Shown piece by piece: positions 1 through 64,000 of a stretch of DNA of 64,000 nucleotides (position 1 is the first letter of the stretch; every line of letters starts with the position of its first letter). The notes beneath the pieces are model-generated. The model did not search any database and was not told the DNA's origin. It was given only the letters and a program-made list of their open reading frames with translations. This DNA comes from Pontibacter burrus (lineage in GTDB: Bacteria > Bacteroidota > Bacteroidia > Cytophagales > Hymenobacteraceae). A program made the position numbers and the translations under genes. Location of the stretch: NCBI RefSeq assembly GCF_010686685.1, contig NZ_JAAGWD010000008.1, positions 62,001 through 126,000 of the forward strand. Direction: 5' to 3'.

Positions 1-1659
1 ACTGAAGCGCCGCGCAACCTGTTCGACCTGACCTCACTGCAAATTGAGTGCAACAACAAACTGGGCATGTCGGCTGATGAGACACTGAAGACCGTGCAAA
101 GCCTTTACGAGAAAAAAGTTGTTTCCTATCCGAGAGTTGATACCACGTACCTGCCTGATGATATCTATCCGAAAATACCGGGCATTTTGCAGGGCCTGAG
201 CAACTATAGCCAGGAAGTAGCGCCGCTGCTGCAAGAGAAAATACGCAAGACAAAAAAAGTATTCAACAACAATAAAGTTACCGATCACCACGCCATTATC
301 CCGACCGGTGCCAATGCAGGCAGCATTTATGGCCGCGAAGCTGATGTATATGACATCATCACGCGCCGTTTTATAGCTGCTTTTTATCCGGATTGTATCG
401 TGAGCAATACCACCGTTAATGCAGAATCAGCAGGCTATAGTTTCAGGGTGCGGGGCAAGCAGATACTGGAGCCCGGCTGGCGTGTGTTGTATGGTGCTGA
501 AGACATAAAACCGGAAACCTCAGGTAAAGATGGCGAGGGCAAGGAAGAAGAAGCAACCGCTGGTGTGCTGCCCCACTTCGAGAAAGGCGAACATGGCCCG
601 CACGAGCCGCTGCTGGAAACCAAAATGACCAATCCGCCTAAGGAGTATACCGAAGCGACGCTGCTGCGTGCGATGGAAACAGCCGGTAAACAGGTGGAAA
701 ACGAAGAGCTGAAAGATGCACTGAAGGAAAACGGCATTGGCCGGCCATCTACCCGTGCTGCCATCATCGAAACGCTCTACAAACGCCAGTACATCCGCAA
801 AGAGAAAAAGAAGATCGTGCCGACGCAAATGGGCATCGACCTGATAGGCGTTATCAAAAACCAGACTTTGAAGTCGGCGGAGATGACGGGGCAGTGGGAG
901 AAGAAACTACGCCAGATAGAAGCCGGTGAATTTAAAGCGGAAGCTTTTCTGCAGGAACTACAGGACTTTGTGGTTAGCCTGGTGCAGGAAGTGAAATACG
1001 ATACCGCTACGGTAACGATAGAACCAACTATAGAGAAGGGTTCTACTGCTACAAAGAGCAGCAAAACAGTTAAACCAGCGAAGGCTGCTGCAGATAAGTC
1101 TGCTGCCCCAACGCAAGGCCTTGGCTCCTGCCCTGCCTGCCAGCAAGGCTACATTGTTAAAGGTTCTTCTGCTTACGGCTGCATCCGGTACAAAGAGGGT
1201 TGCAGGTTCCTGATTCCGATAGAGCAATACGGTAAATCGCTGACCGAGAAACAGGTAACTACACTGCTTACTAAGGGCAAGACACCAACTATAAAAGGCC
1301 TGACCGGCGCCGATGGCAATACCTTTGACGGCATACTGAAACTGAACGGACAGCAGTTACAGGTAGAGGTAGCCGCTAAAAAACCGGAAGCAGATCCGTT
1401 TGCGACCTGCCCGCGCTGCAAACAGGGCCGCCTGCTGAAAGGCAACACAGCTTATGGTTGCAGCCGTTTCCGGGAAGGTTGCCAGTTTAAAGTACCTTTT
1501 GAGCTGGGCGGCAAAACACTTACCGACAAGCAAATTGCAACGTTGCTAACAAAAGGTAAAACAGGCAAAATTAAAGGCTTTATCTCTCCTAAAACCGGAA
1601 ATGCTTTTGAGGCTGCACTTGCCATTAATGAAAACTGGCAGGTAGTGTACCAGTTCTAA
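1..1659 (+). CDS. topB: DNA topoisomerase III (type IA), 5'-truncated by window edge
   Basis: Type IA topoisomerases cut one DNA strand through a tyrosine and pass the other, resolving recombination and replication intermediates. The reading frame is open from base 1, so the N-terminal Toprim part lies outside the window; 552 residues are visible. The active-site motif SYPRVD (usual form SYPRTD) has its tyrosine codon at 127-129. It is followed by the type IA helical core and, at the C-terminus, two similar Cys4 zinc-ribbon repeats (CPACQQGY...GC and CPRCKQGR...GC, codons about 1129-1205 and 1408-1480), each leading into the KSLTEKQ/KTLTDKQ-type topoisomerase C-terminal repeat. This repeat architecture is usual for TopB-like enzymes in Bacteroidota. 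A strong bidirectional hairpin follows. TopB is preferred to TopA because of the C-terminal repeats; moderately sure on that point, very sure of the family. Confidence 0.92.
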   Translation, partial: TEAPRNLFDLTSLQIECNNKLGMSADETLKTVQSLYEKKVVSYPRVDTTYLPDDIYPKIPGILQGLSNYSQEVAPLLQEKIRKTKKVFNNNKVTDHHAIIPTGANAGSIYGREADVYDIITRRFIAAFYPDCIVSNTTVNAESAGYSFRVRGKQILEPGWRVLYGAEDIKPETSGKDGEGKEEEATAGVLPHFEKGEHGPHEPLLETKMTNPPKEYTEATLLRAMETAGKQVENEELKDALKENGIGRPSTRAAIIETLYKRQYIRKEKKKIVPTQMGIDLIGVIKNQTLKSAEMTGQWEKKLRQIEAGEFKAEAFLQELQDFVVSLVQEVKYDTATVTIEPTIEKGSTATKSSKTVKPAKAAADKSAAPTQGLGSCPACQQGYIVKGSSAYGCIRYKEGCRFLIPIEQYGKSLTEKQVTTLLTKGKTPTIKGLTGADGNTFDGILKLNGQQLQVEVAAKKPEADPFATCPRCKQGRLLKGNTAYGCSRFREGCQFKVPFELGGKTLTDKQIATLLTKGKTGKIKGFISPKTGNAFEAALAINENWQVVYQF

Positions 1660-1672
1660 ACTATAACATTTA

Positions 1673-1717
1673 ATAAAAGCAGAAGCGCCACTATTATAGT
1701 GGCGCTTCTGCTTTTAT
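1673..1717. terminator. Bidirectional intrinsic terminator between topB and a convergent lipoprotein gene
   Basis: A perfect inverted repeat with 22-bp arms and a one-base centre. The arms begin with ATAAAAGC and end with GCTTTTAT, giving a GC-rich core with A-tract and U-tract on either side, as expected for a terminator shared by convergent genes. Confidence 0.85.
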
Positions 1718-1743
1718 AAGGTAAAGGGCTATTTGTTATCGTT

Positions 1744-2139
1744 TTATTTAACAGTGAAGCTTACTATCTGCTGCGCTACATTGGTTCTTCCGTCAGTTGC
1801 ACGCACTATAAGCTGATAGCTTCCAGGCCTGATATCACTTACAGCAACTGTTGTATCAAACTCAAAAGCGGTTTTGTTCATTACTTTATTAAAAGAGAGG
1901 AGATCTGTTTCAGAACCACGCACCGTAAACTCCATGTTCTTTACTTCGTCCTTGTCGAAAGCCGAAAGGTAAATACGCAGCCCTTTTGCTTGCTGCACCG
2001 CCTGGTTGGCAGTTGGGTTAATAATGGTCAGGCTTGGTTTGGAACCATCTGGCTGCATACTTCCATCCTCAAAAATATCTTCGCAGCTTGTCAGGGTAAG
2101 GGCAGCAAGAAATGCCGCCAATGTTGTTTTCAATTTCAT
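1744..2139 (-). CDS. Small lipoprotein with an Ig-like fold, function unknown
   Basis: 131 residues. The N-terminus is a lipoprotein signal peptide ending in the lipobox LTSC with the lipidated cysteine at residue 19, followed by an acidic stretch (EDIFEDG). The rest reads as one beta-sandwich domain of about 100 residues, with segments like PSLTIINPTANQAV and SYQLIVRATDGRTNVA that resemble Ig-like or cadherin-type domains of cell-surface proteins. It probably sits in the outer membrane. It is monocistronic, convergent with topB, and divergent from the low-complexity gene at 2619. I do not recognise a named family; the domain call rests on sequence flavour only. Confidence 0.75.
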   Translation of the reverse strand: MKLKTTLAAFLAALTLTSCEDIFEDGSMQPDGSKPSLTIINPTANQAVQQAKGLRIYLSAFDKDEVKNMEFTVRGSETDLLSFNKVMNKTAFEFDTTVAVSDIRPGSYQLIVRATDGRTNVAQQIVSFTVK

Positions 2140-2618
2140 GGTACTATGGCTAAAAGTTAGCTCTAAAACTGGTTACAACTAAAAAATATAATTTTCTGGT
2201 TTTTAGCAGAACCTCAATTATTAAAGCGGCACAAGGTACAAAGCATTTTATTAAGTACAAGTGCGTTAACTAATTTTTGAGATAAAATCACGGCATAACA
2301 CAGCTAATTATGAGCAAAATTTAAAACATCACAACACCCTGAGAAGCAATACACTAGAAAATACTGTTCTATTAGCAGGCCACCACATAATCACAAACTA
2401 TATATACAATTAATACAATTGAGACCCACTAAATTAACGCTCCGAAAAGGCGAACTATATTTATATAAACACTATATATAGTACAATTATATACAATAAG
2501 AGGAGCTATTTCAGATAACTTAATACCTGTTGAACCGTAGAAAAAAACGTCGCGAAGTATAGCAAAGCGATGTGAATCAATTTAGTATAACATTAATTAA
2601 CTGTTAACCCCAAAACCT
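2140..2618. other. Gene-free, AT-rich divergent intergenic region
   Basis: About 480 bp between the divergent lipoprotein gene and the low-complexity gene. It is markedly AT-rich, with TATA-rich blocks around 2395-2500. No ORF worth calling, no RNA gene and no clear repeat. It presumably holds two divergent promoters, but no convincing TTTG/TAnnTTTG pair was identified. Confidence 0.6.
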
Positions 2619-3527
2619 ATGAGAAGCTATGAAAACTCGGGTTACAACCCGTACAATGACAATTACAGAACCGAGAGCAGAGGCTCTGGAAGAAATTATA
2701 ACTCCGATAACTTTTCGAACAGAGGCAGCAACTATGGCAGTAGCAGATCAAGCTCTGATTTTGGCTCTGGAAGAGATTATAGTTCAGGCTCAGGCTACGG
2801 CAGCGGTTCAACCTATGGTCGTTCAGCAGGCATGGGTGGCAACTATGGCTCATCGTCAGGTTATGGCTCATCCGGTTACGGTTCTACTTCGGGCTACGGC
2901 TCGTCTAACTATAACAGAAACACTGGCTCCCGCTACAGCAGCGACCGCGATAGCTGGGACCGTGCAGGCGACAGAATAGAAAACGCCTGGGATCGTACAA
3001 AAAACCGGGTGTCTAACGCCTGGGATCGCATGACAGACGACGATGAAAACCGCAACAGAGGTACCTACGGCTCTTCCTCAAGCTACAGTGGCCGCTACGG
3101 CTCAACCGGAAACTATGGGTCTTCTAACTATGGCGGCTCATCAAACTATGGATCTGGCTATGGCTCGTCTAACTACGGCAGCAGCGGTATGGGTTCATCA
3201 AACTATGGCCGTGGCACTTATGGCAGCAGCGGCATGGGATCATCAGGCTATAGTTCCGGAAGCTACGACCGCGACCGCTATACCAGTGATTACGACCGAG
3301 ACCGCTACAGAGATGAAGACCGTGGCTTTTTTGACAGAGCCGGCGATGAGATAAAATCGTGGTTTGGCGACGAAGAAGCAGAGCGCCGCAGAAGAATGGA
3401 CGAAATGCGCGACCGTGACAACGACTACGGTAACTACAGCAGCAGATCGTCTTCTAATTATAGCGGCACATACAGCGGACCTCCATATTCTTACGGTTCG
3501 TCATCAAGAAGAGACTACGAATGGTAG
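2619..3527 (+). CDS. Tyr/Gly/Ser-rich low-complexity protein with WDRAGDR and SWFGD segments
   Basis: 302 residues, no signal peptide or membrane segment. Most of it consists of [G/S]-Y-[G/S] repeats such as NYGSS, GYGSS and TYGSSGM. Two charged islands break this up: residues about 110-140, with repeats of the type SWDRAGDR / NAWDRTKN / NAWDRMTDDDE, and about 235-270, with FFDRAGDEIKSWFGDEEAERRRR. The second matches a recurrent SWFGD motif that in other bacteria precedes BON domains; no BON domain is present here. Tyrosine-rich G/S-Y-G/S tracts resemble those of phase-separating proteins such as FUS; that parallel is inference. The gene is flanked by a long AT-rich upstream region and a terminator. 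The large frame +1 ORF inside it is a shadow of the repeats. Confidence 0.8.
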   Translation: MRSYENSGYNPYNDNYRTESRGSGRNYNSDNFSNRGSNYGSSRSSSDFGSGRDYSSGSGYGSGSTYGRSAGMGGNYGSSSGYGSSGYGSTSGYGSSNYNRNTGSRYSSDRDSWDRAGDRIENAWDRTKNRVSNAWDRMTDDDENRNRGTYGSSSSYSGRYGSTGNYGSSNYGGSSNYGSGYGSSNYGSSGMGSSNYGRGTYGSSGMGSSGYSSGSYDRDRYTSDYDRDRYRDEDRGFFDRAGDEIKSWFGDEEAERRRRMDEMRDRDNDYGNYSSRSSSNYSGTYSGPPYSYGSSSRRDYEW

Positions 3528-3602
3528 ACCTACTTTAGCGTAGTTGTTTTATAACGGCTGCCATTAGTAGATTCTACATTGGACAGTGGATGAAACTCCA
3601 CA

Positions 3603-3637
3603 AAAAATGCCTCGCTGGTTGCAGCGGGGCATTTTTA
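3603..3637 (+). terminator. Intrinsic terminator after the low-complexity gene
   Basis: AATGCCTCGCTG / CAGCGGGGCATT stem with a GTTG-type loop, an upstream A-tract and a following T-tract. Confidence 0.8.
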
Positions 3638-3737
3638 TTTGCACATTTGCTGACTTTTTAGCCAGCTGCAATACGCTATTGGCAACAAACCACAACTACT
3701 TGACTATAACCACATTAAAGTTTACTGTTTATAAAAA

Positions 3738-4346
3738 ATGAAGAGAGTTCTACTATTATTTTGCTTTTGCTCGCTGGCTTTTGCTGCTGTAGCCCAACAG
3801 GTAGGTATCAAAGGGGGAGCTACCTATGGTACCTTTTCTGGCGATGGTGCCAAAGACTACGATTACCGTTTAGGTTATGCTGGCGGTCTTTTCTTTCAGA
3901 AGTACATCAACGACATTATCGGCACCCAGGTAGAGATATTGTATACATCCCGCGGTGCTAAAAACGAGTTCCGAAGCGGCAGCAATACGATCGAAGACAG
4001 GTTCCGTTATAACTACATCGATGTTCCGGTAATGCTGCACGTTTCAGCTGGTGGTTTATTTTTCGATCTGGGCCCTCAGGCTTCTTTTTTAGTTAAAGCA
4101 CATCAGATACGCGAAACTACTCCGGAATCAGGCAATACTGTTACAAGCAAAAAAACAGACGTAACGGATCATCCTTACCCTATTGACTTCGGTTATGCAG
4201 CCGGCATTGGTTACCGTGGTGCCAGCAACATAGGCCTGGAGCTGCGTTACACTGGTGGCCTGAAAGACATTGATGATGAAGGCCCGTTTGTTGGGCAGCA
4301 GCGCCGAAATTCAACTTTTTTTGTAATGCTGAGCTTTATGCTATAG
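3738..4346 (+). CDS. Outer-membrane beta-barrel protein, PorT-like family
   Basis: 202 residues. A cleavable signal peptide ends near AVAQ (residue 20). The mature part has alternating amphipathic strands rich in Gly and aromatic residues (GIKGGATYGTFSG, GLFFQKYINDIIGTQVEILYTSRG, YIDVPVMLHV) and ends with the aromatic strand STFFVMLSFML. YIDVPVML is typical of the Bacteroidota outer-membrane beta-barrel domain families (PorT-like / OMP_b-brl_2). It most likely sits in the outer membrane; substrate or role cannot be told. Monocistronic, closed by a hairpin terminator. Confidence 0.85.
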   Translation: MKRVLLLFCFCSLAFAAVAQQVGIKGGATYGTFSGDGAKDYDYRLGYAGGLFFQKYINDIIGTQVEILYTSRGAKNEFRSGSNTIEDRFRYNYIDVPVMLHVSAGGLFFDLGPQASFLVKAHQIRETTPESGNTVTSKKTDVTDHPYPIDFGYAAGIGYRGASNIGLELRYTGGLKDIDDEGPFVGQQRRNSTFFVMLSFML

Positions 4347-4356
4347 TTGGCAAAAC

Positions 4357-4390
4357 AAAAAAGCCCTGGCCATAAACCGGGGCTTTTTTA
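4357..4390. terminator. Intrinsic terminator between convergent barrel and carbonic anhydrase genes
   Basis: Stem AAAAAAGCCCTGG / CCGGGGCTTTTTT with T-tracts on both strands; suits both convergent neighbours. Confidence 0.82.
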
Positions 4391-4416
4391 TGCTCTATAG
4401 TATACTTTACGCTAAC

Positions 4417-5058
4417 TTAAGCTGACTTTACCATCTCGTTGGTAACGCTGTAAATATGTTCGTAACGCTTAAATGAGTTCACATCCACTTTCAGATCACG
4501 GAGCAGGCCTTCTTTCAGATCGTATACCAAACCGTATAGTTTAGGTGGGTTTGCTGAGCGCATCGCATTCTGTATGATAGATGTTTTAGACAGGTTATGT
4601 ACCTGCTCTATCACGTTTAGCTCTACCAGGCGACGCAGACGCTCTTCTTCGTTGTAAATGCTGAGCATCTCACGCTCATGCAGGCGCATCACATCTTTAA
4701 TATTGCGTAGCCAGTTATCAATTAAACCAAACTGTTTGTTGCTGGCAGCCGCAGCCACGCCCCCGCAGCCATAGTGGCCAACTACCATAATCACCTTTAC
4801 CTTCAGCACCTCTACGGCGTATTGGAGCACCGAAAGCAGGTTCATGTCGCTGTGCACCACCAGATTGGCAATGTTGCGGTGCACAAACATTTCGCCCGGG
4901 CCTGTACCGGTTATGGCTGAAGAAGGCACGCGGCTGTCGGAGCAACCAATAAAGAGGTAGCGCGGCTCCTGCCCCAGCGACAGTTTGTTGAAATATTCCG
5001 GATCTTCGGTCAGCTTATCGGCAACCCACTTTCTGTTGTTATCTAGTATCCGTTTCAT
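4417..5058 (-). CDS. can: Beta-class carbonic anhydrase
   Basis: 213 residues, cytosolic. Interconverts CO2 and bicarbonate. The zinc ligands and catalytic dyad are all visible: Cys39-x-Asp41-x-Arg43 in the CSDSR motif, and His95 and Cys98 in GHYGCGG. Length is normal for the class. It lies 45 bp downstream of the SulP transporter gene on the same strand, so the two are probably co-transcribed. A carbonic anhydrase next to a SulP permease is a recurring arrangement for bicarbonate uptake, which is the most likely joint role here. Gene symbol by family resemblance. Confidence 0.94.
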   Translation of the reverse strand: MKRILDNNRKWVADKLTEDPEYFNKLSLGQEPRYLFIGCSDSRVPSSAITGTGPGEMFVHRNIANLVVHSDMNLLSVLQYAVEVLKVKVIMVVGHYGCGGVAAAASNKQFGLIDNWLRNIKDVMRLHEREMLSIYNEEERLRRLVELNVIEQVHNLSKTSIIQNAMRSANPPKLYGLVYDLKEGLLRDLKVDVNSFKRYEHIYSVTNEMVKSA

Positions 5059-5103
5059 GTTTATAGTTCTGATTTATGGTTTGAATTTTCCTGTTATTAC
5101 TTT

Positions 5104-6675
5104 TTAGTGCACGTTCAGCGCCTGCACTTCCGGAACATCGAGTATCTCAACTGTTATGTTGCGTTCGTGCGCTGTCTGTTTAAATTCCTGAATAGCTTCC
5201 AGCACGTCATAATCTATGTAGGCAGAGTTTTCGCCGTCAATAATTACATGATGATTGTCAGGAAGGTGCTCCAGCGTCAGCACAATACTGGCCTTGTTCA
5301 GGAAAGACACGTGCTCGCTGAGCTTAATCCGGATGATATCCTTGTCTTTCTGCTCTTCTTTATGATAGAAATAAGGGGATTTATAGTTGGCTTTGAGGAT
5401 GTAGAAGATACCTACAGCCAGGCCGATACAGATACCTACCAGCAGGTCGGTGAACAGAATGGCGAGGATGGTAACCAAGAATGGAATGAATTGCTCTGAA
5501 CCGAGCTTAAACTGGGATTTGAAAAGTGTAGGTTTGGTAAGCTTAAAGCCTACTACCAGCAATACCGCCGCTAGTGCCGAAAGTGGGACCTGGTTCAGGA
5601 AGCCAGCCATAAACAGCACCGAGAGCAGCAGGAAAACACCATGTATAAAACTGGAAAGCTTGGTTTCGCCGCCCGCTACAATGTTGGCTGAGCTGCGAAC
5701 TATAACTGCCGTCATCGGCAAACCACCCAGGATACCGCTCAGCATGTTGCCTACGCCCTGTGCCTTTAGTTCACGGTTGGTGGGCGTGCGTCGTTTGTGC
5801 GGGTCCAGTTTATCAACTGCCTCTACACTCAGCAGCGTTTCAAGGCTGGCAACTATAGCTATGGTAAAAGCTACCACATACACGGCCGGGTTAGTAAATG
5901 AGCTAAAGTCGGGAAGGCGCAGCTCGTTGCCCAGATCCTGTGCACTGGAAATAATGGGCAGGTTAACCAGATGGCTCGAAGTAATGGCGAGCTCGGGGTA
6001 ATACGCTAAGAATATAGCGTTTATACCAACCGATGCTAGTACCACTACAAGAGCACCCGGCACAAACTTAAACAGCTTTACTTTTTTAAATGGTTTGGTA
6101 TCCCATAGCAGAAGTATGGCCAGCGATACAAGCCCTACTATAAAGGCTCCGGTATTTATGCCTGAAAGTGCTTTTGTGATGCCTGAGAACGTATTGTTCC
6201 CATCAGCCTGCAGGAAGTAAAGACTACCAAAAAAATCATCGTCGGCACCTAAAAAATGTGGGATCTGCTTCAGGATAAGGATAAGGCCGATGGCAGCCAG
6301 CATACCGCGTATGACCGAAGAAGGAAAGTATAAGCCTATTACACCCGCTTTCAGGAAACCGAGCACTAACTGCAAAGCGCCTGCAAGCACTACAGCCAGC
6401 AAAAAGGCCTCGTAAGTCTGCAGTGTTTCGATACCATTCAGCACGATAACCGTAAGCCCTGCTGCCGGCCCGCTTACACTCAGCTGCGACCCGCTCAGCC
6501 ACGATACCACCAATCCGCCAACTATACCAGTTATTAATCCTGCAAACAACGGTGCACCCGATGCCAGCGAAATACCGAGGCAAAGCGGCAGGGCAACCAA
6601 GAATACGACAAGGCCAGCCGGTAAATCCTTTGTGATGCTGGCAAACCCTGTGTTTTTTCTAACTCCTGTACTCAT
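5104..6675 (-). CDS. SulP-family anion permease, probable bicarbonate transporter
   Basis: 523 residues. An N-terminal half with roughly ten to twelve membrane segments carries SulP landmarks: DLPAGLVVFLVALPLCLGIS, SGPAAGLTVIVL, and GNMLSGILGGLPMTAVIVRSS. The C-terminal ~120 residues form a STAS-like domain (HVSFLNKASIVLTLEHLP...VIIDGENSAYIDYDVLE). The family carries sulfate, bicarbonate and other anions. The downstream carbonic anhydrase gene suggests bicarbonate, but substrate is inference. Starts with MSTGVRKNTGF; its 5' region faces the 3' end of the histidine kinase gene across about 165 bp. Confidence 0.9.
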   Translation of the reverse strand: MSTGVRKNTGFASITKDLPAGLVVFLVALPLCLGISLASGAPLFAGLITGIVGGLVVSWLSGSQLSVSGPAAGLTVIVLNGIETLQTYEAFLLAVVLAGALQLVLGFLKAGVIGLYFPSSVIRGMLAAIGLILILKQIPHFLGADDDFFGSLYFLQADGNNTFSGITKALSGINTGAFIVGLVSLAILLLWDTKPFKKVKLFKFVPGALVVVLASVGINAIFLAYYPELAITSSHLVNLPIISSAQDLGNELRLPDFSSFTNPAVYVVAFTIAIVASLETLLSVEAVDKLDPHKRRTPTNRELKAQGVGNMLSGILGGLPMTAVIVRSSANIVAGGETKLSSFIHGVFLLLSVLFMAGFLNQVPLSALAAVLLVVGFKLTKPTLFKSQFKLGSEQFIPFLVTILAILFTDLLVGICIGLAVGIFYILKANYKSPYFYHKEEQKDKDIIRIKLSEHVSFLNKASIVLTLEHLPDNHHVIIDGENSAYIDYDVLEAIQEFKQTAHERNITVEILDVPEVQALNVH

Positions 6676-6841
6676 ATTTTAATCTGTTCTGCTTTTAGTT
6701 CAGCAATTGCCCCACCCGCATACCACCAACCAGTATCAGCGGGCGGGAACAATCACTGATTTTCTCACCTATGGCCACAAAAGTAGATTTGCGGGATTAA
6801 GGCGATATTAAAACCAGATTAAAAGGAGATTAAAATTGAGA

Positions 6842-8227
6842 TTAAGAGGGAATGAAACCGTAGGCCTGAGGCAGTGTAAGTATAACCTCTGTGCCCTGGT
6901 TGATGCGGGATTTAACTATAATACCGCCCTGGTGCAGCTTTAAAATGCGCTCTGTCAGCGGCAGTCCGATTCCGTGCCCTGTTATGCTTCGTACATTTTC
7001 TGCCCTGAAAAAAGGCACAAATACATGCCTCAGGTCATCTTCGGCAATACCCAAGCCGCGGTCCTGTACCTGCAGCTCCACGTCCGTTTTGGTAAGCACC
7101 ATGCGCACCGAAGCACTTCTGCCAGACGGCGAGAATTTAATGGCATTCTCGATCACATTCACAATTGCAATCAGCAGCAAGGCTTCGTTGCCTTTTACTA
7201 CCAGGCGGTTCTCATCTTCAGGCAGGTCGGCAAAGTCAATGTTTATCTGCGCTTCGGGTTGGCGCTTCCGTACCTGGTCGCGGGCCATCCAGACCAATTC
7301 ATCAATGCGCAGTAAGTCTTTCGTTATTTTAGATGGGTCGATACTTGCCTGGGCGATCTGAAGTAAACCGTTGGAGAGCTCGGTCAGCAGGCGGGCATCG
7401 TCCAGGGTAGAGCTAAGTACACGCTGGTATTCTTCAGGTGTTCGGGGCTTCATCAGAGCCACTTCCAGCTCGCCCATCATGGTTGTTAAAGGTGTACGCA
7501 ATTCATGCGAAGCACTCGACACAAAGGTGCTTTGCATTTCGAAAGCAAGCTCCAGGCGCTCCAGCAGCTTATTAAAGGTCTGAGCCAGATGCGAAAGCTC
7601 ATCGGTACCTTCGGCGTTTGTAAGGCGCATGTGCAGGTCCGAGGCTGTAATTTTCTCTACCTCGCTCACTACTTTGGTAATAGGCCGCAAAGCGTCTTTG
7701 GCAAATGCCCAGCCTGCCACCAGCACAACCAGTAAAGACCCCAGAAACCCCACGATCAGAATTACTTTCAGATGCTGTAGTTTTTTTAAACTATAGGCAT
7801 CTACAGACGAAGCCAGTACCACAAACTCGCCTTTAGGAGTATTGTACAAAATACCCACTACCTGCCTTACCCCCTGCTCGTAATGCTCTTCTTTTTTGTT
7901 CCGGATGGTTGTAAGTACTTCGGGTGTGATCAGCAGATCACCATTACCGCGAGCAAATACCAGCTTTCCGCCGGCATCATATATCCTCACGATCTCCTGT
8001 GGTAGCACCTGGTAAAAGCGACGCTCATTCAGTTTCCGGGTTTGCGGATTAGCCTGCTCATTTTCTAACGCATAGGTAGCTACCACTTTCGCCCGCTGCA
8101 GAATACGGGCGTAAAAATCTTCCTGACGGTAAATGGATGTAAAGTAGTAGATAACCAGCGAGAAGAGCGCCAAAATCAGGGCGAAAATACCGGCAAACTT
8201 TAACGTGAGGCGGGTCCGGATCTTCAT
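6842..8227 (-). CDS. Two-component sensor histidine kinase
   Basis: 461 residues. Transmembrane segments near residues 10-30 and 152-175 enclose a periplasmic sensor region. A HAMP domain follows (LRPITKVVSEVEKITASDLHMRL), then HisKA with the phosphorylated histidine in SASHELRTPLTTMM and a HATPase domain with N box NVIENAIKFSPSG, G1 DRGLGIAEDDL and G2 GHGIGLPLTERIL. The 4-bp overlap with the upstream response regulator gene indicates translational coupling and partnership. The architecture resembles metal- or envelope-responsive kinases of the OmpR-partner group; the signal is unknown. A CDF metal exporter is divergent from the pair, a hint only. Confidence 0.93.
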   Translation of the reverse strand: MKIRTRLTLKFAGIFALILALFSLVIYYFTSIYRQEDFYARILQRAKVVATYALENEQANPQTRKLNERRFYQVLPQEIVRIYDAGGKLVFARGNGDLLITPEVLTTIRNKKEEHYEQGVRQVVGILYNTPKGEFVVLASSVDAYSLKKLQHLKVILIVGFLGSLLVVLVAGWAFAKDALRPITKVVSEVEKITASDLHMRLTNAEGTDELSHLAQTFNKLLERLELAFEMQSTFVSSASHELRTPLTTMMGELEVALMKPRTPEEYQRVLSSTLDDARLLTELSNGLLQIAQASIDPSKITKDLLRIDELVWMARDQVRKRQPEAQINIDFADLPEDENRLVVKGNEALLLIAIVNVIENAIKFSPSGRSASVRMVLTKTDVELQVQDRGLGIAEDDLRHVFVPFFRAENVRSITGHGIGLPLTERILKLHQGGIIVKSRINQGTEVILTLPQAYGFIPS

Positions 8228-8907
8228 ACGTCCTGCTGCTCCTTTAGCACATACCCCATACCCACGAGCGTATGTATCAGTTTGTTTGGCTGGTCCTTAT
8301 CAATCTTTTTGCGGAGAAAGTTGATGTAAACATCCACTACATTACTGCCCGTGTCAAATGACGTTTCCCAAACCTGCTCCAGAATATCTACCCTGGAAAT
8401 CACTCTTTCTTTGTTGCGCAACAGGTAATGCAGCAAGGCAAACTCACGGGCAGTAAGATTAACAGACTTGCCTGCACGTACCACTGTTTTTTTGGCTACG
8501 TCCATTTCCAGATCGGCTAAGCCCAGCTTTTCTCCTGTAGAATTATCAGTGCCGCGCCTGGTAAGGGCACGTATGCGGGCCAGCAGTTCTTTGAACTCAA
8601 AAGGTTTGGTCAGGTAATCGTCGGCGCCGGCGTCGAGGCCGGTAATTTTGTCGTCGGTAGCGCCTAAGGCTGTTAGCATCAGTATAGGCACCTGCTGGTT
8701 ATGCCTGCGTATTTCGCGGCACACATCCAGCCCGTTGCTGTTCGGCAGAATCACATCCAGTATAATCAGGTCGTGTTCCTGCTGCAATGCCAGTTTTACT
8801 CCAAAAGTGCCGTCGTAGGCCTGTTCCACATCATAGGTCTGCTCTTCGAGGCCTCTTTTGATAAAGGCAGCTACTTTAGGGTCGTCTTCAATCAGCAGTA
8901 CTTTCAT
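8224..8907 (-). CDS. OmpR/PhoB-type response regulator
   Basis: 227 residues. The receiver domain shows the acidic pocket EDD (residues 7-9), phospho-acceptor Asp51 (LIILDVILP) and the conserved Lys in YLTKPFEFKEL. The C-terminal winged helix (LTAREFALLHYLLRNKERVISRVDILEQVW...VVDVYINFLRKKID) is of the OmpR type and binds DNA. First gene of a two-gene operon with the histidine kinase, overlapping it by 4 bp. Divergent from the CDF transporter gene. Confidence 0.95.
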   Translation of the reverse strand: MKVLLIEDDPKVAAFIKRGLEEQTYDVEQAYDGTFGVKLALQQEHDLIILDVILPNSNGLDVCREIRRHNQQVPILMLTALGATDDKITGLDAGADDYLTKPFEFKELLARIRALTRRGTDNSTGEKLGLADLEMDVAKKTVVRAGKSVNLTAREFALLHYLLRNKERVISRVDILEQVWETSFDTGSNVVDVYINFLRKKIDKDQPNKLIHTLVGMGYVLKEQQDV

Positions 8908-9033
8908 GCGGGCGTTGCATCTTATGGTCTTTTACTTCAACTTTAGCAGTCGGATGCCTGTTATAGGATTAGGCAGTATTTGCAAAGGTAATTGCAATCT
9001 CTAAAAAAGTTTGCGCGCAGCAGGTTTAATCTC

Positions 9034-9948
9034 ATGTCACATTCACATCACCACGGCCATCACCACCATCATCATAGCGAAAGCAATATAAAGGTAGCTT
9101 TTTTCCTGAATCTCGGTTTTACCATACTTGAGTTTATCGGGGGTTTCTGGATAAACAGCGTGGCTATTATGTCAGACGCATTGCACGACCTGGGTGACTC
9201 GCTCTCGCTGGGAATGGCCTGGTATTTCGAAAAGCTATCTAAAAAAGGAAGCGACCGCACGTTTTCTTATGGCTATAAACGCTTTTCGCTGCTTGGTGCT
9301 GTTACGAACTCGGTGGTGTTGCTAGTAGGTTCTTTTATCATTCTTTCGGAAGCACTGCCCCGGCTATGGAATCCCGAATCGGTGAATGCCGCCGGTATGA
9401 TCGGGTTTGCGCTACTGGGCGTGGTAGTAAATGGTGCGGCAATGCTCCGTTTAAAGAGCGACAACTCTATAAATGAACGGGTGGTGCGCCTGCATTTGCT
9501 GGAAGATGTGTTAGGCTGGATTGCAGTACTGGTGGGCGGTATTATCCTCTATTTCTTCGACTGGCCAATTATAGACCCCTTACTTTCAATCGGGATAACA
9601 CTGTTCGTACTTTATAATGTTGTAAAAAATCTGCGCCAGAGTCTTACCATTCTGCTGCAAGGTACCCCGCCCGAACTGGATACAGAAGCTATTCAGCAAC
9701 GCATTACAAGCCTGCCGGCAGTTGAGTCTATTCACGACCTGCACATCTGGACACTGGATGGATCTTACAATGTACTGACTTTACACGCAGTTGTAGCCGA
9801 AAACCTGCAGATGCATGAAGCGGAAACGATAAAACAGCAGATCCGGGACCTGCTAACAGACATAGGCGTGCAGCACATTACCATTGAACTGGAAAGACCT
9901 GGTTTTGACTGCGGGCACGTAGATTGCGGCGATCCTAGTTCTGGTTAA
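9034..9948 (+). CDS. Cation diffusion facilitator (CDF) zinc/cadmium-type exporter
   Basis: 304 residues from the ATG that begins the His-rich N-terminus MSHSHHHGHHHHHHSE; an in-frame upstream start would add 14 residues without family support. Six membrane segments. The transport-site pattern is visible as ALHDLGDS in helix II and the equivalent HLLEDVLGW in helix V. A cytoplasmic ferredoxin-like C-terminal domain follows (VESIHDLHIWTLDG...). The family exports Zn2+ and similar ions by proton antiport; the His-rich tail likely binds metal. Its 3' end overlaps the convergent DUF1801 gene by 14 bp. Confidence 0.93.
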   Translation: MSHSHHHGHHHHHHSESNIKVAFFLNLGFTILEFIGGFWINSVAIMSDALHDLGDSLSLGMAWYFEKLSKKGSDRTFSYGYKRFSLLGAVTNSVVLLVGSFIILSEALPRLWNPESVNAAGMIGFALLGVVVNGAAMLRLKSDNSINERVVRLHLLEDVLGWIAVLVGGIILYFFDWPIIDPLLSIGITLFVLYNVVKNLRQSLTILLQGTPPELDTEAIQQRITSLPAVESIHDLHIWTLDGSYNVLTLHAVVAENLQMHEAETIKQQIRDLLTDIGVQHITIELERPGFDCGHVDCGDPSSG

Positions 9949-10294
9949 GCAGTACTGCTTCGCGAATCAGTTCTGAAAAATAGTTCTCGTCGATATCAGT
10001 GGTAGTACGGATTTTAATGTGGTACGGCTGGCCGTTTCGGCTCACCAGTTTGCGGGCAGGATCAGTGAGCTCTTTGCCCCTGAAAAAACCGAAATGAATG
10101 CCGCTGCGCGAAGATGCGAAATAACACACTGGCCCGTAGAAGAAATAGCAAGGGTTATCCCAACGCACGCATTCTTCCAGGTGCGACACGGAGCCCAAGA
10201 TAATGCGTCTTACTTCCTGTGCCAGGGCTACCTTTTCCGGACTCAGTTTCTCGATGTATTCGTCTACCTGGTTCGTTGTAGCTTTAGTTCTCAT
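9935..10294 (-). CDS. DUF1801 (YdhG-like) protein
   Basis: 119 residues, soluble. It matches the DUF1801 pattern: VDEYIEKLSPEKVALAQEVRRIILG, then the WDNPCYFFYGPVCYF core and a C-terminal HIKIRTTTDIDENYFSELIREA helix. The family fold is known but no reaction is established. Convergent with, and slightly overlapping, the CDF gene. A second DUF1801 protein is encoded at 58106. Confidence 0.8.
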   Translation of the reverse strand: MRTKATTNQVDEYIEKLSPEKVALAQEVRRIILGSVSHLEECVRWDNPCYFFYGPVCYFASSRSGIHFGFFRGKELTDPARKLVSRNGQPYHIKIRTTTDIDENYFSELIREAVLLNQN

Positions 10295-11272
10295 AGTGTA
10301 TAGTTCGCTTTTGGCATGTTGATGGATAAATATACATTTAATTTAATACTCAAGCCAAATCAACAGATTAAATTGTTGTGGCAGAACCGGTATTAATGGG
10401 ATTTGATGGATTGATGCTGTTAGCTGTGGTTGGCCATAGTTTTATAGTTGGCATAGTAGGGCATTCGCTGGCGCGGGTTTGCAACCCGTATCTACTTATA
10501 GGGTTGAGTTTGTAACTCAACTGGCCTGAAAGGACAGGAATGACAATGGTGTTGGCTATAGTTCTATAGTTACGGTTGGTCATCCCCCTACCCCCTTCGA
10601 AGGGGGACTTTCTGCCTTTGCTATAGTTTGACCTATAGTTTTATAGTTATTTTTTTCAAACCACCCCTACCCCTCCCAAGAGGGGAATTCTGCTTTTACA
10701 TTTCAACAGTTATAGTTCTATAGTTCCAGACCATGAGCAGGCAGGCGCAGCCTGCCCTAAGGAATTACTACCACGAAAAGGCGATGCAACTATAACATCT
10801 CTATCTATAAGAACTATAGCTATCGAAGGATTTCAGTCTTTGGGTTGAGCGCCTTGTAGATTTCTGGTGCCGCAGGCATTGTGAGGAACGAGCAAAAGAA
10901 ATGTACACCGCGCGATGCCCGAAGACGAGGCCTCGCGGCCGTGAGCGCACCAAAGCTGAATTGAAACGATAGGTAGGTGAAGCTCCCAGGATTGGAAGTG
11001 GCTATGAAACTATAGCTTGGTTCAGGTTGTAATGAGCTTCAACTATAGCAATAGACGCTCGTAGGAGCTGCGCACGCTACGAGGTCTGTAGTAAATATAG
11101 GCCTTATAAGATGTCTCGACTAACGCTCGACATGACAAAAGAAACTATAGTCTGTGATAGATTTAGGCTGTGATAGATTTCTCACTTGTTCGAAATGACA
11201 ATAAAGTAAACTATGGATTTTCAGCTCCCTCGGCTAAGATCCGCAAGACAAAAAGAAACATTTCAGTTAACA
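10295..11272. repeat. Gene-free 1-kb block built from several dispersed repeat modules
   Basis: No believable gene. From left to right it holds: a partial copy of the ~105-bp inverted-end element (about 10468-10529), two C-rich hairpins (about 10583-10612 and 10660-10694), and a mosaic repeat (about 10657-11190). The mosaic includes the 20-mer at 10834-10853 found again at 63954-63973 (same strand) and at 55413-55432 (opposite strand), and the segment near 10910-10954 found reversed near 55309-55352. The octamer CTATAGTT/AACTATAG is very dense here. Confidence 0.75.
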
Positions 11273-11905
11273 CTACTTTAACCGCTCCAACAACCTGTTT
11301 TCCAATTCTACTAACTGGCAAAACCCTTTTGAGATAAGCTCTGTGCCTTGCCGGGTACGGAGGTAAATACTTGGGAAATTGGTAGCGCCGAGTGCAGCAA
11401 CAGACTCAAACTCATCATCGAGCTGCTGCATAATCTCTTCAGACTCGAAAAGAGCCAGGAACAGATTTTCGGAGACACCGAATAATGCGGCAATGTTTAC
11501 CAGTACTTTAGTATCATTCAGGTCCTGGCCTTCTGCAAAAAACGCGGAATGCATGGCTCTGAGAACTTCCAGGGTAAGCACAGGCCGGAGCAGGCGCATA
11601 CACAGCAAGGCACGGCAGGCAGGCTCTGTGGCAAACACCTGTTCTATTTTCAGGAAATATCTGAAATCGAAAGGCAGATGCGTGCGCTGCTGCACCCAAT
11701 GCCAGTTAGTGGCCAGTCGTTCGCGTTCCTGACGCTTGAGCGGTTGAGTGTTGTAAGCCTGCAGGTTGCCTAGCTGCACCTGTACCTGTAAGCGCCCCTG
11801 CCATAAGGCGGCCAGCCGGCGCACCACATAGGTAAAGCCGTAGCACCAGGCACACATCGGGTTTGTAATATAGAGGATAGTAGGCGTATTCGGAGACTGT
11901 ACCAT
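11273..11905 (-). CDS. DsbA-like thiol-disulfide oxidoreductase (COG3531-like)
   Basis: 210 residues without a signal peptide. The thioredoxin-like N-terminus carries a CAWC active site (Cys18, Cys21) in ITNPMCAWCYGF. A helical insert follows, then the cis-proline segment LGATNFPSIYL. The shape fits the predicted protein-disulfide isomerase group COG3531 rather than periplasmic DsbA. Substrate unknown; absence of a leader suggests a cytosolic role. Flanked by the repeat block downstream and a short gap upstream. Confidence 0.82.
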   Translation of the reverse strand: MVQSPNTPTILYITNPMCAWCYGFTYVVRRLAALWQGRLQVQVQLGNLQAYNTQPLKRQERERLATNWHWVQQRTHLPFDFRYFLKIEQVFATEPACRALLCMRLLRPVLTLEVLRAMHSAFFAEGQDLNDTKVLVNIAALFGVSENLFLALFESEEIMQQLDDEFESVAALGATNFPSIYLRTRQGTELISKGFCQLVELENRLLERLK

Positions 11906-12018
11906 TTGTAGCGGCGTGGGTTTAGCTATAGTTTACAGCGGTCGGGCAATTCAGGTTATAAATCTACAGCTGCTTAATAAAACGAATTCATAATTCAACT
12001 AAGATAGAAAGGAAAAAC

Positions 12019-12061
12019 AAAACCCGCTGCCAGATGCTGTTTACAGTCCGGCAGCGGGTTT
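12019..12061 (-). terminator. Intrinsic terminator downstream of the HPF-like gene
   Basis: AAACCCGCTGCC / GGCAGCGGGTTT stem with about 18 bases in the loop, followed on the minus strand by a T-rich tract (TTTTGTTTTTCC). Confidence 0.8.
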
Positions 12062-12080
12062 ATATTTGATCAAACTATAG

Positions 12081-12386
12081 TTATCGTTTATCTAATTGGC
12101 GTTTCAACTTTTCTGAAACATTATCCAGCAGCTGGTACCAGTTATCGCCTTCATCATGGGCAAACACATCGTTGCCAGGCACACCTACACGCATGCGCAC
12201 ACTTTTCTGATTCGTAGCCTGCTTCGCTTCTTCTTTAAAATAAACATCCACTGAATCTATTTTGGTACCATGGCGCTTCAACTTTGTAATTATCTCCCGG
12301 ATGTTCTGCTGAATGGTATCGGGAATTTCAATATCAACTGCCTGTATGTCTAGTTTAATGCCTTCAAAGTTCTCTGTGTAATTCAT
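12081..12386 (-). CDS. HPF/RaiA-family ribosome-associated protein
   Basis: 101 residues. The pattern IEIPDTIQQNIREIITKLKRHGTKIDSVDVYFKEE followed by RMRVGVPGNDVFAHDEGDNWYQLLDNVSEKLKRQLDK matches the short sigma-54 modulation / S30AE family. Members bind the 30S subunit decoding region and promote hibernation or 100S dimers under stress. The VFAHDEGDNWYQLLDN segment corresponds to the usual FxxxxxDxxxAID motif, though diverged. Divergent from the 12604 gene, sharing a 217-bp promoter region. Confidence 0.8.
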   Translation of the reverse strand: MNYTENFEGIKLDIQAVDIEIPDTIQQNIREIITKLKRHGTKIDSVDVYFKEEAKQATNQKSVRMRVGVPGNDVFAHDEGDNWYQLLDNVSEKLKRQLDKR

Positions 12387-12553
12387 AATATATCTGTTTT
12401 CGTAGGTGATGCCGGCAATTTTACCGGCTTTAATTGAGTAAAATTAAACGTACAGACCCGGCTTAGGTTCTTGCGATATGGCTATAGTTTTGTGCTGTCC
12501 GGGCAGGTTATATTCACTACTCAAAATATTTTACTCATTTTTCAGACTAACTA

Positions 12554-12584
12554 CTTGACTTTACGTAAACCGTTATTAACTTTG
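12554..12584 (+). promoter_or_regulatory. Bacteroidota-type promoter for the 12604 operon
   Basis: CTTG at 12554-12557 (one mismatch to the -33 TTTG), exactly 19 bases, then TAACTTTG at 12577-12584, a match to the -7 consensus TAnnTTTG. The start codon is 20 bp further on. The -7 element overlaps the left arm of the palindromic operator. Confidence 0.6.
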
Positions 12585-12595
12585 AAACTCAAAGT
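12579..12595. promoter_or_regulatory. Palindromic operator, copy 1
   Basis: ACTTTGA-AAC-TCAAAGT: a perfect 7-bp inverted repeat with a 3-bp centre. An identical 17-bp copy lies at 13560-13576, and identity extends to 24 bp (AA before... ACTTTA after). It overlaps the -7 box of the promoter, which suggests repression by the winged-helix protein encoded at 13235. Confidence 0.7.
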
Positions 12596-12603
12596 ACTTT
12601 ATT

Positions 12604-13227
12604 ATGAACCAACAGCAAGACCAGTTAGCTACCCTGCACGAGATCCGGAATATCATGGATCGTTCTTCCCGGTTTATTTCGCTTAGCGGACTTTCGGGAG
12701 TGGCGGCAGGCGTATCGGCGCTTATAGGTGCAGCGGTCGTAAAATGGTACCTGGTATCAAACAATATCGTTTACAATGAGATTTATGGCCTTACGCTAAC
12801 CAGAGAGGCCATCATCTTTATACTATCGGTTGCAGCATTGGTATTTATACTCGCCCTGTCTTCGGCTACCTATTTTACGGCACGCAATGCCAAGAAAAAA
12901 AGCCATCGTGTCTGGGACAGCAAAACAGAACGTATGCTGATCAACCTGTTTATACCGTTGGCAGCTGGCGGTATCTTTTGCGCTATACTGATGTATCATA
13001 GCCTGTTTTATTTAGTAGCACCAGTCATGCTTATTTTTTATGGCTGTGCCTTACTAAATGCCAGCAAGTATACCCTGAGCGATATCCGGTACCTGGGCAT
13101 TATTGAGATTGCACTGGGGCTGGTCGCCAGCTTTTTTGTGGGGTATGGTTTATTAGCCTGGACGTTGGGGTTTGGAGTGCTGCACATTGTGTACGGTACA
13201 CTGGTGTATTTTAAATACGAACGCTAG
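12604..13227 (+). CDS. Polytopic membrane protein, first gene of a regulator operon
   Basis: 207 residues with about six hydrophobic segments (for example GVAAGVSALIGAAVV, AIIFILSVAALVFILALSSA, IEIALGLVASFFVGYGLLAW) and a short charged N-terminus MNQQQDQLATLHEIRNIMDRSS. No enzymatic motif. It lies 7 bp before the winged-helix regulator gene, so the two form an operon; it may sense or anchor the signal that the regulator answers to, but that is inference. No named family recognised. Confidence 0.82.
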   Translation: MNQQQDQLATLHEIRNIMDRSSRFISLSGLSGVAAGVSALIGAAVVKWYLVSNNIVYNEIYGLTLTREAIIFILSVAALVFILALSSATYFTARNAKKKSHRVWDSKTERMLINLFIPLAAGGIFCAILMYHSLFYLVAPVMLIFYGCALLNASKYTLSDIRYLGIIEIALGLVASFFVGYGLLAWTLGFGVLHIVYGTLVYFKYER

Positions 13228-13234
13228 CAGGCAC

Positions 13235-13543
13235 GTGAAAGATTACCTTGAAAATATAAATAAAGCCTTCGAAAGCAGGGCGCGGTTAGGCATTATGTCG
13301 GTACTGATGGTGGAAGAGAAAACAGATTTTAACACCCTGAAAGAGACGCTGCAGCTAACAGACGGTAACCTGGCCAGTCACCTGCGTGCACTCGAAGAGG
13401 CGAACTACCTGCACGTAGAAAAGCAGTTTGTAGGCCGTAAACCAAACACTACTTACCAGGCTACCGATGCAGGCCGCGAAGCTTTTAAGAGCCACCTGGA
13501 CGCACTGGAGCAGTTAATTTTGAATAACCGGAACGGCATTTAA
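13235..13543 (+). CDS. Winged-helix transcriptional regulator (HTH_34-like), GTG start
   Basis: 102 residues from a GTG start at 13235, chosen because it follows the previous stop by 7 bp; a longer frame into the upstream gene has no family support. NKAFESRARLGIMSVLMVEEKTDFNTLKETLQLTDGNLASHLRALEEANYLHVEKQFVGRKPNTTYQATDAGREAF is a MarR/ArsR-like winged helix of the short HTH_34 type, with recognition helix DGNLASHLRALEEANY and a beta wing. Identical palindromes precede its own operon (12579) and the next gene (13612), so it is probably an autorepressor that also controls the downstream membrane-protein cluster. Confidence 0.88.
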   Translation: MKDYLENINKAFESRARLGIMSVLMVEEKTDFNTLKETLQLTDGNLASHLRALEEANYLHVEKQFVGRKPNTTYQATDAGREAFKSHLDALEQLILNNRNGI

Positions 13544-13559
13544 ATTTTTTTATTCATCA

Positions 13560-13576
13560 ACTTTGAAACTCAAAGT
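13560..13576. promoter_or_regulatory. Palindromic operator, copy 2
   Basis: Same 17-bp palindrome ACTTTGA-AAC-TCAAAGT as at 12579-12595, 36 bp before the start codon of the 13612 gene. The overlapping -7-like element reads CAACTTTG, one mismatch from TAnnTTTG, and no good -33 TTTG is seen, so this promoter would be weaker or differently spaced. Confidence 0.68.
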
Positions 13577-13611
13577 ACTTTAAAGCAAAAAAAACTATAA
13601 ATCTATAAACG

Positions 13612-13947
13612 ATGACACATCAAAGCGAAATACACAATCAGCCTGTTCATCCGGCTCCGGTAGGGAAACGGATGCTGCTGGGGGCAGGAATAGGTTTGCT
13701 GCTTATCTCCTTCTTCCTGATCGGGGCAACAAAGGCGCCTGAATGGCCCACTTACTGGTGGATCAGGCCATTGCTGGTGGTACCGGCAGCTGGTGCACTG
13801 GGGGGGCTGTTCTTTTATAATATGGATCACCTGCGCAGCCAGGGCGGCTGGAGAACCGGACTTGCAAATGTGCTGAGCCTGCTGGTGTTCATAGTTGTGC
13901 TGTGGCTGGGTACTGTTTTAGGCCTGGCCGGTACTATGTGGGATTAA
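13612..13947 (+). CDS. Small membrane protein of the XrtN-region cluster
   Basis: 111 residues, three hydrophobic segments (LLGAGIGLLLISFFLIGAT, WIRPLLVVPAAGALGGLFFY, NVLSLLVFIVVLWLGTVLGLAG). Homologues in Bacteroidota are often given unsupported transporter names; nothing here indicates transport. It directly follows operator copy 2 and begins a run of five same-strand membrane-protein genes leading to the DUF4153 gene, with gaps of 46-55 bp. Confidence 0.78.
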   Translation: MTHQSEIHNQPVHPAPVGKRMLLGAGIGLLLISFFLIGATKAPEWPTYWWIRPLLVVPAAGALGGLFFYNMDHLRSQGGWRTGLANVLSLLVFIVVLWLGTVLGLAGTMWD

Positions 13948-14000
13948 GATACCTGAACAGCCAATTGAGAATAAAATCTGAAACTATAAACTATAGCAAC

Positions 14001-14330
14001 ATGACTGAAAGAAACAACTACCAGGGCGAAGTGGCCAAAAACGACGGTTCTATGGCCCTCACCATCATCAGCTGGATTTTCGGGCTGGCCTTCTTTGCAA
14101 TTGGCATCGTGAACACGTTCTGGGGAGGCGATACTGGCTTCGGAATTTTTATAGTGCTACTCTCACTGGTCTATTTTCTTCCTGCAAACGAGATCTTCCA
14201 TAAAATAACGGGCTACCGGCTTCCTCAATTCAGACTATTAAAGATCATACTGGGCATCTTCATTATCTGGGCAGCCATGGGCGTAGGCGAATTGTTCGAC
14301 AAGATCGAAATGATGACAAAAAGCTTTTAG
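14001..14330 (+). CDS. Small membrane protein, paralogue of the 14723 product
   Basis: 109 residues from the ATG at 14001; a longer in-frame ORF would overlap the previous gene by 46 bp. Three or four membrane segments. It aligns over its length with the protein encoded at 14723: shared pattern W-x-FG, G-I/V-x-N-x-F, SLV-(Y)FLP, N-x-x-F, KI-x-LG, and an acidic C-terminus ending in D-K/M-I. Tandem duplication within the cluster is likely. Function unknown. Confidence 0.78.
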   Translation: MTERNNYQGEVAKNDGSMALTIISWIFGLAFFAIGIVNTFWGGDTGFGIFIVLLSLVYFLPANEIFHKITGYRLPQFRLLKIILGIFIIWAAMGVGELFDKIEMMTKSF

Positions 14331-14381
14331 CAAACTATAACTATAACATAATAAAAACAATTAACTCAAAAACTAAATATT

Positions 14382-14672
14382 ATGATAACGCAAAACAAAA
14401 GACTTATCGGTATTGTGCTCGGAGTAGCGCTTATCCTTTCTATTCCCTTAATCGCCATGCAGTTTACAAATGAAGTAGACTGGAAGCTGTTCGATTTTGT
14501 GATCATGGGCGTGCTGCTCCTTGGCACGGGGCTAGTGATTGAACTGGTGATAAGAAAAGTAAGGAATATGGATTATCGTATTGGCTTAATTGCTTTAGCA
14601 CTTTTGATACTTTTCCTGATCTGGGCTGAGCTGGCAGTTGGCATTTTCGGGTCGCCGTTTGCCGGTAGTTAA
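14382..14672 (+). CDS. Small membrane protein, unknown function
   Basis: 96 residues with three hydrophobic segments (IGIVLGVALILSIPLIAMQF, FDFVIMGVLLLGTGLVIELV, IGLIALALLILFLIWAELAVGIF). The pattern ELAVGIFGSPFAGS at the C-terminus is seen in short hypothetical proteins of Bacteroidota. It lies between the two paralogues at 14001 and 14723 in the same orientation and is probably co-transcribed with them. Confidence 0.76.
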   Translation: MITQNKRLIGIVLGVALILSIPLIAMQFTNEVDWKLFDFVIMGVLLLGTGLVIELVIRKVRNMDYRIGLIALALLILFLIWAELAVGIFGSPFAGS

Positions 14673-14722
14673 GCAGCTGAACTATAGCAAGAGAGGATAA
14701 TTGAAACTTAAGCGAATCAGTG

Positions 14723-15013
14723 ATGGAAAACAAAACAACAATGCCAAACAAGCCAACCATCTGGACTATAGGTGCATGGGTATTCGGTATTCTGGTAATA
14801 CTGATCGGGGTACTGAATCTATTCCTGGTGCACCCGGTTCCGGGTGTTGCATACCTGCTTATTTCGCTGGTATTTCTTCCGCCTTCCAACGCCTGGTTCA
14901 GGAGGAAATTTGGCTTCTCCTTTCCGTTACTTGTCAAGATTGTGCTGGGCGTGGTGCTGATCATGTTCACGTTAGGTGTAAGCGACCTCGGCGACATGAT
15001 TGACAAGCTGTAA
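14723..15013 (+). CDS. Small membrane protein, paralogue of the 14001 product
   Basis: 96 residues from ATG at 14723 (an in-frame GTG lies one codon upstream). Contains the same W-V-FG...G-V-L-N-L-F...SLVFLPPSN...KIVLG...GVSDLGDMIDKL frame as the 14001 product. Three to four membrane segments. Gap to the next gene is 46 bp. No known role; retained as part of the operon. Confidence 0.78.
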   Translation: MENKTTMPNKPTIWTIGAWVFGILVILIGVLNLFLVHPVPGVAYLLISLVFLPPSNAWFRRKFGFSFPLLVKIVLGVVLIMFTLGVSDLGDMIDKL

Positions 15014-15059
15014 TTCTGACGTAGCAACTATAGCTTAATCCGGCAAAAAAACAGCAGCC

Positions 15060-16304
15060 ATGAAAGAAGAAATACTAACGCACCTCAACAACCCGGGCCA
15101 GCTCGAAAAGCTATACCGACATAACCGGGCACCTTTTACGCAGGAGTTCCGAGCCATTTATCCCGACCTGAAAGGTAACCCGTTGGCAGAGTTCTGGAAC
15201 GAACGCCTGCGCTACGAAAGCGACGACATTTCGTGGGGAACCAGCCGGGATCTGCTGCTGGTAGTATTGGCATCGCTGGTGGCAGGGTTTATTGCTAAAA
15301 TACCGGCTTATCTGCCCGTAGCGGAAGAGTTCTTCTATCCACGCAACATTGGCTTCATCGTTTTCCCATTGCTAACAGCCTATTTTGCCTGGAAGAACAA
15401 GTTGCAGGCCTATAAAACCGCGCTGCTCGGTGCCATCATGCTTGTTTCGCTGGTGTACATCAACCTATTGCCCGGCACTACCACAACCGACACCCTGGTA
15501 CTGGCCTGCCTGCACCTGCCTTTGCTGCTCTGGGCTGTACTGGGCGCGGCTTACACCGGCAACAATTTCAACAACTATAGCAGGCGGCTCGGGTACCTCC
15601 GCTTTAACGGTGACCTGCTCGTGATGACTGCCCTGCTGGTAATTGCCGGCGTGATCATGACAGGTATTACGATCGGTTTGTTCGCTATTATCGGGCTGCA
15701 GATAGAACAGTTTTATGCGGAGTACATTGGTATTTTCGGGGCGGCGGCCATTCCTATAGTTGCCACTCACCTTACCCAAACTAACCCGCAACTGGTAAAC
15801 AAGGTGTCTCCGGTTATCGCTAAAATATTCAGCCCGCTGGTGCTCATCATGCTTACCATTTACCTGATCGCAATCCCCTTTTCCGGCAAAGACCCTTACA
15901 ACGACCGCGATTTCCTGATCCTATTTAACATCCTGCTGGTCGGGGTAATGGCGCTTATCTTTTTCTCTATCGCTGATAACTCCCGGAAAGAGCAGGACGC
16001 CACCAGTACCTGGATCCTGTTGCTGCTGGCTATAGTTACCATTGTGGTAAACAGCATTGCCTTATCAGCCATAATGTTCCGGATAGCCGAATGGGGCATT
16101 ACACCAAACAGGCTGGCCGTTTTAGGCAGCAACATTCTCATTTTGTTCAACCTGCTCCTGGTTACCGGCTCGCTTTTCAGGGCAATTACCAAAAAGGCTG
16201 ATGTTGCCAGTCTGGGAAGAGCCATTGCCGCTTACCTGCCGGTTTATTTTATCTGGGTGGTGATCGTGGTGTTCCTGTTCCCGGTGCTGTTCGGGTTTAA
16301 GTAG
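15060..16304 (+). CDS. DUF4153-family polytopic membrane protein
   Basis: 414 residues. A cytosolic N-terminal ~55 residues (HLNNPGQLEKLYRHNRAPFTQEFRAIYPDL...WNERLRYE) is followed by ten or more membrane segments. This layout, including the PLAEFWNERL segment ahead of the first helix, fits DUF4153 proteins of Bacteroidota. Biochemical role unknown. It ends 97 bp before the XrtN substrate gene; the gap holds a 9-bp-stem hairpin at about 16359-16384 with no T-run, so read-through into the sorting genes is possible. Confidence 0.82.
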   Translation: MKEEILTHLNNPGQLEKLYRHNRAPFTQEFRAIYPDLKGNPLAEFWNERLRYESDDISWGTSRDLLLVVLASLVAGFIAKIPAYLPVAEEFFYPRNIGFIVFPLLTAYFAWKNKLQAYKTALLGAIMLVSLVYINLLPGTTTTDTLVLACLHLPLLLWAVLGAAYTGNNFNNYSRRLGYLRFNGDLLVMTALLVIAGVIMTGITIGLFAIIGLQIEQFYAEYIGIFGAAAIPIVATHLTQTNPQLVNKVSPVIAKIFSPLVLIMLTIYLIAIPFSGKDPYNDRDFLILFNILLVGVMALIFFSIADNSRKEQDATSTWILLLLAIVTIVVNSIALSAIMFRIAEWGITPNRLAVLGSNILILFNLLLVTGSLFRAITKKADVASLGRAIAAYLPVYFIWVVIVVFLFPVLFGFK

Positions 16305-16401
16305 GCATCGGTACCCAATACCTCTTATCTCAACTTCCTAAATAAGGTATCAATCTACCCGGCACTCACGTGGTGGGGTGCCGGAACTATGTCTGAAAAA
16401 A

Positions 16402-18912
16402 ATGAAAACACTGATAAAAACGCCTGTTAAAACCGAGCTCAACCTGAAGCTTACTGGTGTAGGGCTGATTGTAGTTTCCTTCCTGTTGTTTATGCTTCCG
16501 GAGTGGGGCGTCGGGGCAACTGATGAGGCTTCGTTCGGTCTCTTCTGGATGAACTATAGTCTGACTGCCGTTTACTTTGTCGTAATGCTATCCAAGGGAG
16601 TATTTTCCTTTAAGCGGCCTTTACGACACTTAGAATACCTTTACCTCTACCTCGTACTTTTTATCATCAGTTGCTACGCGCTTAACCGCCAGATGAGCAT
16701 TTTCCAGGATTCTGTTCCCTGGCTCGAAGCTTTCATCACGCTTTTCTGCATAACCCTGATGGGCTATAGTTTCCGGGAGCTGTTACCGAAAAAATTGAAC
16801 CAGGTGCTGCTCTTTGTACTTGGTGCCGGATCTGTGCTGTGGCTATACTATGCTATTTACCTGTTGCCACTTTATATCATCAGTCTTTTTGGGATACTGG
16901 CACTGGGCATGTCACTACATACTTATGTTCCGCTCTGGGTAGTAATTTGTTTGGGGGTTGGGGTGTATAAAGCCGCGGCTGAGGACAGGCAGTACCTGCG
17001 CAGTTTTATAGCCGGAGCCGCATTCCCTATCCTGTTTAGCGTTTTCTATATCTGGCAATGGCAAGACCGTAATGAGCAGCTTGCCTTCAGCGGTAACGAA
17101 TACGTAATTCAGGAAGATGAAACGCTGCCACGCTGGGTAAAATTAAGCCAGCAATTACCTGCCGACTACCTGACCGAACGCATACTAAAGACCGACCTTG
17201 TTTACCAGGTGCCTATCGGGGAGTTTAGCATGTGGGATATGCCCAGGGAGAATTTTGAGGAAGTGAAACGCCACGACCCACTTGTGATCTTATCGGTACT
17301 GTTGCTGGGTGAGCCGAATCTGGACCGGAAAGAAAAGATCAAGATACTGGAAAGCATGTACGACGCACGGCATCAGGCCGAGGAGCGGCTTTGGTCGGGC
17401 AATAACCTGAAAACAGCCAATGTAGTGTCGCAGGTGCGCATTTACCCGAACTATAGACTTGCCTACACCGAGAAGGTGCTACGCGTGCACAACAACATGG
17501 CACACAGCAATAATCAACAGGAAGCAATCTACACCTTTTTCCTGCCCGAAGGCAGCGTAGTTACATCACTTTCGCTCTGGATAAACGGTCGCGAAGAGAA
17601 AGGTTACCTCACTACCAAAAGCAAAGCCCAGACAGCTTACAAAACTATAGTTGGCGTCGAAGCCCGCGACCCATCGGTAGTGCACTGGCAGGAAGGCAAC
17701 AGGGTATCGGTAAGAGTTTTTCCGTGCACGCCGGAAGAAGACCGCCAGTTTAAGATCGGGGTTACCTCTCCCCTTCAGCAGCAGGGCGAAGCGCTTGTTT
17801 ACCAGAACATTTACTTTACCGGTCCAAGCACACAAGGCGCTACCGAGACATCTATGGTTTATTTGGATGAACAGGTAAGCGGCCTCGAGTTACCAGCAAA
17901 CTATAAACTTACGCGCAGCAATACATATAAACGCCAGGGAAACTATAGCCAGGACTGGAGCCTGCGGTTTAACACACCTGTTTTAGCGAACAGCAGTTTC
18001 AGTTTTGCCGGCAACAACTATAGTTTAACTGAACTGCCGCAACAGTTTGTACCATTTGAGCCACAGCAACTTTACCTCGATATAAACGCCAGTTGGTCGG
18101 AGAATGAATTTGAGCAGGTGTGGGAAACGGCAAAACAAAAGCCGGTGTATGTATGGGATGGGAAAATGGTGCAACTGAACGAACAGAACAGGGCAGAACT
18201 ATTTGGCCTGCTGCAACAGCAACGCTACTCATTGTTCCCGCTTCATAAGATCAAAAACCCGGAACAGGCACTGGTTATCAGTAAAAGTAACGGCGTATCT
18301 CCTAACCTCAGCGACCTGAAAGATACCCCATTTGCAGAACAGATGGCGGAAGTGCTGCCGCAACATGCAACTATAAGCGTGTTCTCGCTTGGCGAAAAGT
18401 TATCTCCCTACTTTAAGAGTCTGAAAGAGTTACGGGTAATTGCTCCTATGCACGGCGACACCAAACAACTGGCTACACTACTGCAGAATAAGCAATTCAT
18501 TAACACAACTATAGATCATAACACCGTTCGCCTGGGAGAATCAGGGCTGGCTATAGCTAAGACAAATGCAACTATAGCGGGAGGCACAGCGCCAGATCAT
18601 GTACTGCGTTTATTCACCTATAACCATGTGTTGATGCAGATCGGGGCACGGTATTTCAGTAAGGAATTTATAGAAGACGAACTGATTGCAGAAGCCACGC
18701 AGGCCAATATTGTAAGCCCGGTATCCAGCCTGATCGTGCTGGAAACGCAGGCAGATTACGAGCGGTTCGACATCCAGAAAAGCAAAGACAGCCTGGGAAA
18801 TGCCAGTATGAACGGTTCAGGTGCTGTACCGGAGCCGGAAGAGTGGGCACTTATCATCCTGGCAGTGCTGATCATCGGATTTATCACCTTAAAACCTTAC
18901 TTTCTGAGATGA
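16402..18912 (+). CDS. XrtN-system VIT-domain protein with PEP-CTERM-like tail
   Basis: 836 residues from ATG at 16402 (an in-frame GTG at 16378 is possible). The N-terminal ~210 residues contain six or more membrane helices. A VIT domain follows (VSQVRIYPNYRLAYTEKVLRV...EAIYTFFLPEGSVVTSLSLWINGREEKG...), then a long beta-rich region. The last 27 residues (810-836) form a sorting tail: PEPEEW, a hydrophobic helix, and a basic end (KPYFLR). This combination is that of the dedicated target of exosortase N in Bacteroidota. It overlaps the exosortase gene by 4 bp (ATGA), so enzyme and substrate are translationally coupled. The fate after cleavage is unknown. Confidence 0.87.
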   Translation: MKTLIKTPVKTELNLKLTGVGLIVVSFLLFMLPEWGVGATDEASFGLFWMNYSLTAVYFVVMLSKGVFSFKRPLRHLEYLYLYLVLFIISCYALNRQMSIFQDSVPWLEAFITLFCITLMGYSFRELLPKKLNQVLLFVLGAGSVLWLYYAIYLLPLYIISLFGILALGMSLHTYVPLWVVICLGVGVYKAAAEDRQYLRSFIAGAAFPILFSVFYIWQWQDRNEQLAFSGNEYVIQEDETLPRWVKLSQQLPADYLTERILKTDLVYQVPIGEFSMWDMPRENFEEVKRHDPLVILSVLLLGEPNLDRKEKIKILESMYDARHQAEERLWSGNNLKTANVVSQVRIYPNYRLAYTEKVLRVHNNMAHSNNQQEAIYTFFLPEGSVVTSLSLWINGREEKGYLTTKSKAQTAYKTIVGVEARDPSVVHWQEGNRVSVRVFPCTPEEDRQFKIGVTSPLQQQGEALVYQNIYFTGPSTQGATETSMVYLDEQVSGLELPANYKLTRSNTYKRQGNYSQDWSLRFNTPVLANSSFSFAGNNYSLTELPQQFVPFEPQQLYLDINASWSENEFEQVWETAKQKPVYVWDGKMVQLNEQNRAELFGLLQQQRYSLFPLHKIKNPEQALVISKSNGVSPNLSDLKDTPFAEQMAEVLPQHATISVFSLGEKLSPYFKSLKELRVIAPMHGDTKQLATLLQNKQFINTTIDHNTVRLGESGLAIAKTNATIAGGTAPDHVLRLFTYNHVLMQIGARYFSKEFIEDELIAEATQANIVSPVSSLIVLETQADYERFDIQKSKDSLGNASMNGSGAVPEPEEWALIILAVLIIGFITLKPYFLR

Positions 18913-20288
18913 AGCTAAACACACTGCGCCCTACCGAGCAACTGCTGATTCCTTTGCTGGTTCTTGGCTTGTACCTGGTATTGGGAGCCTTTTTTCTAAG
19001 CAAATACCTGCTTTGGGACAGCCAATGGTTACTGGCTATAGTTCTTGTACCTTTTGTTGCACAGGTGCAGCCTCGTAAATCGCTCTCTTCTGTTTTACTG
19101 ATCACAACTATAGTGCTGGCCATACTTGCTGCTACCCTGCAAAACAGCACTTTATACTTCTTCGCTTTTGTGGTAGCGCTGTGGTGTGGTGCGCAGCTTA
19201 TAGTTGGCAAAATCTCCATCTACCCGCTGTTGCTGCTGGTAGTAGCTTCGCCAATATTTAAGTACATCGCCAACATTATAAGTTTCCCGCTCCGGATGCA
19301 GCTTACCAACTGGGCTGTTACCATACTGAATACGATAGAAAAGCAGGCCGAAGCAGCTGGCAATATTATTCTTGTTGAAGGGAAGGAGTTCGCCGTAGAC
19401 CCGGCGTGTGCCGGGTTATCGATGCTGTCGCTGGCCCTGATTCTGGCTGTTTTTATACTTGCCCACCTGCAACGGACCAACCAGAAAATGCTGCCGCTAT
19501 GGTTTATTGGGTTGATGTTAGGCCTTATGCTGCTGCTTAACCTGGTATCGAACCTACTACGCATCCTGTTGCTGGTCTGGTTTGAGATACTGCCCGGAAA
19601 CCCGCTCCATGATGTGATTGGCTTGCTCTGCTTGCTAGTTTACGCCCTCATTCCCTTTTATTTTGTCTCCAGGTGGCTGCAGCAATTCGTGGTTGTCGGT
19701 TCAAAAAAACCATCACGCAGGTCACGCATCAGTTTAAGGGGCGCTTTGCTTCTGAACTATATTTTACTGCTGATGCTGACAGGAACAGGCTTTAAGATCA
19801 GAGGTGAGAAACCAACTATAGTTTCTGACTTTACAACGCCGGAGCTAACCGGTTTCGAAGCAGCAACTATGGAAAACGGCGTAACAAAGTATAGTAATGA
19901 AGAAGTATTGATTTACCTGAAACCGGTGCAAGCATTTTACTCTACGGAACATCACCCGTTAATCTGCTGGGAAGGAAGCGGCTATAAGTTCCGGCATGTG
20001 CAGCAGCGACAGGTGAGCAACTATAACGTGTATGTGGGCGAACTGCAAAAAGGGAAAGATACTCTCTACACGGCCTGGTGGATGGATAACGGGCAACATC
20101 AAACTATAGACCAATGGGACTGGCGCACACGCATGCTGAAAGGCGAAGCGAAGTTCAGGCTGGTGAATGTTACTGTTGCGCAAAAGCAGAAACTTGCCGA
20201 AGCTATAGTTACGCTCATCGAAAGCCAGAACAACTATAGTCACACAACTATTACATTGGCTGATGCTGCAAACAAATCTCAACTATAG
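18909..20288 (+). CDS. xrtN: Exosortase N with fused EpsI-like C-terminal domain
   Basis: 459 residues from ATG at 18909. About eight membrane helices contain the exosortase transpeptidase residues: Cys167 in DPACAGLSML, Arg218 in NLLRILLLVW and His234 in NPLHDVIG. After residue ~300 there is a soluble domain resembling EpsI/DUF3485 (HHPLICWEGSGYKF, WWMDNGQHQT), a fusion typical of several exosortases. By family knowledge it recognises a PEP-like motif and cleaves or transfers the tail of the preceding gene product. No other PEP-CTERM protein is seen in the window, consistent with a one-enzyme, one-substrate system. The XrtN subtype rests on the VIT partner and tail. Confidence 0.87.
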   Translation: MKLNTLRPTEQLLIPLLVLGLYLVLGAFFLSKYLLWDSQWLLAIVLVPFVAQVQPRKSLSSVLLITTIVLAILAATLQNSTLYFFAFVVALWCGAQLIVGKISIYPLLLLVVASPIFKYIANIISFPLRMQLTNWAVTILNTIEKQAEAAGNIILVEGKEFAVDPACAGLSMLSLALILAVFILAHLQRTNQKMLPLWFIGLMLGLMLLLNLVSNLLRILLLVWFEILPGNPLHDVIGLLCLLVYALIPFYFVSRWLQQFVVVGSKKPSRRSRISLRGALLLNYILLLMLTGTGFKIRGEKPTIVSDFTTPELTGFEAATMENGVTKYSNEEVLIYLKPVQAFYSTEHHPLICWEGSGYKFRHVQQRQVSNYNVYVGELQKGKDTLYTAWWMDNGQHQTIDQWDWRTRMLKGEAKFRLVNVTVAQKQKLAEAIVTLIESQNNYSHTTITLADAANKSQL

Positions 20289-20357
20289 GCATCGGGTTTC
20301 TGCAGAATTTTCGGACCTTTGCAGCCGAATTCATTTAACCTATAGTTTCTTACATCA

Positions 20358-21152
20358 ATGGCATTTAAGGCGCTTAAAAAATTAATATTGGCAGGTTTGT
20401 TCCTGTATATGCCGCTTCAGTCGATGGCCTGGGGCATGCTGGGGCACCGCGTAGTAGGCGAAATTGCAGAACGTAACCTGAGCTGCAAAGCAAAAAAACA
20501 GGTAAAGAAAATCCTGGGATCGGAGTCGATCGCGATGGCCAGCAACTGGGCCGACTTTGTAAAATCGGAACCGAGCTACAAGTACCTGGATACCTGGCAT
20601 TACATCAACTTTAAGTCTGGCCTGAACAAGGACGAGTTTATGACTGCCCTTGCCCAGGACACTTCAGTAAACATCAACACCAAGCTGAATATGCTGGTTG
20701 CAGAGCTGAAAAAGAAAGACCTGCCGATGGAGAAAAAGAAGATGTACCTGCGCCTGGTGATCCACATGGTAGGCGATCTACATCAGCCAATGCACACGGG
20801 CAGGCCGGAGGATTTAGGTGGCAACCGTGTAAAACTGTTCTGGTTCGGAGAGCCAACCAACCTGCACCGCCTCTGGGACAGCGACCTGATCGAATCACAA
20901 GCGCTAAGCTACACCGAGTACAGCACACACCTGAACCACACTACCAAAGCCCAGCGCAAACAGTGGATGAAGCAACCAATAAGCCAGTGGCTGTACGACT
21001 CTTACCTGATCAGCAATAAGATTTACAGCGAAATAGAACCGGAGCAAAAACTTAGCTACCGCTACAACTACGATAACCTGGAAACCTTGAACACACAGCT
21101 GTTGAAAGGTGGTATCCGTCTGGCAGGTTTGCTAAACGAGATATTCGGGTAA
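20358..21152 (+). CDS. S1/P1-type zinc nuclease, secreted
   Basis: 264 residues. Signal peptide ends at SMA, placing the zinc-binding tryptophan at the mature N-terminus (AWGMLGHRVVGEIAE), as in P1 nuclease. Further ligand motifs: NWADF, DTWHYINF, HMVGDLHQPMHTG and NLHRLWDSDLI. The family cuts single-stranded nucleic acids and 3' nucleotides with three zinc ions, probably in the periplasm for phosphate or nucleoside scavenging. It is separated from the CRISPR locus by a terminator, so proximity to cas9 is not evidence of a joint role. Confidence 0.93.
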   Translation: MAFKALKKLILAGLFLYMPLQSMAWGMLGHRVVGEIAERNLSCKAKKQVKKILGSESIAMASNWADFVKSEPSYKYLDTWHYINFKSGLNKDEFMTALAQDTSVNINTKLNMLVAELKKKDLPMEKKKMYLRLVIHMVGDLHQPMHTGRPEDLGGNRVKLFWFGEPTNLHRLWDSDLIESQALSYTEYSTHLNHTTKAQRKQWMKQPISQWLYDSYLISNKIYSEIEPEQKLSYRYNYDNLETLNTQLLKGGIRLAGLLNEIFG

Positions 21153-21171
21153 AATACCTTACCAATTATAG

Positions 21172-21209
21172 AAAAAGCCTTTCTGCAACTATAGCAGGAA
21201 GGCTTTTTT
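21172..21209 (+). terminator. Intrinsic terminator after the S1/P1 nuclease gene
   Basis: Stem AAAAAGCCTT-CTGC / GCAG-AAGGCTTTTTT with an AACTATA loop and a T-run. Confidence 0.83.
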
Positions 21210-21226
21210 GATTATCCGGTGTTATA

Positions 21227-21324
21227 AACAAAAATGGGCGCTACCTAAGCAACGCCCAAGACTTTCGTCTACGGGTGTGTTTCACCCTTATTGTGACAAG
21301 ATTTCAGAGATTATTTTGTCATTG
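21227..21324 (-). ncRNA. tracrRNA of the type II-C CRISPR system
   Basis: Read leftward on the minus strand. The anti-repeat occupies 21291-21312 and is complementary to the array repeat at 20 of 22 positions (two adjacent mismatches, a likely bulge). It is followed by three hairpins: GGGTG/CACCC (about 21271-21287), AGAC-GAAA-GTCT with a GNRA-type loop (21260-21271), and a 9-bp GGGCGTTGC/GTAGCGCCC stem (21237-21258) leading into TTTTTG, an intrinsic terminator. The 5' end near 21324 is placed from the promoter at 21331-21361. Antirepeat, nexus-like hairpins and terminator in this order are the standard tracrRNA plan. The exact ends are estimates. Confidence 0.88.
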
Positions 21325-21330
21325 TTAATA

Positions 21331-21361
21331 CAAATATATATATTGATATTACAATAACAAA
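21331..21361 (-). promoter_or_regulatory. Promoter of the tracrRNA
   Basis: On the minus strand: TTTG (complement of 21358-21361), exactly 19 bases, then TATATTTG (complement of 21331-21338). This is a full match to the Bacteroidota sigma-70 consensus TTTG/TAnnTTTG. It lies within 40 bp of the cas9 start codon and points away from it. Confidence 0.78.
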
Positions 21362-21370
21362 TTATTTGCT

Positions 21371-24300
21371 ATGAAAACTTTAGGACTTGATCTGGGCACC
21401 AATTCTATTGGCTGGTCAGTTGTGGATGCCTCACAAAAAGTAATACTCGGCGCTGGCTCCCATATATTTCAGGAAGGTGTAAACATTGATGCCAAAAGCA
21501 AAGCGGAAACACCCAAGAATGCTAAACGACGCGAGTACCGTCAAAAACGTCGACAGCTGTTTCGCAGGAAGTTTAGAAACAACCTGCTACAAAAAGCACT
21601 GAAACAAGCTTCATTAATGCCCGCTTCCCTTGAAGAGAATGATGCCTACTGGCAAGGCTGTCCATATCAACTTCGAAAGAAAGCATTATCTGAGCCACTC
21701 ACAGCACATGAAATAGGTCGTGTTATCTTTCATCTAAATCAGCGCCGTGGCTTTAAAAGTAATCGTAAATCTGGTAGTAACGAAGAAGGCGCTCTGTACA
21801 AAGGTGGAAACGGTAAAACAGGCATAGACGACACATTGGCCGATTGGCAAAATGGTGATTTTAGAACATTTGGGGAATACCTGGCTTCACTGGATCCGCA
21901 CCTGCAACGCCTGCGTAACCGCTATACTTTGCGTAGCTGGTATGAGCGGGAGTTGGAAGAGATCTGGCAGGTACAACAACGGTATCATCCGGATAAACTC
22001 ACCCCAGAGCTGAAGAAGCAACTTGCTTGCCCTGATTTTGGAATCGTGTTTTACCAGCGCCCGCTCAAGTCGCAGAAGCACCTGGTAGGCAAATGTACCC
22101 TGGAGCCCCAGAAACCGCGTGTGCCGGTATGCCACCCTGATTTTGAAGAGTTCAGGATGTGGCAGATCATCAATAACCTGCAGGTAGCCGGACCGGGCAG
22201 GTTTAACGAACTGCTCGACGATGAAGAAAAGACGAAGCTGGTAGAGCTGTTTTATACAAGAGACAAGATCAAGATCAGCGACATACGCAAAAAGCTGAAA
22301 CTGACGGAAGATTATACTTTTAACTACGAAGAGAAAGAACAATTTACCGGCAACGAGACAAGTATAAAGCTTTCCAAATTGTTCGGAAAAGCTGCCTGGG
22401 ATGCCCTGCCCGACGAAGACAAAACCCTGCGTACTTCCAAGACGGAAGAGAAAAGTATAAGCAAGTTAGATGTATGGCATACGCTTTACTTTGCCCAGGA
22501 CCAGGACTGGCTGCAAAAATATGCAGCAGAGAAGTGGGGCTTTACAGATGAGCAACTATCTAAACTGTCGAAAACGCACTTGAAAGAAGGCTATGGCAGC
22601 CTAAGTCTCAATGCTATTCGCAAAATGCTCCCTTTACTGCGCCAGGGAATTAAATATGATAAAGCCGCGCTACAGGCAGGCTATCATCACAGCCAGATTA
22701 GTGAGTATAAAACTGGCCTGGAAAAGCTGGAAACACCCAAAAACCTGCGCAACCCGATTGTACAGCAGGCGCTCTATGAGCTGCGAACACTTGTAAACCA
22801 ACTTATACAGCAGTACGGCAAATTTGATATTATCCGTGTTGAGCTGGCCCGTGATCTGAAAGTTTCGGCTACCAAACGTGCTGACATTCGCATAGAACAG
22901 TTCAAGAACAGAGCTCGTAACGACCGGTATTACCAGGAATTGGTGCAGCAGGGTGTTCAGCGGCCAAGCAAGAACGATATAGACAAATACCTGCTTTGGG
23001 AAGAATGCAAGAAGACCTGTCCTTATACTGGGCAAGCGATCAGCTTTAACGACTTGTTCTTGCACGGTCGCTTCGACATTGAACACATCCTGCCCTATAG
23101 CCGAACACTTGATGACAGCATAGCCAATAAGACACTTTGCGAGAAAGGCTTTAACATCAAAAAAGGAAACCAGACGCCGCACGAGTGCTTGAGCGGCGAC
23201 CAAGCCAACTATATGCTGGTACTGGAGCGCGTACAGAAACACATGCCGCGCAAACTTGCTAGGTTTAAACAGGAGAAACTTGATGAAGATTTTGCGCAGA
23301 AGCAGCTAAACGACACACGCTACATCAGTAAAGAAGCACGAGCCTACCTGAAAAGTATTTGTGACCGTGTAGATGTGACTACCGGTACAGCAACAGCACC
23401 ATTGCGCCACTTCTGGGGCCTGAACTCTATCTTGAACGAAGGGAGAAACAAGAAAACCCGCGACGATCATCGCCACCATGCTGTAGATGCCCTTGTAGTT
23501 GCCCTAACTACCCCTGGTATACTCCGCGAATTGAGCAACTGGAACAAACTGGACCGCTCTCCACAGATGCATAACTTCGAAATGCCATGGGATACCTTTT
23601 ACCGTGACGCCAGAACAGCTATAGAAAACATATTAGTATCGCAGAAAAAGAACGGCAAGACTGTTACATCCTGGAACAGGAAAGTGAAGGACAAAGATGG
23701 TAAAACAACCACGCAACGGCAGGTAGCAGCAAGGGGGCAGTTGCATAAGGAAACTGTGTACGGCAAACGGCAAGACCTGCAAGGCAAAGAATTTTATGCA
23801 GTTCGTAAGAGTCTGGAAACACTTACGCCTGCCATGATCGGCAAAATAGTGGACCCAGTTGTACGCGAGATTGTAAAAGACAGGCTGCGTGCCTTCGGAG
23901 TGGACCCAGATTCAAAGAAGTTTGAAATACCGAAAACAGCCTTTAATGAGCCGCTGTATATGCCAAACATTAAAGGCAAAAGCGGCAGGCAAAACCAAAT
24001 TAAAAAGGTGCGCATTCGGGAGAATTCTTCCGGAATGGTGAAGCTAAAACAGGATATTAACCAGTGGGTAGAGCCGGGCAGCAACCACCACGTAGCAATT
24101 TACCAGGATGAACAGGGGAAACTGCATGAGCGGGTTGTTACTTTCTATGAGGCAGTTGAACGAAAAAAACAGGGCATTCCAGTAGTACAACCTACCACTG
24201 TTGAGGGTTATACATTGGCGCAGACACTTCAGATAAATGACATGTTCCTGCTCGGGCTTACGGAAGAAGACATCAATTGGCATGGCCCTAACCTGCACAG

Positions 24301-24487
24301 GCTGCTGAACCCCTACTTATATCGAGTGCAAAAGCTATCTTCTGGTGATTATTCTTTTAGATTACATATAGCATCCACAATTGAACATTCGGCTGAGGAA
24401 ATAAGAATTCGTAGTATGAAAGCTTGGGAACAGCAGAATCCCATCAAGGTGCAAATCACACCAACCGGTCAGCTAAAGAAGCTATAA
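21371..24487 (+). CDS. cas9: Type II-C Cas9 endonuclease
   Basis: 1038 residues, the compact II-C size. RuvC-I: MKTLGLDLGTNSIGWSVVD with Asp7. Arg-rich bridge helix about residues 50-70. RuvC-II: IIRVELARDL with Glu491. HNH: FDIEHILPYSRTLDDSIANK with catalytic His572 and the metal-binding Asn595 region. RuvC-III: DDHRHHAVDALVVAL with His703 and Asp706. All expected catalytic residues are present, so the nuclease should be active. The C-terminal ~330 residues hold wedge and PAM-interacting parts. With crRNA and tracrRNA it cuts matching double-stranded DNA next to a PAM, which cannot be read from the sequence. First gene of cas9-cas1-cas2; no csn2 or cas4, hence subtype II-C. Confidence 0.97.
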   Translation: MKTLGLDLGTNSIGWSVVDASQKVILGAGSHIFQEGVNIDAKSKAETPKNAKRREYRQKRRQLFRRKFRNNLLQKALKQASLMPASLEENDAYWQGCPYQLRKKALSEPLTAHEIGRVIFHLNQRRGFKSNRKSGSNEEGALYKGGNGKTGIDDTLADWQNGDFRTFGEYLASLDPHLQRLRNRYTLRSWYERELEEIWQVQQRYHPDKLTPELKKQLACPDFGIVFYQRPLKSQKHLVGKCTLEPQKPRVPVCHPDFEEFRMWQIINNLQVAGPGRFNELLDDEEKTKLVELFYTRDKIKISDIRKKLKLTEDYTFNYEEKEQFTGNETSIKLSKLFGKAAWDALPDEDKTLRTSKTEEKSISKLDVWHTLYFAQDQDWLQKYAAEKWGFTDEQLSKLSKTHLKEGYGSLSLNAIRKMLPLLRQGIKYDKAALQAGYHHSQISEYKTGLEKLETPKNLRNPIVQQALYELRTLVNQLIQQYGKFDIIRVELARDLKVSATKRADIRIEQFKNRARNDRYYQELVQQGVQRPSKNDIDKYLLWEECKKTCPYTGQAISFNDLFLHGRFDIEHILPYSRTLDDSIANKTLCEKGFNIKKGNQTPHECLSGDQANYMLVLERVQKHMPRKLARFKQEKLDEDFAQKQLNDTRYISKEARAYLKSICDRVDVTTGTATAPLRHFWGLNSILNEGRNKKTRDDHRHHAVDALVVALTTPGILRELSNWNKLDRSPQMHNFEMPWDTFYRDARTAIENILVSQKKNGKTVTSWNRKVKDKDGKTTTQRQVAARGQLHKETVYGKRQDLQGKEFYAVRKSLETLTPAMIGKIVDPVVREIVKDRLRAFGVDPDSKKFEIPKTAFNEPLYMPNIKGKSGRQNQIKKVRIRENSSGMVKLKQDINQWVEPGSNHHVAIYQDEQGKLHERVVTFYEAVERKKQGIPVVQPTTVEGYTLAQTLQINDMFLLGLTEEDINWHGPNLHRLLNPYLYRVQKLSSGDYSFRLHIASTIEHSAEEIRIRSMKAWEQQNPIKVQITPTGQLKKL

Positions 24488-24490
24488 TCT

Positions 24491-25393
24491 ATGCTGAAAC
24501 GGACGATATACTTAGGCTCTCCGCTGGATATGAACATCCGACTGGAGCAGCTGGTGCTCGTGAACCGCGAAACCGGAGAATTGAATAAGGTGCCAGTTGA
24601 AGATGTAGGCGTATTGGTGCTGGATCATCCGGAATTAATCTACTCACAAGCCGTGATGCAGAAGCTACTGGATAATAACACAGCCGTTATTTACTGCGAC
24701 GAGAAACACCACCCTACCGGATTGCTCCTGCCATTATGTGGCCACTCGGTGCAGAACGAACGGTTCCGGCAGCAGCTGTCAGCCAAAAAGCCTTTGCAGA
24801 AACAGCTCTGGCAGCAAACGGTACAAGCCAAAATACGAAACCAGGCATTGCTGCTTCGTTACCACGACTTGCCCCACGAGCCGCTGCTACGCTTCTGGAA
24901 AGATGTGCGCAGCGGAGACAGTACGAATCTGGAAGCACGGGCAGCCCGGCACTACTGGCAGTACCTGTTCTCGCCCCTACCCTTCCGTCGCGACCGCTTC
25001 GGCGATGCACCTAACAATCTGCTCAACTATGGTTATGCCATACTTCGGGCTGCGGTAGCGCGGGCGCTTGTTAGTTCTGGTCTATTGCCAACTATAGGCA
25101 TACATCACCATAATCGTTACAACGCCTACTGCCTTGCTGATGATATTATGGAGCCTTACCGCCCAGTGGTAGATAGCGCCGTGAAGCAACTTATCAGTGA
25201 CCATGCTGACTGCAGCATACTTACCAAACCAATGAAAGCGACATTGCTGCAGGTACTGACGCATGATGTGCGGGTGAATGGCGAAGTAAGTCCGCTATTA
25301 GTGGCACTGAACAAAACTACTACTTCGCTGGTAGGCTGCTTTGCCGGGGAGCGAGACGAAATAAGTTACCCTGAACTATGCAAAACAGACTAA
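24491..25393 (+). CDS. cas1: Cas1 spacer integrase (type II)
   Basis: 300 residues, starting 3 bp after cas9. Metal ligands are in place: Glu148 in STNLEARAARHYWQYLF, the His205-207 cluster in TIGIHHHNRYNAY, and the acidic DDIMEPYRPVVD segment (Glu221). The protein forms Cas1-Cas2 complexes that insert new spacers at the array; in type II systems Cas9 and tracrRNA help choose them. Overlaps cas2 by 16 bp. Confidence 0.96.
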   Translation: MLKRTIYLGSPLDMNIRLEQLVLVNRETGELNKVPVEDVGVLVLDHPELIYSQAVMQKLLDNNTAVIYCDEKHHPTGLLLPLCGHSVQNERFRQQLSAKKPLQKQLWQQTVQAKIRNQALLLRYHDLPHEPLLRFWKDVRSGDSTNLEARAARHYWQYLFSPLPFRRDRFGDAPNNLLNYGYAILRAAVARALVSSGLLPTIGIHHHNRYNAYCLADDIMEPYRPVVDSAVKQLISDHADCSILTKPMKATLLQVLTHDVRVNGEVSPLLVALNKTTTSLVGCFAGERDEISYPELCKTD

Positions 25394-25713
25394 ACGCCTA
25401 TCGCAGCATGTGGCTATTCGTATTTTTCGATCTACCTACTGAAACCAAACAAGATAAAAAGGAATATACCACCTTCCGGAAGCGGCTGCAGAAAGACGGG
25501 TTTAGCATGATGCAGTACTCTGTATACACTCGCCACTGCGCCAGCCGCGAAAGTGCCGATGTGCATGTTAGTCGTGTAAAGCAAATGCTGCCTCCAAAGG
25601 GCTTGGTAACTATAGCCCAATTCACTGACAAGCAATATAGTCGTATCATCAACTTCTGGGGCAATGGTCGGAAGGCAGTAACTCCTGCCCCAAAACAACT
25701 CGAAATGTTCTAA
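25378..25713 (+). CDS. cas2: Cas2 (type II)
   Basis: 111 residues from ATG at 25378, inside the end of cas1; an alternative start is the Met 10 residues later (25408), which begins the family core MWLFVFFDLPTET. The pattern FRKRLQKDGFSMMQYSVYTR and the C-terminal VTIAQFTDKQYSRIINF strand fit type II Cas2. It forms the central dimer of the Cas1-Cas2 integrase. Followed immediately by a hairpin that works best as a terminator for transcription arriving from the array. Confidence 0.94.
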   Translation: MQNRLNAYRSMWLFVFFDLPTETKQDKKEYTTFRKRLQKDGFSMMQYSVYTRHCASRESADVHVSRVKQMLPPKGLVTIAQFTDKQYSRIINFWGNGRKAVTPAPKQLEMF

Positions 25714-25752
25714 AACAAAAAGCCCCGCCAAAGTGTCAGTTCTGGCGGGGCT
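25712..25752 (-). terminator. Intrinsic terminator facing the CRISPR array
   Basis: Perfect 10-bp stem AGCCCCGCCA / TGGCGGGGCT (25721-25730 and 25743-25752). On the minus strand the stem is followed by TTTTTGTTTT, a proper U-tract; on the plus strand only CTTCTG follows. It is therefore better suited to end leftward array transcription than cas operon transcription, although it may serve both. Confidence 0.78.
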
Positions 25753-25861
25753 TCTGTATTAAAAAACATAAAACATGTAATCGCAAACAAGCGTGAGAAG
25801 CTTTTCTAGCAAGCAAAACACCTTGTAAGGCATTAGCATACAACATTTTAAAGCATTAACT

Positions 25862-26413
25862 CTTTTATACTTTAAATCTCTGAAATCAAGTCACAACTAG
25901 GAAGCCACAGCGCTGACCCACACCTGCCTTTTATACTTTAAATCTCTGAAATCAAGTCACAACTTTTCAGAATTCCTTAGTTAAACTTGACTACTTTTAT
26001 ACTTTAAATCTCTGAAATCAAGTCACAACCTGGGAGAAGGAGATCCTGAGCGGCAATAACTTTTATACTTTAAATCTCTGAAATCAAGTCACAACAGGCG
26101 GGTATCTGGCGAACCTACGCTGTCACTTTTATACTTTAAATCTCTGAAATCAAGTCACAACTTGAACCGGAGTCCTTTAGATTCTCAAACCTTTTATACT
26201 TTAAATCTCTGAAATCAAGTCACAACACATAAAAGAAGCTTTTCTCACTGTCCCGGCCTTTTATACTTTAAATCTCTGAAATCAAGTCACAACTGCCACG
26301 CTGCAGGATATCTGCAACAGCGACTTTTATACTTTAAATCTCTGAAATCAAATCACAACTAGAACAGTGCACCCTTGTCAAGAAAAAGGCTTTTATACTT
26401 TAAATCTCTGAAA
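25862..26413 (-). CRISPR. CRISPR array: eight full 36-nt repeats, one truncated, eight spacers
   Basis: On the plus strand the repeat begins CTTTTATAC and ends AAGTCACAAC; the crRNA-sense form, on the minus strand, begins GTTGTGAC. Repeats start at 25862, 25928, 25994, 26060, 26126, 26191, 26258 and 26324. A ninth at 26390 keeps only its first 24 bases. Spacers are 29-31 nt. Repeats 1-7 are identical; repeat 8 has one G-to-A change; the degenerate end is thus the right end. Minus-strand transcription is inferred from the anti-repeat orientation and the terminator at 25712-25752. Spacer targets cannot be judged here. Confidence 0.97.
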
Positions 26414-26556
26414 GAGAATGGTTAGTTTTAGCATGTCAACGAATAACTCATTACGAATATACTATATTCTTTTGAAACCATAACATTATTATATTCAACC
26501 TTCCTTGCCCCTACTTTCGTTTAATAGGCAAGTATTAACCATTAAAGTTGAAGGCT

Positions 26557-27276
26557 ATGAACACCCTACCCATCAACTGGCTTACCGAAGGACTCATCGA
26601 CTTTGAATATAAAAAGTACCTGCTACTGGCTTACCTGCAGGCAGCAAAAACCGAGTTTGGCCAACAACGCCTTTACCCGGTATTCTCCGACCTGATTATG
26701 CATTACCGCAACCTGAAGCAGGTTAAAGAGCACAAACAGCTGGTTTACGAGCAGTTTCCGCAGCGCATCAGCCGGGCCGACTTTGAAAAGCTGGAGCTGG
26801 TGTACCAGAAAATCGTGGAAGACGATGAAACCATGCAGCAGATCGAGGAGATCATTCAGTATGCCACGCCGCTGTTTACCCAAACCCTGGAAGAAGGCAA
26901 GGAACTATACGAGTTTGTGGAGAGTAATCTCGAGATAAGTCCGGTAGGCATTACGCCCATGTACCACGACGAAGGCTACCTGTTTTTAGATGCTTTTCCG
27001 GGCAAAGAGACGCAGGTGTACCTATACCGCATCACGGTTTTCCAGAACACTTACGAAAAGTACCGGGGCATTAATACCCAGCATGTGCAAACCGTGCGCC
27101 GCGGCCTGGCCCTTACCCACGAAAACCTGAAAGTGCAGCTACTGAAAGAGCATAAAGAGCTGCCCAATCCTGCTACATTTGTAGTGGTCTCTAAAGTACC
27201 GGTGCCGCTGGAGCATAGTTTACTGCCTATTGCCAAGCGGTCGCTGGTAAAATATGTAGCAAAACTGAGCGCTTGA
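26557..27276 (+). CDS. Conserved-looking protein of unknown function downstream of the CRISPR array
   Basis: 239 residues from ATG at 26557 (a TTG three codons earlier is in frame; GAAGG precedes the ATG by 4 bp). Soluble, largely helical in its first half (YLLLAYLQAAKTEFGQQRLYPVFSDLIMHYRNLKQVKE, with leucine-rich amphipathic stretches) and more beta-like in its second half (QVYLYRITVFQNTYEKYRGINTQHVQTVRRGL). No motif recognised. Codon use and GC resemble the housekeeping neighbours, so despite its position it is probably not a CRISPR accessory gene. Convergent with the OsmC gene, stop codons abutting. Confidence 0.78.
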   Translation: MNTLPINWLTEGLIDFEYKKYLLLAYLQAAKTEFGQQRLYPVFSDLIMHYRNLKQVKEHKQLVYEQFPQRISRADFEKLELVYQKIVEDDETMQQIEEIIQYATPLFTQTLEEGKELYEFVESNLEISPVGITPMYHDEGYLFLDAFPGKETQVYLYRITVFQNTYEKYRGINTQHVQTVRRGLALTHENLKVQLLKEHKELPNPATFVVVSKVPVPLEHSLLPIAKRSLVKYVAKLSA

Positions 27277-27690
27277 CTATAGCAGCTCCAGTGTATAGTT
27301 TATGGTGGATGTTTTGTACAACACCATGGCTACAGAGCAGTATTTTTCCAGCGACAGTTCAATGGCACGGCGTACTTTGTCTTCGGGCAGGTTGCCGCCA
27401 AGCACAAAATGCAGGTTAATGTTACGGAACTCTGTATGTTCGTTAACCGGTTCGCGGTCGGCTGTAACTTTAATATCAAAGGTGGTAGCTTCCAGGCGCT
27501 GCTTTTTCAGGATCATGATCACATCGATGGCGCTGCAACCACCTAAGCCCATCAGCAGCATCTCCATGGGGCGGGCGCCCATGTTGTGTCCGCCAATTTC
27601 AGGGTTTGCATCCATGTGCACAGCCACTCCCGAAGCTCCGGTTGCTGCAAAATGATAATCCTGATCCAGGCGAGTTAGGTTAATTTCCAT
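27277..27690 (-). CDS. OsmC/Ohr-family protein
   Basis: 137 residues. The two family cysteines are present: Cys52 in GLGGCSAIDV and Cys118 in SLEKYCSVAMVL. GGHNMGARPMEMLLMGLGGCSAIDVIMILKKQ is the classical OsmC core. Members reduce organic hydroperoxides with thiol help. It resembles the YhfA-like subgroup rather than Ohr, so the substrate is uncertain. Abuts the convergent 26557 gene. Confidence 0.88.
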   Translation of the reverse strand: MEINLTRLDQDYHFAATGASGVAVHMDANPEIGGHNMGARPMEMLLMGLGGCSAIDVIMILKKQRLEATTFDIKVTADREPVNEHTEFRNINLHFVLGGNLPEDKVRRAIELSLEKYCSVAMVLYKTSTINYTLELL

Positions 27691-28070
27691 GTAGTATAAT
27701 TTTACACGAAAGTATAAACTCTGCCCTTCCGGTCAAAATTCGTTGTCCGTTGTTCGTTAATCGCTGTTCGCAAACTCAACTTTATGTATTAAATAACAGG
27801 ATACGCTGTCCTGTTTAACAATAGTTTTATAGCGGAATGGCCATATCTTTTGTCGCTTCAGTTTAATAGCGATCAACAAGCACTGGACAACTATAAACGA
27901 CACCAAAAACATCGACCAAAATCTTATCGGTTTCTTATGCCTATTTATATAGAAATGCGGTGTATTGGTATATTCTGTTTTAGCAGTCCGAAATTGCGTT
28001 GTTTCTTTGTATTGCGAGATTATGGTAACTCGTGTGGAAGGAATGAAAAGAAGTCTTCTTTAAAAGAACT
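27691..28070. other. Upstream region of the TonB-type receptor gene; no gene called
   Basis: 380 bp. A 74-codon ORF at 27850-28074 overlaps the receptor start and has no family resemblance, so it is not called. No repeat module apart from short AT-rich stretches. It should contain divergent promoters for the OsmC and receptor genes; none is clear enough to place. Confidence 0.55.
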
Positions 28071-30602
28071 ATGAAGAAACATGTATTTCTATTAGCCCTC
28101 GGCCTTACGTCGATGGGCGCATTTGCGCAAGGTCAGCAGGCTACGCCTCAGGCCCGTCCGGCGCAGCAACAGTCAGCAGGCGTACCAAGTGCTACAGTGG
28201 CGAAAGGCAATGCACGCATTAGTGGTGTGGTAGTTGATTCCGAAACTAAAAACCCGGTAGAGTATGCTACTGTGGCGCTTATCAATGTAGCTACCGGCAA
28301 GCCAATTGATGGAACGATGGCCGACGACAAAGGCCGCTTCACAATACAGAAGGTTGGCGTAGGCAAGTATAAATTGCTGGTTTCATTTATTGGGTATCAG
28401 CAGAAAACCCTGAATGAGTTTACAGTTAAAGCTGATAACGAGGACATAAACCTGGGTACAGTTACCCTGGAATCTAATGCGCACCGCCTGAACGAAGTGG
28501 TAATTACCGGAGAGAAACCGCTGGTAGAAGAGAAAATAGACCGCACCGTTTATAACGCTGAAAAAGATATCACAAACACTGGTGGCAACGCTGCCGATGT
28601 GTTACAGAAAGTGCCATCACTATCGCTGGATAATGATGGGAACGTGCAGCTGCGTGGTAGCTCTAACGTACGTGTTCTGATCAACAACAAACCTTCTGCT
28701 ATTATGGCAGGTAATATTGCTGATGCACTTAAACAGATTCCGGCCGATCAGATCAAGTCTGTGGAGGTGATCACTTCGCCATCAGCTAAGTACGATGCCG
28801 AAGGTACTGCCGGTATCATAAACATTATCACAAAGAAAGATGGTGGCTTACAGGGTGTAACAGGTACTGTGGCCATGGGTGTGGGTACGCGTGGCAGCAA
28901 TGCAAACGCAAGTCTGAATGTGCGCCGTGGTAAGTTGGGTATCAATGGTACGTTTGGTGGTAACATGTTCTACAACAAAGGGGACATGTCAAACACTATG
29001 ATCTTTTATGATGATAAGACCACACCATTTGATGAAGGGTCCTATAGTTTCCAGAGTGGAAATACCAAAGTAAATGGTGCATTCATGAACGGCCAGCTTG
29101 GATTTGATTATGACATCAACCAGCGTAACAATATTTCTGGTGGTTTCCGATCCAATGGCGGTTTATTCAAAATGAGTAACGATCAGTCTGTTTACTCTAG
29201 AACCAGCATCAAAGAAGACGAATTTAACAACAAAATCCGAAATGAGAATCAACGTATAGGCACCGACTACAACCTTGACTTCACACATTATTTCAAGAAA
29301 CCGCAACAGGAATTAGCTATTCTTTCGCTGTACTCTATTACGGATGCTGAAAATGATGTGAATCAGGACTATTTTAACCAGGGGGAAGCACCTTACAAAC
29401 TGATTCGCAACAACAATAATAACCTTAATAAAGAGCTTACCTTACAGGTAGACTATACGCACCCGTTTGCTAATAAAACAGTACTTGAAATTGGGGCTAA
29501 GAATATTCTCCGTGATGTGGAAAGTAAGGCAACATATAACGAAACGCCTGCACCTGTTCTGCCAAGACCAAACGACGATTTCTTCTATGAGCAGGATGTT
29601 TATGCAACTTACCTGACGTATGGCTTTACCCTCAAAAAAGCATTGAATGTAAAACTGGGAGGCCGTTACGAATTTACAGATGTAGCAGCAGACCTTGCCG
29701 GAATTGATAATGACTATACTACAGATTATGACAACTTTATCCCAAGTGTAGCATTGTCTTATACCTTCAAGAAGACACATACCCTGAAGGCTAACTTTAC
29801 TCAGCGTATTCAGCGTCCGTCTATGTTCTACTTGAACCCGTACCTGCAGAAACAAACATCCAATACTTATGTACAGGGTAACCCGAAGATCGATGCAGAA
29901 CTTACCGACTTGTTTGAATTAGGCTATAGCACTTACTTTAAAACTACATCTATAAACGTGACGGCGTATATGCGCCAGACCGATAATGCGATTGAGACGG
30001 TTGCATCTCCTTATCAGAATGAAGATGGTGAGCCGGCAACTCTGCTTACGTTCCAGAACATTGCTAAAAACAAGACATACGGCGTTAGTTTATTTGGTAA
30101 TACCAAGCCAACCAATAACTGGATGATAGGCGGTAGCTCAAATATTTACTTCGTAGACCTGAATAGTAAGTACAACAGCAATAGTGGCTGGATGTATAAT
30201 GTCAATGCTAACTCGTCTTACACCTTCGGTAAAGGCATAAGTGCACAATTTAATGGTGGTTTTAACTCTGAGCGTATACAGTTACTGGGCAGATTTGCAG
30301 CTTTCTCTTATCACAGCTTAGCTATCAAGAAGGATCTTTTTGACAAGAAGGGCGGCATAAGCGTTGGATTAGACAATCCGTTCCGCAAAAGCATGAAGAT
30401 GAAGAATGATGTAATTGCAACGCCGACACCTGTAAATCCTGCAAGCTACGAGCAACATGTGCGCATCAACAACTATAACCGCGGTGTGCGTGTCGCTTTC
30501 AACTATAGCTTTGGTAAAATGGAGCAGCAGCGTCCGCCTAAGCGTAAAAAGTCTATCCGTAACGACGATGCCAAGCAAGGCGACGGAAACGGAATGCAAT
30601 AA
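28071..30602 (+). CDS. TonB-dependent receptor-like outer-membrane protein (OMP_b-brl_3 type)
   Basis: 843 residues. Signal peptide ends at GAFAQ. Then a carboxypeptidase-regulatory-like domain (ARISGVVVDSETKNPVEYATVALINV...GRFTIQKVGVGKYKLLVSFIGYQ), a plug domain (ADVLQKVPSLSLDNDGNVQLRGSSNVRVLIN...), and a large beta-barrel with OMP_b-brl_3 features. Such proteins are relatives of SusC-type receptors but have no SusD partner here. They probably move ligands or proteins across the outer membrane; the ligand is unknown. The Gln/Ala/Pro-rich stretch after the signal peptide is a spacer. Monocistronic with terminator. Confidence 0.9.
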   Translation: MKKHVFLLALGLTSMGAFAQGQQATPQARPAQQQSAGVPSATVAKGNARISGVVVDSETKNPVEYATVALINVATGKPIDGTMADDKGRFTIQKVGVGKYKLLVSFIGYQQKTLNEFTVKADNEDINLGTVTLESNAHRLNEVVITGEKPLVEEKIDRTVYNAEKDITNTGGNAADVLQKVPSLSLDNDGNVQLRGSSNVRVLINNKPSAIMAGNIADALKQIPADQIKSVEVITSPSAKYDAEGTAGIINIITKKDGGLQGVTGTVAMGVGTRGSNANASLNVRRGKLGINGTFGGNMFYNKGDMSNTMIFYDDKTTPFDEGSYSFQSGNTKVNGAFMNGQLGFDYDINQRNNISGGFRSNGGLFKMSNDQSVYSRTSIKEDEFNNKIRNENQRIGTDYNLDFTHYFKKPQQELAILSLYSITDAENDVNQDYFNQGEAPYKLIRNNNNNLNKELTLQVDYTHPFANKTVLEIGAKNILRDVESKATYNETPAPVLPRPNDDFFYEQDVYATYLTYGFTLKKALNVKLGGRYEFTDVAADLAGIDNDYTTDYDNFIPSVALSYTFKKTHTLKANFTQRIQRPSMFYLNPYLQKQTSNTYVQGNPKIDAELTDLFELGYSTYFKTTSINVTAYMRQTDNAIETVASPYQNEDGEPATLLTFQNIAKNKTYGVSLFGNTKPTNNWMIGGSSNIYFVDLNSKYNSNSGWMYNVNANSSYTFGKGISAQFNGGFNSERIQLLGRFAAFSYHSLAIKKDLFDKKGGISVGLDNPFRKSMKMKNDVIATPTPVNPASYEQHVRINNYNRGVRVAFNYSFGKMEQQRPPKRKKSIRNDDAKQGDGNGMQ

Positions 30603-30631
30603 CAGAACATTACCACTCTCGGTATAAAACA

Positions 30632-30665
30632 AAAATCCCCGCCTGGTTCAGGCGGGGATTTTTGT
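30632..30665 (+). terminator. Intrinsic terminator after the receptor gene
   Basis: AAAAATCCCCGCCT / AGGCGGGGATTTTT with a GGTTC-type loop; symmetrical A- and T-tracts also allow use by the convergent kinase gene. Confidence 0.85.
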
Positions 30666-30712
30666 TTGGCTTGCTGATTGAAAAAGCAACTATAAACTAT
30701 AGCTCCTCCAGA

Positions 30713-32398
30713 CTATAGCCACTTGCGAAGTACTTCGGTCAGTTCTTTGCGGGTAAATGGTTTGCAGAGGTGATCGTTCATGCCGGAACTCAGGCTTTTA
30801 GCAATGTCATCTTTATAGGCATTTGCCGAAAAGGCAACTATAGGTTTCTCGTAACCCAAACGGCGTAGTTTTACAGTTGCTTCCAGGCCATCCATACCTG
30901 GCATCTGAATATCCATAAATATCAGGTCGAACGGTTTACCTATTGCCACTTGCAGGGCTTCTTCACCGCCCACAGCAGTTGTAACTATAGCTCCCATCTG
31001 TTCCAGCACGTCCTGTATCAGCAGCACATTTATCGGGTTATCATCTACTACCAGTATATCAGCTTTGTAAGGCATTTCAAAGGTTGTATCTTCTGCAGAA
31101 TCCGGAGCCGGTATATCTGCATCCGGTACGAATGTTAGGGGCAGTGTAAACCAGAAAGTAGTGCCCTCCTGCCCTTCCTGCATGCTGATTACGCCCATTT
31201 CGCCATGCATCAGGGTTACCAGCCTTTTACAGATTGTAAGCCCCAGTCCAAATCCGCCATAACGGCGTGTAGTAGACTGATCAGATTGTGTGAAGGCGTC
31301 AAAAATATAGGCCTGTTTTTCGGGCGGTATGCCTATGCCTGTATCTGTAACGGTAAACCGCAGTGTAACTTGCCTTGTACTTTCATTTTGGTTATCAGCA
31401 CTGCATCGTACCTGTATGCTACCTGTTTCAGTAAACTTAAGGGCGTTACTTACCAGGTTTACCAGTATCTGTATTGTTCGGGTAGGGTCTCCGACTACTA
31501 CCTGCGGCACATCTGCTGCAAAACTATAGTCCATGGTTAGGCCCTTCTCGTTGGCCAGGTACCGGTAAGGCTCCAGGTGCGATGCCGTCGTGGCACGTAT
31601 GTCGAACGGAATGGCTTCCAGCTCTACTTTATCCTGCTCAATACGGTGCAGGTTCAGGATGTCGTTCAGGAGGCGGGTAAGGGTGGAACCTGAGGTGCGA
31701 ATCAGGCTAACGTATTGCTGTTGGGTCTGATTTAGCGGGGTATCGGCCAGCAGATCAGCAAAGCCTACGATGCCATTTAGTGGCGTGCGTATCTCGTGGC
31801 TCATGCTGGACAGAAAGAAACTTTTAGACTGGCTGGCAGCTTCTGCTTTCTCTTTGGCCTCCTGCAATTCGCGCTCTTTTAATTTCAGTTCAGTAATGTC
31901 TTTGGCAATAATCAGGATGCCATCGGTCTGATGATGCTTATCGACTAAATAAGAAAAGGAACATGAGGCAGGAATCTGCCTGTCGGTTGCCTGTAATATA
32001 AACTCCCGGTTAGTGCATTTGCCCTGGTTTTCGAGTTCGAAGAAAACTTCCAGTAGCTTCAGATTCTCAGTGTCGCTGAAAAGCACAGAAATGTGTTGCC
32101 CAACCAGTTCGGTTTCCGGCATTCCTATGGCTTCTTCAAGCGCCGCATTCACATTCCGGATGGTGTAATCAGTATTCAGTACAAGCAGCATATCTACCAC
32201 ACCCTGGTATATGCTCTGCATAAAGTCGCGGGAAACGGTTGAGTTTTTAAGCTCCTGCCCCAACATGGTAATCCCCTGTATCAGCGCATCCAGTTCATTC
32301 TCATTTTCCGACACGTCAAGGGTGTAATCATAGTTCCCGTTTGCCATTTCGGCAATCAGGGTCATGATGTCGTCTAATCTTTTATTAAGTGCTTCCAC
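30713..32398 (-). CDS. Soluble hybrid histidine kinase (PAS-HisKA-HATPase-REC)
   Basis: 561 residues from the GTG that begins [14 protein letters not shown]; a TTG at 32446 is a longer alternative. No membrane segment. Domains: HAMP-like/coiled N-terminus ([28 protein letters not shown]), PAS (about 75-190), HisKA with [17 protein letters not shown], HATPase with [15 protein letters not shown] and [12 protein letters not shown], and a C-terminal receiver with phospho-acceptor in [17 protein letters not shown]. No DNA-binding output; it presumably passes phosphate on to a separate protein. The STAS-like protein gene at 32698 is divergent and could belong to the same pathway, unproven. Confidence 0.9.
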
Positions 32399-32697
32399 GT
32401 GGTGTTGGTTTGAGAACGGTATACAAATAACGCTACTAATAGGCAAACCCGGAAATTCCCTGAATAATTTAATTTTAAAAAAATCGGATGGGGCTTTTCT
32501 TAATTCTCTATATATCAGAGTATTGTTAACAAACTATAGCACCTTGAGCGTATAATATCATTTCAGGCACATGCAGATTTTGATGTGAATCATTTAATTT
32601 TAGTATACTTGTTTATGCCAGCCTAATGCTGGCATCAGATTCATTTATTAATCATACTGTTTTGAACTCTAATCAGAACATAAAGGAAACGCCTTAT

Positions 32698-33051
32698 ATG
32701 AAGATGTTCATCCAAGATGGCATTCTTCATGTTTATTATAAAACGCTTGAAAACTTTGACCAGGAAGTAGCTGAAATTTGTGTGAATGACCGAAAGGAAT
32801 TCACCAACCATCAGTCTTACCCTTGCCTGGTTGATGTTGTGCAGATCAAACACCTCACAAAAGAAGCCCGCGACTTTTTAGCTGTGTATGGTAGTGAAGG
32901 AATTACTGCAAATGCCATTATTGTGCATTCGGCAGTGCTTAAAATGATGGCTAATTTTTACATAAACGTAAACAAGCCGCTAACCCCTACCCGCATGTTC
33001 ACTGAAGAACAACCCGCGGTGGAATGGCTGAAAAAGTATAGAAAAGGTTAG
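32698..33051 (+). CDS. Small STAS/SpoIIAA-like protein (tentative)
   Basis: 117 residues from ATG at 32698 (MKMFIQDGILHVYYKTL); an upstream in-frame ATG at 32626 adds residues without family flavour. Layout: beta strands (GILHVYYK), helix (NFDQEVAEICVNDRKEF), strand YPCLVDVVQIKHL, helix EARDFLAVYGSEG, strand ANAIIVHSAVLKMMANFYINVNKP and a C-terminal EEQPAVEWLKKYR helix. This order resembles the short STAS/SEC14-like proteins found in many copies in Bacteroidota. Regulatory role is inference. Divergent from the hybrid kinase gene. Confidence 0.68.
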   Translation: MKMFIQDGILHVYYKTLENFDQEVAEICVNDRKEFTNHQSYPCLVDVVQIKHLTKEARDFLAVYGSEGITANAIIVHSAVLKMMANFYINVNKPLTPTRMFTEEQPAVEWLKKYRKG

Positions 33052-33200
33052 TCATCCCAACTATAGCTGCAGCCCGCTTTTCTACTGAAAAGCTATAAAT
33101 GGAATTCAGAAGTTATCGATGCTGAAGTTTCGCTCCTATACTATCGTTAGGGGTTTAAACTGTTTATAGTTTGCTCTGATCGCTGACTTACGATCTGCAG

Positions 33201-33229
33201 TTTTGTCCAGGTAAAGCACTGTTTTGTCC
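33201..33229 (+). promoter_or_regulatory. Direct repeat TTTTGTCC, possible AraC-type operator
   Basis: TTTTGTCC occurs at 33201-33208 and again at 33222-33229, 21 bp apart (two helical turns), the spacing common for AraC-family half-sites. A third CTTTGTCC lies at 35278-35285, before the MBL-fold gene. An overlapping inverted repeat TAAAGCAC...GTGCTTTA spans about 33212-33240. Confidence 0.4.
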
Positions 33230-33283
33230 GTTGTGCTTTAAGCTTATAAAGCTGATTTTTGTTTGCACAAATGCACAACCGCC

Positions 33284-34252
33284 ATGCACATCATTATCCC
33301 CGACGATTACCAGAACGTTGTCCGTTCGCTGTCCTGTTTTCAGTTGCTGGAAGGCCACCAGGTTACAGTTTATAACGATACCGTTAAGGATATACCAACC
33401 CTGGTTTCGCGCTTTAAAGAGGCCGATGTGCTGGTACTTACGCGCGAGCGCACTGCCATAATTGAAGAACTGGTCTCACAACTGCCCAACCTAAAGCTCG
33501 TTAGCCAGACTGGTAAAATATCCAACCACCTGGACTTGCAGGCCTGCACCAACTATAGCATTGCCGTAGCCGAAGGCATTGGCTCGCCGGTTGCGCCTGC
33601 CGAACTAACCTGGCTGCTGATCATGAACGCACTCCGGCAAGTACCGCAGGCGATAGCAGCCATGAAAGAAGGCAGATGGCAAACCAACATTGGCAGTACA
33701 GTAAACGGAAAACTGATCGGGATCTGGGGCTATGGAAAAATCGGGAAACTGATAGCTGGTTATGCGAAAGCCTTCGGGGCAAAAGTTATCGTGTGGGGCA
33801 GCGAAAACTCCAGAGCACAGGCCGTGCAGGACGGGTATCTGGCAGCTGAAAGCAAAGCAGCCTTTTTTGCGCAGGCGGATATGGTAACCCTGCATCTGCG
33901 TCTGACGGAAAGCACCAAAGCTATAGTTACGGCTGCAGATCTAAGTTTAATGAAACCAGATGCAGTGCTGGTCAACACAAGCCGAGCCGAGTTGATTGAA
34001 GAAGGTGCGCTGCTGCACGCCCTGAAGCAAGGCAGACCCGGCTTTGCGGCACTGGATGTGTATGAAACTGAACCGATCTTCGACAAAAATTACCCGCTGC
34101 TACAACTGCCCAATGTGATCTGTACGCCGCACCTGGGCTACGTGGAGCAGAACAGTTACGAACTATACTTCCGGAAAGCGTTTGAGAATGTGGTGGCTTT
34201 TGCCAACGGCACACCCACAAACATTGCCAACTCCGAAGTGCTGGAGGGTTAA
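33284..34252 (+). CDS. D-2-hydroxyacid dehydrogenase (SerA/PdxB-type fold)
   Basis: 322 residues from ATG at 33284 (MHIIIPDDYQN); a longer ORF start 7 codons upstream is less likely. NAD-binding motif GIWGYGKIGKLIAGYAKAFGAKVIVWG. Active-site Arg in NTSRAELIEEGAL, Glu in DVYETEP and His in CTPHLGY. NAD-dependent interconversion of 2-hydroxy and 2-keto acids; exact substrate unknown. Followed 95 bp later by an AraC regulator gene and then an MBL-fold gene, which may be a small catabolic cluster. Confidence 0.9.
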   Translation: MHIIIPDDYQNVVRSLSCFQLLEGHQVTVYNDTVKDIPTLVSRFKEADVLVLTRERTAIIEELVSQLPNLKLVSQTGKISNHLDLQACTNYSIAVAEGIGSPVAPAELTWLLIMNALRQVPQAIAAMKEGRWQTNIGSTVNGKLIGIWGYGKIGKLIAGYAKAFGAKVIVWGSENSRAQAVQDGYLAAESKAAFFAQADMVTLHLRLTESTKAIVTAADLSLMKPDAVLVNTSRAELIEEGALLHALKQGRPGFAALDVYETEPIFDKNYPLLQLPNVICTPHLGYVEQNSYELYFRKAFENVVAFANGTPTNIANSEVLEG

Positions 34253-34347
34253 AACCAAACTATAGCCTGTGCTCAGCAACGCCAACAAACTATAGATTTA
34301 ACGATAGCTTCTTTATCTTTATCACTTCCGCGACAACACATAAAACT

Positions 34348-35250
34348 ATGGCAAAGGCAAGCATTCCCATTCCTGTTTTCACCGAAGCAGAGAGCTTTAC
34401 CAAAAGCAAGTTCCGCGATTTTTACATTGCGTCGTACCAGGATGCGCCCGATGCAGGACTTCGACGTGTAGCGCCCCACCGCCATACCTATTATGAGATC
34501 ATCTGGATAACCGAAGGAAGCGGCTTGCATACCATCGATTTTCAGCCATATGAATTTAAAGGGCCTTGCCTGTTTTTGCTGCAGCCCAGCCACATTCACC
34601 AGATCCGGAAAGATGGTCCTACTAAAGGCTTTGTGCTCAAGTTCAATGAGTCGGTGTTTGCCGTGGAAGCGGGTGCCGAGAACCTGCTGTTGAAGTATGG
34701 CATTTTCGATAACATAAACGTGCAACCCGTACTGCACCTGGATGCTACCGCGGTAGCCCTGCTCGACGACCTGATGAAGAAAATGCTTCAGGAGTACAAA
34801 CAGCCAACCGACCTGTCAGAAGTGATCATTGCCTCTTACCTGAAGATTTTTTTGCTGCAGGTGTATAAGCTGAAGGACGTACACACGCAAACGATAGCAC
34901 AACCTGCCCCCGAGCCGCGCTACCTAACCTACCGAACTTTTAAGCAGCTGTTAGAAGAACGCTACCAGCAACAACACGCCGTACAGGACTATGCCGATGC
35001 CCTTTCGCTGTCACCCCGCACCCTGAACGAGATCACCCATAAATATGCCGGCAAAAACGTAAGCCAACTGATAAAGGAACGACTGATGCTGGAGGCAAAG
35101 CGCCTGCTGCACCACGGCCAGTTATCGGTAAAAGAAATAGCGGCACAGCTGGGTTTTGAAGATGCCGCCTACTTCACCCGCTTCTTCACGAAAAACAGCG
35201 GCGCTTCTCCCCTGGCCTTCCGGAGCAAAGAGCTGGAACCTGTTAGCTAA
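34348..35250 (+). CDS. AraC-family transcriptional regulator
   Basis: 300 residues. The N-terminal cupin domain contains PHRHTYYEIIWITEGSGLHTIDF and LFLLQPSHIHQIRKDG. The C-terminal double HTH is complete: AVQDYADALSLSPRTLNEITHKYAGKNVSQLIKERLMLEAKRLL and LSVKEIAAQLGFEDAAYFTRFFTKNSGASPLAFR. It probably binds a small ligand and activates neighbours; the TTTTGTCC repeats before 33284 and 35357 are candidate sites. Confidence 0.92.
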   Translation: MAKASIPIPVFTEAESFTKSKFRDFYIASYQDAPDAGLRRVAPHRHTYYEIIWITEGSGLHTIDFQPYEFKGPCLFLLQPSHIHQIRKDGPTKGFVLKFNESVFAVEAGAENLLLKYGIFDNINVQPVLHLDATAVALLDDLMKKMLQEYKQPTDLSEVIIASYLKIFLLQVYKLKDVHTQTIAQPAPEPRYLTYRTFKQLLEERYQQQHAVQDYADALSLSPRTLNEITHKYAGKNVSQLIKERLMLEAKRLLHHGQLSVKEIAAQLGFEDAAYFTRFFTKNSGASPLAFRSKELEPVS

Positions 35251-35356
35251 GTTCCTGATTGTGCAGAACAAGCGGGGCTTTGTCCATTGAAGGCGGCCGC
35301 TTAACTATAGACATTTGTGCTGTTAAACAATGTGTTATCTCGTAAAACAGCATATG

Positions 35357-36283
35357 ATGAATCGTAAATCATTTCTGAAAAACTCGCTGCTGGGCTCTTC
35401 GCTTTTACTCCTGCCCGGCCCTGCACACCACTTCTTTTCAGGTAGTAGTGCTAAGCCTGTAAAACTCACTGTCCGAGATCCGCAACAGAAGAACATCTGT
35501 GCCACCTGCGGCACCCGCTACGCCACTTCCAAAACAGCTACCGACACCTGCCCTATCTGCACCGACGAGCGCCAGTATGTAGGCGACGGCGGCCAGACCT
35601 GGACCAGCTACAATAACTTAGCAAAAGGCCACAGCATAAAAATTGCAAAGTTACAGGAGAACCTGTATGAGCTGAAGATCACACCCGATTTTGCCATCGG
35701 ACAGAAAGCCCACCTGGTAGTATCCAAAAGCGGCAACGTGTTGTGGGACTGCATTCCTTACCTCGATGAGCAAACTATAACCTACATCAAGGCGCTGGGT
35801 GGCATAAAAGCCATTGCCATTTCGCATCCTCACTACTATAGTTTAATGGCCGAATGGGCCGCCGCCTTTAACTGCCCCCTTTACCTGCACCAACTTGACA
35901 AACAATGGATACAGGACAAAAGCAAGCACCTACAACTATGGGAAGGCAACGAACTACAACTATGGGATGGAATGAAAGTGGTGCACACAGGCGGACATTT
36001 TGATGGAAGTACCGTTATGTACCTGCCCCACCACGGCGAAGGCACCCTGCTCACCGGCGATACCCTGTACGTTGCCCGCGACCGCCGGCATGTATCGATG
36101 ATGTATAGTTACCCCAACCTGGTGCCGCTACCCCAAAAAGCTATCAAACAGATTAGCAGCCGTATAGAACCACTGACGTTCGATACCATCCACGGCGCTT
36201 TCGACGGGCAACTGATACAGACTGGGGCAAAAGAGGCATTCAGAAGATCGGTGGAGCGCTACCTGAGAATTTTTGAGGGATAA
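35357..36283 (+). CDS. Exported MBL-fold protein with N-terminal zinc-ribbon-like motif
   Basis: 308 residues from the second of two adjacent ATGs (35354, 35357). A hydrophobic leader (RKSFLKNSLLGSSLLLLPGPA) suggests export. Then CATCGTRY...CPIC, a possible Cys4 site, and a metallo-beta-lactamase fold: AISHPHYYSLMAEWAA in place of HxHxDH, VVHTGGHFDGSTVMY and LLTGDTLYV. The usual Asp-His of the first motif is Tyr-Tyr here, so metal binding may be reduced or single. Reaction unknown. Last gene of the dehydrogenase-AraC neighbourhood. Confidence 0.8.
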   Translation: MNRKSFLKNSLLGSSLLLLPGPAHHFFSGSSAKPVKLTVRDPQQKNICATCGTRYATSKTATDTCPICTDERQYVGDGGQTWTSYNNLAKGHSIKIAKLQENLYELKITPDFAIGQKAHLVVSKSGNVLWDCIPYLDEQTITYIKALGGIKAIAISHPHYYSLMAEWAAAFNCPLYLHQLDKQWIQDKSKHLQLWEGNELQLWDGMKVVHTGGHFDGSTVMYLPHHGEGTLLTGDTLYVARDRRHVSMMYSYPNLVPLPQKAIKQISSRIEPLTFDTIHGAFDGQLIQTGAKEAFRRSVERYLRIFEG

Positions 36284-36660
36284 GTTTTAATACCGCAAGT
36301 TTAGTGATAGCATAACTTGTGGTTTTGCATGGCAGCCATTTTGTAGCTGGCTTTGCTTTGGAAAAGCAAAGAAAACTATAGCCACAACTATAGAAAAGTA
36401 CCTAAGCTATAGTTCCAAGCTGGCGCGGATCTCTGATCCGTGACTTACTTATAAAGTTGGATCTGTGATCCAACTGGGCCAGAGGCCTAACTATAGTTCG
36501 ACACGAGCGAGGACGCTCGCGCCATAGTTAAAAACACAACTGTAGATTTTCCCAGCCATAGACTTCAGCAAAACCATAGTTTTCTGCTCGCACAGAACAA
36601 AAGCTAAAAAGGTGCCATGCTATCACACAAGTTACGCTAAAGCTAAATCTCCGGTATATT
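36284..36660. repeat. Gene-free stretch with a ~105-bp inverted-end element
   Basis: No gene. 36420-36524 is a copy of the element also at 61221-61325: outer ends TGGCGCG and CGCGCCA, inner hairpins CGGATC/GATCCG, GTTGGATC/GATCCAAC, GGCC/GGCC and CGAGCG/CGCTCG. The rest is rich in AACTATAG octamers (for example 36375-36412). Confidence 0.72.
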
Positions 36661-36704
36661 CAAAAGCAAAGGCCGCTACCAAACAGTAGCGGCCTTTGCT
36701 TTTG
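36661..36704. terminator. Bidirectional terminator before the DoxX gene
   Basis: Perfect 19-bp arms beginning CAAAAGCAAAGGCC with a six-base loop (36680-36685); A- and T-rich ends on both strands. Confidence 0.84.
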
Positions 36705-36715
36705 AGGTGTTCTAT

Positions 36716-37114
36716 TTAAATGGATTGTTTGGATGAAAGATGTGCTACTGCAGCCAGCGCTACCAGCCCACCCACAATGGCGATGTTCTGAATAAAGTCC
36801 ATGATGGCCGTTTGCTGCATCATGCCTTCCATGTTCCAAAAGGTGTGCATCAGCAGCGTCATAGGCAGGATCAGCAGAATAAGCACTATAGCGGTTTGTT
36901 TTACTTTGATGCCGGCAAACAGCAGCAAGGCACCTACTAGTTCTGTAACCATAGCTGTACCTAACAACAGGGGCACAAAGGGCAGCCCTTTTGATGCCAT
37001 CCACATGGCCGGGCCATCCCAGAACAGCGCTTTATGCAGTCCGGCTATCAGAAATGTAATCCCGATCAGGATGCGGGAGACAAGTACAAAGGTGTTTACA
37101 GTTGAATTTTTCAT
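36716..37114 (-). CDS. DoxX-family membrane protein
   Basis: 132 residues, four membrane helices. RILIGITFLIAGLHKALFWDGPAMWMASKGLP, then LLLGTAMVTELVGALLLFAGIKVKQTAIVLILLILPMTLLMHTFW, is the DoxX/MauE-like pattern. Biochemical role in bacteria is unsettled (respiratory chain, detoxification or sulfur metabolism proposals). It follows the porin gene by 83 bp on the same strand. Confidence 0.87.
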   Translation of the reverse strand: MKNSTVNTFVLVSRILIGITFLIAGLHKALFWDGPAMWMASKGLPFVPLLLGTAMVTELVGALLLFAGIKVKQTAIVLILLILPMTLLMHTFWNMEGMMQQTAIMDFIQNIAIVGGLVALAAVAHLSSKQSI

Positions 37115-37197
37115 GGTTTTATAGATTTAGTTTTGAATGAGTGATTGAATGAATTTTGAATAGTTTTAAGCTGAATCCACTATAAAAATTTTCACGG

Positions 37198-38436
37198 TTA
37201 GAATACAAACTGTGCGCCCAGTGCCAGTTGGTTAGCAGAAGTGGTTTTGTACACTTCCTGCCCGTTCTCCAGCAGGCGCCAGTCGGTGTTGGCGCGGTAC
37301 CACTCCAGGGCAATGCCCAGCGGACCAACATCATAGCGAAGCATTGGCACAATGATCTCATTTTTCAGGCGGGCGTTGCCGGGCACTTCGGCTAACACGT
37401 CAGTGTTATTCGGGTTGTCCTGTCCATACATCAGCCAGGCACTGAAATGTTTGCCGAATTTATACCCTGCCTGTCCCCAGGCGCCATAGCCTTCTATGTC
37501 ACCGAACTGCAGCAGCTGGCCCCAGCTCTGGCCGATGGCGCGGCCCCAGTACGCATTGCCCTGTAAGGTTGCGCCGCCGTACACGAGCTTTGTGCCTGCC
37601 TGCACGGCTTTTCCTGCTAAGTTCTGGCGTTCGTCGCCCAGCACTAGGCGTTTGCGGTCGTAGTGTGTGGCCAGGTTTACTTCCCATTTCAGGATTTGGG
37701 TCTGGTTACTGATGTTCAGGCCCACCTCGGTTTGCGGCACACCTATCTCTCCTTCATCGCGTCCATCGGCTTCGGCTTTCGGGCCGGTCCAGGAGCCACG
37801 GAACACGGCCAGGTCCAATCGTATTTTGGTGGCAGAGGTTGGACTGCTCAGGCCCTGGTACAGGAAAAGACCGGGGTTACGGAAGCCAATGCCACCTGCC
37901 GAGCCGTAGCCCATGGCAAAGTGTGTAATCGAGTTCGGGAAGTGCGCTACCATCGGGGTCCAGTTCTGGCCTAACCTTAACCTGGTCTGCCCTTTCTGAA
38001 CTTCCACGTAGGCCAGGCGCACGCGCGGCAACAGGTTCTCGTCGGCAAAACCACCTGCGCCTGCGGTGCCACCTAAAAAGTCTATTTCGGCGCGACCAGT
38101 GGCGGTAATGCCGTGCGGCAGGTTGTAGGCTGTGCCTTTAAAAATGAGCCAGGTCTTGCGCAGATCGCCGCCAAACTGGTGCTCGTCCTGGGCAGGTTGT
38201 TTCGGGTTGGCCCACATGGTAATAGCGCCATCGCCCATACCAAAGGTGCCATCCTGCACAAAGCCAGATGCCGTGATAATGCCGTTTATACTCGACCGGA
38301 AATAGGGCTTACCCGCCTGCGTGGTATCCGGTTTTGGCGTGGCCGGAAAGCTCAGGTCAATCTGGGCATGGGCCTGTTGGAGAAGCAGCGTGCTAAAAGC
38401 TGCTGCTGCAAGGGTGGTTTGTAGTACTTTTCTCAT
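37198..38436 (-). CDS. Outer-membrane porin-like beta-barrel (DcaP-like layout)
   Basis: 412 residues. Signal peptide ends at QAHAQ. A short periplasmic lead precedes about sixteen amphipathic strands with many aromatic residues and Gly. The segment FGGDLRKTWLIFKGTA...ITATGRAEIDFLGG and LRLGQNWTPMVAHFPNS resemble DcaP/OprP-like porins; it ends in a strand with a terminal aromatic (LALGAQFVF). Likely solute channel of the outer membrane. Possible operon with the DoxX gene. A TGCACAATTCTGCA palindrome lies 220 bp upstream. Confidence 0.8.
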   Translation of the reverse strand: MRKVLQTTLAAAAFSTLLLQQAHAQIDLSFPATPKPDTTQAGKPYFRSSINGIITASGFVQDGTFGMGDGAITMWANPKQPAQDEHQFGGDLRKTWLIFKGTAYNLPHGITATGRAEIDFLGGTAGAGGFADENLLPRVRLAYVEVQKGQTRLRLGQNWTPMVAHFPNSITHFAMGYGSAGGIGFRNPGLFLYQGLSSPTSATKIRLDLAVFRGSWTGPKAEADGRDEGEIGVPQTEVGLNISNQTQILKWEVNLATHYDRKRLVLGDERQNLAGKAVQAGTKLVYGGATLQGNAYWGRAIGQSWGQLLQFGDIEGYGAWGQAGYKFGKHFSAWLMYGQDNPNNTDVLAEVPGNARLKNEIIVPMLRYDVGPLGIALEWYRANTDWRLLENGQEVYKTTSANQLALGAQFVF

Positions 38437-38655
38437 AGTTCTGTCTGTAAAACATTGGGAATAAGGCAGCTGGCCGCCTTCTCAGGGGCAGCTATAGTTT
38501 AAGGTTTATCGTTCTGGTTGACTTTATTTTGACGGCAGTGGCCCTTTGTTTCGGGACCTACCAGGTGCGCTGTGCGAAGAGACCGGTCTTTGTTTCAGCG
38601 GTGCAAAGGTCTATAGTTGTGACCCGTGGCTCAATGCACAAAGTGACTGTTTTAC

Positions 38656-38669
38656 TGCACAATTCTGCA
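38656..38669. promoter_or_regulatory. Near-palindrome TGCACAATTCTGCA, possible HMA-AraC site
   Basis: Matches 13 of 14 bases of the perfect palindrome TGCACAATTGTGCA at 43653-43666, with identity continuing into GG/ GG-like flanks. It lies upstream of the porin/DoxX pair and just after the HMA protein gene. Confidence 0.45.
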
Positions 38670-38706
38670 GGCTGGGGCGGGTTGTAACTATAGTTTAACC
38701 GGACAC

Positions 38707-38922
38707 TTATTCGCCGAGCGCTTCTGCCTTGAAGCCGGCCTTTGCTATAGTTGCAATCACTTCCTGCTCTGAAAGCGAATCGGTTTTGATGGTGAGTACT
38801 TTGCCTGGGTTAGCGGTGTCCACGTTCCACTCGCAAACGCCTTCGGTGGCATTCAGCACCGGCGTTACCTTAGACACACAGCCGCCGCAGTTGATGTTGG
38901 TTTTGAATTGTAGCTCTTTCAT
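38707..38922 (-). CDS. HMA-domain metal-binding protein, copper-chaperone-like
   Basis: 71 residues, one ferredoxin-like HMA domain. Metal site NCGGCV (Cys12, Cys15), followed by VTPVLNATEGVCEWNVDTAN and a C-terminal SEQEVIATIAKAGFKAEAL. Binds soft metals such as Cu(I) in this family. The usual Met before the first cysteine is replaced (TNINCGGC). It is upstream of the porin gene on the same strand with a 270-bp gap. Confidence 0.85.
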   Translation of the reverse strand: MKELQFKTNINCGGCVSKVTPVLNATEGVCEWNVDTANPGKVLTIKTDSLSEQEVIATIAKAGFKAEALGE

Positions 38923-39103
38923 GTTCTTGTAGTTTTATTTTGTTGAACATGTCAAAGGTAGCGGGTGTGCAGGCCAGGGATGTTACAGAATTTTGGGGGA
39001 GAGTTGCAGGATTTAGCGTGATGATTTTTACCGCAAAACCGACAGAAAATTTACCAGAATAATATTCATTTTCATTCTCCTATATTATATATATAGATAT
39101 ACC

Positions 39104-39111
39104 TATATTTG
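39104..39111 (+). promoter_or_regulatory. Isolated -7-like element before the TIR gene
   Basis: TATATTTG matches TAnnTTTG and lies 56 bp before the start codon. No TTTG is found 19 bp upstream, so the promoter call is weak. Confidence 0.3.
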
Positions 39112-39166
39112 CTTACATATAACTAATTAAATTTAAATAGATAAAACTTATTTGTAACTGCTACCG

Positions 39167-40150
39167 ATGGCAAAACTTTATATATCCTATCAGCATACAG
39201 ACGTCCAAATAGTTAGAAGTATAACCGAAGAATTGAGGCAAAGAGGTCATGAGATTCTTATGGATGATAGTGTATTAAAAGTTGGACAAGATTGGCGAAA
39301 AGCTCTACTACAATCTTTGAAAGAAGCAGATGGAGTGTTGGTGCTTATTACAGAAAAAAGCTTAGAATCTAAATATGTAGTGAGTGAGATTGGAACGGCA
39401 AGAGCTTATGTAGCAGAAAGCTCAAATAAGAAATTCATAATACCTGTTATATACGGAGCTATTCCAATACCTAGCTTTATTGAAGACTTATACTGTATTA
39501 GATTAGATCCTATCAACTTTTCCCAAGCTATTGACAAAATTGATAATTCGATATCGAGCTTCTTAGGAAAGAAAGAAGCAGAAAAGGAAAATGAGAATCA
39601 AGAGAGACAACAAATTGAAATAAAGGCAGGTGATTATATAAAAGATGCAACGAACGCCTTGAATAAACGAGAACTTCACAACCGGTGGATAGCTTATTTA
39701 TGTTACATCATTGGATTTATAACATTAATATGGGGAATTCAAGTCGGGATCCAAGGATTCAAAGCAATTACTGACATACAAAGTTTGCTGGAAGAGTACC
39801 CTAATCAAGTTTGGGGCATATATATTCTTTCAATTTTAAAAAGTACAATAATAATTGGTTTATTAATAGCAGGTTCTAAATACACTTTTACACTTGGAAA
39901 ATCATTTATGCATGAAGCACTTAGAAATGCAGACAGAATACATGCTATATCCTTTGGCGAATTTTATCTTAAGGCTTACGGAGACAAAGTAGATTCTCAT
40001 AATGATGTCAAGGAGGTGTTCCAACATTGGAATATTGATAAGCCTTCATCCTTCTCTGGTATAGAGAGTCAATCCTATGATCCAAAATTCTCTGAAAGTT
40101 TACTTGAAGTCATCAAGACCTTAAGTAATAAGGTAAAGAATAACGAATAG
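39167..40150 (+). CDS. TIR-domain protein with two membrane helices, candidate defence gene
   Basis: 327 residues. The TIR domain covers residues 1-135: KLYISYQHTDVQIVRSITEELRQRGHEI, WRKALLQSLKEADGVLVLITEKSLESKYVVSEIGTARAY, with the putative NADase glutamate at Glu74, then IIPVIYG. A charged linker (KKEAEKENENQERQQ) leads to membrane segments at about 174-195 and 215-236, and a ~85-residue C-terminal domain (FMHEALRNADRIHAISFGEFYLKAYGDKVDSHNDVKEVFQHW). The gene is clearly more AT-rich than its neighbours and lacks the AACTATAG octamer, both suggesting recent transfer. TIR-membrane effectors are known in abortive-infection systems; no sensor or nuclease partner is adjacent. Function is inference. 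Confidence 0.87.
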   Translation: MAKLYISYQHTDVQIVRSITEELRQRGHEILMDDSVLKVGQDWRKALLQSLKEADGVLVLITEKSLESKYVVSEIGTARAYVAESSNKKFIIPVIYGAIPIPSFIEDLYCIRLDPINFSQAIDKIDNSISSFLGKKEAEKENENQERQQIEIKAGDYIKDATNALNKRELHNRWIAYLCYIIGFITLIWGIQVGIQGFKAITDIQSLLEEYPNQVWGIYILSILKSTIIIGLLIAGSKYTFTLGKSFMHEALRNADRIHAISFGEFYLKAYGDKVDSHNDVKEVFQHWNIDKPSSFSGIESQSYDPKFSESLLEVIKTLSNKVKNNE

Positions 40151-40201
40151 CTACTTGATAGAGTCAGTCTCTGCTCTAATAATTTCATATTTGAACTATA
40201 C

Positions 40202-40239
40202 AAACCCGCCACGAAGTCCAAACCCTGCGTGGCGGGTTT
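40202..40239 (+). terminator. Intrinsic terminator after the TIR gene
   Basis: 12-bp stem AAACCCGCCACG / CGTGGCGGGTTT with a 14-base loop, followed by CATTTTC. Confidence 0.75.
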
Positions 40240-40403
40240 CATTTTCAACAACTATAGCCCATATCCATATACCTTGATTACCTTCCATTCAACGCACTTT
40301 CTAAAATTTTAACTTTTAGAAACCTCAACTTTGAAGAGACATTCAAATGTGCCTACTTTAATGAAAGTGAACTTATAAAACTTCAACTATCAACCCTCCA
40401 ACT

Positions 40404-40784
40404 ATGATCGAATCTGTATCAGCTATAGTCTTCGCGGTGCTAACCGGAATTGTCATCATTTTTCAGGCGTGTCTGGCAGCGGGAGCACCATGGGGAGCGG
40501 CTTCTATGGGCGGAAAATATCCCGGAAAGTACCCATCAAAAATGCGGGTGGTTGCTATGATCAACATGCTGGTTCTGGGTTTTATTGCTGCTATCGTTTT
40601 ATCTAAAGCAGATGTATTGCTACCACAATTAAAAACAGTTGCAACGATAGGTATCTGGGTTGTTGTTGCTTTTTTTGTGTTGGGTACGGTTATGAATACC
40701 ATCACCCCAAGTAAGATCGAGCGCATCTGGGCGCCTGTTGCCTTCTTACAATTGGTCACAAGTCTGATTGTAGCAATTGGTTAG
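40404..40784 (+). CDS. Four-helix membrane protein, unknown function
   Basis: 126 residues. Four hydrophobic segments: AIVFAVLTGIVIIFQACLAAG, VVAMINMLVLGFIAAIVL, VATIGIWVVVAFFVLGTVMN and IWAPVAFLQLVTSLIVAIG. The pattern AAGAPWGAASMGGKYPGKYPSKMR between helices 1 and 2, and NTITPSKIERIWAP between 3 and 4, is shared by small integral membrane proteins of many phyla. No function known to me. Monocistronic between the TIR islet and the SDR gene. Confidence 0.78.
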   Translation: MIESVSAIVFAVLTGIVIIFQACLAAGAPWGAASMGGKYPGKYPSKMRVVAMINMLVLGFIAAIVLSKADVLLPQLKTVATIGIWVVVAFFVLGTVMNTITPSKIERIWAPVAFLQLVTSLIVAIG

Positions 40785-40813
40785 TTTTTAAGTGGTGAAA
40801 AGAAAACTATAGT

Positions 40814-41413
40814 TTACCCATACACCTTTAGCACCTGCCCCGTCAGCGCACTTTCTAAGCTTTTTACATAAGCATTCACCACCCGATGCATGGGTACAGG
40901 GTTGTGCCCCGGGAAACTGGCACCTATAGTTGCCACAGAGTCTTCTACCAGGCCGGGGCTGACGGTGTTTAGGCGCACGCCGTTTTCCAGTTCGGTGGCG
41001 GCGGCCATAGTAAAGCCGTGCAGGGCGCTGTTGATCATGCTCAGCGAAGTGCCGCCACGTATGGGTTCCTCGGCTAGTATACCGGAAGTTAAGGTAAAGG
41101 AGCCGCCGGGATTTATGTAGTGCTGGCCTATTAGTACCAGGTTTATCTGCCCCATCAGTTTGCTGCGAATGCCTTCGTAAAAGTCGTCGGTGCGCAGGTC
41201 TGGTAAGCTGGCAAAAACCCCATGCCCCGTGGCCGAAACCAGTGCATCAAACTTGCCTACCGTTTCAAACATTTCCCAGATGCTGTCGGGCTGCGTGATG
41301 TCTACTTTAACAGAGCTGCTTCTGCTGGCAGTTAATAGCTCGTGACTTGGGGCGAGTGTTTGCTGCAGGTGGCGGCCAATGGTGCCGGTGGCACCTACTA
41401 AAATGATCTTCAT
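40814..41413 (-). CDS. Short-chain dehydrogenase/reductase
   Basis: 199 residues from ATG at 41413 (MKIILVGATGTIGRHLQ); the upstream extension of the frame is not coding. Nucleotide-binding GATGTIG near the N-terminus, VSATGHG in place of NNAG, and a Ser-containing TLTSGILAEEPIRGGTSLSMINSALHGF, where the classical YxxxK catalytic pair is not obvious. Small size resembles the short SDRs near regulators. Substrate unknown; activity may differ from classical SDRs. Divergent from the MFS gene. Confidence 0.85.
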   Translation of the reverse strand: MKIILVGATGTIGRHLQQTLAPSHELLTASRSSSVKVDITQPDSIWEMFETVGKFDALVSATGHGVFASLPDLRTDDFYEGIRSKLMGQINLVLIGQHYINPGGSFTLTSGILAEEPIRGGTSLSMINSALHGFTMAAATELENGVRLNTVSPGLVEDSVATIGASFPGHNPVPMHRVVNAYVKSLESALTGQVLKVYG

Positions 41414-41628
41414 AGTTTTATCTGTGCTATAGTTTATAGTTGCAAAGGAAGCTGATCTGCTCGCCGGCTCACTTATACAATTCAGGCTATCTGTTACAGA
41501 GTTTCTCAGAACACTGGAAATTTTTCGGAAGATTGGTACTTTTGCACCTTCCCCTGAAAAAATCAGGTTTAAACTATAGTTGGCAGCTGCTTTATGTTGC
41601 CAGCCAGCACGCATTTTCTCAAAAAACT

Positions 41629-42924
41629 ATGAAAGATTCCAACCAGGCTCCGGCCGAAGCCGCTGATCCGGCTACCAGTACTCCGCAGGCATTTACCAAA
41701 TACCAGGTATTTGTTGTGGCGATCCTTGCCATCCTGCAGTTCACTATCATTTTAGATTTTATGGTGCTCTCGCCGCTGGGGGCACAACTTATCAAAGAGC
41801 TTTCCATCACGCCCAAACAGTTTGGCTGGGTGGTATCGGCCTATGCTTTCAGTGCCGGTGCATCGGGTTTACTGGCGGCAGGCTTCGCCGATAAGTTCGA
41901 CCGCAAAAAGCTGCTCCTCATATTTTATGCAGGCTTTATCGTCGGCACGCTTATGTGCGGCCTGTCTCCCGATTACGTGTCGCTGCTGGTTGCCCGAATT
42001 GTGACCGGTTTGTTTGGCGGCGTTATCGGTTCCATCTCTTTTGCCATCATCACCGACCTGTTCCCGATGCAGCTGCGCGGCCGTGTGATGGGCTTTGTAC
42101 AGATGGCATTTGCCGTGAGCCAGGTAATGGGTATTCCGCTGAGCTTATACATTGCCAATGCCTGGGGCTGGCATGCGCCGTTCCTGGCGCTGGTAGGTAT
42201 CAGTATTGTAACAGCTGTAGCTATAGTTGTTTACATGAAACCGATCACGGCCCACCTGCAACTACAAACCGAGCGCAAAGCCTTTGGGCACCTGGTGCAT
42301 GTGTTATCCGACAGGCATTATTTAAAAGGGTTTGCTGCTATTGTGTTATTGGCTACAGGTGGTTTTATGCTGATGCCGTTTGCCAGTGCCTTTACCGTGT
42401 ATAACCTGGGCATCTCGTTAGAAGACCTGCCGATGATCTATATGGTGACCGGTGTGTGCGCTATGATCGCCGGACCGCTCGCCGGTAAACTCAGCGACCA
42501 GTTGGGCAAGTACAAGATCTTTGCCTGGGGCTCTGTTATTACCATGATAGTAACCGGAATTTACTGCACTATGGGTGTTTCGCCGCTTTGGCTGGTGCTG
42601 CTCATGAACGTGCTTATCTTTATCGGGGCAACGTCGCGCATGGTGTCTGCTTCTGCTTTGATGAGTGCCATTCCAGAGCCAGCCGACCGTGGCGCTTACA
42701 TGAGTGTGCAGTCGTCGGTGCAGCAGGTGTCAGGAGGGGTAGCATCCGTGTTAGCCGGCCTGATTGTGGTACAAACATCAGATGGCACCCTGCAACACTA
42801 CGACCTGATCGGTTACCTGGTCGTACTTTCGACGCTCATCACCATGGGCACTATGTATTACATCAACAAAGCCATTAACCAGAAAGCAAAGCAGGCGGAA
42901 GCTACCACTGCTGTGCCGGCTTAA
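41629..42924 (+). CDS. MFS transporter, drug-efflux-like
   Basis: 431 residues from ATG at 41629; the longer frame reads into the promoter region. Twelve membrane helices. Motif A between helices 2 and 3 is GFADKFDRKKLLL, and the second-half equivalent is AGKLSDQLGKYK. Helix 5 motif resembles that of DHA1-type exporters (MQLRGRVMGFVQMAFAVSQVMGIPLSLYIANAWGWHAPF). Probably proton-coupled export of a small molecule. Divergent from the SDR gene, which could share regulation. Confidence 0.92.
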   Translation: MKDSNQAPAEAADPATSTPQAFTKYQVFVVAILAILQFTIILDFMVLSPLGAQLIKELSITPKQFGWVVSAYAFSAGASGLLAAGFADKFDRKKLLLIFYAGFIVGTLMCGLSPDYVSLLVARIVTGLFGGVIGSISFAIITDLFPMQLRGRVMGFVQMAFAVSQVMGIPLSLYIANAWGWHAPFLALVGISIVTAVAIVVYMKPITAHLQLQTERKAFGHLVHVLSDRHYLKGFAAIVLLATGGFMLMPFASAFTVYNLGISLEDLPMIYMVTGVCAMIAGPLAGKLSDQLGKYKIFAWGSVITMIVTGIYCTMGVSPLWLVLLMNVLIFIGATSRMVSASALMSAIPEPADRGAYMSVQSSVQQVSGGVASVLAGLIVVQTSDGTLQHYDLIGYLVVLSTLITMGTMYYINKAINQKAKQAEATTAVPA

Positions 42925-42943
42925 GCTATAGTTTATACATGAA

Positions 42944-42971
42944 AAAAAGCCAGGTAATCGCCTGGCTTTTT
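42944..42971. terminator. Intrinsic terminator between convergent MFS and AraC-fusion genes
   Basis: AAAAAGCCAGG / CCTGGCTTTTT with a TAATCG loop, usable from both sides. Confidence 0.82.
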
Positions 42972-42974
42972 GTG

Positions 42975-43544
42975 TTATATCACCTTATCTATGGTCTTGC
43001 GTTTACTGGTTTTTATCTCTTTAAAATGGCTGGCGGTAAGACCTATTACCTTTTTAAACTGGTTCGACAAATGCGCCACACTACTATAGCCCAGCTCATA
43101 GGCAATCTCTTTAAGGCTTAGCTCGTTGTAAACCAGCAGTTCTTTTACCTTCTCAATGCGCTGCAGGATCACGTACTTCTCTATCGTAACGCCTTCCGTA
43201 GCCGAAAACAGGGTGCTTAGTGTGCTGTAATCCACCCCCAACTTCCGGGCCAGGTACTCCGACATGTTCAGGTGCATGCCTGCTTCGCCCTGCTTATGTA
43301 TAAGCTCAATCACGGCCAGTTTTATTTGCTCTATCAGGCGCGCCTTGCGGTCGTCCAGCAACTCAAACCCATTTTCTGCCAGCACTTTTCTTATAGTTTC
43401 CAGGTCGGTGATTTCGCCGGTAATTTCTGCTTCGCCTAACTCCACCTGCTGCACCGTATAGCCCAGCTTTGACAGTTCTTCTTCTACCACACGCCGGCAG
43501 CGGTCGCATACCATGTTTTTGATGTAGATCTTTGTCGTCTCCAT
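42975..43544 (-). CDS. AraC-type regulator with N-terminal HMA metal-binding domain
   Basis: 189 residues from ATG at 43544. Residues 1-65 are an HMA domain (TTKIYIKNMVCDRCRRVVEEELSKLGYTVQQVELGEAEI) with the metal pair Cys13 and Cys16 in MVCDRC. Residues 75-189 form an AraC C-terminal HTH: LNMSEYLARKLGVDYSTLSTLFSATEGVTIEKYVILQRIEKVKELL and LSLKEIAYELGYSSVAHLSNQFKKVIGLTASHFK. The fusion suggests direct metal sensing, probably Cu or similar (inference). A perfect palindrome lies 109 bp upstream, and nearly the same sequence precedes the porin/DoxX genes, so both may be targets. Such fusions are common in Bacteroidota metal loci. Confidence 0.88.
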   Translation of the reverse strand: METTKIYIKNMVCDRCRRVVEEELSKLGYTVQQVELGEAEITGEITDLETIRKVLAENGFELLDDRKARLIEQIKLAVIELIHKQGEAGMHLNMSEYLARKLGVDYSTLSTLFSATEGVTIEKYVILQRIEKVKELLVYNELSLKEIAYELGYSSVAHLSNQFKKVIGLTASHFKEIKTSKRKTIDKVI

Positions 43545-43652
43545 AGTTTTAGTTTGTACGGCAAAAGTAGCGCTTCCCACTCGCCAGGCTTTTACATTGT
43601 TTTACCAAAGATTTACAGATTTTCTCTCCGGTAAAAGCCTTTCGGGCCAGCA

Positions 43653-43666
43653 TGCACAATTGTGCA
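43653..43666. promoter_or_regulatory. Perfect palindrome TGCACAATTGTGCA upstream of the HMA-AraC gene
   Basis: 14-bp perfect palindrome, 109 bp before the regulator start and 190 bp before the divergent DUF5694 gene. Near-identical site at 38656-38669. Confidence 0.5.
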
Positions 43667-43856
43667 GGAGAAGCGCCGGTTTGTCTATTTCACGGTAGTC
43701 ACCAGCGCCACAACTTTGTACCGCAATAAAACACGCACGCGCTGCATTGCACAGGCTGCAAATCGGACAACAGCAGAAAAACTATAGTTCGCTTTGCTGA
43801 CTGAGGCAACCAACGTCCACCTGTTTTCATCTATTATCAAAACGAATCTAACCACT

Positions 43857-44717
43857 ATGAAAAAATTAGTACTCGCCGCTTTACTGCTGGCAGGAAGTTA
43901 CGTTACACCTGCCGAAGCTCAAAAACAAGCTCAGAAAGAAAAACAGGCACAGGTTATGCTGCTGGGCACCTTCCACTTCTCGCACCGCAACCTCGATGTC
44001 ATCAAAACTGAAAAGGAGGATCAGATGGACGTGATGACACCCGAAAGTCAGCAGGATATACAGAAAATTACGGGCAAACTGGCAAAGTTCAAGCCTACCA
44101 AAATTGCTATCGAAACCTTCCCGGAAGAGCAGGCAAAAGTAGACTCGCTGTACCAGGCTTACCTGGAGGGCCGCTACGAGCTGAAGGCAGATGAGATCGA
44201 TCAACTGGCGTTCCGGCTGGCAAAGCAACTGGGGCATAAACGCGTGTACTGCATCAACGCCTGGGGCGACCTGGATACCTTTGTGAAGCCCGGAGCCAAA
44301 AATTTTGATGTGCGTGACGATAAGAAAGAGCGCTTAGAAAAGTTCTGGACCTACATGCAGGCCAAAACGAAAGAGCGTGGCAAAATTGACGATGCCATTT
44401 ATAACCAGAAAGGCACCCTCTACGAAGTACTTCTGAAGTACAACAATCCCGAAAACATCCGTCGCAAGCACGAGAACTATTTCCGGGACGCCTTTCAGTA
44501 TGAAGAGCAACCATACGACTATACAGGTGTAGATTGGTACAATGCCAGCTGGTTCAGCCGCAACCTGCGCATTTTCCGCAACATCCAGCGCATCACCGAA
44601 AGCCCTGACGACCGCATTCTGGTCATTTATGGGGCTGGGCATTTAGCTACTATTCAGCAGGCTGTTGAAAGCTCTCCTACACACAGGTTAGTCTCTGCAC
44701 ATAAGTTGCTGAAGTAA
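43857..44717 (+). CDS. DUF5694 protein, TraB/GumN-like, exported
   Basis: 286 residues from ATG at 43857. Signal peptide ends near PAEAQ. The core has TraB/PrgY/GumN-like landmarks: VMLLGTFHFSHRNLD, PTKIAIETFPEE, and near the C-terminus DDRILVIYGAGHLATIQQAV. These positions (GxxH, E, GxGH) correspond to the metalloprotease-like Tiki/TraB fold, so hydrolase activity is possible but unproven. Divergent from the HMA-AraC regulator gene. Confidence 0.82.
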   Translation: MKKLVLAALLLAGSYVTPAEAQKQAQKEKQAQVMLLGTFHFSHRNLDVIKTEKEDQMDVMTPESQQDIQKITGKLAKFKPTKIAIETFPEEQAKVDSLYQAYLEGRYELKADEIDQLAFRLAKQLGHKRVYCINAWGDLDTFVKPGAKNFDVRDDKKERLEKFWTYMQAKTKERGKIDDAIYNQKGTLYEVLLKYNNPENIRRKHENYFRDAFQYEEQPYDYTGVDWYNASWFSRNLRIFRNIQRITESPDDRILVIYGAGHLATIQQAVESSPTHRLVSAHKLLK

Positions 44718-44766
44718 AACCGCACTATAGCAGTGGCGTCAGGTTCTGAAACGACAACAGCCATTT

Positions 44767-44804
44767 AAAAAAGCCGCTCCACCTAAAATGGAGCGGCTTT
44801 TTTT
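44767..44804. terminator. Intrinsic terminator after the DUF5694 gene
   Basis: AAAAAAGCCGCTCCA / TGGAGCGGCTTTTTTT with a CCTAAAA loop; also fits the convergent lipoprotein fragments. Confidence 0.84.
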
Positions 44805-44822
44805 GTTTCAAGTAATGAACTG

Positions 44823-45630
44823 CTACCTGCTGGTATAGATATACTGGATATTTTCTACTGAGCTATCTTCAAAAGTTCTGACTGCTGTTATTGGGTACCC
44901 ACCTTCATTGTAAATAAAGGTAGACGTATAGCTTTCACCCATTTTCTGGTTGAGGATAACATCTTTTACTTCGTTGCTCAGAATATTATGCGGGGTCAGG
45001 AGAGGTTCGGGCACTACTTCGTATGCGTAAAATTCCATTGAGATCTGGTGTTGCAGAAAAGGCAAGCTTCCTTTAAAAGTATCGGTAGTGATAGAATACT
45101 CCTTGTTTTCAGTTCCTGAAGAATCTACCTTCTTTATTTTCACCGTGTTATTAGCTGCATAAGGTATACACATGTGTGCTTATCTGTGATATGATTCTTC
45201 CTCTTTGCCGGTATGTGCTTAGTTGTATCAACTGGCCAGTATTATCGTAAAAAAACTCCTGAATTGAAGTATCTGACCATAAATTCCTTTTTACAATTTT
45301 ATCTATTTGGCCTTTGGCATTGTAGGTAATGGTCCAGGTTGTGCCTGAGCTATTCGCAGCATACGTTAACCTACCCTGCGAGTCATAGTCTATAGTTGTA
45401 GTTCCTATTTCATCTGTCCCTTTTCTAACGGTAGCACCATCAATCGACACAATCTGATCCTTTTCATTGTATATATAGGTTAAATCTATGTTCAGGTAGC
45501 CGCCATCGGGTAAGGTGGTCTGAGATTTTTTGTAACGCAGTAGGTAGGTTCTCTCCGGAGCCGGTTCATCTTTAGAACAGCCGCCAAACACGAACAGCAA
45601 GGCAAGCAGCAAGAGTAGTTTTGTTTTCAT
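44823..45630 (-). pseudogene. YD-repeat-like lipoprotein gene split by a frameshift
   Basis: Two overlapping reading frames look like one gene. 45630-45151 encodes a lipoprotein leader (LLFVFGGCSKDEP, Cys18) and repeats such as DLTYIYNEKDQIVSIDGATV, TTIDYDSQGRLTYAANS, TWTITYNAKGQIDKIV and EFFYDNTGQLIQLSTY. It stops after ISTHVYTLCS. The next frame (45173-44823) continues the same style: AANNTVKIKKVDSSG, TSTFIYNEGGYPITAVRTF. The shift lies around 45151-45173. Full length would be about 265 residues. It may be a true mutation or a sequencing error. Surface-exposed role presumed. Confidence 0.72.
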
Positions 45631-46220
45631 GAGGGGTTATAGTTTGATTGCTATAGTTAATAAGACTGCAAAAGTGCCATATCTCCCTAAAGCAAAACCT
45701 GTTGTGGTTAGAGCATACCTTAGAAAGGGTGTATAAATATCGCTAAATTTTAATACACTACAACTGAACACGATAGCCAAACATGAAAGCAAGACATGCC
45801 TCTACCCCTGCCCAAACGACAGTTAACTTCTTCTTCCGCTGGAAAGCTTATGGCACTCAGGCACGCGCGAAATAACAACTGTTTTAAAAGTGCTGAACGA
45901 GCAATTGGGTATGAACGCCTATAACAGATTGGCAGCTCGCTGCAAACGCATTATGGCCCGGGCTTATCAAGATAAACCGAAAAATAGCAATGTGTAAAGT
46001 AAAAGCATCTGTATCCCCCCTTCGTCATCTTGAGTACAGGGAGCGGCTGAAGTAGCATGCGGGAAATCTGGAGTTATATCACATTCAATACCCAAAACAT
46101 CGTAACCGAACAAAGCTAAGGTTAGGCCTATGGGGCTGCTGCTATGCGGTTTGTATGCAAATTGCAGGCAAATAAAAAAGCACTTACTACGAATAAACGA
46201 TGTAAGTGCTTGATCTTAAG
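45631..46220. other. Gene-free region upstream of the tRNA
   Basis: No confident gene. An open stretch at about 45825-46000 would read LWHSGTREITTVLKVLNEQL... followed by NAYNRLAARCKRIM, without a good start; it could be a gene remnant but I cannot identify it. 46015-46070 resembles the TCATCTTGAG-type dispersed modules of this genome. A terminator for the tRNA lies at 46171-46211. Confidence 0.5.
46171..46211 (-). terminator. Terminator of the tRNA transcript
   Basis: AAGCACTTAC (46179-46188) pairs with GTAAGTGCTT (46202-46211); on the minus strand the stem leads into TTTTTTATT. Confidence 0.75.
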
Positions 46221-46294
46221 TGGGCCCAGCTGGAATCGAACCAGCCACCTACTGATTATGAGTCAGTTGCTCTAACCGAATGAGCTATAGGCCC
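46221..46294 (-). tRNA. tRNA with CAT anticodon (Met or lysidine-modified Ile2)
   Basis: 74 nt. Acceptor GGGCCTA/TGGGCCC (one G-T pair), D-arm GCTC/GAGC, anticodon arm ACTGA-CTCATAA-TCAGT, T-arm GCTGG-TTCGATT-CCAGC. Anticodon CAT. It lacks a T/R-loop sign of initiator tRNA (no three G-C pairs at the anticodon stem base), so it is an elongator Met tRNA or tRNA-Ile2. The discriminator is A; the 3' CCA is not encoded (CTT follows). Confidence 0.92.
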
Positions 46295-46376
46295 GTTCCC
46301 TGTTATCAGAAACCCTTTAAAAGCGCTTCCTTTGATTTGGGAGTGCAATTCTACATATTTGTATCGAGATTTTCAA

Positions 46377-47030
46377 ATGCAACCCAAAAATTTTTCTGTG
46401 GAATTACAAAATATCAAAAACATCATCTTCGATCTGGGCGGAGTGATCATTAACATAGATTACCAAAAGAGTTTACATGAGCTGCTGAACTATAGCAAGA
46501 CCGGTACAGCCATGGAGTTTACCCAGAAAGCACAGTCTCGCCTGTTTGATTTGTATGAGACCGGCGAGAGCACTTGCCAGCAGTTCCGCGACAGCTTGCG
46601 CCAGGAATACAACCTGACAGCTACCGACGAAGAAATTGATGCCGCCTGGAACGCCATGCTGCTCGACATCCCAAAGGAGCGCATTGAGCTGCTGCAGGAA
46701 CTGGGCAAAAAGTACCGGCTTTTCCTGCTGAGCAACACCAATGCCATTCACCTCAAAAAGTTTAACGAGATAGTAGCAGAAAGCTTCACCATCCCGAACC
46801 TGGACTCGCTGTTTGAGCAAAGCTACTACTCGCATCTGGTAGGGAAGCGCAAACCCGATGCCGCTATTTTTGAGCTGATACTGGAACAGAACGGCCTGAA
46901 CAAAGCTGAAACCTTGTTTATTGACGACAGCATACAGCATATTGAAAGCGCGCGTAAAGTAGGCCTGCATACACTGCATCTGCAGCCACCGCTAACTATA
47001 AACCAGTTCTTCAAGGATGAGGTTAACTAA
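46377..47030 (+). CDS. HAD-superfamily phosphatase (subfamily IA, YihX-like)
   Basis: 217 residues from ATG at 46377; the longer frame begins inside the tRNA leader. Motif I IIFDLGGVIINID with two catalytic aspartates reduced to D-x-G-G-V form typical of the YihX/acid phosphatase group, motif II FLLSNTN, motif III Lys in GKRKPDAAIFE, and motif IV FIDDSIQHIE. Acts on small phosphorylated metabolites such as sugar phosphates or FMN; substrate not determined. Overlaps the M50 protease gene by 14 bp, so they are probably co-transcribed. Confidence 0.88.
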   Translation: MQPKNFSVELQNIKNIIFDLGGVIINIDYQKSLHELLNYSKTGTAMEFTQKAQSRLFDLYETGESTCQQFRDSLRQEYNLTATDEEIDAAWNAMLLDIPKERIELLQELGKKYRLFLLSNTNAIHLKKFNEIVAESFTIPNLDSLFEQSYYSHLVGKRKPDAAIFELILEQNGLNKAETLFIDDSIQHIESARKVGLHTLHLQPPLTINQFFKDEVN

Positions 47031-48309
47031 ACAGCAGCGGCAGTATGGCCTGCATTTGCTCCTGTTTATAGTTACCTTAATTACCACAACTATAGCCGGC
47101 GCAGAATGGATGACGGGCAAGCTGTTTTTCCTGGGGCCGGAGAGCTTTACCTGGACCGGTAGCCTTACTTGGGCTGAACTGCTGGCCGGGCTCTACTTTT
47201 CGGTGCCTTTCCTGGGTGTGCTTACCGTGCATGAGTTTGGGCATTATTTTACGGCCAGGTACTATAAAACGCGTGTCACGCTGCCCTACTACATACCGCT
47301 CTGGTTTGGCATAACGGCTGCCATTGGCACCATGGGGGCATTTATCCGCATCAAGAGCCGCATTTACTCGCGCCAGGAGTTTTTTGATATTGGGATTGCC
47401 GGCCCGTTAGCTGGGTTTATAGTTGCGATTCCGCTTTTATGGTATGGGTTTACGCATTTGCCTGCCCCCGAGCATATCTTTACCATCCATCCGGAGTTCC
47501 AGCAATACGGTCTCGATTATGCCAGGTATGTGTATGATCAGAACCTGGGCAATTTCTCGCTGGGTAAAAACCTGCTGTTCGTATTCTTTGAGCAATACGT
47601 AGCAACAGACCCAGCCCTGGTGCCAAATGCTTACGAGATCATTCATTACCCGCTGCTGTTTGCTGGCTACCTGGCACTGTTTTTCACGGCGCTAAACCTG
47701 CTCCCGATCGGGCAGCTGGATGGCGGACATATACTGTATGGTTTGCTGGGTTATAAACGCTTTAACAGGCTCTCCCCTATATTTTTTGCCCTGTTTATAC
47801 TATACGCCGGCCTGGGAGTCGTATCGCCGCACAGCACGCCGCTGTGGTCCGATGAGCTGATGATTTTCTTTGTGCCGTTCACCTACTGGGCCTTCCGAAA
47901 GCTGATTGCTGACAGACGAAAAAGCCTGTTTGGCGCATTGCTCATGCTGATGCTGCAGTACACCCTTGCCACTGTTTTACCCGACTGGGCCGGCTATTTC
48001 TGGATCTGGCCGACTTACGCCCTGTACCTGGTATTTGTGTTGCAGCCTGCAGTTCCGAAGCTCCGATTTGCGTTGTATGCGGCCGCTGTACTCCTTATAG
48101 TTCAGTTCCTGATCTCGTTCCTGTTTCCGGAAGCAGATGGCTATAGTGGCTGGTTACTGTTTGGACTGGTGCTCTCCAGGATCATGGGGATTTTTCACCC
48201 GTCCTGCCCTAACGAGAGACCGCTCACGCCTTTGCGGAAGGTGTTGGGCATTATCGCATTCATCATCTTCATTCTCTGCTTTACGCCTACACCATTCGTT
48301 ATAGAATAA
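47017..48309 (+). CDS. Site-2-protease-like (M50) integral membrane metalloprotease
   Basis: 430 residues, about eleven membrane helices. Zinc motif HEFGH in VLTVHEFGHYFTARYYKTRVTLPYYIPL and the second-site motif NLLPIGQLDGGH. These are the two parts of an S2P active site. The family cleaves within membranes, often releasing regulators. The long extra C-terminal hydrophobic region is seen in the plant EGY-like and bacterial relatives. Ends just before a terminator. Substrate unknown. Confidence 0.9.
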   Translation: MRLTKQQRQYGLHLLLFIVTLITTTIAGAEWMTGKLFFLGPESFTWTGSLTWAELLAGLYFSVPFLGVLTVHEFGHYFTARYYKTRVTLPYYIPLWFGITAAIGTMGAFIRIKSRIYSRQEFFDIGIAGPLAGFIVAIPLLWYGFTHLPAPEHIFTIHPEFQQYGLDYARYVYDQNLGNFSLGKNLLFVFFEQYVATDPALVPNAYEIIHYPLLFAGYLALFFTALNLLPIGQLDGGHILYGLLGYKRFNRLSPIFFALFILYAGLGVVSPHSTPLWSDELMIFFVPFTYWAFRKLIADRRKSLFGALLMLMLQYTLATVLPDWAGYFWIWPTYALYLVFVLQPAVPKLRFALYAAAVLLIVQFLISFLFPEADGYSGWLLFGLVLSRIMGIFHPSCPNERPLTPLRKVLGIIAFIIFILCFTPTPFVIE

Positions 48310-48315
48310 AAAACA

Positions 48316-48352
48316 AAAGCCGGTGCTACTTACCAAGAGTAGCACCGGCTTT
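48316..48352. terminator. Bidirectional terminator after the M50 gene
   Basis: AAAGCCGGTGCTACT / AGTAGCACCGGCTTT with a seven-base loop. Confidence 0.84.
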
Positions 48353-48374
48353 CTATAGTTTGGGTATCGCTAAC

Positions 48375-48416
48375 TTAAGCCTGGTACCCCTGAACTTAAG
48401 CCTGGTACCCCTGTAT
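48375..48416. repeat. Tandem duplication covering the end of the rhodanese gene
   Basis: Two copies of a ~20-bp unit containing CTTAAGCCTGGTACCCCTG lie head to tail. The unit encodes the last residues and stop codon (GYQA-stop) of the rhodanese gene, so a second identical tail and stop follows the real one. Confidence 0.75.
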
Positions 48417-48698
48417 ACCGCCCAGCAGGTTACGCACATTGGTAAAGCCCTGCTGCTGTAAAAAAGCCTTCGCCGACGTAGAGCGTGCACCAGATTTGCA
48501 ATGCACAATTACTTCCTGCTCTTTCAGGTCTTCCAGGTCTTCGATGCGCTGTGGCAACGTACCAAGCGGAATGTTCTGTGCGCCGGCAATATTGCTCTCC
48601 TGGTATTCCCAGTCTTCGCGCACATCAATAATTATAGGAGTTTCGCCATTGTTAAGGCGTGTTTTTAATTCTTCAGCGGTGATGTCTGTGGTGATCAT
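48396..48698 (-). CDS. Single-domain rhodanese
   Basis: 100 residues. The catalytic loop is CKSGARS with Cys67 (VIVHCKSGARSTSAKAFL), in the PspE/GlpE-like arrangement; IIDVREDWEYQESNIAGAQNIPLG is the usual rhodanese core. Sulfur transfer in the cytosol (thiosulfate sulfurtransferase or persulfide carrier). Overlaps the T9SS cargo gene by 4 bp, so the two are coupled. Confidence 0.92.
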   Translation of the reverse strand: MITTDITAEELKTRLNNGETPIIIDVREDWEYQESNIAGAQNIPLGTLPQRIEDLEDLKEQEVIVHCKSGARSTSAKAFLQQQGFTNVRNLLGGIQGYQA

Positions 48699-50512
48699 AG
48701 TGTTAGTATTATTTTTCGGGTAATGATAGTTTTGCCTGTGTCGATCCGGAAGGTATACATACCAGATGGCAGATGACGCAAATCTACACTATTTAGCTGA
48801 GCATTTCGCTGTTGTGTATGCACCTGCCTGCCAGTTACATCAAATACAGTTATAGTTTTGTATAGACCATCTACCTGCACCCTACCATTGGCTGGATTCG
48901 GGTAAAGGATTATAGTTGCAGCGGCCGGGTCTTCGTCTTCTATTCCAAGTGCCTGGCCGGTCATTAGCGGACGCATCATAACTGCGCCTTCCAGATAGGT
49001 ATCGGCTTGCCAGTTGGTCTGGCTGGTCCACAAAAAGCGGGTACCGGGTGCATTACTGTTCCGGTCAAAACCGAAGTTAATGAACTGGTTCGCAGGCTGA
49101 CTCCAGCCCAGGTAAAAGATGCCATCAACCGGTACCGGCTGGTTTAGGGCTACTTCGTAAAATTCATTCTCATTGGCAGTATACTGAACCTCAAAGGTCT
49201 GCTGGTGCAGCACGCGCCCTGGCAGCCCTGCATTATCTTCCCAGATACGCACAGAAATTGTTCTGCCTTCGTGTAGTGGCAGAATTCTTGGGAAGTAAAT
49301 CTTAAAACCACGAACCTGATCGGCACGATTCAGTTCGAAACGCATGGCTACCTGTGTCACATTTCCATTGGCCAGAAAAGCAAAACCTGCTTCGGCGGTA
49401 CCGTCGTCATAAGCATAATAATCGGCGAAGGTAGTGCGTCGGAAAGTGGTATCGTTGGCTGCCTGTAAGGGGTTTTGTTCTTCGGTATTCAGCCGGATGC
49501 CGTGCAGTAAAGTAAAACCGGTTGAGGGTAGTGACAGGTTACTGACGCGAGGCGTACCTACGATTTCGTATTGCCTGGCATTAGGCGGAACAAGAGCCTG
49601 CCCGATCAAAAAAGTGTCTACTGTAGCCGTTCCATCGCGTTTCACAAAACCACTCCAGCTAATGGCGGCCGGTACATTGCCCAGGTTGTTCAGCGTTGCC
49701 GAAACCGTATCGGCCAGGGCAGCTTCCGGGTTCTCCAGAAACTGGTGCACCGGCATGGCGGTATAGTTGCGTAACAATGGCGAAACAGTTCTGCTTATGC
49801 CGATATCTCCGGTCGTGTTCTGGCCTTTGCGTCGGTTTCTGTTCAGCTCTACATAATCCAGGTTCCAGATATCAAGCAGGCCGCTGCGCAAGCCGTTATT
49901 CCGGAAGCGGAACTGAAATCCATCGTGAAAATACCTTGTCTCTTTAACTCCTATAAACACCTGCGCAAAATCAGTGGCCTGGCCAGTTGCGTTTTGCCGC
50001 CACACCTGCTGCCAGTTACCGCTGTTGTCTTTAAACTCCAGCACCATGTTAAAAGAATTTTCTGCAGTTCGATCGGGCACATCGCCTGCTCCACCGGCCT
50101 GCCAGTAAAAACTCAGGTAAACCGAATCTGAGGGTGCCAGTGCTCCCAGGCGGATGGGCTGTGAAGTAAGCGTATCAGAAGGGCCGGGTGTGGTTGCGCC
50201 AGCCATGTAAGGCTGACCAGCCGCATTCAGCCCGTCGAAGGTTGCTACATTTTTAGTAACCGGTGCTACCGCATAACGGTTGTTCACAAATACGCCACCA
50301 TTAATCCAGCGGCCTGGGTCGGGAGTACCGGTAACAGTTGCAAAATCATCGAAGAAGGGTAAGCTAACTGCTGCTTCAGAGGCTGCGCTGCGCTGCGTAA
50401 CTATAGTTTTCTGCTGCCGCTGTTCTGTTGTTAATGGCACTAAAACAGCCTGCGACAATGCCGCAAAGCTATAGTTGCAAAGTATAAAAACGAGCAGCAG
50501 AATTTTCTTCAT
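48695..50512 (-). CDS. Secreted protein with type IX secretion C-terminal signal
   Basis: 605 residues. Signal peptide (LLLVFILCNYSFAALSQA). Middle part is a beta-rich ectodomain (SFYWQAGGAGDVPD..., RFRNNGLRSGLLDIWNLDYVELNR). The last ~75 residues form a T9SS sorting domain: TIILYPNPANGRVQVDGLYKTITVFDVTGRQV...NSVDLRHLPSGMYTFRIDTGKTIITRKIIL. Expected to pass the outer membrane through T9SS and be cleaved by PorU. The ectodomain is not recognised as an enzyme. Confidence 0.9.
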   Translation of the reverse strand: MKKILLLVFILCNYSFAALSQAVLVPLTTEQRQQKTIVTQRSAASEAAVSLPFFDDFATVTGTPDPGRWINGGVFVNNRYAVAPVTKNVATFDGLNAAGQPYMAGATTPGPSDTLTSQPIRLGALAPSDSVYLSFYWQAGGAGDVPDRTAENSFNMVLEFKDNSGNWQQVWRQNATGQATDFAQVFIGVKETRYFHDGFQFRFRNNGLRSGLLDIWNLDYVELNRNRRKGQNTTGDIGISRTVSPLLRNYTAMPVHQFLENPEAALADTVSATLNNLGNVPAAISWSGFVKRDGTATVDTFLIGQALVPPNARQYEIVGTPRVSNLSLPSTGFTLLHGIRLNTEEQNPLQAANDTTFRRTTFADYYAYDDGTAEAGFAFLANGNVTQVAMRFELNRADQVRGFKIYFPRILPLHEGRTISVRIWEDNAGLPGRVLHQQTFEVQYTANENEFYEVALNQPVPVDGIFYLGWSQPANQFINFGFDRNSNAPGTRFLWTSQTNWQADTYLEGAVMMRPLMTGQALGIEDEDPAAATIILYPNPANGRVQVDGLYKTITVFDVTGRQVHTQQRNAQLNSVDLRHLPSGMYTFRIDTGKTIITRKIILTL

Positions 50513-50569
50513 AGGAATGGGCAGTGTGTAAAGCTAAGAAGTTAGAAATTTATCGGTTAAATGCCAAGT

Positions 50570-51208
50570 TTACAACGTTGCGGTACCAGGTTTAGCACCT
50601 GTTTGCTGTATTTCTTTCAGGCCGCCCTGCTCGGTTAGCCAGTCTAGTAGCGTAATTAGTACATCCACATTCCAGCATTTGCTTAACTCGAGGTTCGTAA
50701 AAACTGCATGATCGGATTTACTGTTGAGCACCAGGCGGTTGTACATTTTCTCGTATACTAGGTCCTCCCAAGTAATCAGGAGTTGCTTTCTGCAGAGGTA
50801 TACGCCTTCGGCACTTACCTGACACTGTTCAAAATCTGCTGCTTTGCCGGCACGTAATGCATCTATACCCTGTTGCAGAATGTTGTCGGTTACCGGCTCC
50901 CAGACAGCATCTAGTATCTTGTTGCAAAGCTTTTTAAAGTACTTTTTCGAAAAGCCAAAAAAGCTCCTGAAAACAATGTCTAGCTGATCGTCGGGTGTTC
51001 TGAAACCGATATGGTAGCGCCTTCCGATCATGTAATGGTAAAACACCACCGGACTAACCCAATACAAAATGCCATTTATCTCCTTTATTCTTAATTGTTT
51101 GCCTTTAAAGCTGATGGTCTCAGCATCAATAACGAGCGGCGAATTCCGGCTTCCAAACGAGTGTAATTTTACCTGTTTATTTATACGCGGTTTTGCTGAA
51201 TCTGGCAT
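50570..51208 (-). CDS. Uncharacterised soluble protein
   Basis: 212 residues, no leader or membrane segment. The N-terminal half reads like a beta-rich domain (IDAETISFKGKQLRIKEINGILYWVSPVVFYHYMIGRRYHIGFR), followed by helical parts (SKKYFKKLCNKILDAVWEPV) and a C-terminal ELSKCWNVDVLITLLDWLTEQGG. A PH-like fold is possible but I do not recognise a family. Isolated between the T9SS cargo gene and a terminator. Confidence 0.7.
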   Translation of the reverse strand: MPDSAKPRINKQVKLHSFGSRNSPLVIDAETISFKGKQLRIKEINGILYWVSPVVFYHYMIGRRYHIGFRTPDDQLDIVFRSFFGFSKKYFKKLCNKILDAVWEPVTDNILQQGIDALRAGKAADFEQCQVSAEGVYLCRKQLLITWEDLVYEKMYNRLVLNSKSDHAVFTNLELSKCWNVDVLITLLDWLTEQGGLKEIQQTGAKPGTATL

Positions 51209-51285
51209 GGGCTGCTGACGGTTTGCTGCACAGCACTTGGTGTACGCAAAATTAGAAAACAGGTAACTATAAATCGGCTTAAAAC

Positions 51286-51317
51286 AGCAACGCCCGTCAT
51301 TTCTGGCGGGCGTTGCT
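51286..51317 (-). terminator. Intrinsic terminator after the PASTA gene
   Basis: AGCAACGCCCG / CGGGCGTTGCT with a 10-base loop. On the minus strand it is followed by GTTTTAAG. Confidence 0.75.
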
Positions 51318-51332
51318 ATATGTGCTCTTACT

Positions 51333-52109
51333 TTATTCTATCGTTTCGATGGGCTCTGAACCAGCCACCCACAGGTCTACCAGTTCTCCGACACGGATTT
51401 TGGCACCAACTTCGGCAAACGGACGCTGCTTTAGTACCGTACCATTTGGCTCGCCACTACCCTGCATATATAGAATGTTACCGATCTGCAGCCCCTGCCC
51501 TGCCAGCAGCACCGAGGCTTCATCTACAGGCATTCCCACTACATCCGGTACTTCAAACTCGGTGTTACCCAGACCATCTCCAACGTGCAGGTCTACTACA
51601 GAGCCTTTCGCTATACTTTCGCCGGGAGCTACTTCTTTGCCATTTACAAACTGCTTTAGCACGGCATTTTTCTGCAGGTCCGGCACTGGTGTGATCTTAC
51701 CTACTTTCAGGTCGTAGCTTTTCAGGATCAGCTCAGCATTCTTCACAGAGCCGTCAATCAGCTTCGGCATTTTGATCATCGGCGGATTTTTCATGTTCAC
51801 CGAGATGTAGATCTTGCGACCTTCCTTTACATGCGCACCCGGAGCCGGATCCTGGGTCAGGATCTCGAAGGGCTTGCGATCTGAGTTGTAGCTCGAGTCG
51901 TTGATGAAAAATCGCAGGTTCTGCTCTTCCAGAAAAGCTTCGGCATCGGGCAGCAGCATACCTGTAACTTTAGGCACCGGCACGCTCTCGCCATGGTTGG
52001 TAGACGAAGGCAGGTAAACATAGAAGAAGCCGATCACCAGCACCCCAACTATAACCGCCATAACAGCCAGATGCTTTAGTACATCGGCAAACGAATTCGC
52101 TTTTAACAT
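51333..52109 (-). CDS. PASTA-domain membrane-anchored protein
   Basis: 258 residues. One N-terminal membrane segment (LAVMAVIVGVLVIGFFYVYL), then three PASTA domains: VPKVTGMLLPDAEAFLEEQNLRFFIND, MPKLIDGSVKNAELILKSYDLKVG and VPDVVGMPVDEASVLLAGQGLQIG. PASTA domains bind peptidoglycan or muropeptides. There is no kinase domain. It lies downstream of the double D-Ala-D-Ala ligase gene on the same strand, a natural cell-wall pairing. Confidence 0.9.
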   Translation of the reverse strand: MLKANSFADVLKHLAVMAVIVGVLVIGFFYVYLPSSTNHGESVPVPKVTGMLLPDAEAFLEEQNLRFFINDSSYNSDRKPFEILTQDPAPGAHVKEGRKIYISVNMKNPPMIKMPKLIDGSVKNAELILKSYDLKVGKITPVPDLQKNAVLKQFVNGKEVAPGESIAKGSVVDLHVGDGLGNTEFEVPDVVGMPVDEASVLLAGQGLQIGNILYMQGSGEPNGTVLKQRPFAEVGAKIRVGELVDLWVAGSEPIETIE

Positions 52110-52189
52110 TTTTTAATTGCTGTATTGTTGATTGTTAAATTGTTGGGTCTACTATAGTCAAAGACGAAAATATTGCATCTCTACAATAA

Positions 52190-52280
52190 TCAACTATAAA
52201 TCAACTTTCTAACTTATACTTTTCTAACTTTCTAACTACAAGGACTCCTAAACTTTCTAACTCTTAAACTCCCAAACTAT
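52190..52280. repeat. Degenerate TTTCTAACT minisatellite between ligase and PASTA genes
   Basis: AACTTTCTAACT-like units recur (for example 52203-52215, 52220-52237, 52251-52263). A second cluster of the same unit lies at about 55694-55735. No hairpin; role unknown. Confidence 0.55.
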
Positions 52281-54979
52281 ACTGTCGCTTTCATTTTGGT
52301 GCGCTCCACACCGTAGGTCAGGATGCGGTCGATGAAGTCGTATGGTTTGTAGCCGTTAATGGCGGTCTGGTGGAAGATACAGGTTGCCGGTGTCATGCCT
52401 GGCAGCGAGTTTACTTCTATAATGATCGTTTCTACTTCATCGTTTTCCAGCACACGCACAAAAGCATCGATACGGGCATAGCCTTCAATGTTCAAAATCT
52501 GGGCCACACGCTTCAGGTCTTCTTTTACCTGGTCTGATATTTTCTGACGGCGCTCCGGGTCAGTGGCATAACGCGCAGGTGTGATGTTCTGTCCTTCACC
52601 AGCCAGGAATTTTTCTTCCAGAGATAGTACCTCACCTTCCGCCAGTGCTTCTGATGCTTCAAACACTTCGTAGTTCACGCTGCCATCCGGTGCATGGGTA
52701 GTCAGTAAGCCGCCGGTTATTTCCAGGAAGTGCTTCGCGCCATTTCTGGAGATCAGCGTTTCAACTAAAAAGCCATGCTTGTTTGGGAATTCTTCTTTAA
52801 AACCGAGCGAAAGCGTACGCGCACAATCCGTGTCCAGTTCTTCCATTTCGCGGAAGATCAGGGTGGTAAAGGCTTCCAGTTCGGCGCGGTTCTTTATCTT
52901 TTTCACAGCAGAGCTGCAACCATCATCGGCTGGCTTAGCAATGAAAGGGTAAGGAAATTCAGCTTCTATAGTTTGGAAGAATGCTTCTTTGTCTTTCTGC
53001 CAGTCTTCTTTCCAGGCCATGCGGTGCTTGGCTACCGGCACCCCATGTTTGCCAAGTATTTCGTTGGTTTCGTACTTGTTGATTGTTATTTGCGACGAGC
53101 GGATACCAGAACCATTATACGGAATGTATAGTTTTTCCAGTTCCGCCTGCAAAGCACCATCTTCGCCAGGACGACCATGTAACGCAATGAACACCGCATC
53201 AACCAGGTTCTTTAGCTGGCTATAGCTGATGCGCTGCGGCTCCTGTAAAGTGTTGCCGGTGTATTTGCGGGTAATGCTTTCAGCTTCTTCTGCGATTTGG
53301 GCCAACACTGGGTGCGGCTTGCCACCATTCTCAAAGTACAGCACCTTCTCTTTAATGTCGTCTGCATTATCCTTCAGCATGATGTTGATCGGGATGGAGT
53401 ACAAACGGTGCTCTTCGTTGCTGCCCGTCAGGAAAACCGGAACCGGCTCATACTTTACCGACGAAGAAAGCTTTTCGTAGATGTTACGGCCACTCTCCAC
53501 CGAAATATGGCGCTCCGACGAGTAACCACCCATGATCACACCCACACGGATCTTATCATGACGATGTGCCTGCTCTTCTTTGATGCTCTTATCCAGCTCA
53601 GCCAGCAGTTTGGTCAGCTTTACGGTGTCTTTGCCGGTCTTCAGTCGTTCAGCAACTGAGGTGCGGATAATGTAAGTCAGGAACTGCGACGGGTTCAGCC
53701 CGATCTCAGCTGCCTGGTGGAAGAAGAACGACGACGGCAACATACCTGAGGTAGTGTTCGGGTCATTCAGGAAAATCTCGTTGTTATCGGTAATAAAGCC
53801 ATCCAATCGCGCATACACATTGAACCCGAAGGCTGTAAACAGGCGGCTGGTAGCTTGTCTTATAGTTTGGATCTGCTCAGTTGGCAGGTTAATTGGCGTA
53901 ATTTTACGGCTCAGGCCCGGCAGGTATTTGGAACGGTAATCGAACACTTCGCTGCCCTTCACGATCTCGGTTGGTGGCAAGGCAATTGGCTGACCCTGCT
54001 CGTCCTGCACAACTATACACGAGAACTCTTTACCACGTATGAAAGCTTCTACTAACACCTGCTGCTCATGCTCAATGTTGGTAAGCGTGATGCTGTCAGT
54101 GGCAGTTGTATTAAACGTGTCGTTGATGTGGTTGAGCAGTTCTTCCGGGTGGTAAACTATAGTTCCATCCTCTAGCTGCACCGGCATACCGATCCCTTCA
54201 CGAATATCTACCAGCTGCTTGATGCTCATAAGCTGCTTCTCCTCGCCCATCGCCATCCACTGTGCTTTGTAAATGGTTTTGGTAAAGAAACTACGCTCTA
54301 CACCTTGCTCAAAAGCAGCAAAGTCATTCTCCTTGATAATAGAAACGCCAATAGATGAGCCCTGGTGCGGTGCTTTAAGAACCAGCGGCAAGCCAAGGTC
54401 AGCTACCAGTTTCTCAAAAATCTGCGGTCGGTTCTGCTTCTCAGACCACTGGCTATAGTTGATGATGCGGTAATCCGGTGTCGGGAAGCCATGCTGTTTC
54501 AGCATTTCCTTCTGCGCCACCTTATCAATACCGATCGCCGACGGAAGGATACCTGAACCAGAGTAAGGAATATGATACCACTCCAGCAAACCCTGAATAC
54601 TGCCATCTTCGCCGTAAGGCCCGTGCAGCGCCAGGAACGCAAAATCGAAATGATTCCGGAACTCGTTTGGCTGCAGACGCTTACCTGCTTTGGCTATAAT
54701 TTCGTCCTGCTCCTCAATGCTTAGCTCACCCAACGACTCCAGGTACACCTGCAAACTGTGCTCGCTCTGGGGTAACGCATCCACTGGCGGGTAAAAATCA
54801 CGGATCGTACCTTTGTAGATGTACTGCCAATCCAGCAAAATAAAGTTGCCCAAGCTGTCCACAAACACCGGAACGGCTTCAAAGAGGGCTTTATCTAAGT
54901 TATCGTAAACCGTACGGCCACCTGCAAACGAGATCTCACGTTCACGTGATGGTCCACCGAAAATTATTCCTACTCTCAT
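52277..54979 (-). CDS. ddl: Double-length D-alanine-D-alanine ligase (two ATP-grasp modules)
   Basis: 900 residues, about three times a normal Ddl module plus linker. Module 1 (1-445): MRVGIIFGGPSREREISFAGG, FLALHGPYGEDGSIQGLLEWYHIPYSGSG, APHQGSSIGVS, and NEIFLNDPNTTSGMLPSS (residues 400-415), where the usual ENT/EVN metal motif is DPN. Module 2 (476-900): IRVGVIMGGYSSERHISVESG, FIALHGRPGEDGALQAELEKLYIPYNGSG, and the canonical EVNSLPGMTP. Module 2 thus keeps the standard metal site and module 1 deviates. Makes the D-Ala-D-Ala end of peptidoglycan precursors. A double ligase is the best reading; an assembly artefact is unlikely because the halves differ strongly. Followed by the PASTA gene. 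Confidence 0.9.
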   Translation of the reverse strand: MRVGIIFGGPSREREISFAGGRTVYDNLDKALFEAVPVFVDSLGNFILLDWQYIYKGTIRDFYPPVDALPQSEHSLQVYLESLGELSIEEQDEIIAKAGKRLQPNEFRNHFDFAFLALHGPYGEDGSIQGLLEWYHIPYSGSGILPSAIGIDKVAQKEMLKQHGFPTPDYRIINYSQWSEKQNRPQIFEKLVADLGLPLVLKAPHQGSSIGVSIIKENDFAAFEQGVERSFFTKTIYKAQWMAMGEEKQLMSIKQLVDIREGIGMPVQLEDGTIVYHPEELLNHINDTFNTTATDSITLTNIEHEQQVLVEAFIRGKEFSCIVVQDEQGQPIALPPTEIVKGSEVFDYRSKYLPGLSRKITPINLPTEQIQTIRQATSRLFTAFGFNVYARLDGFITDNNEIFLNDPNTTSGMLPSSFFFHQAAEIGLNPSQFLTYIIRTSVAERLKTGKDTVKLTKLLAELDKSIKEEQAHRHDKIRVGVIMGGYSSERHISVESGRNIYEKLSSSVKYEPVPVFLTGSNEEHRLYSIPINIMLKDNADDIKEKVLYFENGGKPHPVLAQIAEEAESITRKYTGNTLQEPQRISYSQLKNLVDAVFIALHGRPGEDGALQAELEKLYIPYNGSGIRSSQITINKYETNEILGKHGVPVAKHRMAWKEDWQKDKEAFFQTIEAEFPYPFIAKPADDGCSSAVKKIKNRAELEAFTTLIFREMEELDTDCARTLSLGFKEEFPNKHGFLVETLISRNGAKHFLEITGGLLTTHAPDGSVNYEVFEASEALAEGEVLSLEEKFLAGEGQNITPARYATDPERRQKISDQVKEDLKRVAQILNIEGYARIDAFVRVLENDEVETIIIEVNSLPGMTPATCIFHQTAINGYKPYDFIDRILTYGVERTKMKATV

Positions 54980-55835
54980 TCCTGCAAAGGTAATAAATTG
55001 GAAGCGTTTATTAATAGGGTTAAAAGGTAAGGGTTTTATTTAGAATTTATAACTGGAAGTATAGGTTCAATAGTATAAACAAATGTCATGTCGAGCGAAG
55101 TCGAGACATCTTATGTGTCCGTTTCTTGTCATTTCGAGTGTTGCGAGAAATCTATCTCAGCCTATAGTTTGTAATGACCTAGCAGTGTGCGCAGCTCCTG
55201 CTAGCGTCTGTTGCTATAGTTTACTTTGCTTACTGCTGGAACCAAGCCGTACTTTTATAGTTGACTGTAATCCTGGGAGCTTTACTTACCTATCTTTTTA
55301 TAGTTGCTTTGGTGCGCTCACGGCCGCGGGGCCCCGTCTTCGGGCATCGCGCTGCTGCCTTCTTGCTACCCTCACTCTGCTCGGGTTGGCTGCGCCACCG
55401 CAACAAGTCAAAGGCGCTCAACCCAAAGACTGATAATACATTCGATAGTTGTTGCTCTAACTATAGTTTGCTATATGTCTCTTGGATAAAGCAGATCGAT
55501 TTTTCTCGTGGCTATAGTTCCGTAGGGACAGGTAAACCTGTCCTGCTCATGGTTTGAAACTATAGTAGTAGAAGAAAGTCCCCCTTAGAAGGGGGCGGGG
55601 GATAACAAACCGTAACAATGAAACTATAGCTCCAACTACATCAGAAGCCCCAATCCTGTAAATCCATTAATCCAGAAAATCCTGATTCAGACAAACTTTC
55701 TAACTTCCAAACTTTTTAACTTTCTAACTCAAACATTTTCCTTTCACTATATTTGCTCATCTTTAGAACTTTCAGCAACAAAATAAGCTGAAACTCGAAC
55801 AACGTAAACAAGAAATGAAACTATAACCTTACCTC
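54980..55835. repeat. Gene-free region with a reversed copy of the mosaic repeat
   Basis: No gene. 55085-55620 reads, in reverse, much of the module series at 10578-11190: C-rich hairpin (about 55569-55600), the CCATGAGCAGG and CAGTCTTTGGG modules (55413-55432), the GATGCCCGAAGACG module (55309-55352), the GGAGCTGCGCAC module (about 55186-55210) and the GTCGAGACATC module (about 55085-55112). ORFs inside it are accidental. A TTTCTAACT cluster follows before pgk. Confidence 0.7.
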
Positions 55836-57035
55836 ATGAAGACGATTGACCAGTATAACTTTGCCGGCAAAAAAGCGCTAGTACGGGTAGACTTTAACGT
55901 GCCCCTCGATGCCGATTACCGCATTACCGACGATACCCGTATCCGGGCGGCTGTACCTACCATTCAGAAAATTTTAGCCGATGGCGGCGCTGTTATCTTG
56001 ATGTCGCATTTGGGCAGACCTAAGAGCGGACCAGAAGAGAAGTACTCATTAAAGCATTTGGTAAGCCGTCTGTCGCAGGAGTTTAACACCAATGTGCTTT
56101 TTGCGGAAGATTGCGTTGGCCCACAGGCGGCACAACTGGCGCAGGAATTAAAGCCAGGTGAAATTTTGTTGCTGGAAAACCTGCGTTTCCATAAAGCCGA
56201 AGAAAAAGGCGATGCCGATTTTGCAAAAGAGCTGGCTACCCTGGGCGATGTGTATGTGAATGATGCCTTCGGAACGGCTCACCGCGAGCACGCTTCTACG
56301 GCCGTTATTGCCCGCTACTTCCCGAAAGACAAAGTAATGGGTTACGTAATGCAGGCTGAGTTAGACAACGCGCGTCGTGTGCTGGGCAATGCAGAGCGTC
56401 CTTACACAGCCATTATGGGTGGTGCTAAGATTTCAGATAAGATCCTGATCATCGAAAAACTGATGGACCGCGTGGACAACCTGCTGATCGGCGGTGGTAT
56501 GAGCTATACGTTTGTGAAGGCAGATGGCGGCGAGATCGGTTCGTCGTTGGTGGAAGAAGATAAAATTGACCTGGCGAAGCGCCTGATTGCCATGGCCCGC
56601 GAAAAAGGTGTAAATCTGATGATCCCGGTTGATTCTGTGATTGCCGATGCATTCAGCAACGAAGCCAATATTGACACCAGCCTGAGCCACCACATTAAAC
56701 CGCTTTGGATGGGCCTAGACATTGGACCAACAGCCCGCGAAATGTACGCCGACGTTATCCGCAACTCTAAAACTATACTTTGGAATGGCCCGATGGGTGT
56801 GTTCGAGATGTCGAACTTCTCGGTGGGTACCGAAGCTGTGGCCGATGCCGTAGTAGATGCCACGCGCATGGGTGCTTACTCACTGATCGGCGGTGGCGAT
56901 TCGGCTGCAGCGGTTAACAAGTTTGGCTATGGCGACAAGGTATCCTATGTATCGACGGGTGGCGGTGCGCTGCTGGAGTACATGGAAGGTAAAACCCTGC
57001 CAGGTGTAGCCGCCATCGAGCGTGACGATTACTAA
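55836..57035 (+). CDS. pgk: Phosphoglycerate kinase
   Basis: 399 residues, normal length. Glycolysis/gluconeogenesis: 1,3-bisphosphoglycerate + ADP to 3-phosphoglycerate + ATP, cytosol. Signature [25 protein letters not shown], substrate-binding [20 protein letters not shown], hinge [12 protein letters not shown], and [13 protein letters not shown] near the C-terminus with the nucleotide loop. Monocistronic, ended by a hairpin. Confidence 0.98.
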
Positions 57036-57057
57036 ACTATAGTTAGCTATAGTTACA

Positions 57058-57091
57058 AAACGCCCTGCTACTGAAAAGTGGCAGGGCGTTT
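57058..57091 (+). terminator. Intrinsic terminator after pgk
   Basis: AAACGCCCTGC / GCAGGGCGTTT with an inner AC/GT pair and TGAAAA loop, followed by TATAGTTTAT. Confidence 0.78.
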
Positions 57092-57282
57092 ATAGTTTAT
57101 ACTCATCTGCCACTGCTTTATCAGTTCTTTTTCTTATATTCTATAATTACTATACTTGCAAGTGGGTTATCCTATATTTTCATCCACTTATTTTGATCAT
57201 ACATAACTAAGCATATCCTGGATGAAGTGCTGATGAATTTCGGTTTTACTTTTACATTACCTGGCTGACAGTTAAAACACAT

Positions 57283-58065
57283 ATGAAAAGAAGAGATTTT
57301 ATAAAAAATACCACGTTTGCAACTGTCGGAGTTACAGTAATAGATCATGAGGAATTGTTCAGAAAGTCTTCGGATGTAACAAGGAAGATTTTTCTGACAG
57401 GTGGTGGCTACGATCCGGTAACCATAAAGTACCTGATTTCACTCACAGGTAAAGAAAATCCGAAAGTGTGTTTCTTACCAACTCCTGTGGGAGACAGTGA
57501 AGCTTACATTCAAAAATGGTTTGAGATTGCTAAAACATTACCGTTACAGCCATATGCTCAAAAGGTGTTCATTTCTTCGGAAGAGCAGAACGTACCCTTT
57601 GAAGATACACTTCTAAAAATGGATGCGATACTGGTTACAGGCGGAAATACACTAAATGCTATGACGTTGTGGAAAGCCCATGGCATTGATAAAATTTTAA
57701 GAAAGGCATGGGAAAATGGGGTTGTTTTAACGGGGCCGAGCGCCGGAGCAATTTGCTGGTTTGAGGAAGGTCTTTCAGATTCTCGTCCGGTTCAGCTGAC
57801 AACTGTAAAAGGATTAGGCTTTTTAAAAGGAAGTAACTGCCCACATTATCATTCTGAAAAGAACAGAAGACCAATGTACCTTAAAATGATTGAGGAAGGT
57901 AAATTACTTCCCGGGTATGCCTGCGATGAAACGGCAGGTTTGTATTTCGAAAACAATAAGCTTAAAAGAGTAGTTTCTCAGAATAAGGACGATAAGGCTT
58001 ATCAGATAAGCATTAAAAATGGCAAGGCTCTCGAAACCACTTTAGAAACAGAATTAATAAAATAG
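57283..58065 (+). CDS. Peptidase S51 family protein (PepE/cyanophycinase-like), exported
   Basis: 260 residues. N-terminus MKRRDFIKNTTFATVGVTV resembles a Tat-type leader with RRDF. The peptidase core shows GGGYDP, LVTGGNTLNAM and the nucleophile Ser in GPSAGAICWFEEGLSDS, then a His-containing SNCPHYHSEKN and the Glu-rich CDETAGLYFEN. S51 members cleave Asp-X dipeptides or cyanophycin. Preceded by about 190 bp of AT-rich sequence. More AT-rich than neighbours, possibly transferred. Confidence 0.84.
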   Translation: MKRRDFIKNTTFATVGVTVIDHEELFRKSSDVTRKIFLTGGGYDPVTIKYLISLTGKENPKVCFLPTPVGDSEAYIQKWFEIAKTLPLQPYAQKVFISSEEQNVPFEDTLLKMDAILVTGGNTLNAMTLWKAHGIDKILRKAWENGVVLTGPSAGAICWFEEGLSDSRPVQLTTVKGLGFLKGSNCPHYHSEKNRRPMYLKMIEEGKLLPGYACDETAGLYFENNKLKRVVSQNKDDKAYQISIKNGKALETTLETELIK

Positions 58066-58105
58066 TCAGCCAATCTCTATTTATAGTTTGTAAAAGTAAA
58101 TCCCA

Positions 58106-58438
58106 ATGCACCCACAAGTAACTGACTACATCACCAACTCCGGCAACCAGCAGGAAATCCTGCAAACGATACGCCAGCTCATCCTCGATACCATACCGAA
58201 TGTAACCGAAGAATTTAAGTGGAGCCGGCCAGTTTTCAGAGCTGATAAAGATTTTGCTTACCTTAAAACGGCAAAGGCCTATGTTACGCTGGGTTTCTTT
58301 AACTTTCAGAAGCTGCAAGACCCGGATAATCGGCTGGAAGGCACCGGCAAGGACATGCGCCATATCAAGCTAAAAACGATAAATGACATAGACCGCGAAC
58401 TGCTGACTGCATGGTTTAAAACCGCAACAACAATCTAA
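58106..58438 (+). CDS. DUF1801 protein
   Basis: 110 residues. VTDYITNSGNQQEILQTIRQLILDTIPNVTEEFKWSRPVFRADKDFAYLKTAKAYVTLGFF is the DUF1801 pattern, with WSRPVF in the WxxPxF position. Role unknown. Ends 1 bp before the SRPBCC gene start, so they form an operon. Confidence 0.82.
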   Translation: MHPQVTDYITNSGNQQEILQTIRQLILDTIPNVTEEFKWSRPVFRADKDFAYLKTAKAYVTLGFFNFQKLQDPDNRLEGTGKDMRHIKLKTINDIDRELLTAWFKTATTI

Positions 58439-58439
58439 C

Positions 58440-58907
58440 ATGACTACCCAGAAACTCCACATCCAGGCCGCCCTGCAAATCCTGAAACCGGCGCACGAAG
58501 TGTTTCAAGCTATAGTTGATCCGGCTAAAATGTCGAACTATTTTATTTCGGAAGCCTCCGGACCGATGGAAGAAGGCAAAACGGTAACCTGGAAATTCCC
58601 CGAGTTTGATGAGACCTTCCCGGTGCGGGTGGGCAAAGTGGAACAGGATAAGTATATCTCCTACTACTGGGATGGCACCGATGGCACCGAGCTTCTGGTA
58701 GAGATGACGCTTACCCCAAAAGGCGACAATGCTACGGTGGTAACTATAACCGAAAAGGAAATGGATAATAACGAAGAAGGGCTGAACTGGTTAAAAGGCA
58801 ACACAGCCGGCTGGGCCAACTTCCTGGCCTGCCTGAAAGCCTACCTGGAGCATGGTATTAACCTGCGCAAAGGCGCTTTTGATTTTATGAAGCCGGACCA
58901 ACTATAG
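58440..58907 (+). CDS. SRPBCC (AHSA1-like) domain protein
   Basis: 155 residues. The START/Bet v1-like fold is shown by HIQAALQILKPAHEVFQAIVDPAKMSNYFISEASGPMEEGKTVTWKFPEFDETFPV and a C-terminal helix ending GWANFLACLKAYLEHG. Members bind hydrophobic ligands or stimulate chaperone ATPases. Coupled to the DUF1801 gene (1-bp gap). Confidence 0.88.
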   Translation: MTTQKLHIQAALQILKPAHEVFQAIVDPAKMSNYFISEASGPMEEGKTVTWKFPEFDETFPVRVGKVEQDKYISYYWDGTDGTELLVEMTLTPKGDNATVVTITEKEMDNNEEGLNWLKGNTAGWANFLACLKAYLEHGINLRKGAFDFMKPDQL

Positions 58908-58962
58908 TTACAGCACCCGTACGTACAACAAACTATAGTTACGCACTTATTTTAGCTGCTAC

Positions 58963-59868
58963 ATGCTCTCGCATAAACACGAAATTTTTATGGAAGTGGC
59001 GCGGCTGCTTAGCTTTACCAAAGCCAGCCAAACGCTGTTTATCAGCCAGTCAGCACTTAGCAAGCAGGTAAAGGCGCTGGAAGAATACTATAAGACCGGC
59101 TTGTTTGAGCGCCTGGGAAATACCATCATTCTGACGCCTGCCGGCAAACTGCTTTACGATAAACTTCTGGTAGCCAAACAACTGCAGCACGAGCTTTACC
59201 ATGAGTTTCAGCAACTGAACGAGAACTTTTCGCCGCAGGTAAACATGCTGCTGGGTGCCAGCACCACCATTTCGCTGTACATTCTGCCACCGGTGCTGTC
59301 GGCGTACCTGCAACAAAACCCTAGCGTAAATATTACACTCCGCAACCGCAACTCCGAAAACATCCTGAAAGCCCTGCTCGACCATGAACTGGACTTGGGC
59401 ATTGTGGAAGGCATCAGCAAGGTAAGCAACGTAACTTACACCCCTTTCCTGACCGATGATGTGATAGCCGTTTGCTCGGCACGCAACCCGCTTAAAAAAC
59501 AACAGCTAGAAGTAAAAGACCTGTACGATATTCCGCTGGCCCTGCGCGAGCACGGTTCCGGAACGCTGGCCGTGCTGGAAGCTGCGCTGGAGAAAAAGAA
59601 CATTGACCTACGGGCGCTGCCGATCCGCATCCGACTGGGTGGCACCGAAGCCCTGAAAAACTTTGTGCGCGTTGATACCTGTCTTGCTTTTTTACCCCGC
59701 CAGGCTGTGCTGAAGGAACTACAGACCGGCGAACTGGTTGAAGTAACTATAAAAGACCTGAAGGTGGTACGAAGCTTCAATTTTATACAGCGCAAAGGCA
59801 CTGAAAGCAATTTTCCTTACAAAAGTTTCATACAATTTACCAAACGCCATTATTCCAAACGGGCATAG
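58963..59868 (+). CDS. LysR-family transcriptional regulator
   Basis: 301 residues. N-terminal HTH: EIFMEVARLLSFTKASQTLFISQSALSKQVKALEEYYKTGLFERLGNTIILTPAGKLL. A periplasmic-binding-like effector domain follows (NPSVNITLRNRNSENILKALLDHELDLGIVEG...). Close to the CysB/YtlI-like form. Immediately upstream, same strand, of the threonine synthase gene, so it may regulate it. Confidence 0.93.
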   Translation: MLSHKHEIFMEVARLLSFTKASQTLFISQSALSKQVKALEEYYKTGLFERLGNTIILTPAGKLLYDKLLVAKQLQHELYHEFQQLNENFSPQVNMLLGASTTISLYILPPVLSAYLQQNPSVNITLRNRNSENILKALLDHELDLGIVEGISKVSNVTYTPFLTDDVIAVCSARNPLKKQQLEVKDLYDIPLALREHGSGTLAVLEAALEKKNIDLRALPIRIRLGGTEALKNFVRVDTCLAFLPRQAVLKELQTGELVEVTIKDLKVVRSFNFIQRKGTESNFPYKSFIQFTKRHYSKRA

Positions 59869-59934
59869 CCTATTCCAATTTGCCATTTTGTTTCGTCATA
59901 TCCTGTCTGCTTCTTGCCGTACACAGATTCAGAT

Positions 59935-61140
59935 ATGCAGACGACACTCGATAACCAGATAAGCCACCTTAGCACCCTGACCTGCTCTCGTTGTGGTACC
60001 CCTTATTCCGCTTTTCAAAAGCAGACCGTTTCGCCTTGCTGCCACATGCCGCTGCTGGCGCAGTATTTAAAAGGCATTCACTTCCCGAAATCCGAACTGA
60101 AGAAGCGCGAAGGTACCATGTGGCGCTACAAAGAAATGCTGCCCGTATTGCATCCGGAAAACATCGTGAGTCTGGGTGAAGGCTTTACACCCATCCTTAC
60201 GCTTAAAAACTTAGCCGAAAAGTACGAGCTAAGCACGTTGTTGCTGAAAGATGAAGGCCAAAACCCTACCGGTTCGTTTAAGGCCCGCGGGCTGAGTATG
60301 GCCATTTCAAAGGCAAAAGAACATGGTGTGGAAGGCTGCATTATACCAACTGCTGGTAATGCTGGTGTAGCCATGGCTGCTTACTGCGCCAAAGCCGGTA
60401 TGCGTGCAACCGTAGTAATGCCCCGCCACACGCCAAAAGCCTTTAAGGAAGAATGCTACTGGTATGGTGCTGAAGTGGTGTTGATTGACGGCCTGATAAA
60501 CGATTGTGCTGCCAAAGTAAAAGAATTGAACCAGAGTGGCGAGCTATTGGATGTATCGACGCTAAAGGAACCGTACCGCCTGGAAGGGAAAAAAACAATG
60601 GGCTACGAAATTGCCGAGCAACTAAACTGGACCCTGCCCGATGTGATCCTATACCCTGCTGGCGGCGGTACCGGTTTAATTGGAATCTGGAAAGCGTTTA
60701 AGGAAATGCAGCAACTTGGCTGGTTAGATGAAACTATAAAATTACCCCGCATGATTGCCGTACAGGCCGCCAACTGCCAGCCACTTATCGAAACCTTAGC
60801 GGGCCGTCAGCCCAACGCACAGAACTATGTAGGAAAACCAACTATAGCCAACGGCCTGGCGGTGCCCCGCCCTTTAGGCGAAGCACTTATGCTGCAAACC
60901 ATCCAGGATTCAGGCGGCACGGCTGTTAGTATTACAGAAGCTGAAATGGTAACAGGGCTGAAAGAATTAGGCGCAGCAGAAGGATTGTTTGTGGCACCCG
61001 AAGGTGCAGCAGTCTGGATGGCAACCCGCAAATTACTGGAGTCCGGCCTTATCTCGCCTGAAGAAAAGATCCTGCTGCTGAATACCGGGTCAGGTCAGAA
61101 GTATATGGAGAACCTTTCAGGGGTGTTTGGGCTGGAGTAG
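59935..61140 (+). CDS. thrC: Threonine synthase, PLP-dependent
   Basis: 401 residues from ATG at 59935; a TTG 21 bp upstream is possible. N-terminal Cys pair region CSRCGTPYSAFQ...SPCCHMPLL is the small zinc-ribbon seen in some threonine synthases. PLP lysine is Lys116 in NPTGSFKARGLS; phosphate loop GGGTGLIGIWKA and GSGQKYM near the end. Converts O-phosphohomoserine to threonine. The threonine synthase call is favoured over threonine dehydratase because of the zinc-ribbon N-terminus and the length. Downstream of a LysR gene. Confidence 0.88.
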   Translation: MQTTLDNQISHLSTLTCSRCGTPYSAFQKQTVSPCCHMPLLAQYLKGIHFPKSELKKREGTMWRYKEMLPVLHPENIVSLGEGFTPILTLKNLAEKYELSTLLLKDEGQNPTGSFKARGLSMAISKAKEHGVEGCIIPTAGNAGVAMAAYCAKAGMRATVVMPRHTPKAFKEECYWYGAEVVLIDGLINDCAAKVKELNQSGELLDVSTLKEPYRLEGKKTMGYEIAEQLNWTLPDVILYPAGGGTGLIGIWKAFKEMQQLGWLDETIKLPRMIAVQAANCQPLIETLAGRQPNAQNYVGKPTIANGLAVPRPLGEALMLQTIQDSGGTAVSITEAEMVTGLKELGAAEGLFVAPEGAAVWMATRKLLESGLISPEEKILLLNTGSGQKYMENLSGVFGLE

Positions 61141-61404
61141 TTGGGCTGGGATTTCATGGTGTGATAACCCACCCCAACCCCTCCGAGGATGGGAATTTTG
61201 CTTCTGTCAACAAAGATATGCTGGCGCGGATCATAGATCCGCGCCGTTCTATAATGTCGGATTTGTAATCCGACTGGGCCAGAGGCCCAAACTATAGTTC
61301 GTCACGAGCGAGGACGCTCGCGCCATAAGTTTACGTAACTTAAAAGAAATTCCCCTCCTCGGAGGGGTTAGGGGTGAGTTTGCTACATAAGAAATAAACT
61401 ATAG
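61141..61404. repeat. Composite repeat: two inverted C-rich hairpins flanking a ~105-bp element
   Basis: A C-rich hairpin (about 61169-61203), the inverted-end element at 61221-61325, and a reversed C-rich hairpin (about 61347-61380). No gene. The element here is the best-preserved copy alongside 36420-36524. Confidence 0.74.
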
Positions 61405-61926
61405 TCACGCGCCGTTTGCCTGTCCGCGTAGCACGCGGGCGGTTACCAGCAACTGGCCTACATGACGCATACTGTGCTCGGCGGCATGAAACAACAAGCC
61501 TATCACTGTAGATTCTACCTGCGCCCGGCCTACCCTGCGTACATCGGTCATAGTATTTTCATCGGTTTGCCGGATCTGTTCCAGTGCCTTATCTACCTGT
61601 TCGTGAAAAGCCTGGACCAGGTCCTGGGCTGTGGCTTCGGTGGGTTTTCCTTCGGCGTACAAGTAGGCCAGTTGTTCTTCAGAAAGCGCTTCGCCACGAG
61701 CATAAGTAAGCAGGCGCTGCAGGATGCCAGTTAAGTGCTGCAGGTGGTACCCCACCGATGCTACCCCGGCTGGCCGTTCCCACATCAGGTCTTCCGGAAA
61801 CTCGTGCATGTAATTCTCTACTTCGTCGCGGGCCTGCAACAGTGCGTGTGCCACCGGTTGTAACAAGGCAGGTACACCGGCTACGGGACCGCGAAGCCAT
61901 ACTTCCAGGTTTTTGGTTTGTGTCAT
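61405..61926 (-). CDS. DinB-like (YfiT/DinB superfamily) protein
   Basis: 173 residues, four-helix bundle. Metal His positions: VGYHLQHLTGILQRLL and LLFHAAEHSMRHVGQLLVTARVL. These fit the DinB/YfiT three-His site. Known relatives include thiol transferases and hydrolases. Function unknown. Confidence 0.86.
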   Translation of the reverse strand: MTQTKNLEVWLRGPVAGVPALLQPVAHALLQARDEVENYMHEFPEDLMWERPAGVASVGYHLQHLTGILQRLLTYARGEALSEEQLAYLYAEGKPTEATAQDLVQAFHEQVDKALEQIRQTDENTMTDVRRVGRAQVESTVIGLLFHAAEHSMRHVGQLLVTARVLRGQANGA

Positions 61927-61959
61927 GATGTTGGAATTAAGTATGAACTATAGTTTGGA

Positions 61960-62904
61960 TTAGCTTACATGCACTATAACTTTGCCACGTGTTTTGCGTG
62001 TTTCTACCTGCTCGTGGGCTTTGGCTATGTCTTCGAAATCATACACATGCGATACGTGTGCTGTCAGTTTTCCCTGGCTCATCAGATCCGCGATCTTTGC
62101 CATGTCTTCGCCGCTGGAGTGCACCAGGTAATTTTTGGCTTCAATATTCCGCTTTTTGGCTTCCTCCTGCACCGCTTCTTTTGCTCCGCCAAGTATAGAG
62201 ATCAGTTTACCGCCTTCCTTCAGGCATTTTAACGAGCGCAGCGAATTCTCCTCACCCAGCGAGTCGAGTACAATATCGGCATCCATCACCACGTCTTCTA
62301 CTTTATATTCGTTGTAATCGATCTGCTCATCTGCTCCCATGTTCATTATAAAATCGTGGTTCTCTTTGGATGCGGTGCCAATTACAAAAGCCTTAAAATA
62401 TTTGGCGATCTGTACCGCAAAATGTCCCACACCACCGGCAGCGGCATGCACCAGCACGCGCTGACCCGGCTGTATATCGGCTTCGTTTACCAATACCTGC
62501 CAGGCAGTAAGAGCAGCAAGAGTTGCGGCGGCGGCTTCGTGGTGCGGTATGTTAGCGGGCTTGTGTGCCAGGTGTGCTTCGGGTGCGGCTACATACTCAG
62601 CGTATGCTCTGCCATGCCCCGGGAAATTCACCATCCCAAATACCTCGTCGCCGGGTTTAAAGTAAGTTACCTTCTCCCCCGCTTCCACCACTTCTCCCGA
62701 AATGTCCCAGCCAAGAATAACAGGTTCAGTTTCTTTCAGCGTATTGTAGAGCGATTTGCCCTCGCGGGTTTTGGTGTCTACTGGGTTTATGCTAATGGCA
62801 CGTACCTTTACCAGTACTTCGTCGTCTTTTATAATAGGCGTATCGAGCTCGGTCAGCTGAAGGCTTTCCGGTGCGCCAGGTTCGTTTACTACAAATGCTT
62901 TCAT
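61960..62904 (-). CDS. NADP-dependent quinone oxidoreductase-type MDR
   Basis: 314 residues. Zinc-free medium-chain dehydrogenase: MKAFVVNEPGAPESLQLTELDTP, GWDISGEVVEAGEKVTYFKPGDEVFG, NAD(P)-binding VLVHAAAGGVGHFAVQIAKYFKAFVIGTAS, and a C-terminal GKLTAHVSHVYDFEDIAKAHEQVETRKTRGKVIVHV. Reduces quinones or enones with NADPH in this family. 33 bp upstream of the DinB-like gene on the same strand, so the two may be co-transcribed. Confidence 0.92.
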   Translation of the reverse strand: MKAFVVNEPGAPESLQLTELDTPIIKDDEVLVKVRAISINPVDTKTREGKSLYNTLKETEPVILGWDISGEVVEAGEKVTYFKPGDEVFGMVNFPGHGRAYAEYVAAPEAHLAHKPANIPHHEAAAATLAALTAWQVLVNEADIQPGQRVLVHAAAGGVGHFAVQIAKYFKAFVIGTASKENHDFIMNMGADEQIDYNEYKVEDVVMDADIVLDSLGEENSLRSLKCLKEGGKLISILGGAKEAVQEEAKKRNIEAKNYLVHSSGEDMAKIADLMSQGKLTAHVSHVYDFEDIAKAHEQVETRKTRGKVIVHVS

Positions 62905-63077
62905 AGTTATAGTTTAAATTAGCTTTATTATAGTTTCTTAACTTAAGATGTGACAAAAGGTTGTACAGATCGGCTTTGGTATGGTACCATCAGAAAAATC
63001 AAGCAAAGGCTGTTACTTCTTTATAACTTGCCTTCCCATTAGCTGCACACGTAGATAGCAGCGCATGAGTCAGAACT

Positions 63078-63299
63078 ATGGAAGAACAAAAGAACAACCC
63101 CTTGCACGGCAAAACACTGGAGCGCATACTGGTGCAGCTCGTAGATTATTATGGCTGGGACGAACTGGGCTATAAGATCAACATCAACAGCTTTAACAAT
63201 AACCCCAGCATAAACTCCAGCCTGAAATTCCTGCGTAAAACGCCCTGGGCCCGCCAGAAAGTAGAAGAACTGTACATCCAAACCTTTGCCAAAAAATAA
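63078..63299 (+). CDS. VF530-like (DUF2132) small protein
   Basis: 73 residues. [61 protein letters not shown] is the VF530 fold pattern, with the conserved GW-x-EL and FLRKTPWAR. Described structurally as small DNA-binding-like proteins; role unknown. Ends 2 bp before the following SRPBCC gene. Confidence 0.9.
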
Positions 63300-63301
63300 G
63301 C

Positions 63302-63691
63302 ATGAAAGACTATAAGAAATACTACATTATTCCGGCCGAGCCCGAACTGGTATACGCCGCTCTCACCAACCCGCTCACCATACAAGCCTGGTCTGGCGAA
63401 GAAGCTGAAATGAGTACCGAACCCGGCTCCGAATTCTCATTATTCGAAGGCAGTATAGTTGGCAAAAACCTGGAATTTGAAGAAGGTAAAAAGCTGGTGC
63501 AGCAATGGTACTTCGGCGAGCAGGAAGAGCCCTCGATTGTAACTATAAAACTACACCCGCACAAATACGGCACCTCCGCCGAGCTGCGTCACACCAACAT
63601 CCCCGACCAGGATTATGATGATATAGTTGAAGGCTGGGATAACGTGTACTTCGGTTCGCTGATCGAGTTTTATGAAGACAATGAGGGGTAA
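63302..63691 (+). CDS. SRPBCC/START-like domain protein
   Basis: 129 residues. Layout: KKYYIIPAEPELVYAALTNPLTIQAWSGEEAEM, then GSIVGKNLEFEEGKKLVQQWYFGEQEEPSIVTIKLHPHKYGTSAELRHTNIPDQDYDDIVEGWDNVYFGSLIEFY. It is the AHSA1-like form of the Bet v1 fold. Likely operon with the VF530 gene. Confidence 0.86.
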   Translation: MKDYKKYYIIPAEPELVYAALTNPLTIQAWSGEEAEMSTEPGSEFSLFEGSIVGKNLEFEEGKKLVQQWYFGEQEEPSIVTIKLHPHKYGTSAELRHTNIPDQDYDDIVEGWDNVYFGSLIEFYEDNEG

Positions 63692-64000
63692 AACTTGTCT
63701 GAATAAGGATTTACAGGATTTTAGGATTTTCAGGATTGGAGCTGAGCTAGAGTGCTATTGTTAGCATTTAACCCACCCCTACCCCTCCCGGGAGGGGAAT
63801 TTTCTGCCATTACTACTTCACCAGTTATAGTTCTATAGTTACAGCCTATGATTCGGACAGGTCGCAGCCTGGCCCACGAAACTACCACCACGAAAAGGCG
63901 ATGCAACTATAGCCATTCAACAAACTATAGGAACACTTGCTATCGAATGATCTCAGTCTTTGGGTTGAGCGCCTTGTAGATTTCTGGTGCCGCCAGGCAT
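63692..64000. repeat. Gene-free end of window, copy of the mosaic repeat
   Basis: 63770-64000 repeats 10657-10879 in the same direction (C-rich hairpin, then the CACGAAAAGGCGATGCAAC and CAGTCTTTGGG modules), cut by the window end. No gene. Confidence 0.72.

Follow-up and report, generated by a model that had tools for sequence, protein, structure and literature searches.

A short asymmetric word with lineage-specific dialects in a Bacteroidota genus, possibly a signal for the recognition of self-DNA

The word in the window

The window, that is, the whole 64,000-nucleotide stretch of the Pontibacter burrus genome that was analysed, contains an exosortase-family gene, Cas9 and Cas1 genes, a TIR-domain gene and a two-component system pair, and the word AACTATA recurs in it (Table 1).

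Table 1. Features of the window that are rich or poor in AACTATA sites
Feature	Position	Strand	Sites and remarks
Whole window	1..64000	100 + / 88 -	188 AACTATA sites, 119 of them AACTATAG
Longest site-free gap in the window	7790..10298		2510 bp between sites 7789 and 10299; contains most of a two-component system pair
Densest long intergenic block	10440..11220	both	13 AACTATA sites; - strand (8): 10443, 10557, 10565, 10622, 10634, 10642, 10711, 10719; + strand (5): 10788, 10812, 11008, 11041, 11143
Exosortase-family gene (18843-20288, PF09721) and flanks	18909..20350		12 AACTATA and 8 CTATAG, in several phases
Doubled site AACTATAGTT	19814..19823		Readable from either strand
Cas9 and Cas1 genes, motif-poor	21371..25393	+	2 sites (23207, 25090) in 4.0 kb
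Intergenic block	36370..36500	both	5 sites: + 36374, 36386, 36489; - 36408, 36492
Site-free gap with AT-rich TIR-domain gene (39167-40150)	38747..40193

The initial annotation had reported an octamer built on CTATAG at very high density, and the counts bear this out, with 118 copies of CTATAG in the window against 17.4 expected from base composition (102 of the 118 preceded by AA or followed by TT) and 7503 copies genome-wide against 911 of the reversed control. AACTATAG occurs 7489 times in the genome, its control 157 times; on both strands of the window 119 copies stand against 1.9 expected under a second-order Markov model and 10.7 at order 3, and the excess is about 50-60-fold at orders 0-2. 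The fifth-order Markov check that had been proposed gave 119 against 101 expected in the window and 723 against 629 in the G028 sample, which, taken literally, comes near to a refutation, but the test has no power here, since the 6-mers that it takes as input are themselves fragments of the motif. A confinement of the excess to the window is ruled out by the similar density of CTATAG in the window (1.84 per kb) and in the genome (1.74 per kb; 7503 in 4.31 Mb). The excess is thus confirmed as real and genome-wide and, as in the DUS and USS of other bacteria, a short asymmetric word is present in thousands of copies, far over expectation.

The local claims also held for the most part. All eight CTATAG copies reported around the exosortase-family gene lie within 1 bp of the positions given (19036, 19108, 19816, 20104, 20203, 20234, 20283 and 20340), where about 0.4 would be expected by computation and fewer than one had been estimated, and both intergenic blocks described as dense are so. 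The AT-rich TIR islet, said to be free of the motif, indeed lacks CTATAG but has one AACTATA, at 40194. Since the word occupies several reading frames and exceeds synonymous-codon shuffles 7-10-fold (window, G028 and G017), a simple codon effect is ruled out, as had been proposed.

Unit and arrangement of the sites

The repeated unit is the asymmetric 7-mer AACTATA, followed by G more often than by A and by A more often than by C, and it occurs about once per 300-340 bp. The palindrome CTATAG is ruled out as the unit, given that sites with both the AA and the TT flank are rarer than independence predicts (146 against 243 expected in G028; 17 against 30 in the window). With increasing mismatch load, the ratio of observed to expected copies falls from 40.7 to 3.3, 1.05 and 0.93, and shuffled control words stay near 1, apart from one value of 3.3 in the small window sample.

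The density of AACTATA in the genes of the window is 1.93 per kb, with which the Cas9-Cas1 stretch is to be compared, and intergenic density is about three times the genic one. Enrichment upstream of genes, which would mark a promoter element, is absent: of the intergenic classes, divergent gaps, which bear promoters, have the fewest sites (6.25 per kb, against 9.39 per kb in convergent gaps). Even spacing was looked for in G028, G017 and the window and was not found; the sites are clustered in G028 and G017 (coefficient of variation of the gaps 1.43, against 1.03 for random placement), and the window gives 1.10 against 1.06. The USS of H. influenzae, by contrast, are evenly spaced, and they also differ from the present case in word and phylum. 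Same-strand pairs of sites at 8, 12 and 20 bp are over-frequent, and part of this paired spacing, together with some intergenic copies, lies within dispersed repeats. Within genes, sense sites outnumber antisense sites (555 against 350), and over G028 the strands lean 742 to 559 by record halves and 690 to 611 by provisional arms drawn from GC skew. Almost all copies of KOPS-type words point one way per chromosome arm; such orientation is absent from 20 samples of G028, in which the strands are nearly equal.

Dialects across the genus

Dialect words were found in 39 of 50 genomes of the genus, as three words one base apart. AAGTATAR is used by 20 genomes, AGGTATAG by one clade of 12, and AACTATAG by the clade of the window, with 7 genomes, three of which (G012, G014 and G045) are bilingual and use AAGTATAR as well. 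On an rpoB tree, the dialects track phylogeny, as those of DUS and USS do. The nearest named rpoB sequences include those of Rufibacter (91%) and Hymenobacter (87%). The remaining 11 genomes, at four places on the tree, have no dialect words or nearly none. AAGTATAR is probably the ancestral dialect, and these 11 genomes appear to have lost the word. Their median size is 5.8 Mb against 4.6 Mb in carriers, uncorrected for kinship and with overlapping ranges (G016 and G035, word-less, have 4.9 and 5.0 Mb; carriers reach 5.5 Mb). In samples of 80-100 kb each from the word-less G033, G035, G037 and G047, no other strong word was seen; further dialects may exist among such genomes, in view of GCCATATA in the G035 sample (36 against 10.7) and AACTATA in that of G037 (38 against 17).

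Gain and loss of sites

The conservation of sites between related genomes, a check that the initial annotation had suggested, was followed in a polarised alignment of two sister species, G028 and G017, over about 173 kb, in which resident sites were gained more and lost less often than controls. Gains of the resident dialect arose at 40 of 1528 near-misses against 269 of 40322 in shuffled controls (3.9x), and losses affected 86 of 918 sites against 278 of 1956 (0.66x). The sister-dialect word decays in these two genomes (52 of 182 lost) and is favoured in G045. In spite of its abundance, AACTATAA has no advantage in G028 and is at about control level in G017 (ratios 0.030 and 0.062). Gains fall at all seven positions, 21 of the 40 are transitions, and they are few per branch (8-22). 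Insertion of whole words or repeat spread is ruled out as the main route, as 132 of 155 non-conserved G028 sites align gap-free, 83 of those differing by one base, and 23 of the 155 involve indels. The copies spread by point substitution biased towards the word, as for DUS and USS, and the resident word looks to be under drive, with evolution still favouring it.

Candidate machinery

No convincing type IV pilus or type II secretion ATPase (PF00437) was found among up to 31 candidates scored per genome in the 50 genomes; there were only partial nucleotide-binding stretches, just over the cut-off in three genomes. The type IV (pseudo)pilus receptor of the known DUS and USS cases thus has no convincing counterpart by this family, and any reader would then be of a different type, as in Riemerella, which is transformed without a pilus. 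The inner-membrane DNA channel ComEC is encoded in all 50 genomes, twice with one in-frame stop, and does not track the word. Its loss is ruled out as the cause of word loss, since all word-less genomes have it and G040 keeps a full count of AGGTATAG despite an in-frame stop in comEC. The neighbourhoods of comEC were listed in three genomes, and ten proteins were scanned for a Riemerella-like receptor: one PhoH-like protein from a comEC neighbourhood and nine located elsewhere, at or close to outer-membrane receptors, which comprise TonB-type receptors, SusD, enzymes, DUF4249 and Calx-beta. None carried DUF5689, a result that covers a tiny part of the genomes and is silent on absence.

Comparison with known systems

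The initial annotation placed the word in the class of HIP1 and DNA-uptake sequences. The class stands, and its uptake half fits well in view of the phylogenetic dialects, the bilingual genomes, the mismatch profile and the spread by point substitution under drive, whereas the HIP half fits badly because the unit is asymmetric and no methyltransferase common to the carriers was seen among the matches listed for four families.

The DUS of Neisseriaceae (Frye 2013, PMC3630211) share thousands of copies, near-identical phylogenetic dialects, word-less relatives, a similar density (one species has 5918 in 2.4 Mb) and a bilingual genome, that of Simonsiella, whose two words are one transversion apart. 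They differ in a strict core of 10 bases rather than 7 and in phylum; here, moreover, the search for a type IV pilus ATPase gave no convincing match, and the sites are clustered. With the H. influenzae USS the word shares asymmetry, a gradual origin by point mutation and an excess that drops steeply from zero to one mismatch and is then near 1, the shape of the profiles tabulated for Haemophilus and Neisseria (Bakkali 2007, PMC1939737). Cyanobacterial HIP1 and alternative HIPs, for which methylation-guided mismatch repair has been modelled (Elhai 2015, PMC4390886), resemble it in extreme over-representation, single-lineage words and genomes that have lost them, but they are palindromes tied to matching methyltransferases, and neither holds here on present evidence. 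Riemerella, with the same phylum and ComEC, is transformed without a pilus and has candidate surface or outer-membrane parts, and R. columbina prefers self-DNA; its putative uptake words are presented as A-rich k-mers, with no dialect family (PMC8459023, PMC7965970).

Possible function of the word

The word is tentatively read as a self-recognition signal akin to DNA uptake sequences, an explanation given somewhat less than an even chance. The competence machinery would include a DNA-binding receptor with a preference for DNA that has AACTATA(G/A/C) or whichever sister dialect its lineage uses. Since word-bearing DNA of the same kind would be taken up and recombined more often, each new copy would have a small advantage in spreading over its absence (molecular drive), and copies would build up to thousands before mutation balanced the gain. 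New dialects would begin when receptor specificity shifts by a single base, old copies decaying and new ones accumulating in a genome that is bilingual meanwhile. The reader would be an uptake receptor, with uptake and recombination as the source of drive, and by analogy it may be a pilus-free Bacteroidota machine like that of Riemerella. Dialects and bilingual genomes, gain and loss bias, the mismatch profile, the motif-poor Cas9-Cas1 and TIR genes, universal ComEC, pilus-free transformation in Riemerella and the larger word-less genomes count in favour; the search results for a receptor and for a convincing pilus ATPase, neither of which was found, ComEC not tracking the word, clustering, the unfavoured AACTATAA, few gains per branch and overlapping genome sizes count against.

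Several of these observations could be claimed by other mechanisms. A solitary DNA methyltransferase could modify the word, with methylation-guided mismatch repair or a regulatory use keeping the mutations that create it and the dialects arising by changed enzyme specificity. Eco57I-like enzymes are of a kind able to read asymmetric words, and among the matches listed they exceed the cut-off in 46 of 50 genomes; any site-creating substitution is kept, as this mechanism would have it, and cyanobacterial HIPs pair with matching enzymes (PMC4390886). It is nevertheless unlikely, for the unit is not palindromic, carriers G004, G009, G015, G020 and G026 lack PF01555, PF02086 and PF00145 alike, G020 has no Eco57I match over the cut-off either, and visual comparison of the matches listed for these four families shows no enzyme that the carriers have in common. 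Rather less probable still is a Chi-like role, in which a nuclease of the AddAB/RecBCD kind would stop or recombine at the word, sparing own DNA and destroying word-less DNA, and the dialects would follow the nuclease. The brevity, asymmetry and abundance of the word and its scarcity in the Cas9-Cas1 and TIR genes would suit it, as would the larger word-less genomes, which might have retained more foreign DNA, and the lean to one strand by record halves in G028. A marked leading-strand polarity is typical of known Chi sites, however; the lean by GC-skew arms is slight, and the genic sense excess could cause it.

Equally improbable is that an abundant chromosome-architecture or regulatory protein binds the word, its weak sites being selected singly: the paired spacings recall cooperative binding and the intergenic density is in keeping, yet promoter-bearing gaps are the poorest, part of the pairing lies within dispersed repeats, and loss from whole lineages would be odd for a core chromosome protein. 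A functionless mutational bias or spread of repeat elements, to which the copies in repeats and the sites with indels might be assigned, is largely contradicted and scarcely credible in view of the mostly gap-free, often single-base differences, the variety of substitutions that produce gains at each of the seven positions, the excess within genes, the shuffled controls near 1 (save the one exception) and the favouring by each lineage of its own word.

Significance

Uptake words in the cited literature belong to Neisseriaceae and Pasteurellaceae, and the purpose of HIP1 is left unsettled there; no description of the dialect word of this genus was found in the open-access literature searched. 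That a whole Bacteroidota genus has a self-recognition word and pilus-free uptake, with at least three dialects, bilingual genomes in mid-switch and word-dropping lineages whose genomes grew, is plausible, though the balance lies slightly against so full an account. With three dialects, bilingual intermediates and several apparent losses among its 50 genomes, the genus should allow the causal protein to be found through gene content and the residues that set specificity. How self-marking of DNA arises, what drives it and what it costs can be tested directly and separately from pili. In practice, these bacteria may be transformed better by donor DNA that carries the right word.

Abundance and form of the word

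The very high density of CTATAG described in the initial annotation was borne out, with 118 copies in the window against 17.4 expected from base composition, and all eight positions named there carry the hexamer with an offset of at most 1 bp. The 8-base word of the window's clade, AACTATAG (AACTATA followed by G), occurs 119 times on both strands of the window against 1.9 under a second-order model. Across its own genome (4.31 Mb, 29 contigs), there are 7489 copies of AACTATAG against 157 of the control and 7503 of CTATAG against 911 of the reversed pattern. In the fifth-order Markov comparison also proposed there, the 119 copies of AACTATAG are nearly equaled by the 101 expected, yet this model is incapable of refuting the excess, since the motif is built into the 6-mers that it takes as input.

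AACTATA is the strict core both in 420 kb of G028, which forms a sister species pair with G017, and in the window combined with a 20-kb stretch from the window's genome. The base before it is A or C, and the base after it is G (55% and 61%, respectively), A (30% and 28%) or C, and rarely T; single-base variants of the core are mostly little enriched. Sites flanked by both AA and TT fall below the number predicted by independence (146 vs 243 in G028, 17 vs 30 in the window), and the palindromy of CTATAG is therefore a mere by-product. By mismatch load, the profile runs 40.7, 3.3, 1.05 and 0.93, which is the shape tabulated in PMC1939737 for the uptake sequences of Haemophilus and Neisseria. In the window, one of two shuffled controls rose to 3.3 at load 0, though with few copies.

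Genes, defined as long ORFs, hold 2.35 sites per kb and the stretches between them 7.4 per kb (20 G028 samples and the window); among intergenic regions, those with convergent neighbours are the densest and those with divergent neighbours the sparsest. Sites in genes amount to 7–10 times those after synonymous-codon shuffling (window, 100 vs 10.4; G028, 386 vs 51.9; G017, 353 vs 46.2). Spacing in G028 and G017 is clustered rather than even, and direct repeats at 8, 12 and 20 bp are over-frequent, a part of them lying within dispersed intergenic repeats. Examples of such repeats are those around CGGCCGTGAG...CACCAAAGC and CCCCTACCCC.... An Rfam search of the window returned one tRNA and no other match, and no short-range inverted repeat of at least 14 bp was found at 9900-12000.

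Coordinates of features in the window and in other genomes of the genus
Genome	Coordinates	Feature	Remark
Window	10470-11000	Dispersed intergenic repeats with some motif copies	In several clade species (also G028/G017 alignments)
Window	52277-54979	900-aa ORF, multiple D-Ala-D-Ala ligase-type matches	N-terminal domain in two stretches, C-terminal in four; matches suggest a fused or duplicated ligase
G001	C1:1944098-1946633	AGGTATAG every ~66 bases	Resembles a CRISPR array repeat; swells the G001 forward count
G020	C1:2771217-2771876	comEC with a single in-frame stop	
G040	C76:160505-161305	comEC with a single in-frame stop	

Dialects and their distribution

AACTATAG is abundant in 7 of the 50 genus genomes, which form one clade of the rpoB tree (the window's genome, G038, G014, G017 and G028; less in G012 and G045), and is weakly in excess outside it (G049, 907 vs 179; G016, 476 vs 182). 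AAGTATA is enriched as a second word in G012 (347 vs 81 expected, 180 kb), G045 (318 vs 83, 180 kb) and G014 (145 vs 43, 120 kb). By whole-genome counts, AAGTATAR is the commonest word of the genus, with a maximum of 9637 against 178 reversed in G025, and a third word, AGGTATAG, is found in exactly one clade of 12 genomes (2823–5222 copies). With carrier thresholds of our choosing (300, 500 and 400 copies per Mb), the 50 genomes comprise 20 with AAGTATAR alone, 12 with AGGTATAG, 4 with AACTATAG alone, 3 with AACTATAG and AAGTATAR, and 11 with none, G016 being a weak case among the last. In 154 genomes from the other five genera of the family, surveyed for AACTATAG and AAGTATAR, each word is at most about twofold over control, the highest ratio being 716 vs 359 (AAGTATAR, G053).

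The 11 wordless genomes occupy four places on the rpoB tree; parsimony by eye on this single-gene tree (Hymenobacter root, support values not shown) suggests that these are losses and that AAGTATAR is ancestral. Some keep traces (G047, 792 vs 264; G037, 1189 vs 484), G035 has none (310 vs 294), and G041 has 751 copies of AGGTATAG. Their median genome size is 5.8 Mb against 4.6 Mb (Mann-Whitney p = 3.5e-6, uncorrected for kinship), with overlapping ranges (wordless G016, 4.9 Mb, and G035, 5.0 Mb; carriers up to 5.5 Mb). In 100 kb of G035 (loci L036 and L175-L178), a weak other word, GCCATATA/ATATAGCC, was observed (36 vs 10.7 and 26 vs 6.3), which may represent either an additional dialect or a chance excess.

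Gain and loss in sister species

Over 181 kb, G028 and G017 share 90% identity, and 376 of 531 AACTATA sites of G028 (71%) are kept in G017, against 60% of shuffled 7-mers, a control unmatched for gene content; the 155 others comprise 132 gap-free alignments (83 with one difference) and 23 with indels. With ancestral states assigned by parsimony over about 173 kb of alignment, AACTATA was gained from one-off sequences in 40 of 1528 cases (2.6%; shuffled 7-mers, 269/40322, 0.67%) and lost in 86 of 918 (9.4%; controls, 278/1956, 14.2%), and the sister word AAGTATA in the same lineages showed 9/2168 gains (0.4%) and 52/182 losses (29%). By gain/loss ratio in each lineage taken by itself, AACTATA is favoured in G028 (0.21, control 0.055) and G017 (0.19, 0.039), and AAGTATA is not (0.020, 0.043; 0.004, 0.046). 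AAGTATA is favoured in G045 (0.18, 0.042), AACTATA less so (0.088, 0.038); in G014, AACTATA is favoured (0.15, 0.046) and AAGTATA little (0.055, 0.036). For the subtype AACTATAA, the ratio is 0.030 in G028, where it is not favoured, and 0.062 in G017, about the level of the controls, so that the G at position 8 matters there. Counts per branch are small (8–22 gains for favoured words), and a five-way count of unique AACTATA losses/gains (G012, 22/15; G014, 3/28; G045, 10/27) agrees in part. The gains are spread over every one of the seven positions, and transitions make up 21 of 40 (controls, 178/269); no single mutational route therefore accounts for them. Within this analysis, it is certain that an iterated asymmetric word, genus-wide and in three dialects, is under present lineage-specific drive or selection; a word without function is very improbable.

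Possible readers and function

A methylation-linked word is unlikely. Of the four methyltransferase families searched, five carriers (G004, G009, G015, G020 and G026) lack PF01555, PF02086 and PF00145 alike, and Eco57I-like matches exceed the cut-off in 46 of 50 genomes, G020 having none over it, with no enzyme common to all genomes by eye among the matches listed. A Chi-like word is more doubtful still. The strand bias of sites on the G028 chromosome appears slight, 690 to 611 with arms placed by GC skew and 742 to 559 with the record halved at the middle (both summed by hand). Equally doubtful is a word bound by a chromosome protein.

A putative uptake-type self mark is rated the most likely reading, if tentatively. 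The word works like a DNA uptake sequence (DUS), but it is left out of the pilus-based DUS family because the pilus machine was searched for and not found: with no more than 31 candidates per genome put to the test, the type IV pilus/type II secretion ATPase gave partial nucleotide-binding stretches only, barely over the cut-off in 3 of 50 genomes. ComEC has one match in each of the 50 genomes. Where its gene is interrupted, G020 has the second-lowest AAGTATAR count of its group, the lowest being that of G001 with an open comEC, and G040 has a full AGGTATAG count despite the stop. In Riemerella, of the same phylum, transformation proceeds without a pilus (PMC8459023); it involves ComEC, DprA, ComF and RecA together with four uncharacterized proteins, one of them a surface protein with DUF5689/DUF5017 and another located in the outer membrane. 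A preference for self DNA is described for R. columbina (PMC7965970). Proteins of the Riemerella type were not seen among ten sampled. The literature searched yielded no publication describing a word of this kind in the genus. A close parallel to the putative self mark is provided by the DUS, whose dialects, in Frye 2013 (PMC3630211), go by phylogeny, with one genome holding two dialects one transversion apart and a density that reaches 5918 copies per 2.4 Mb in one species.
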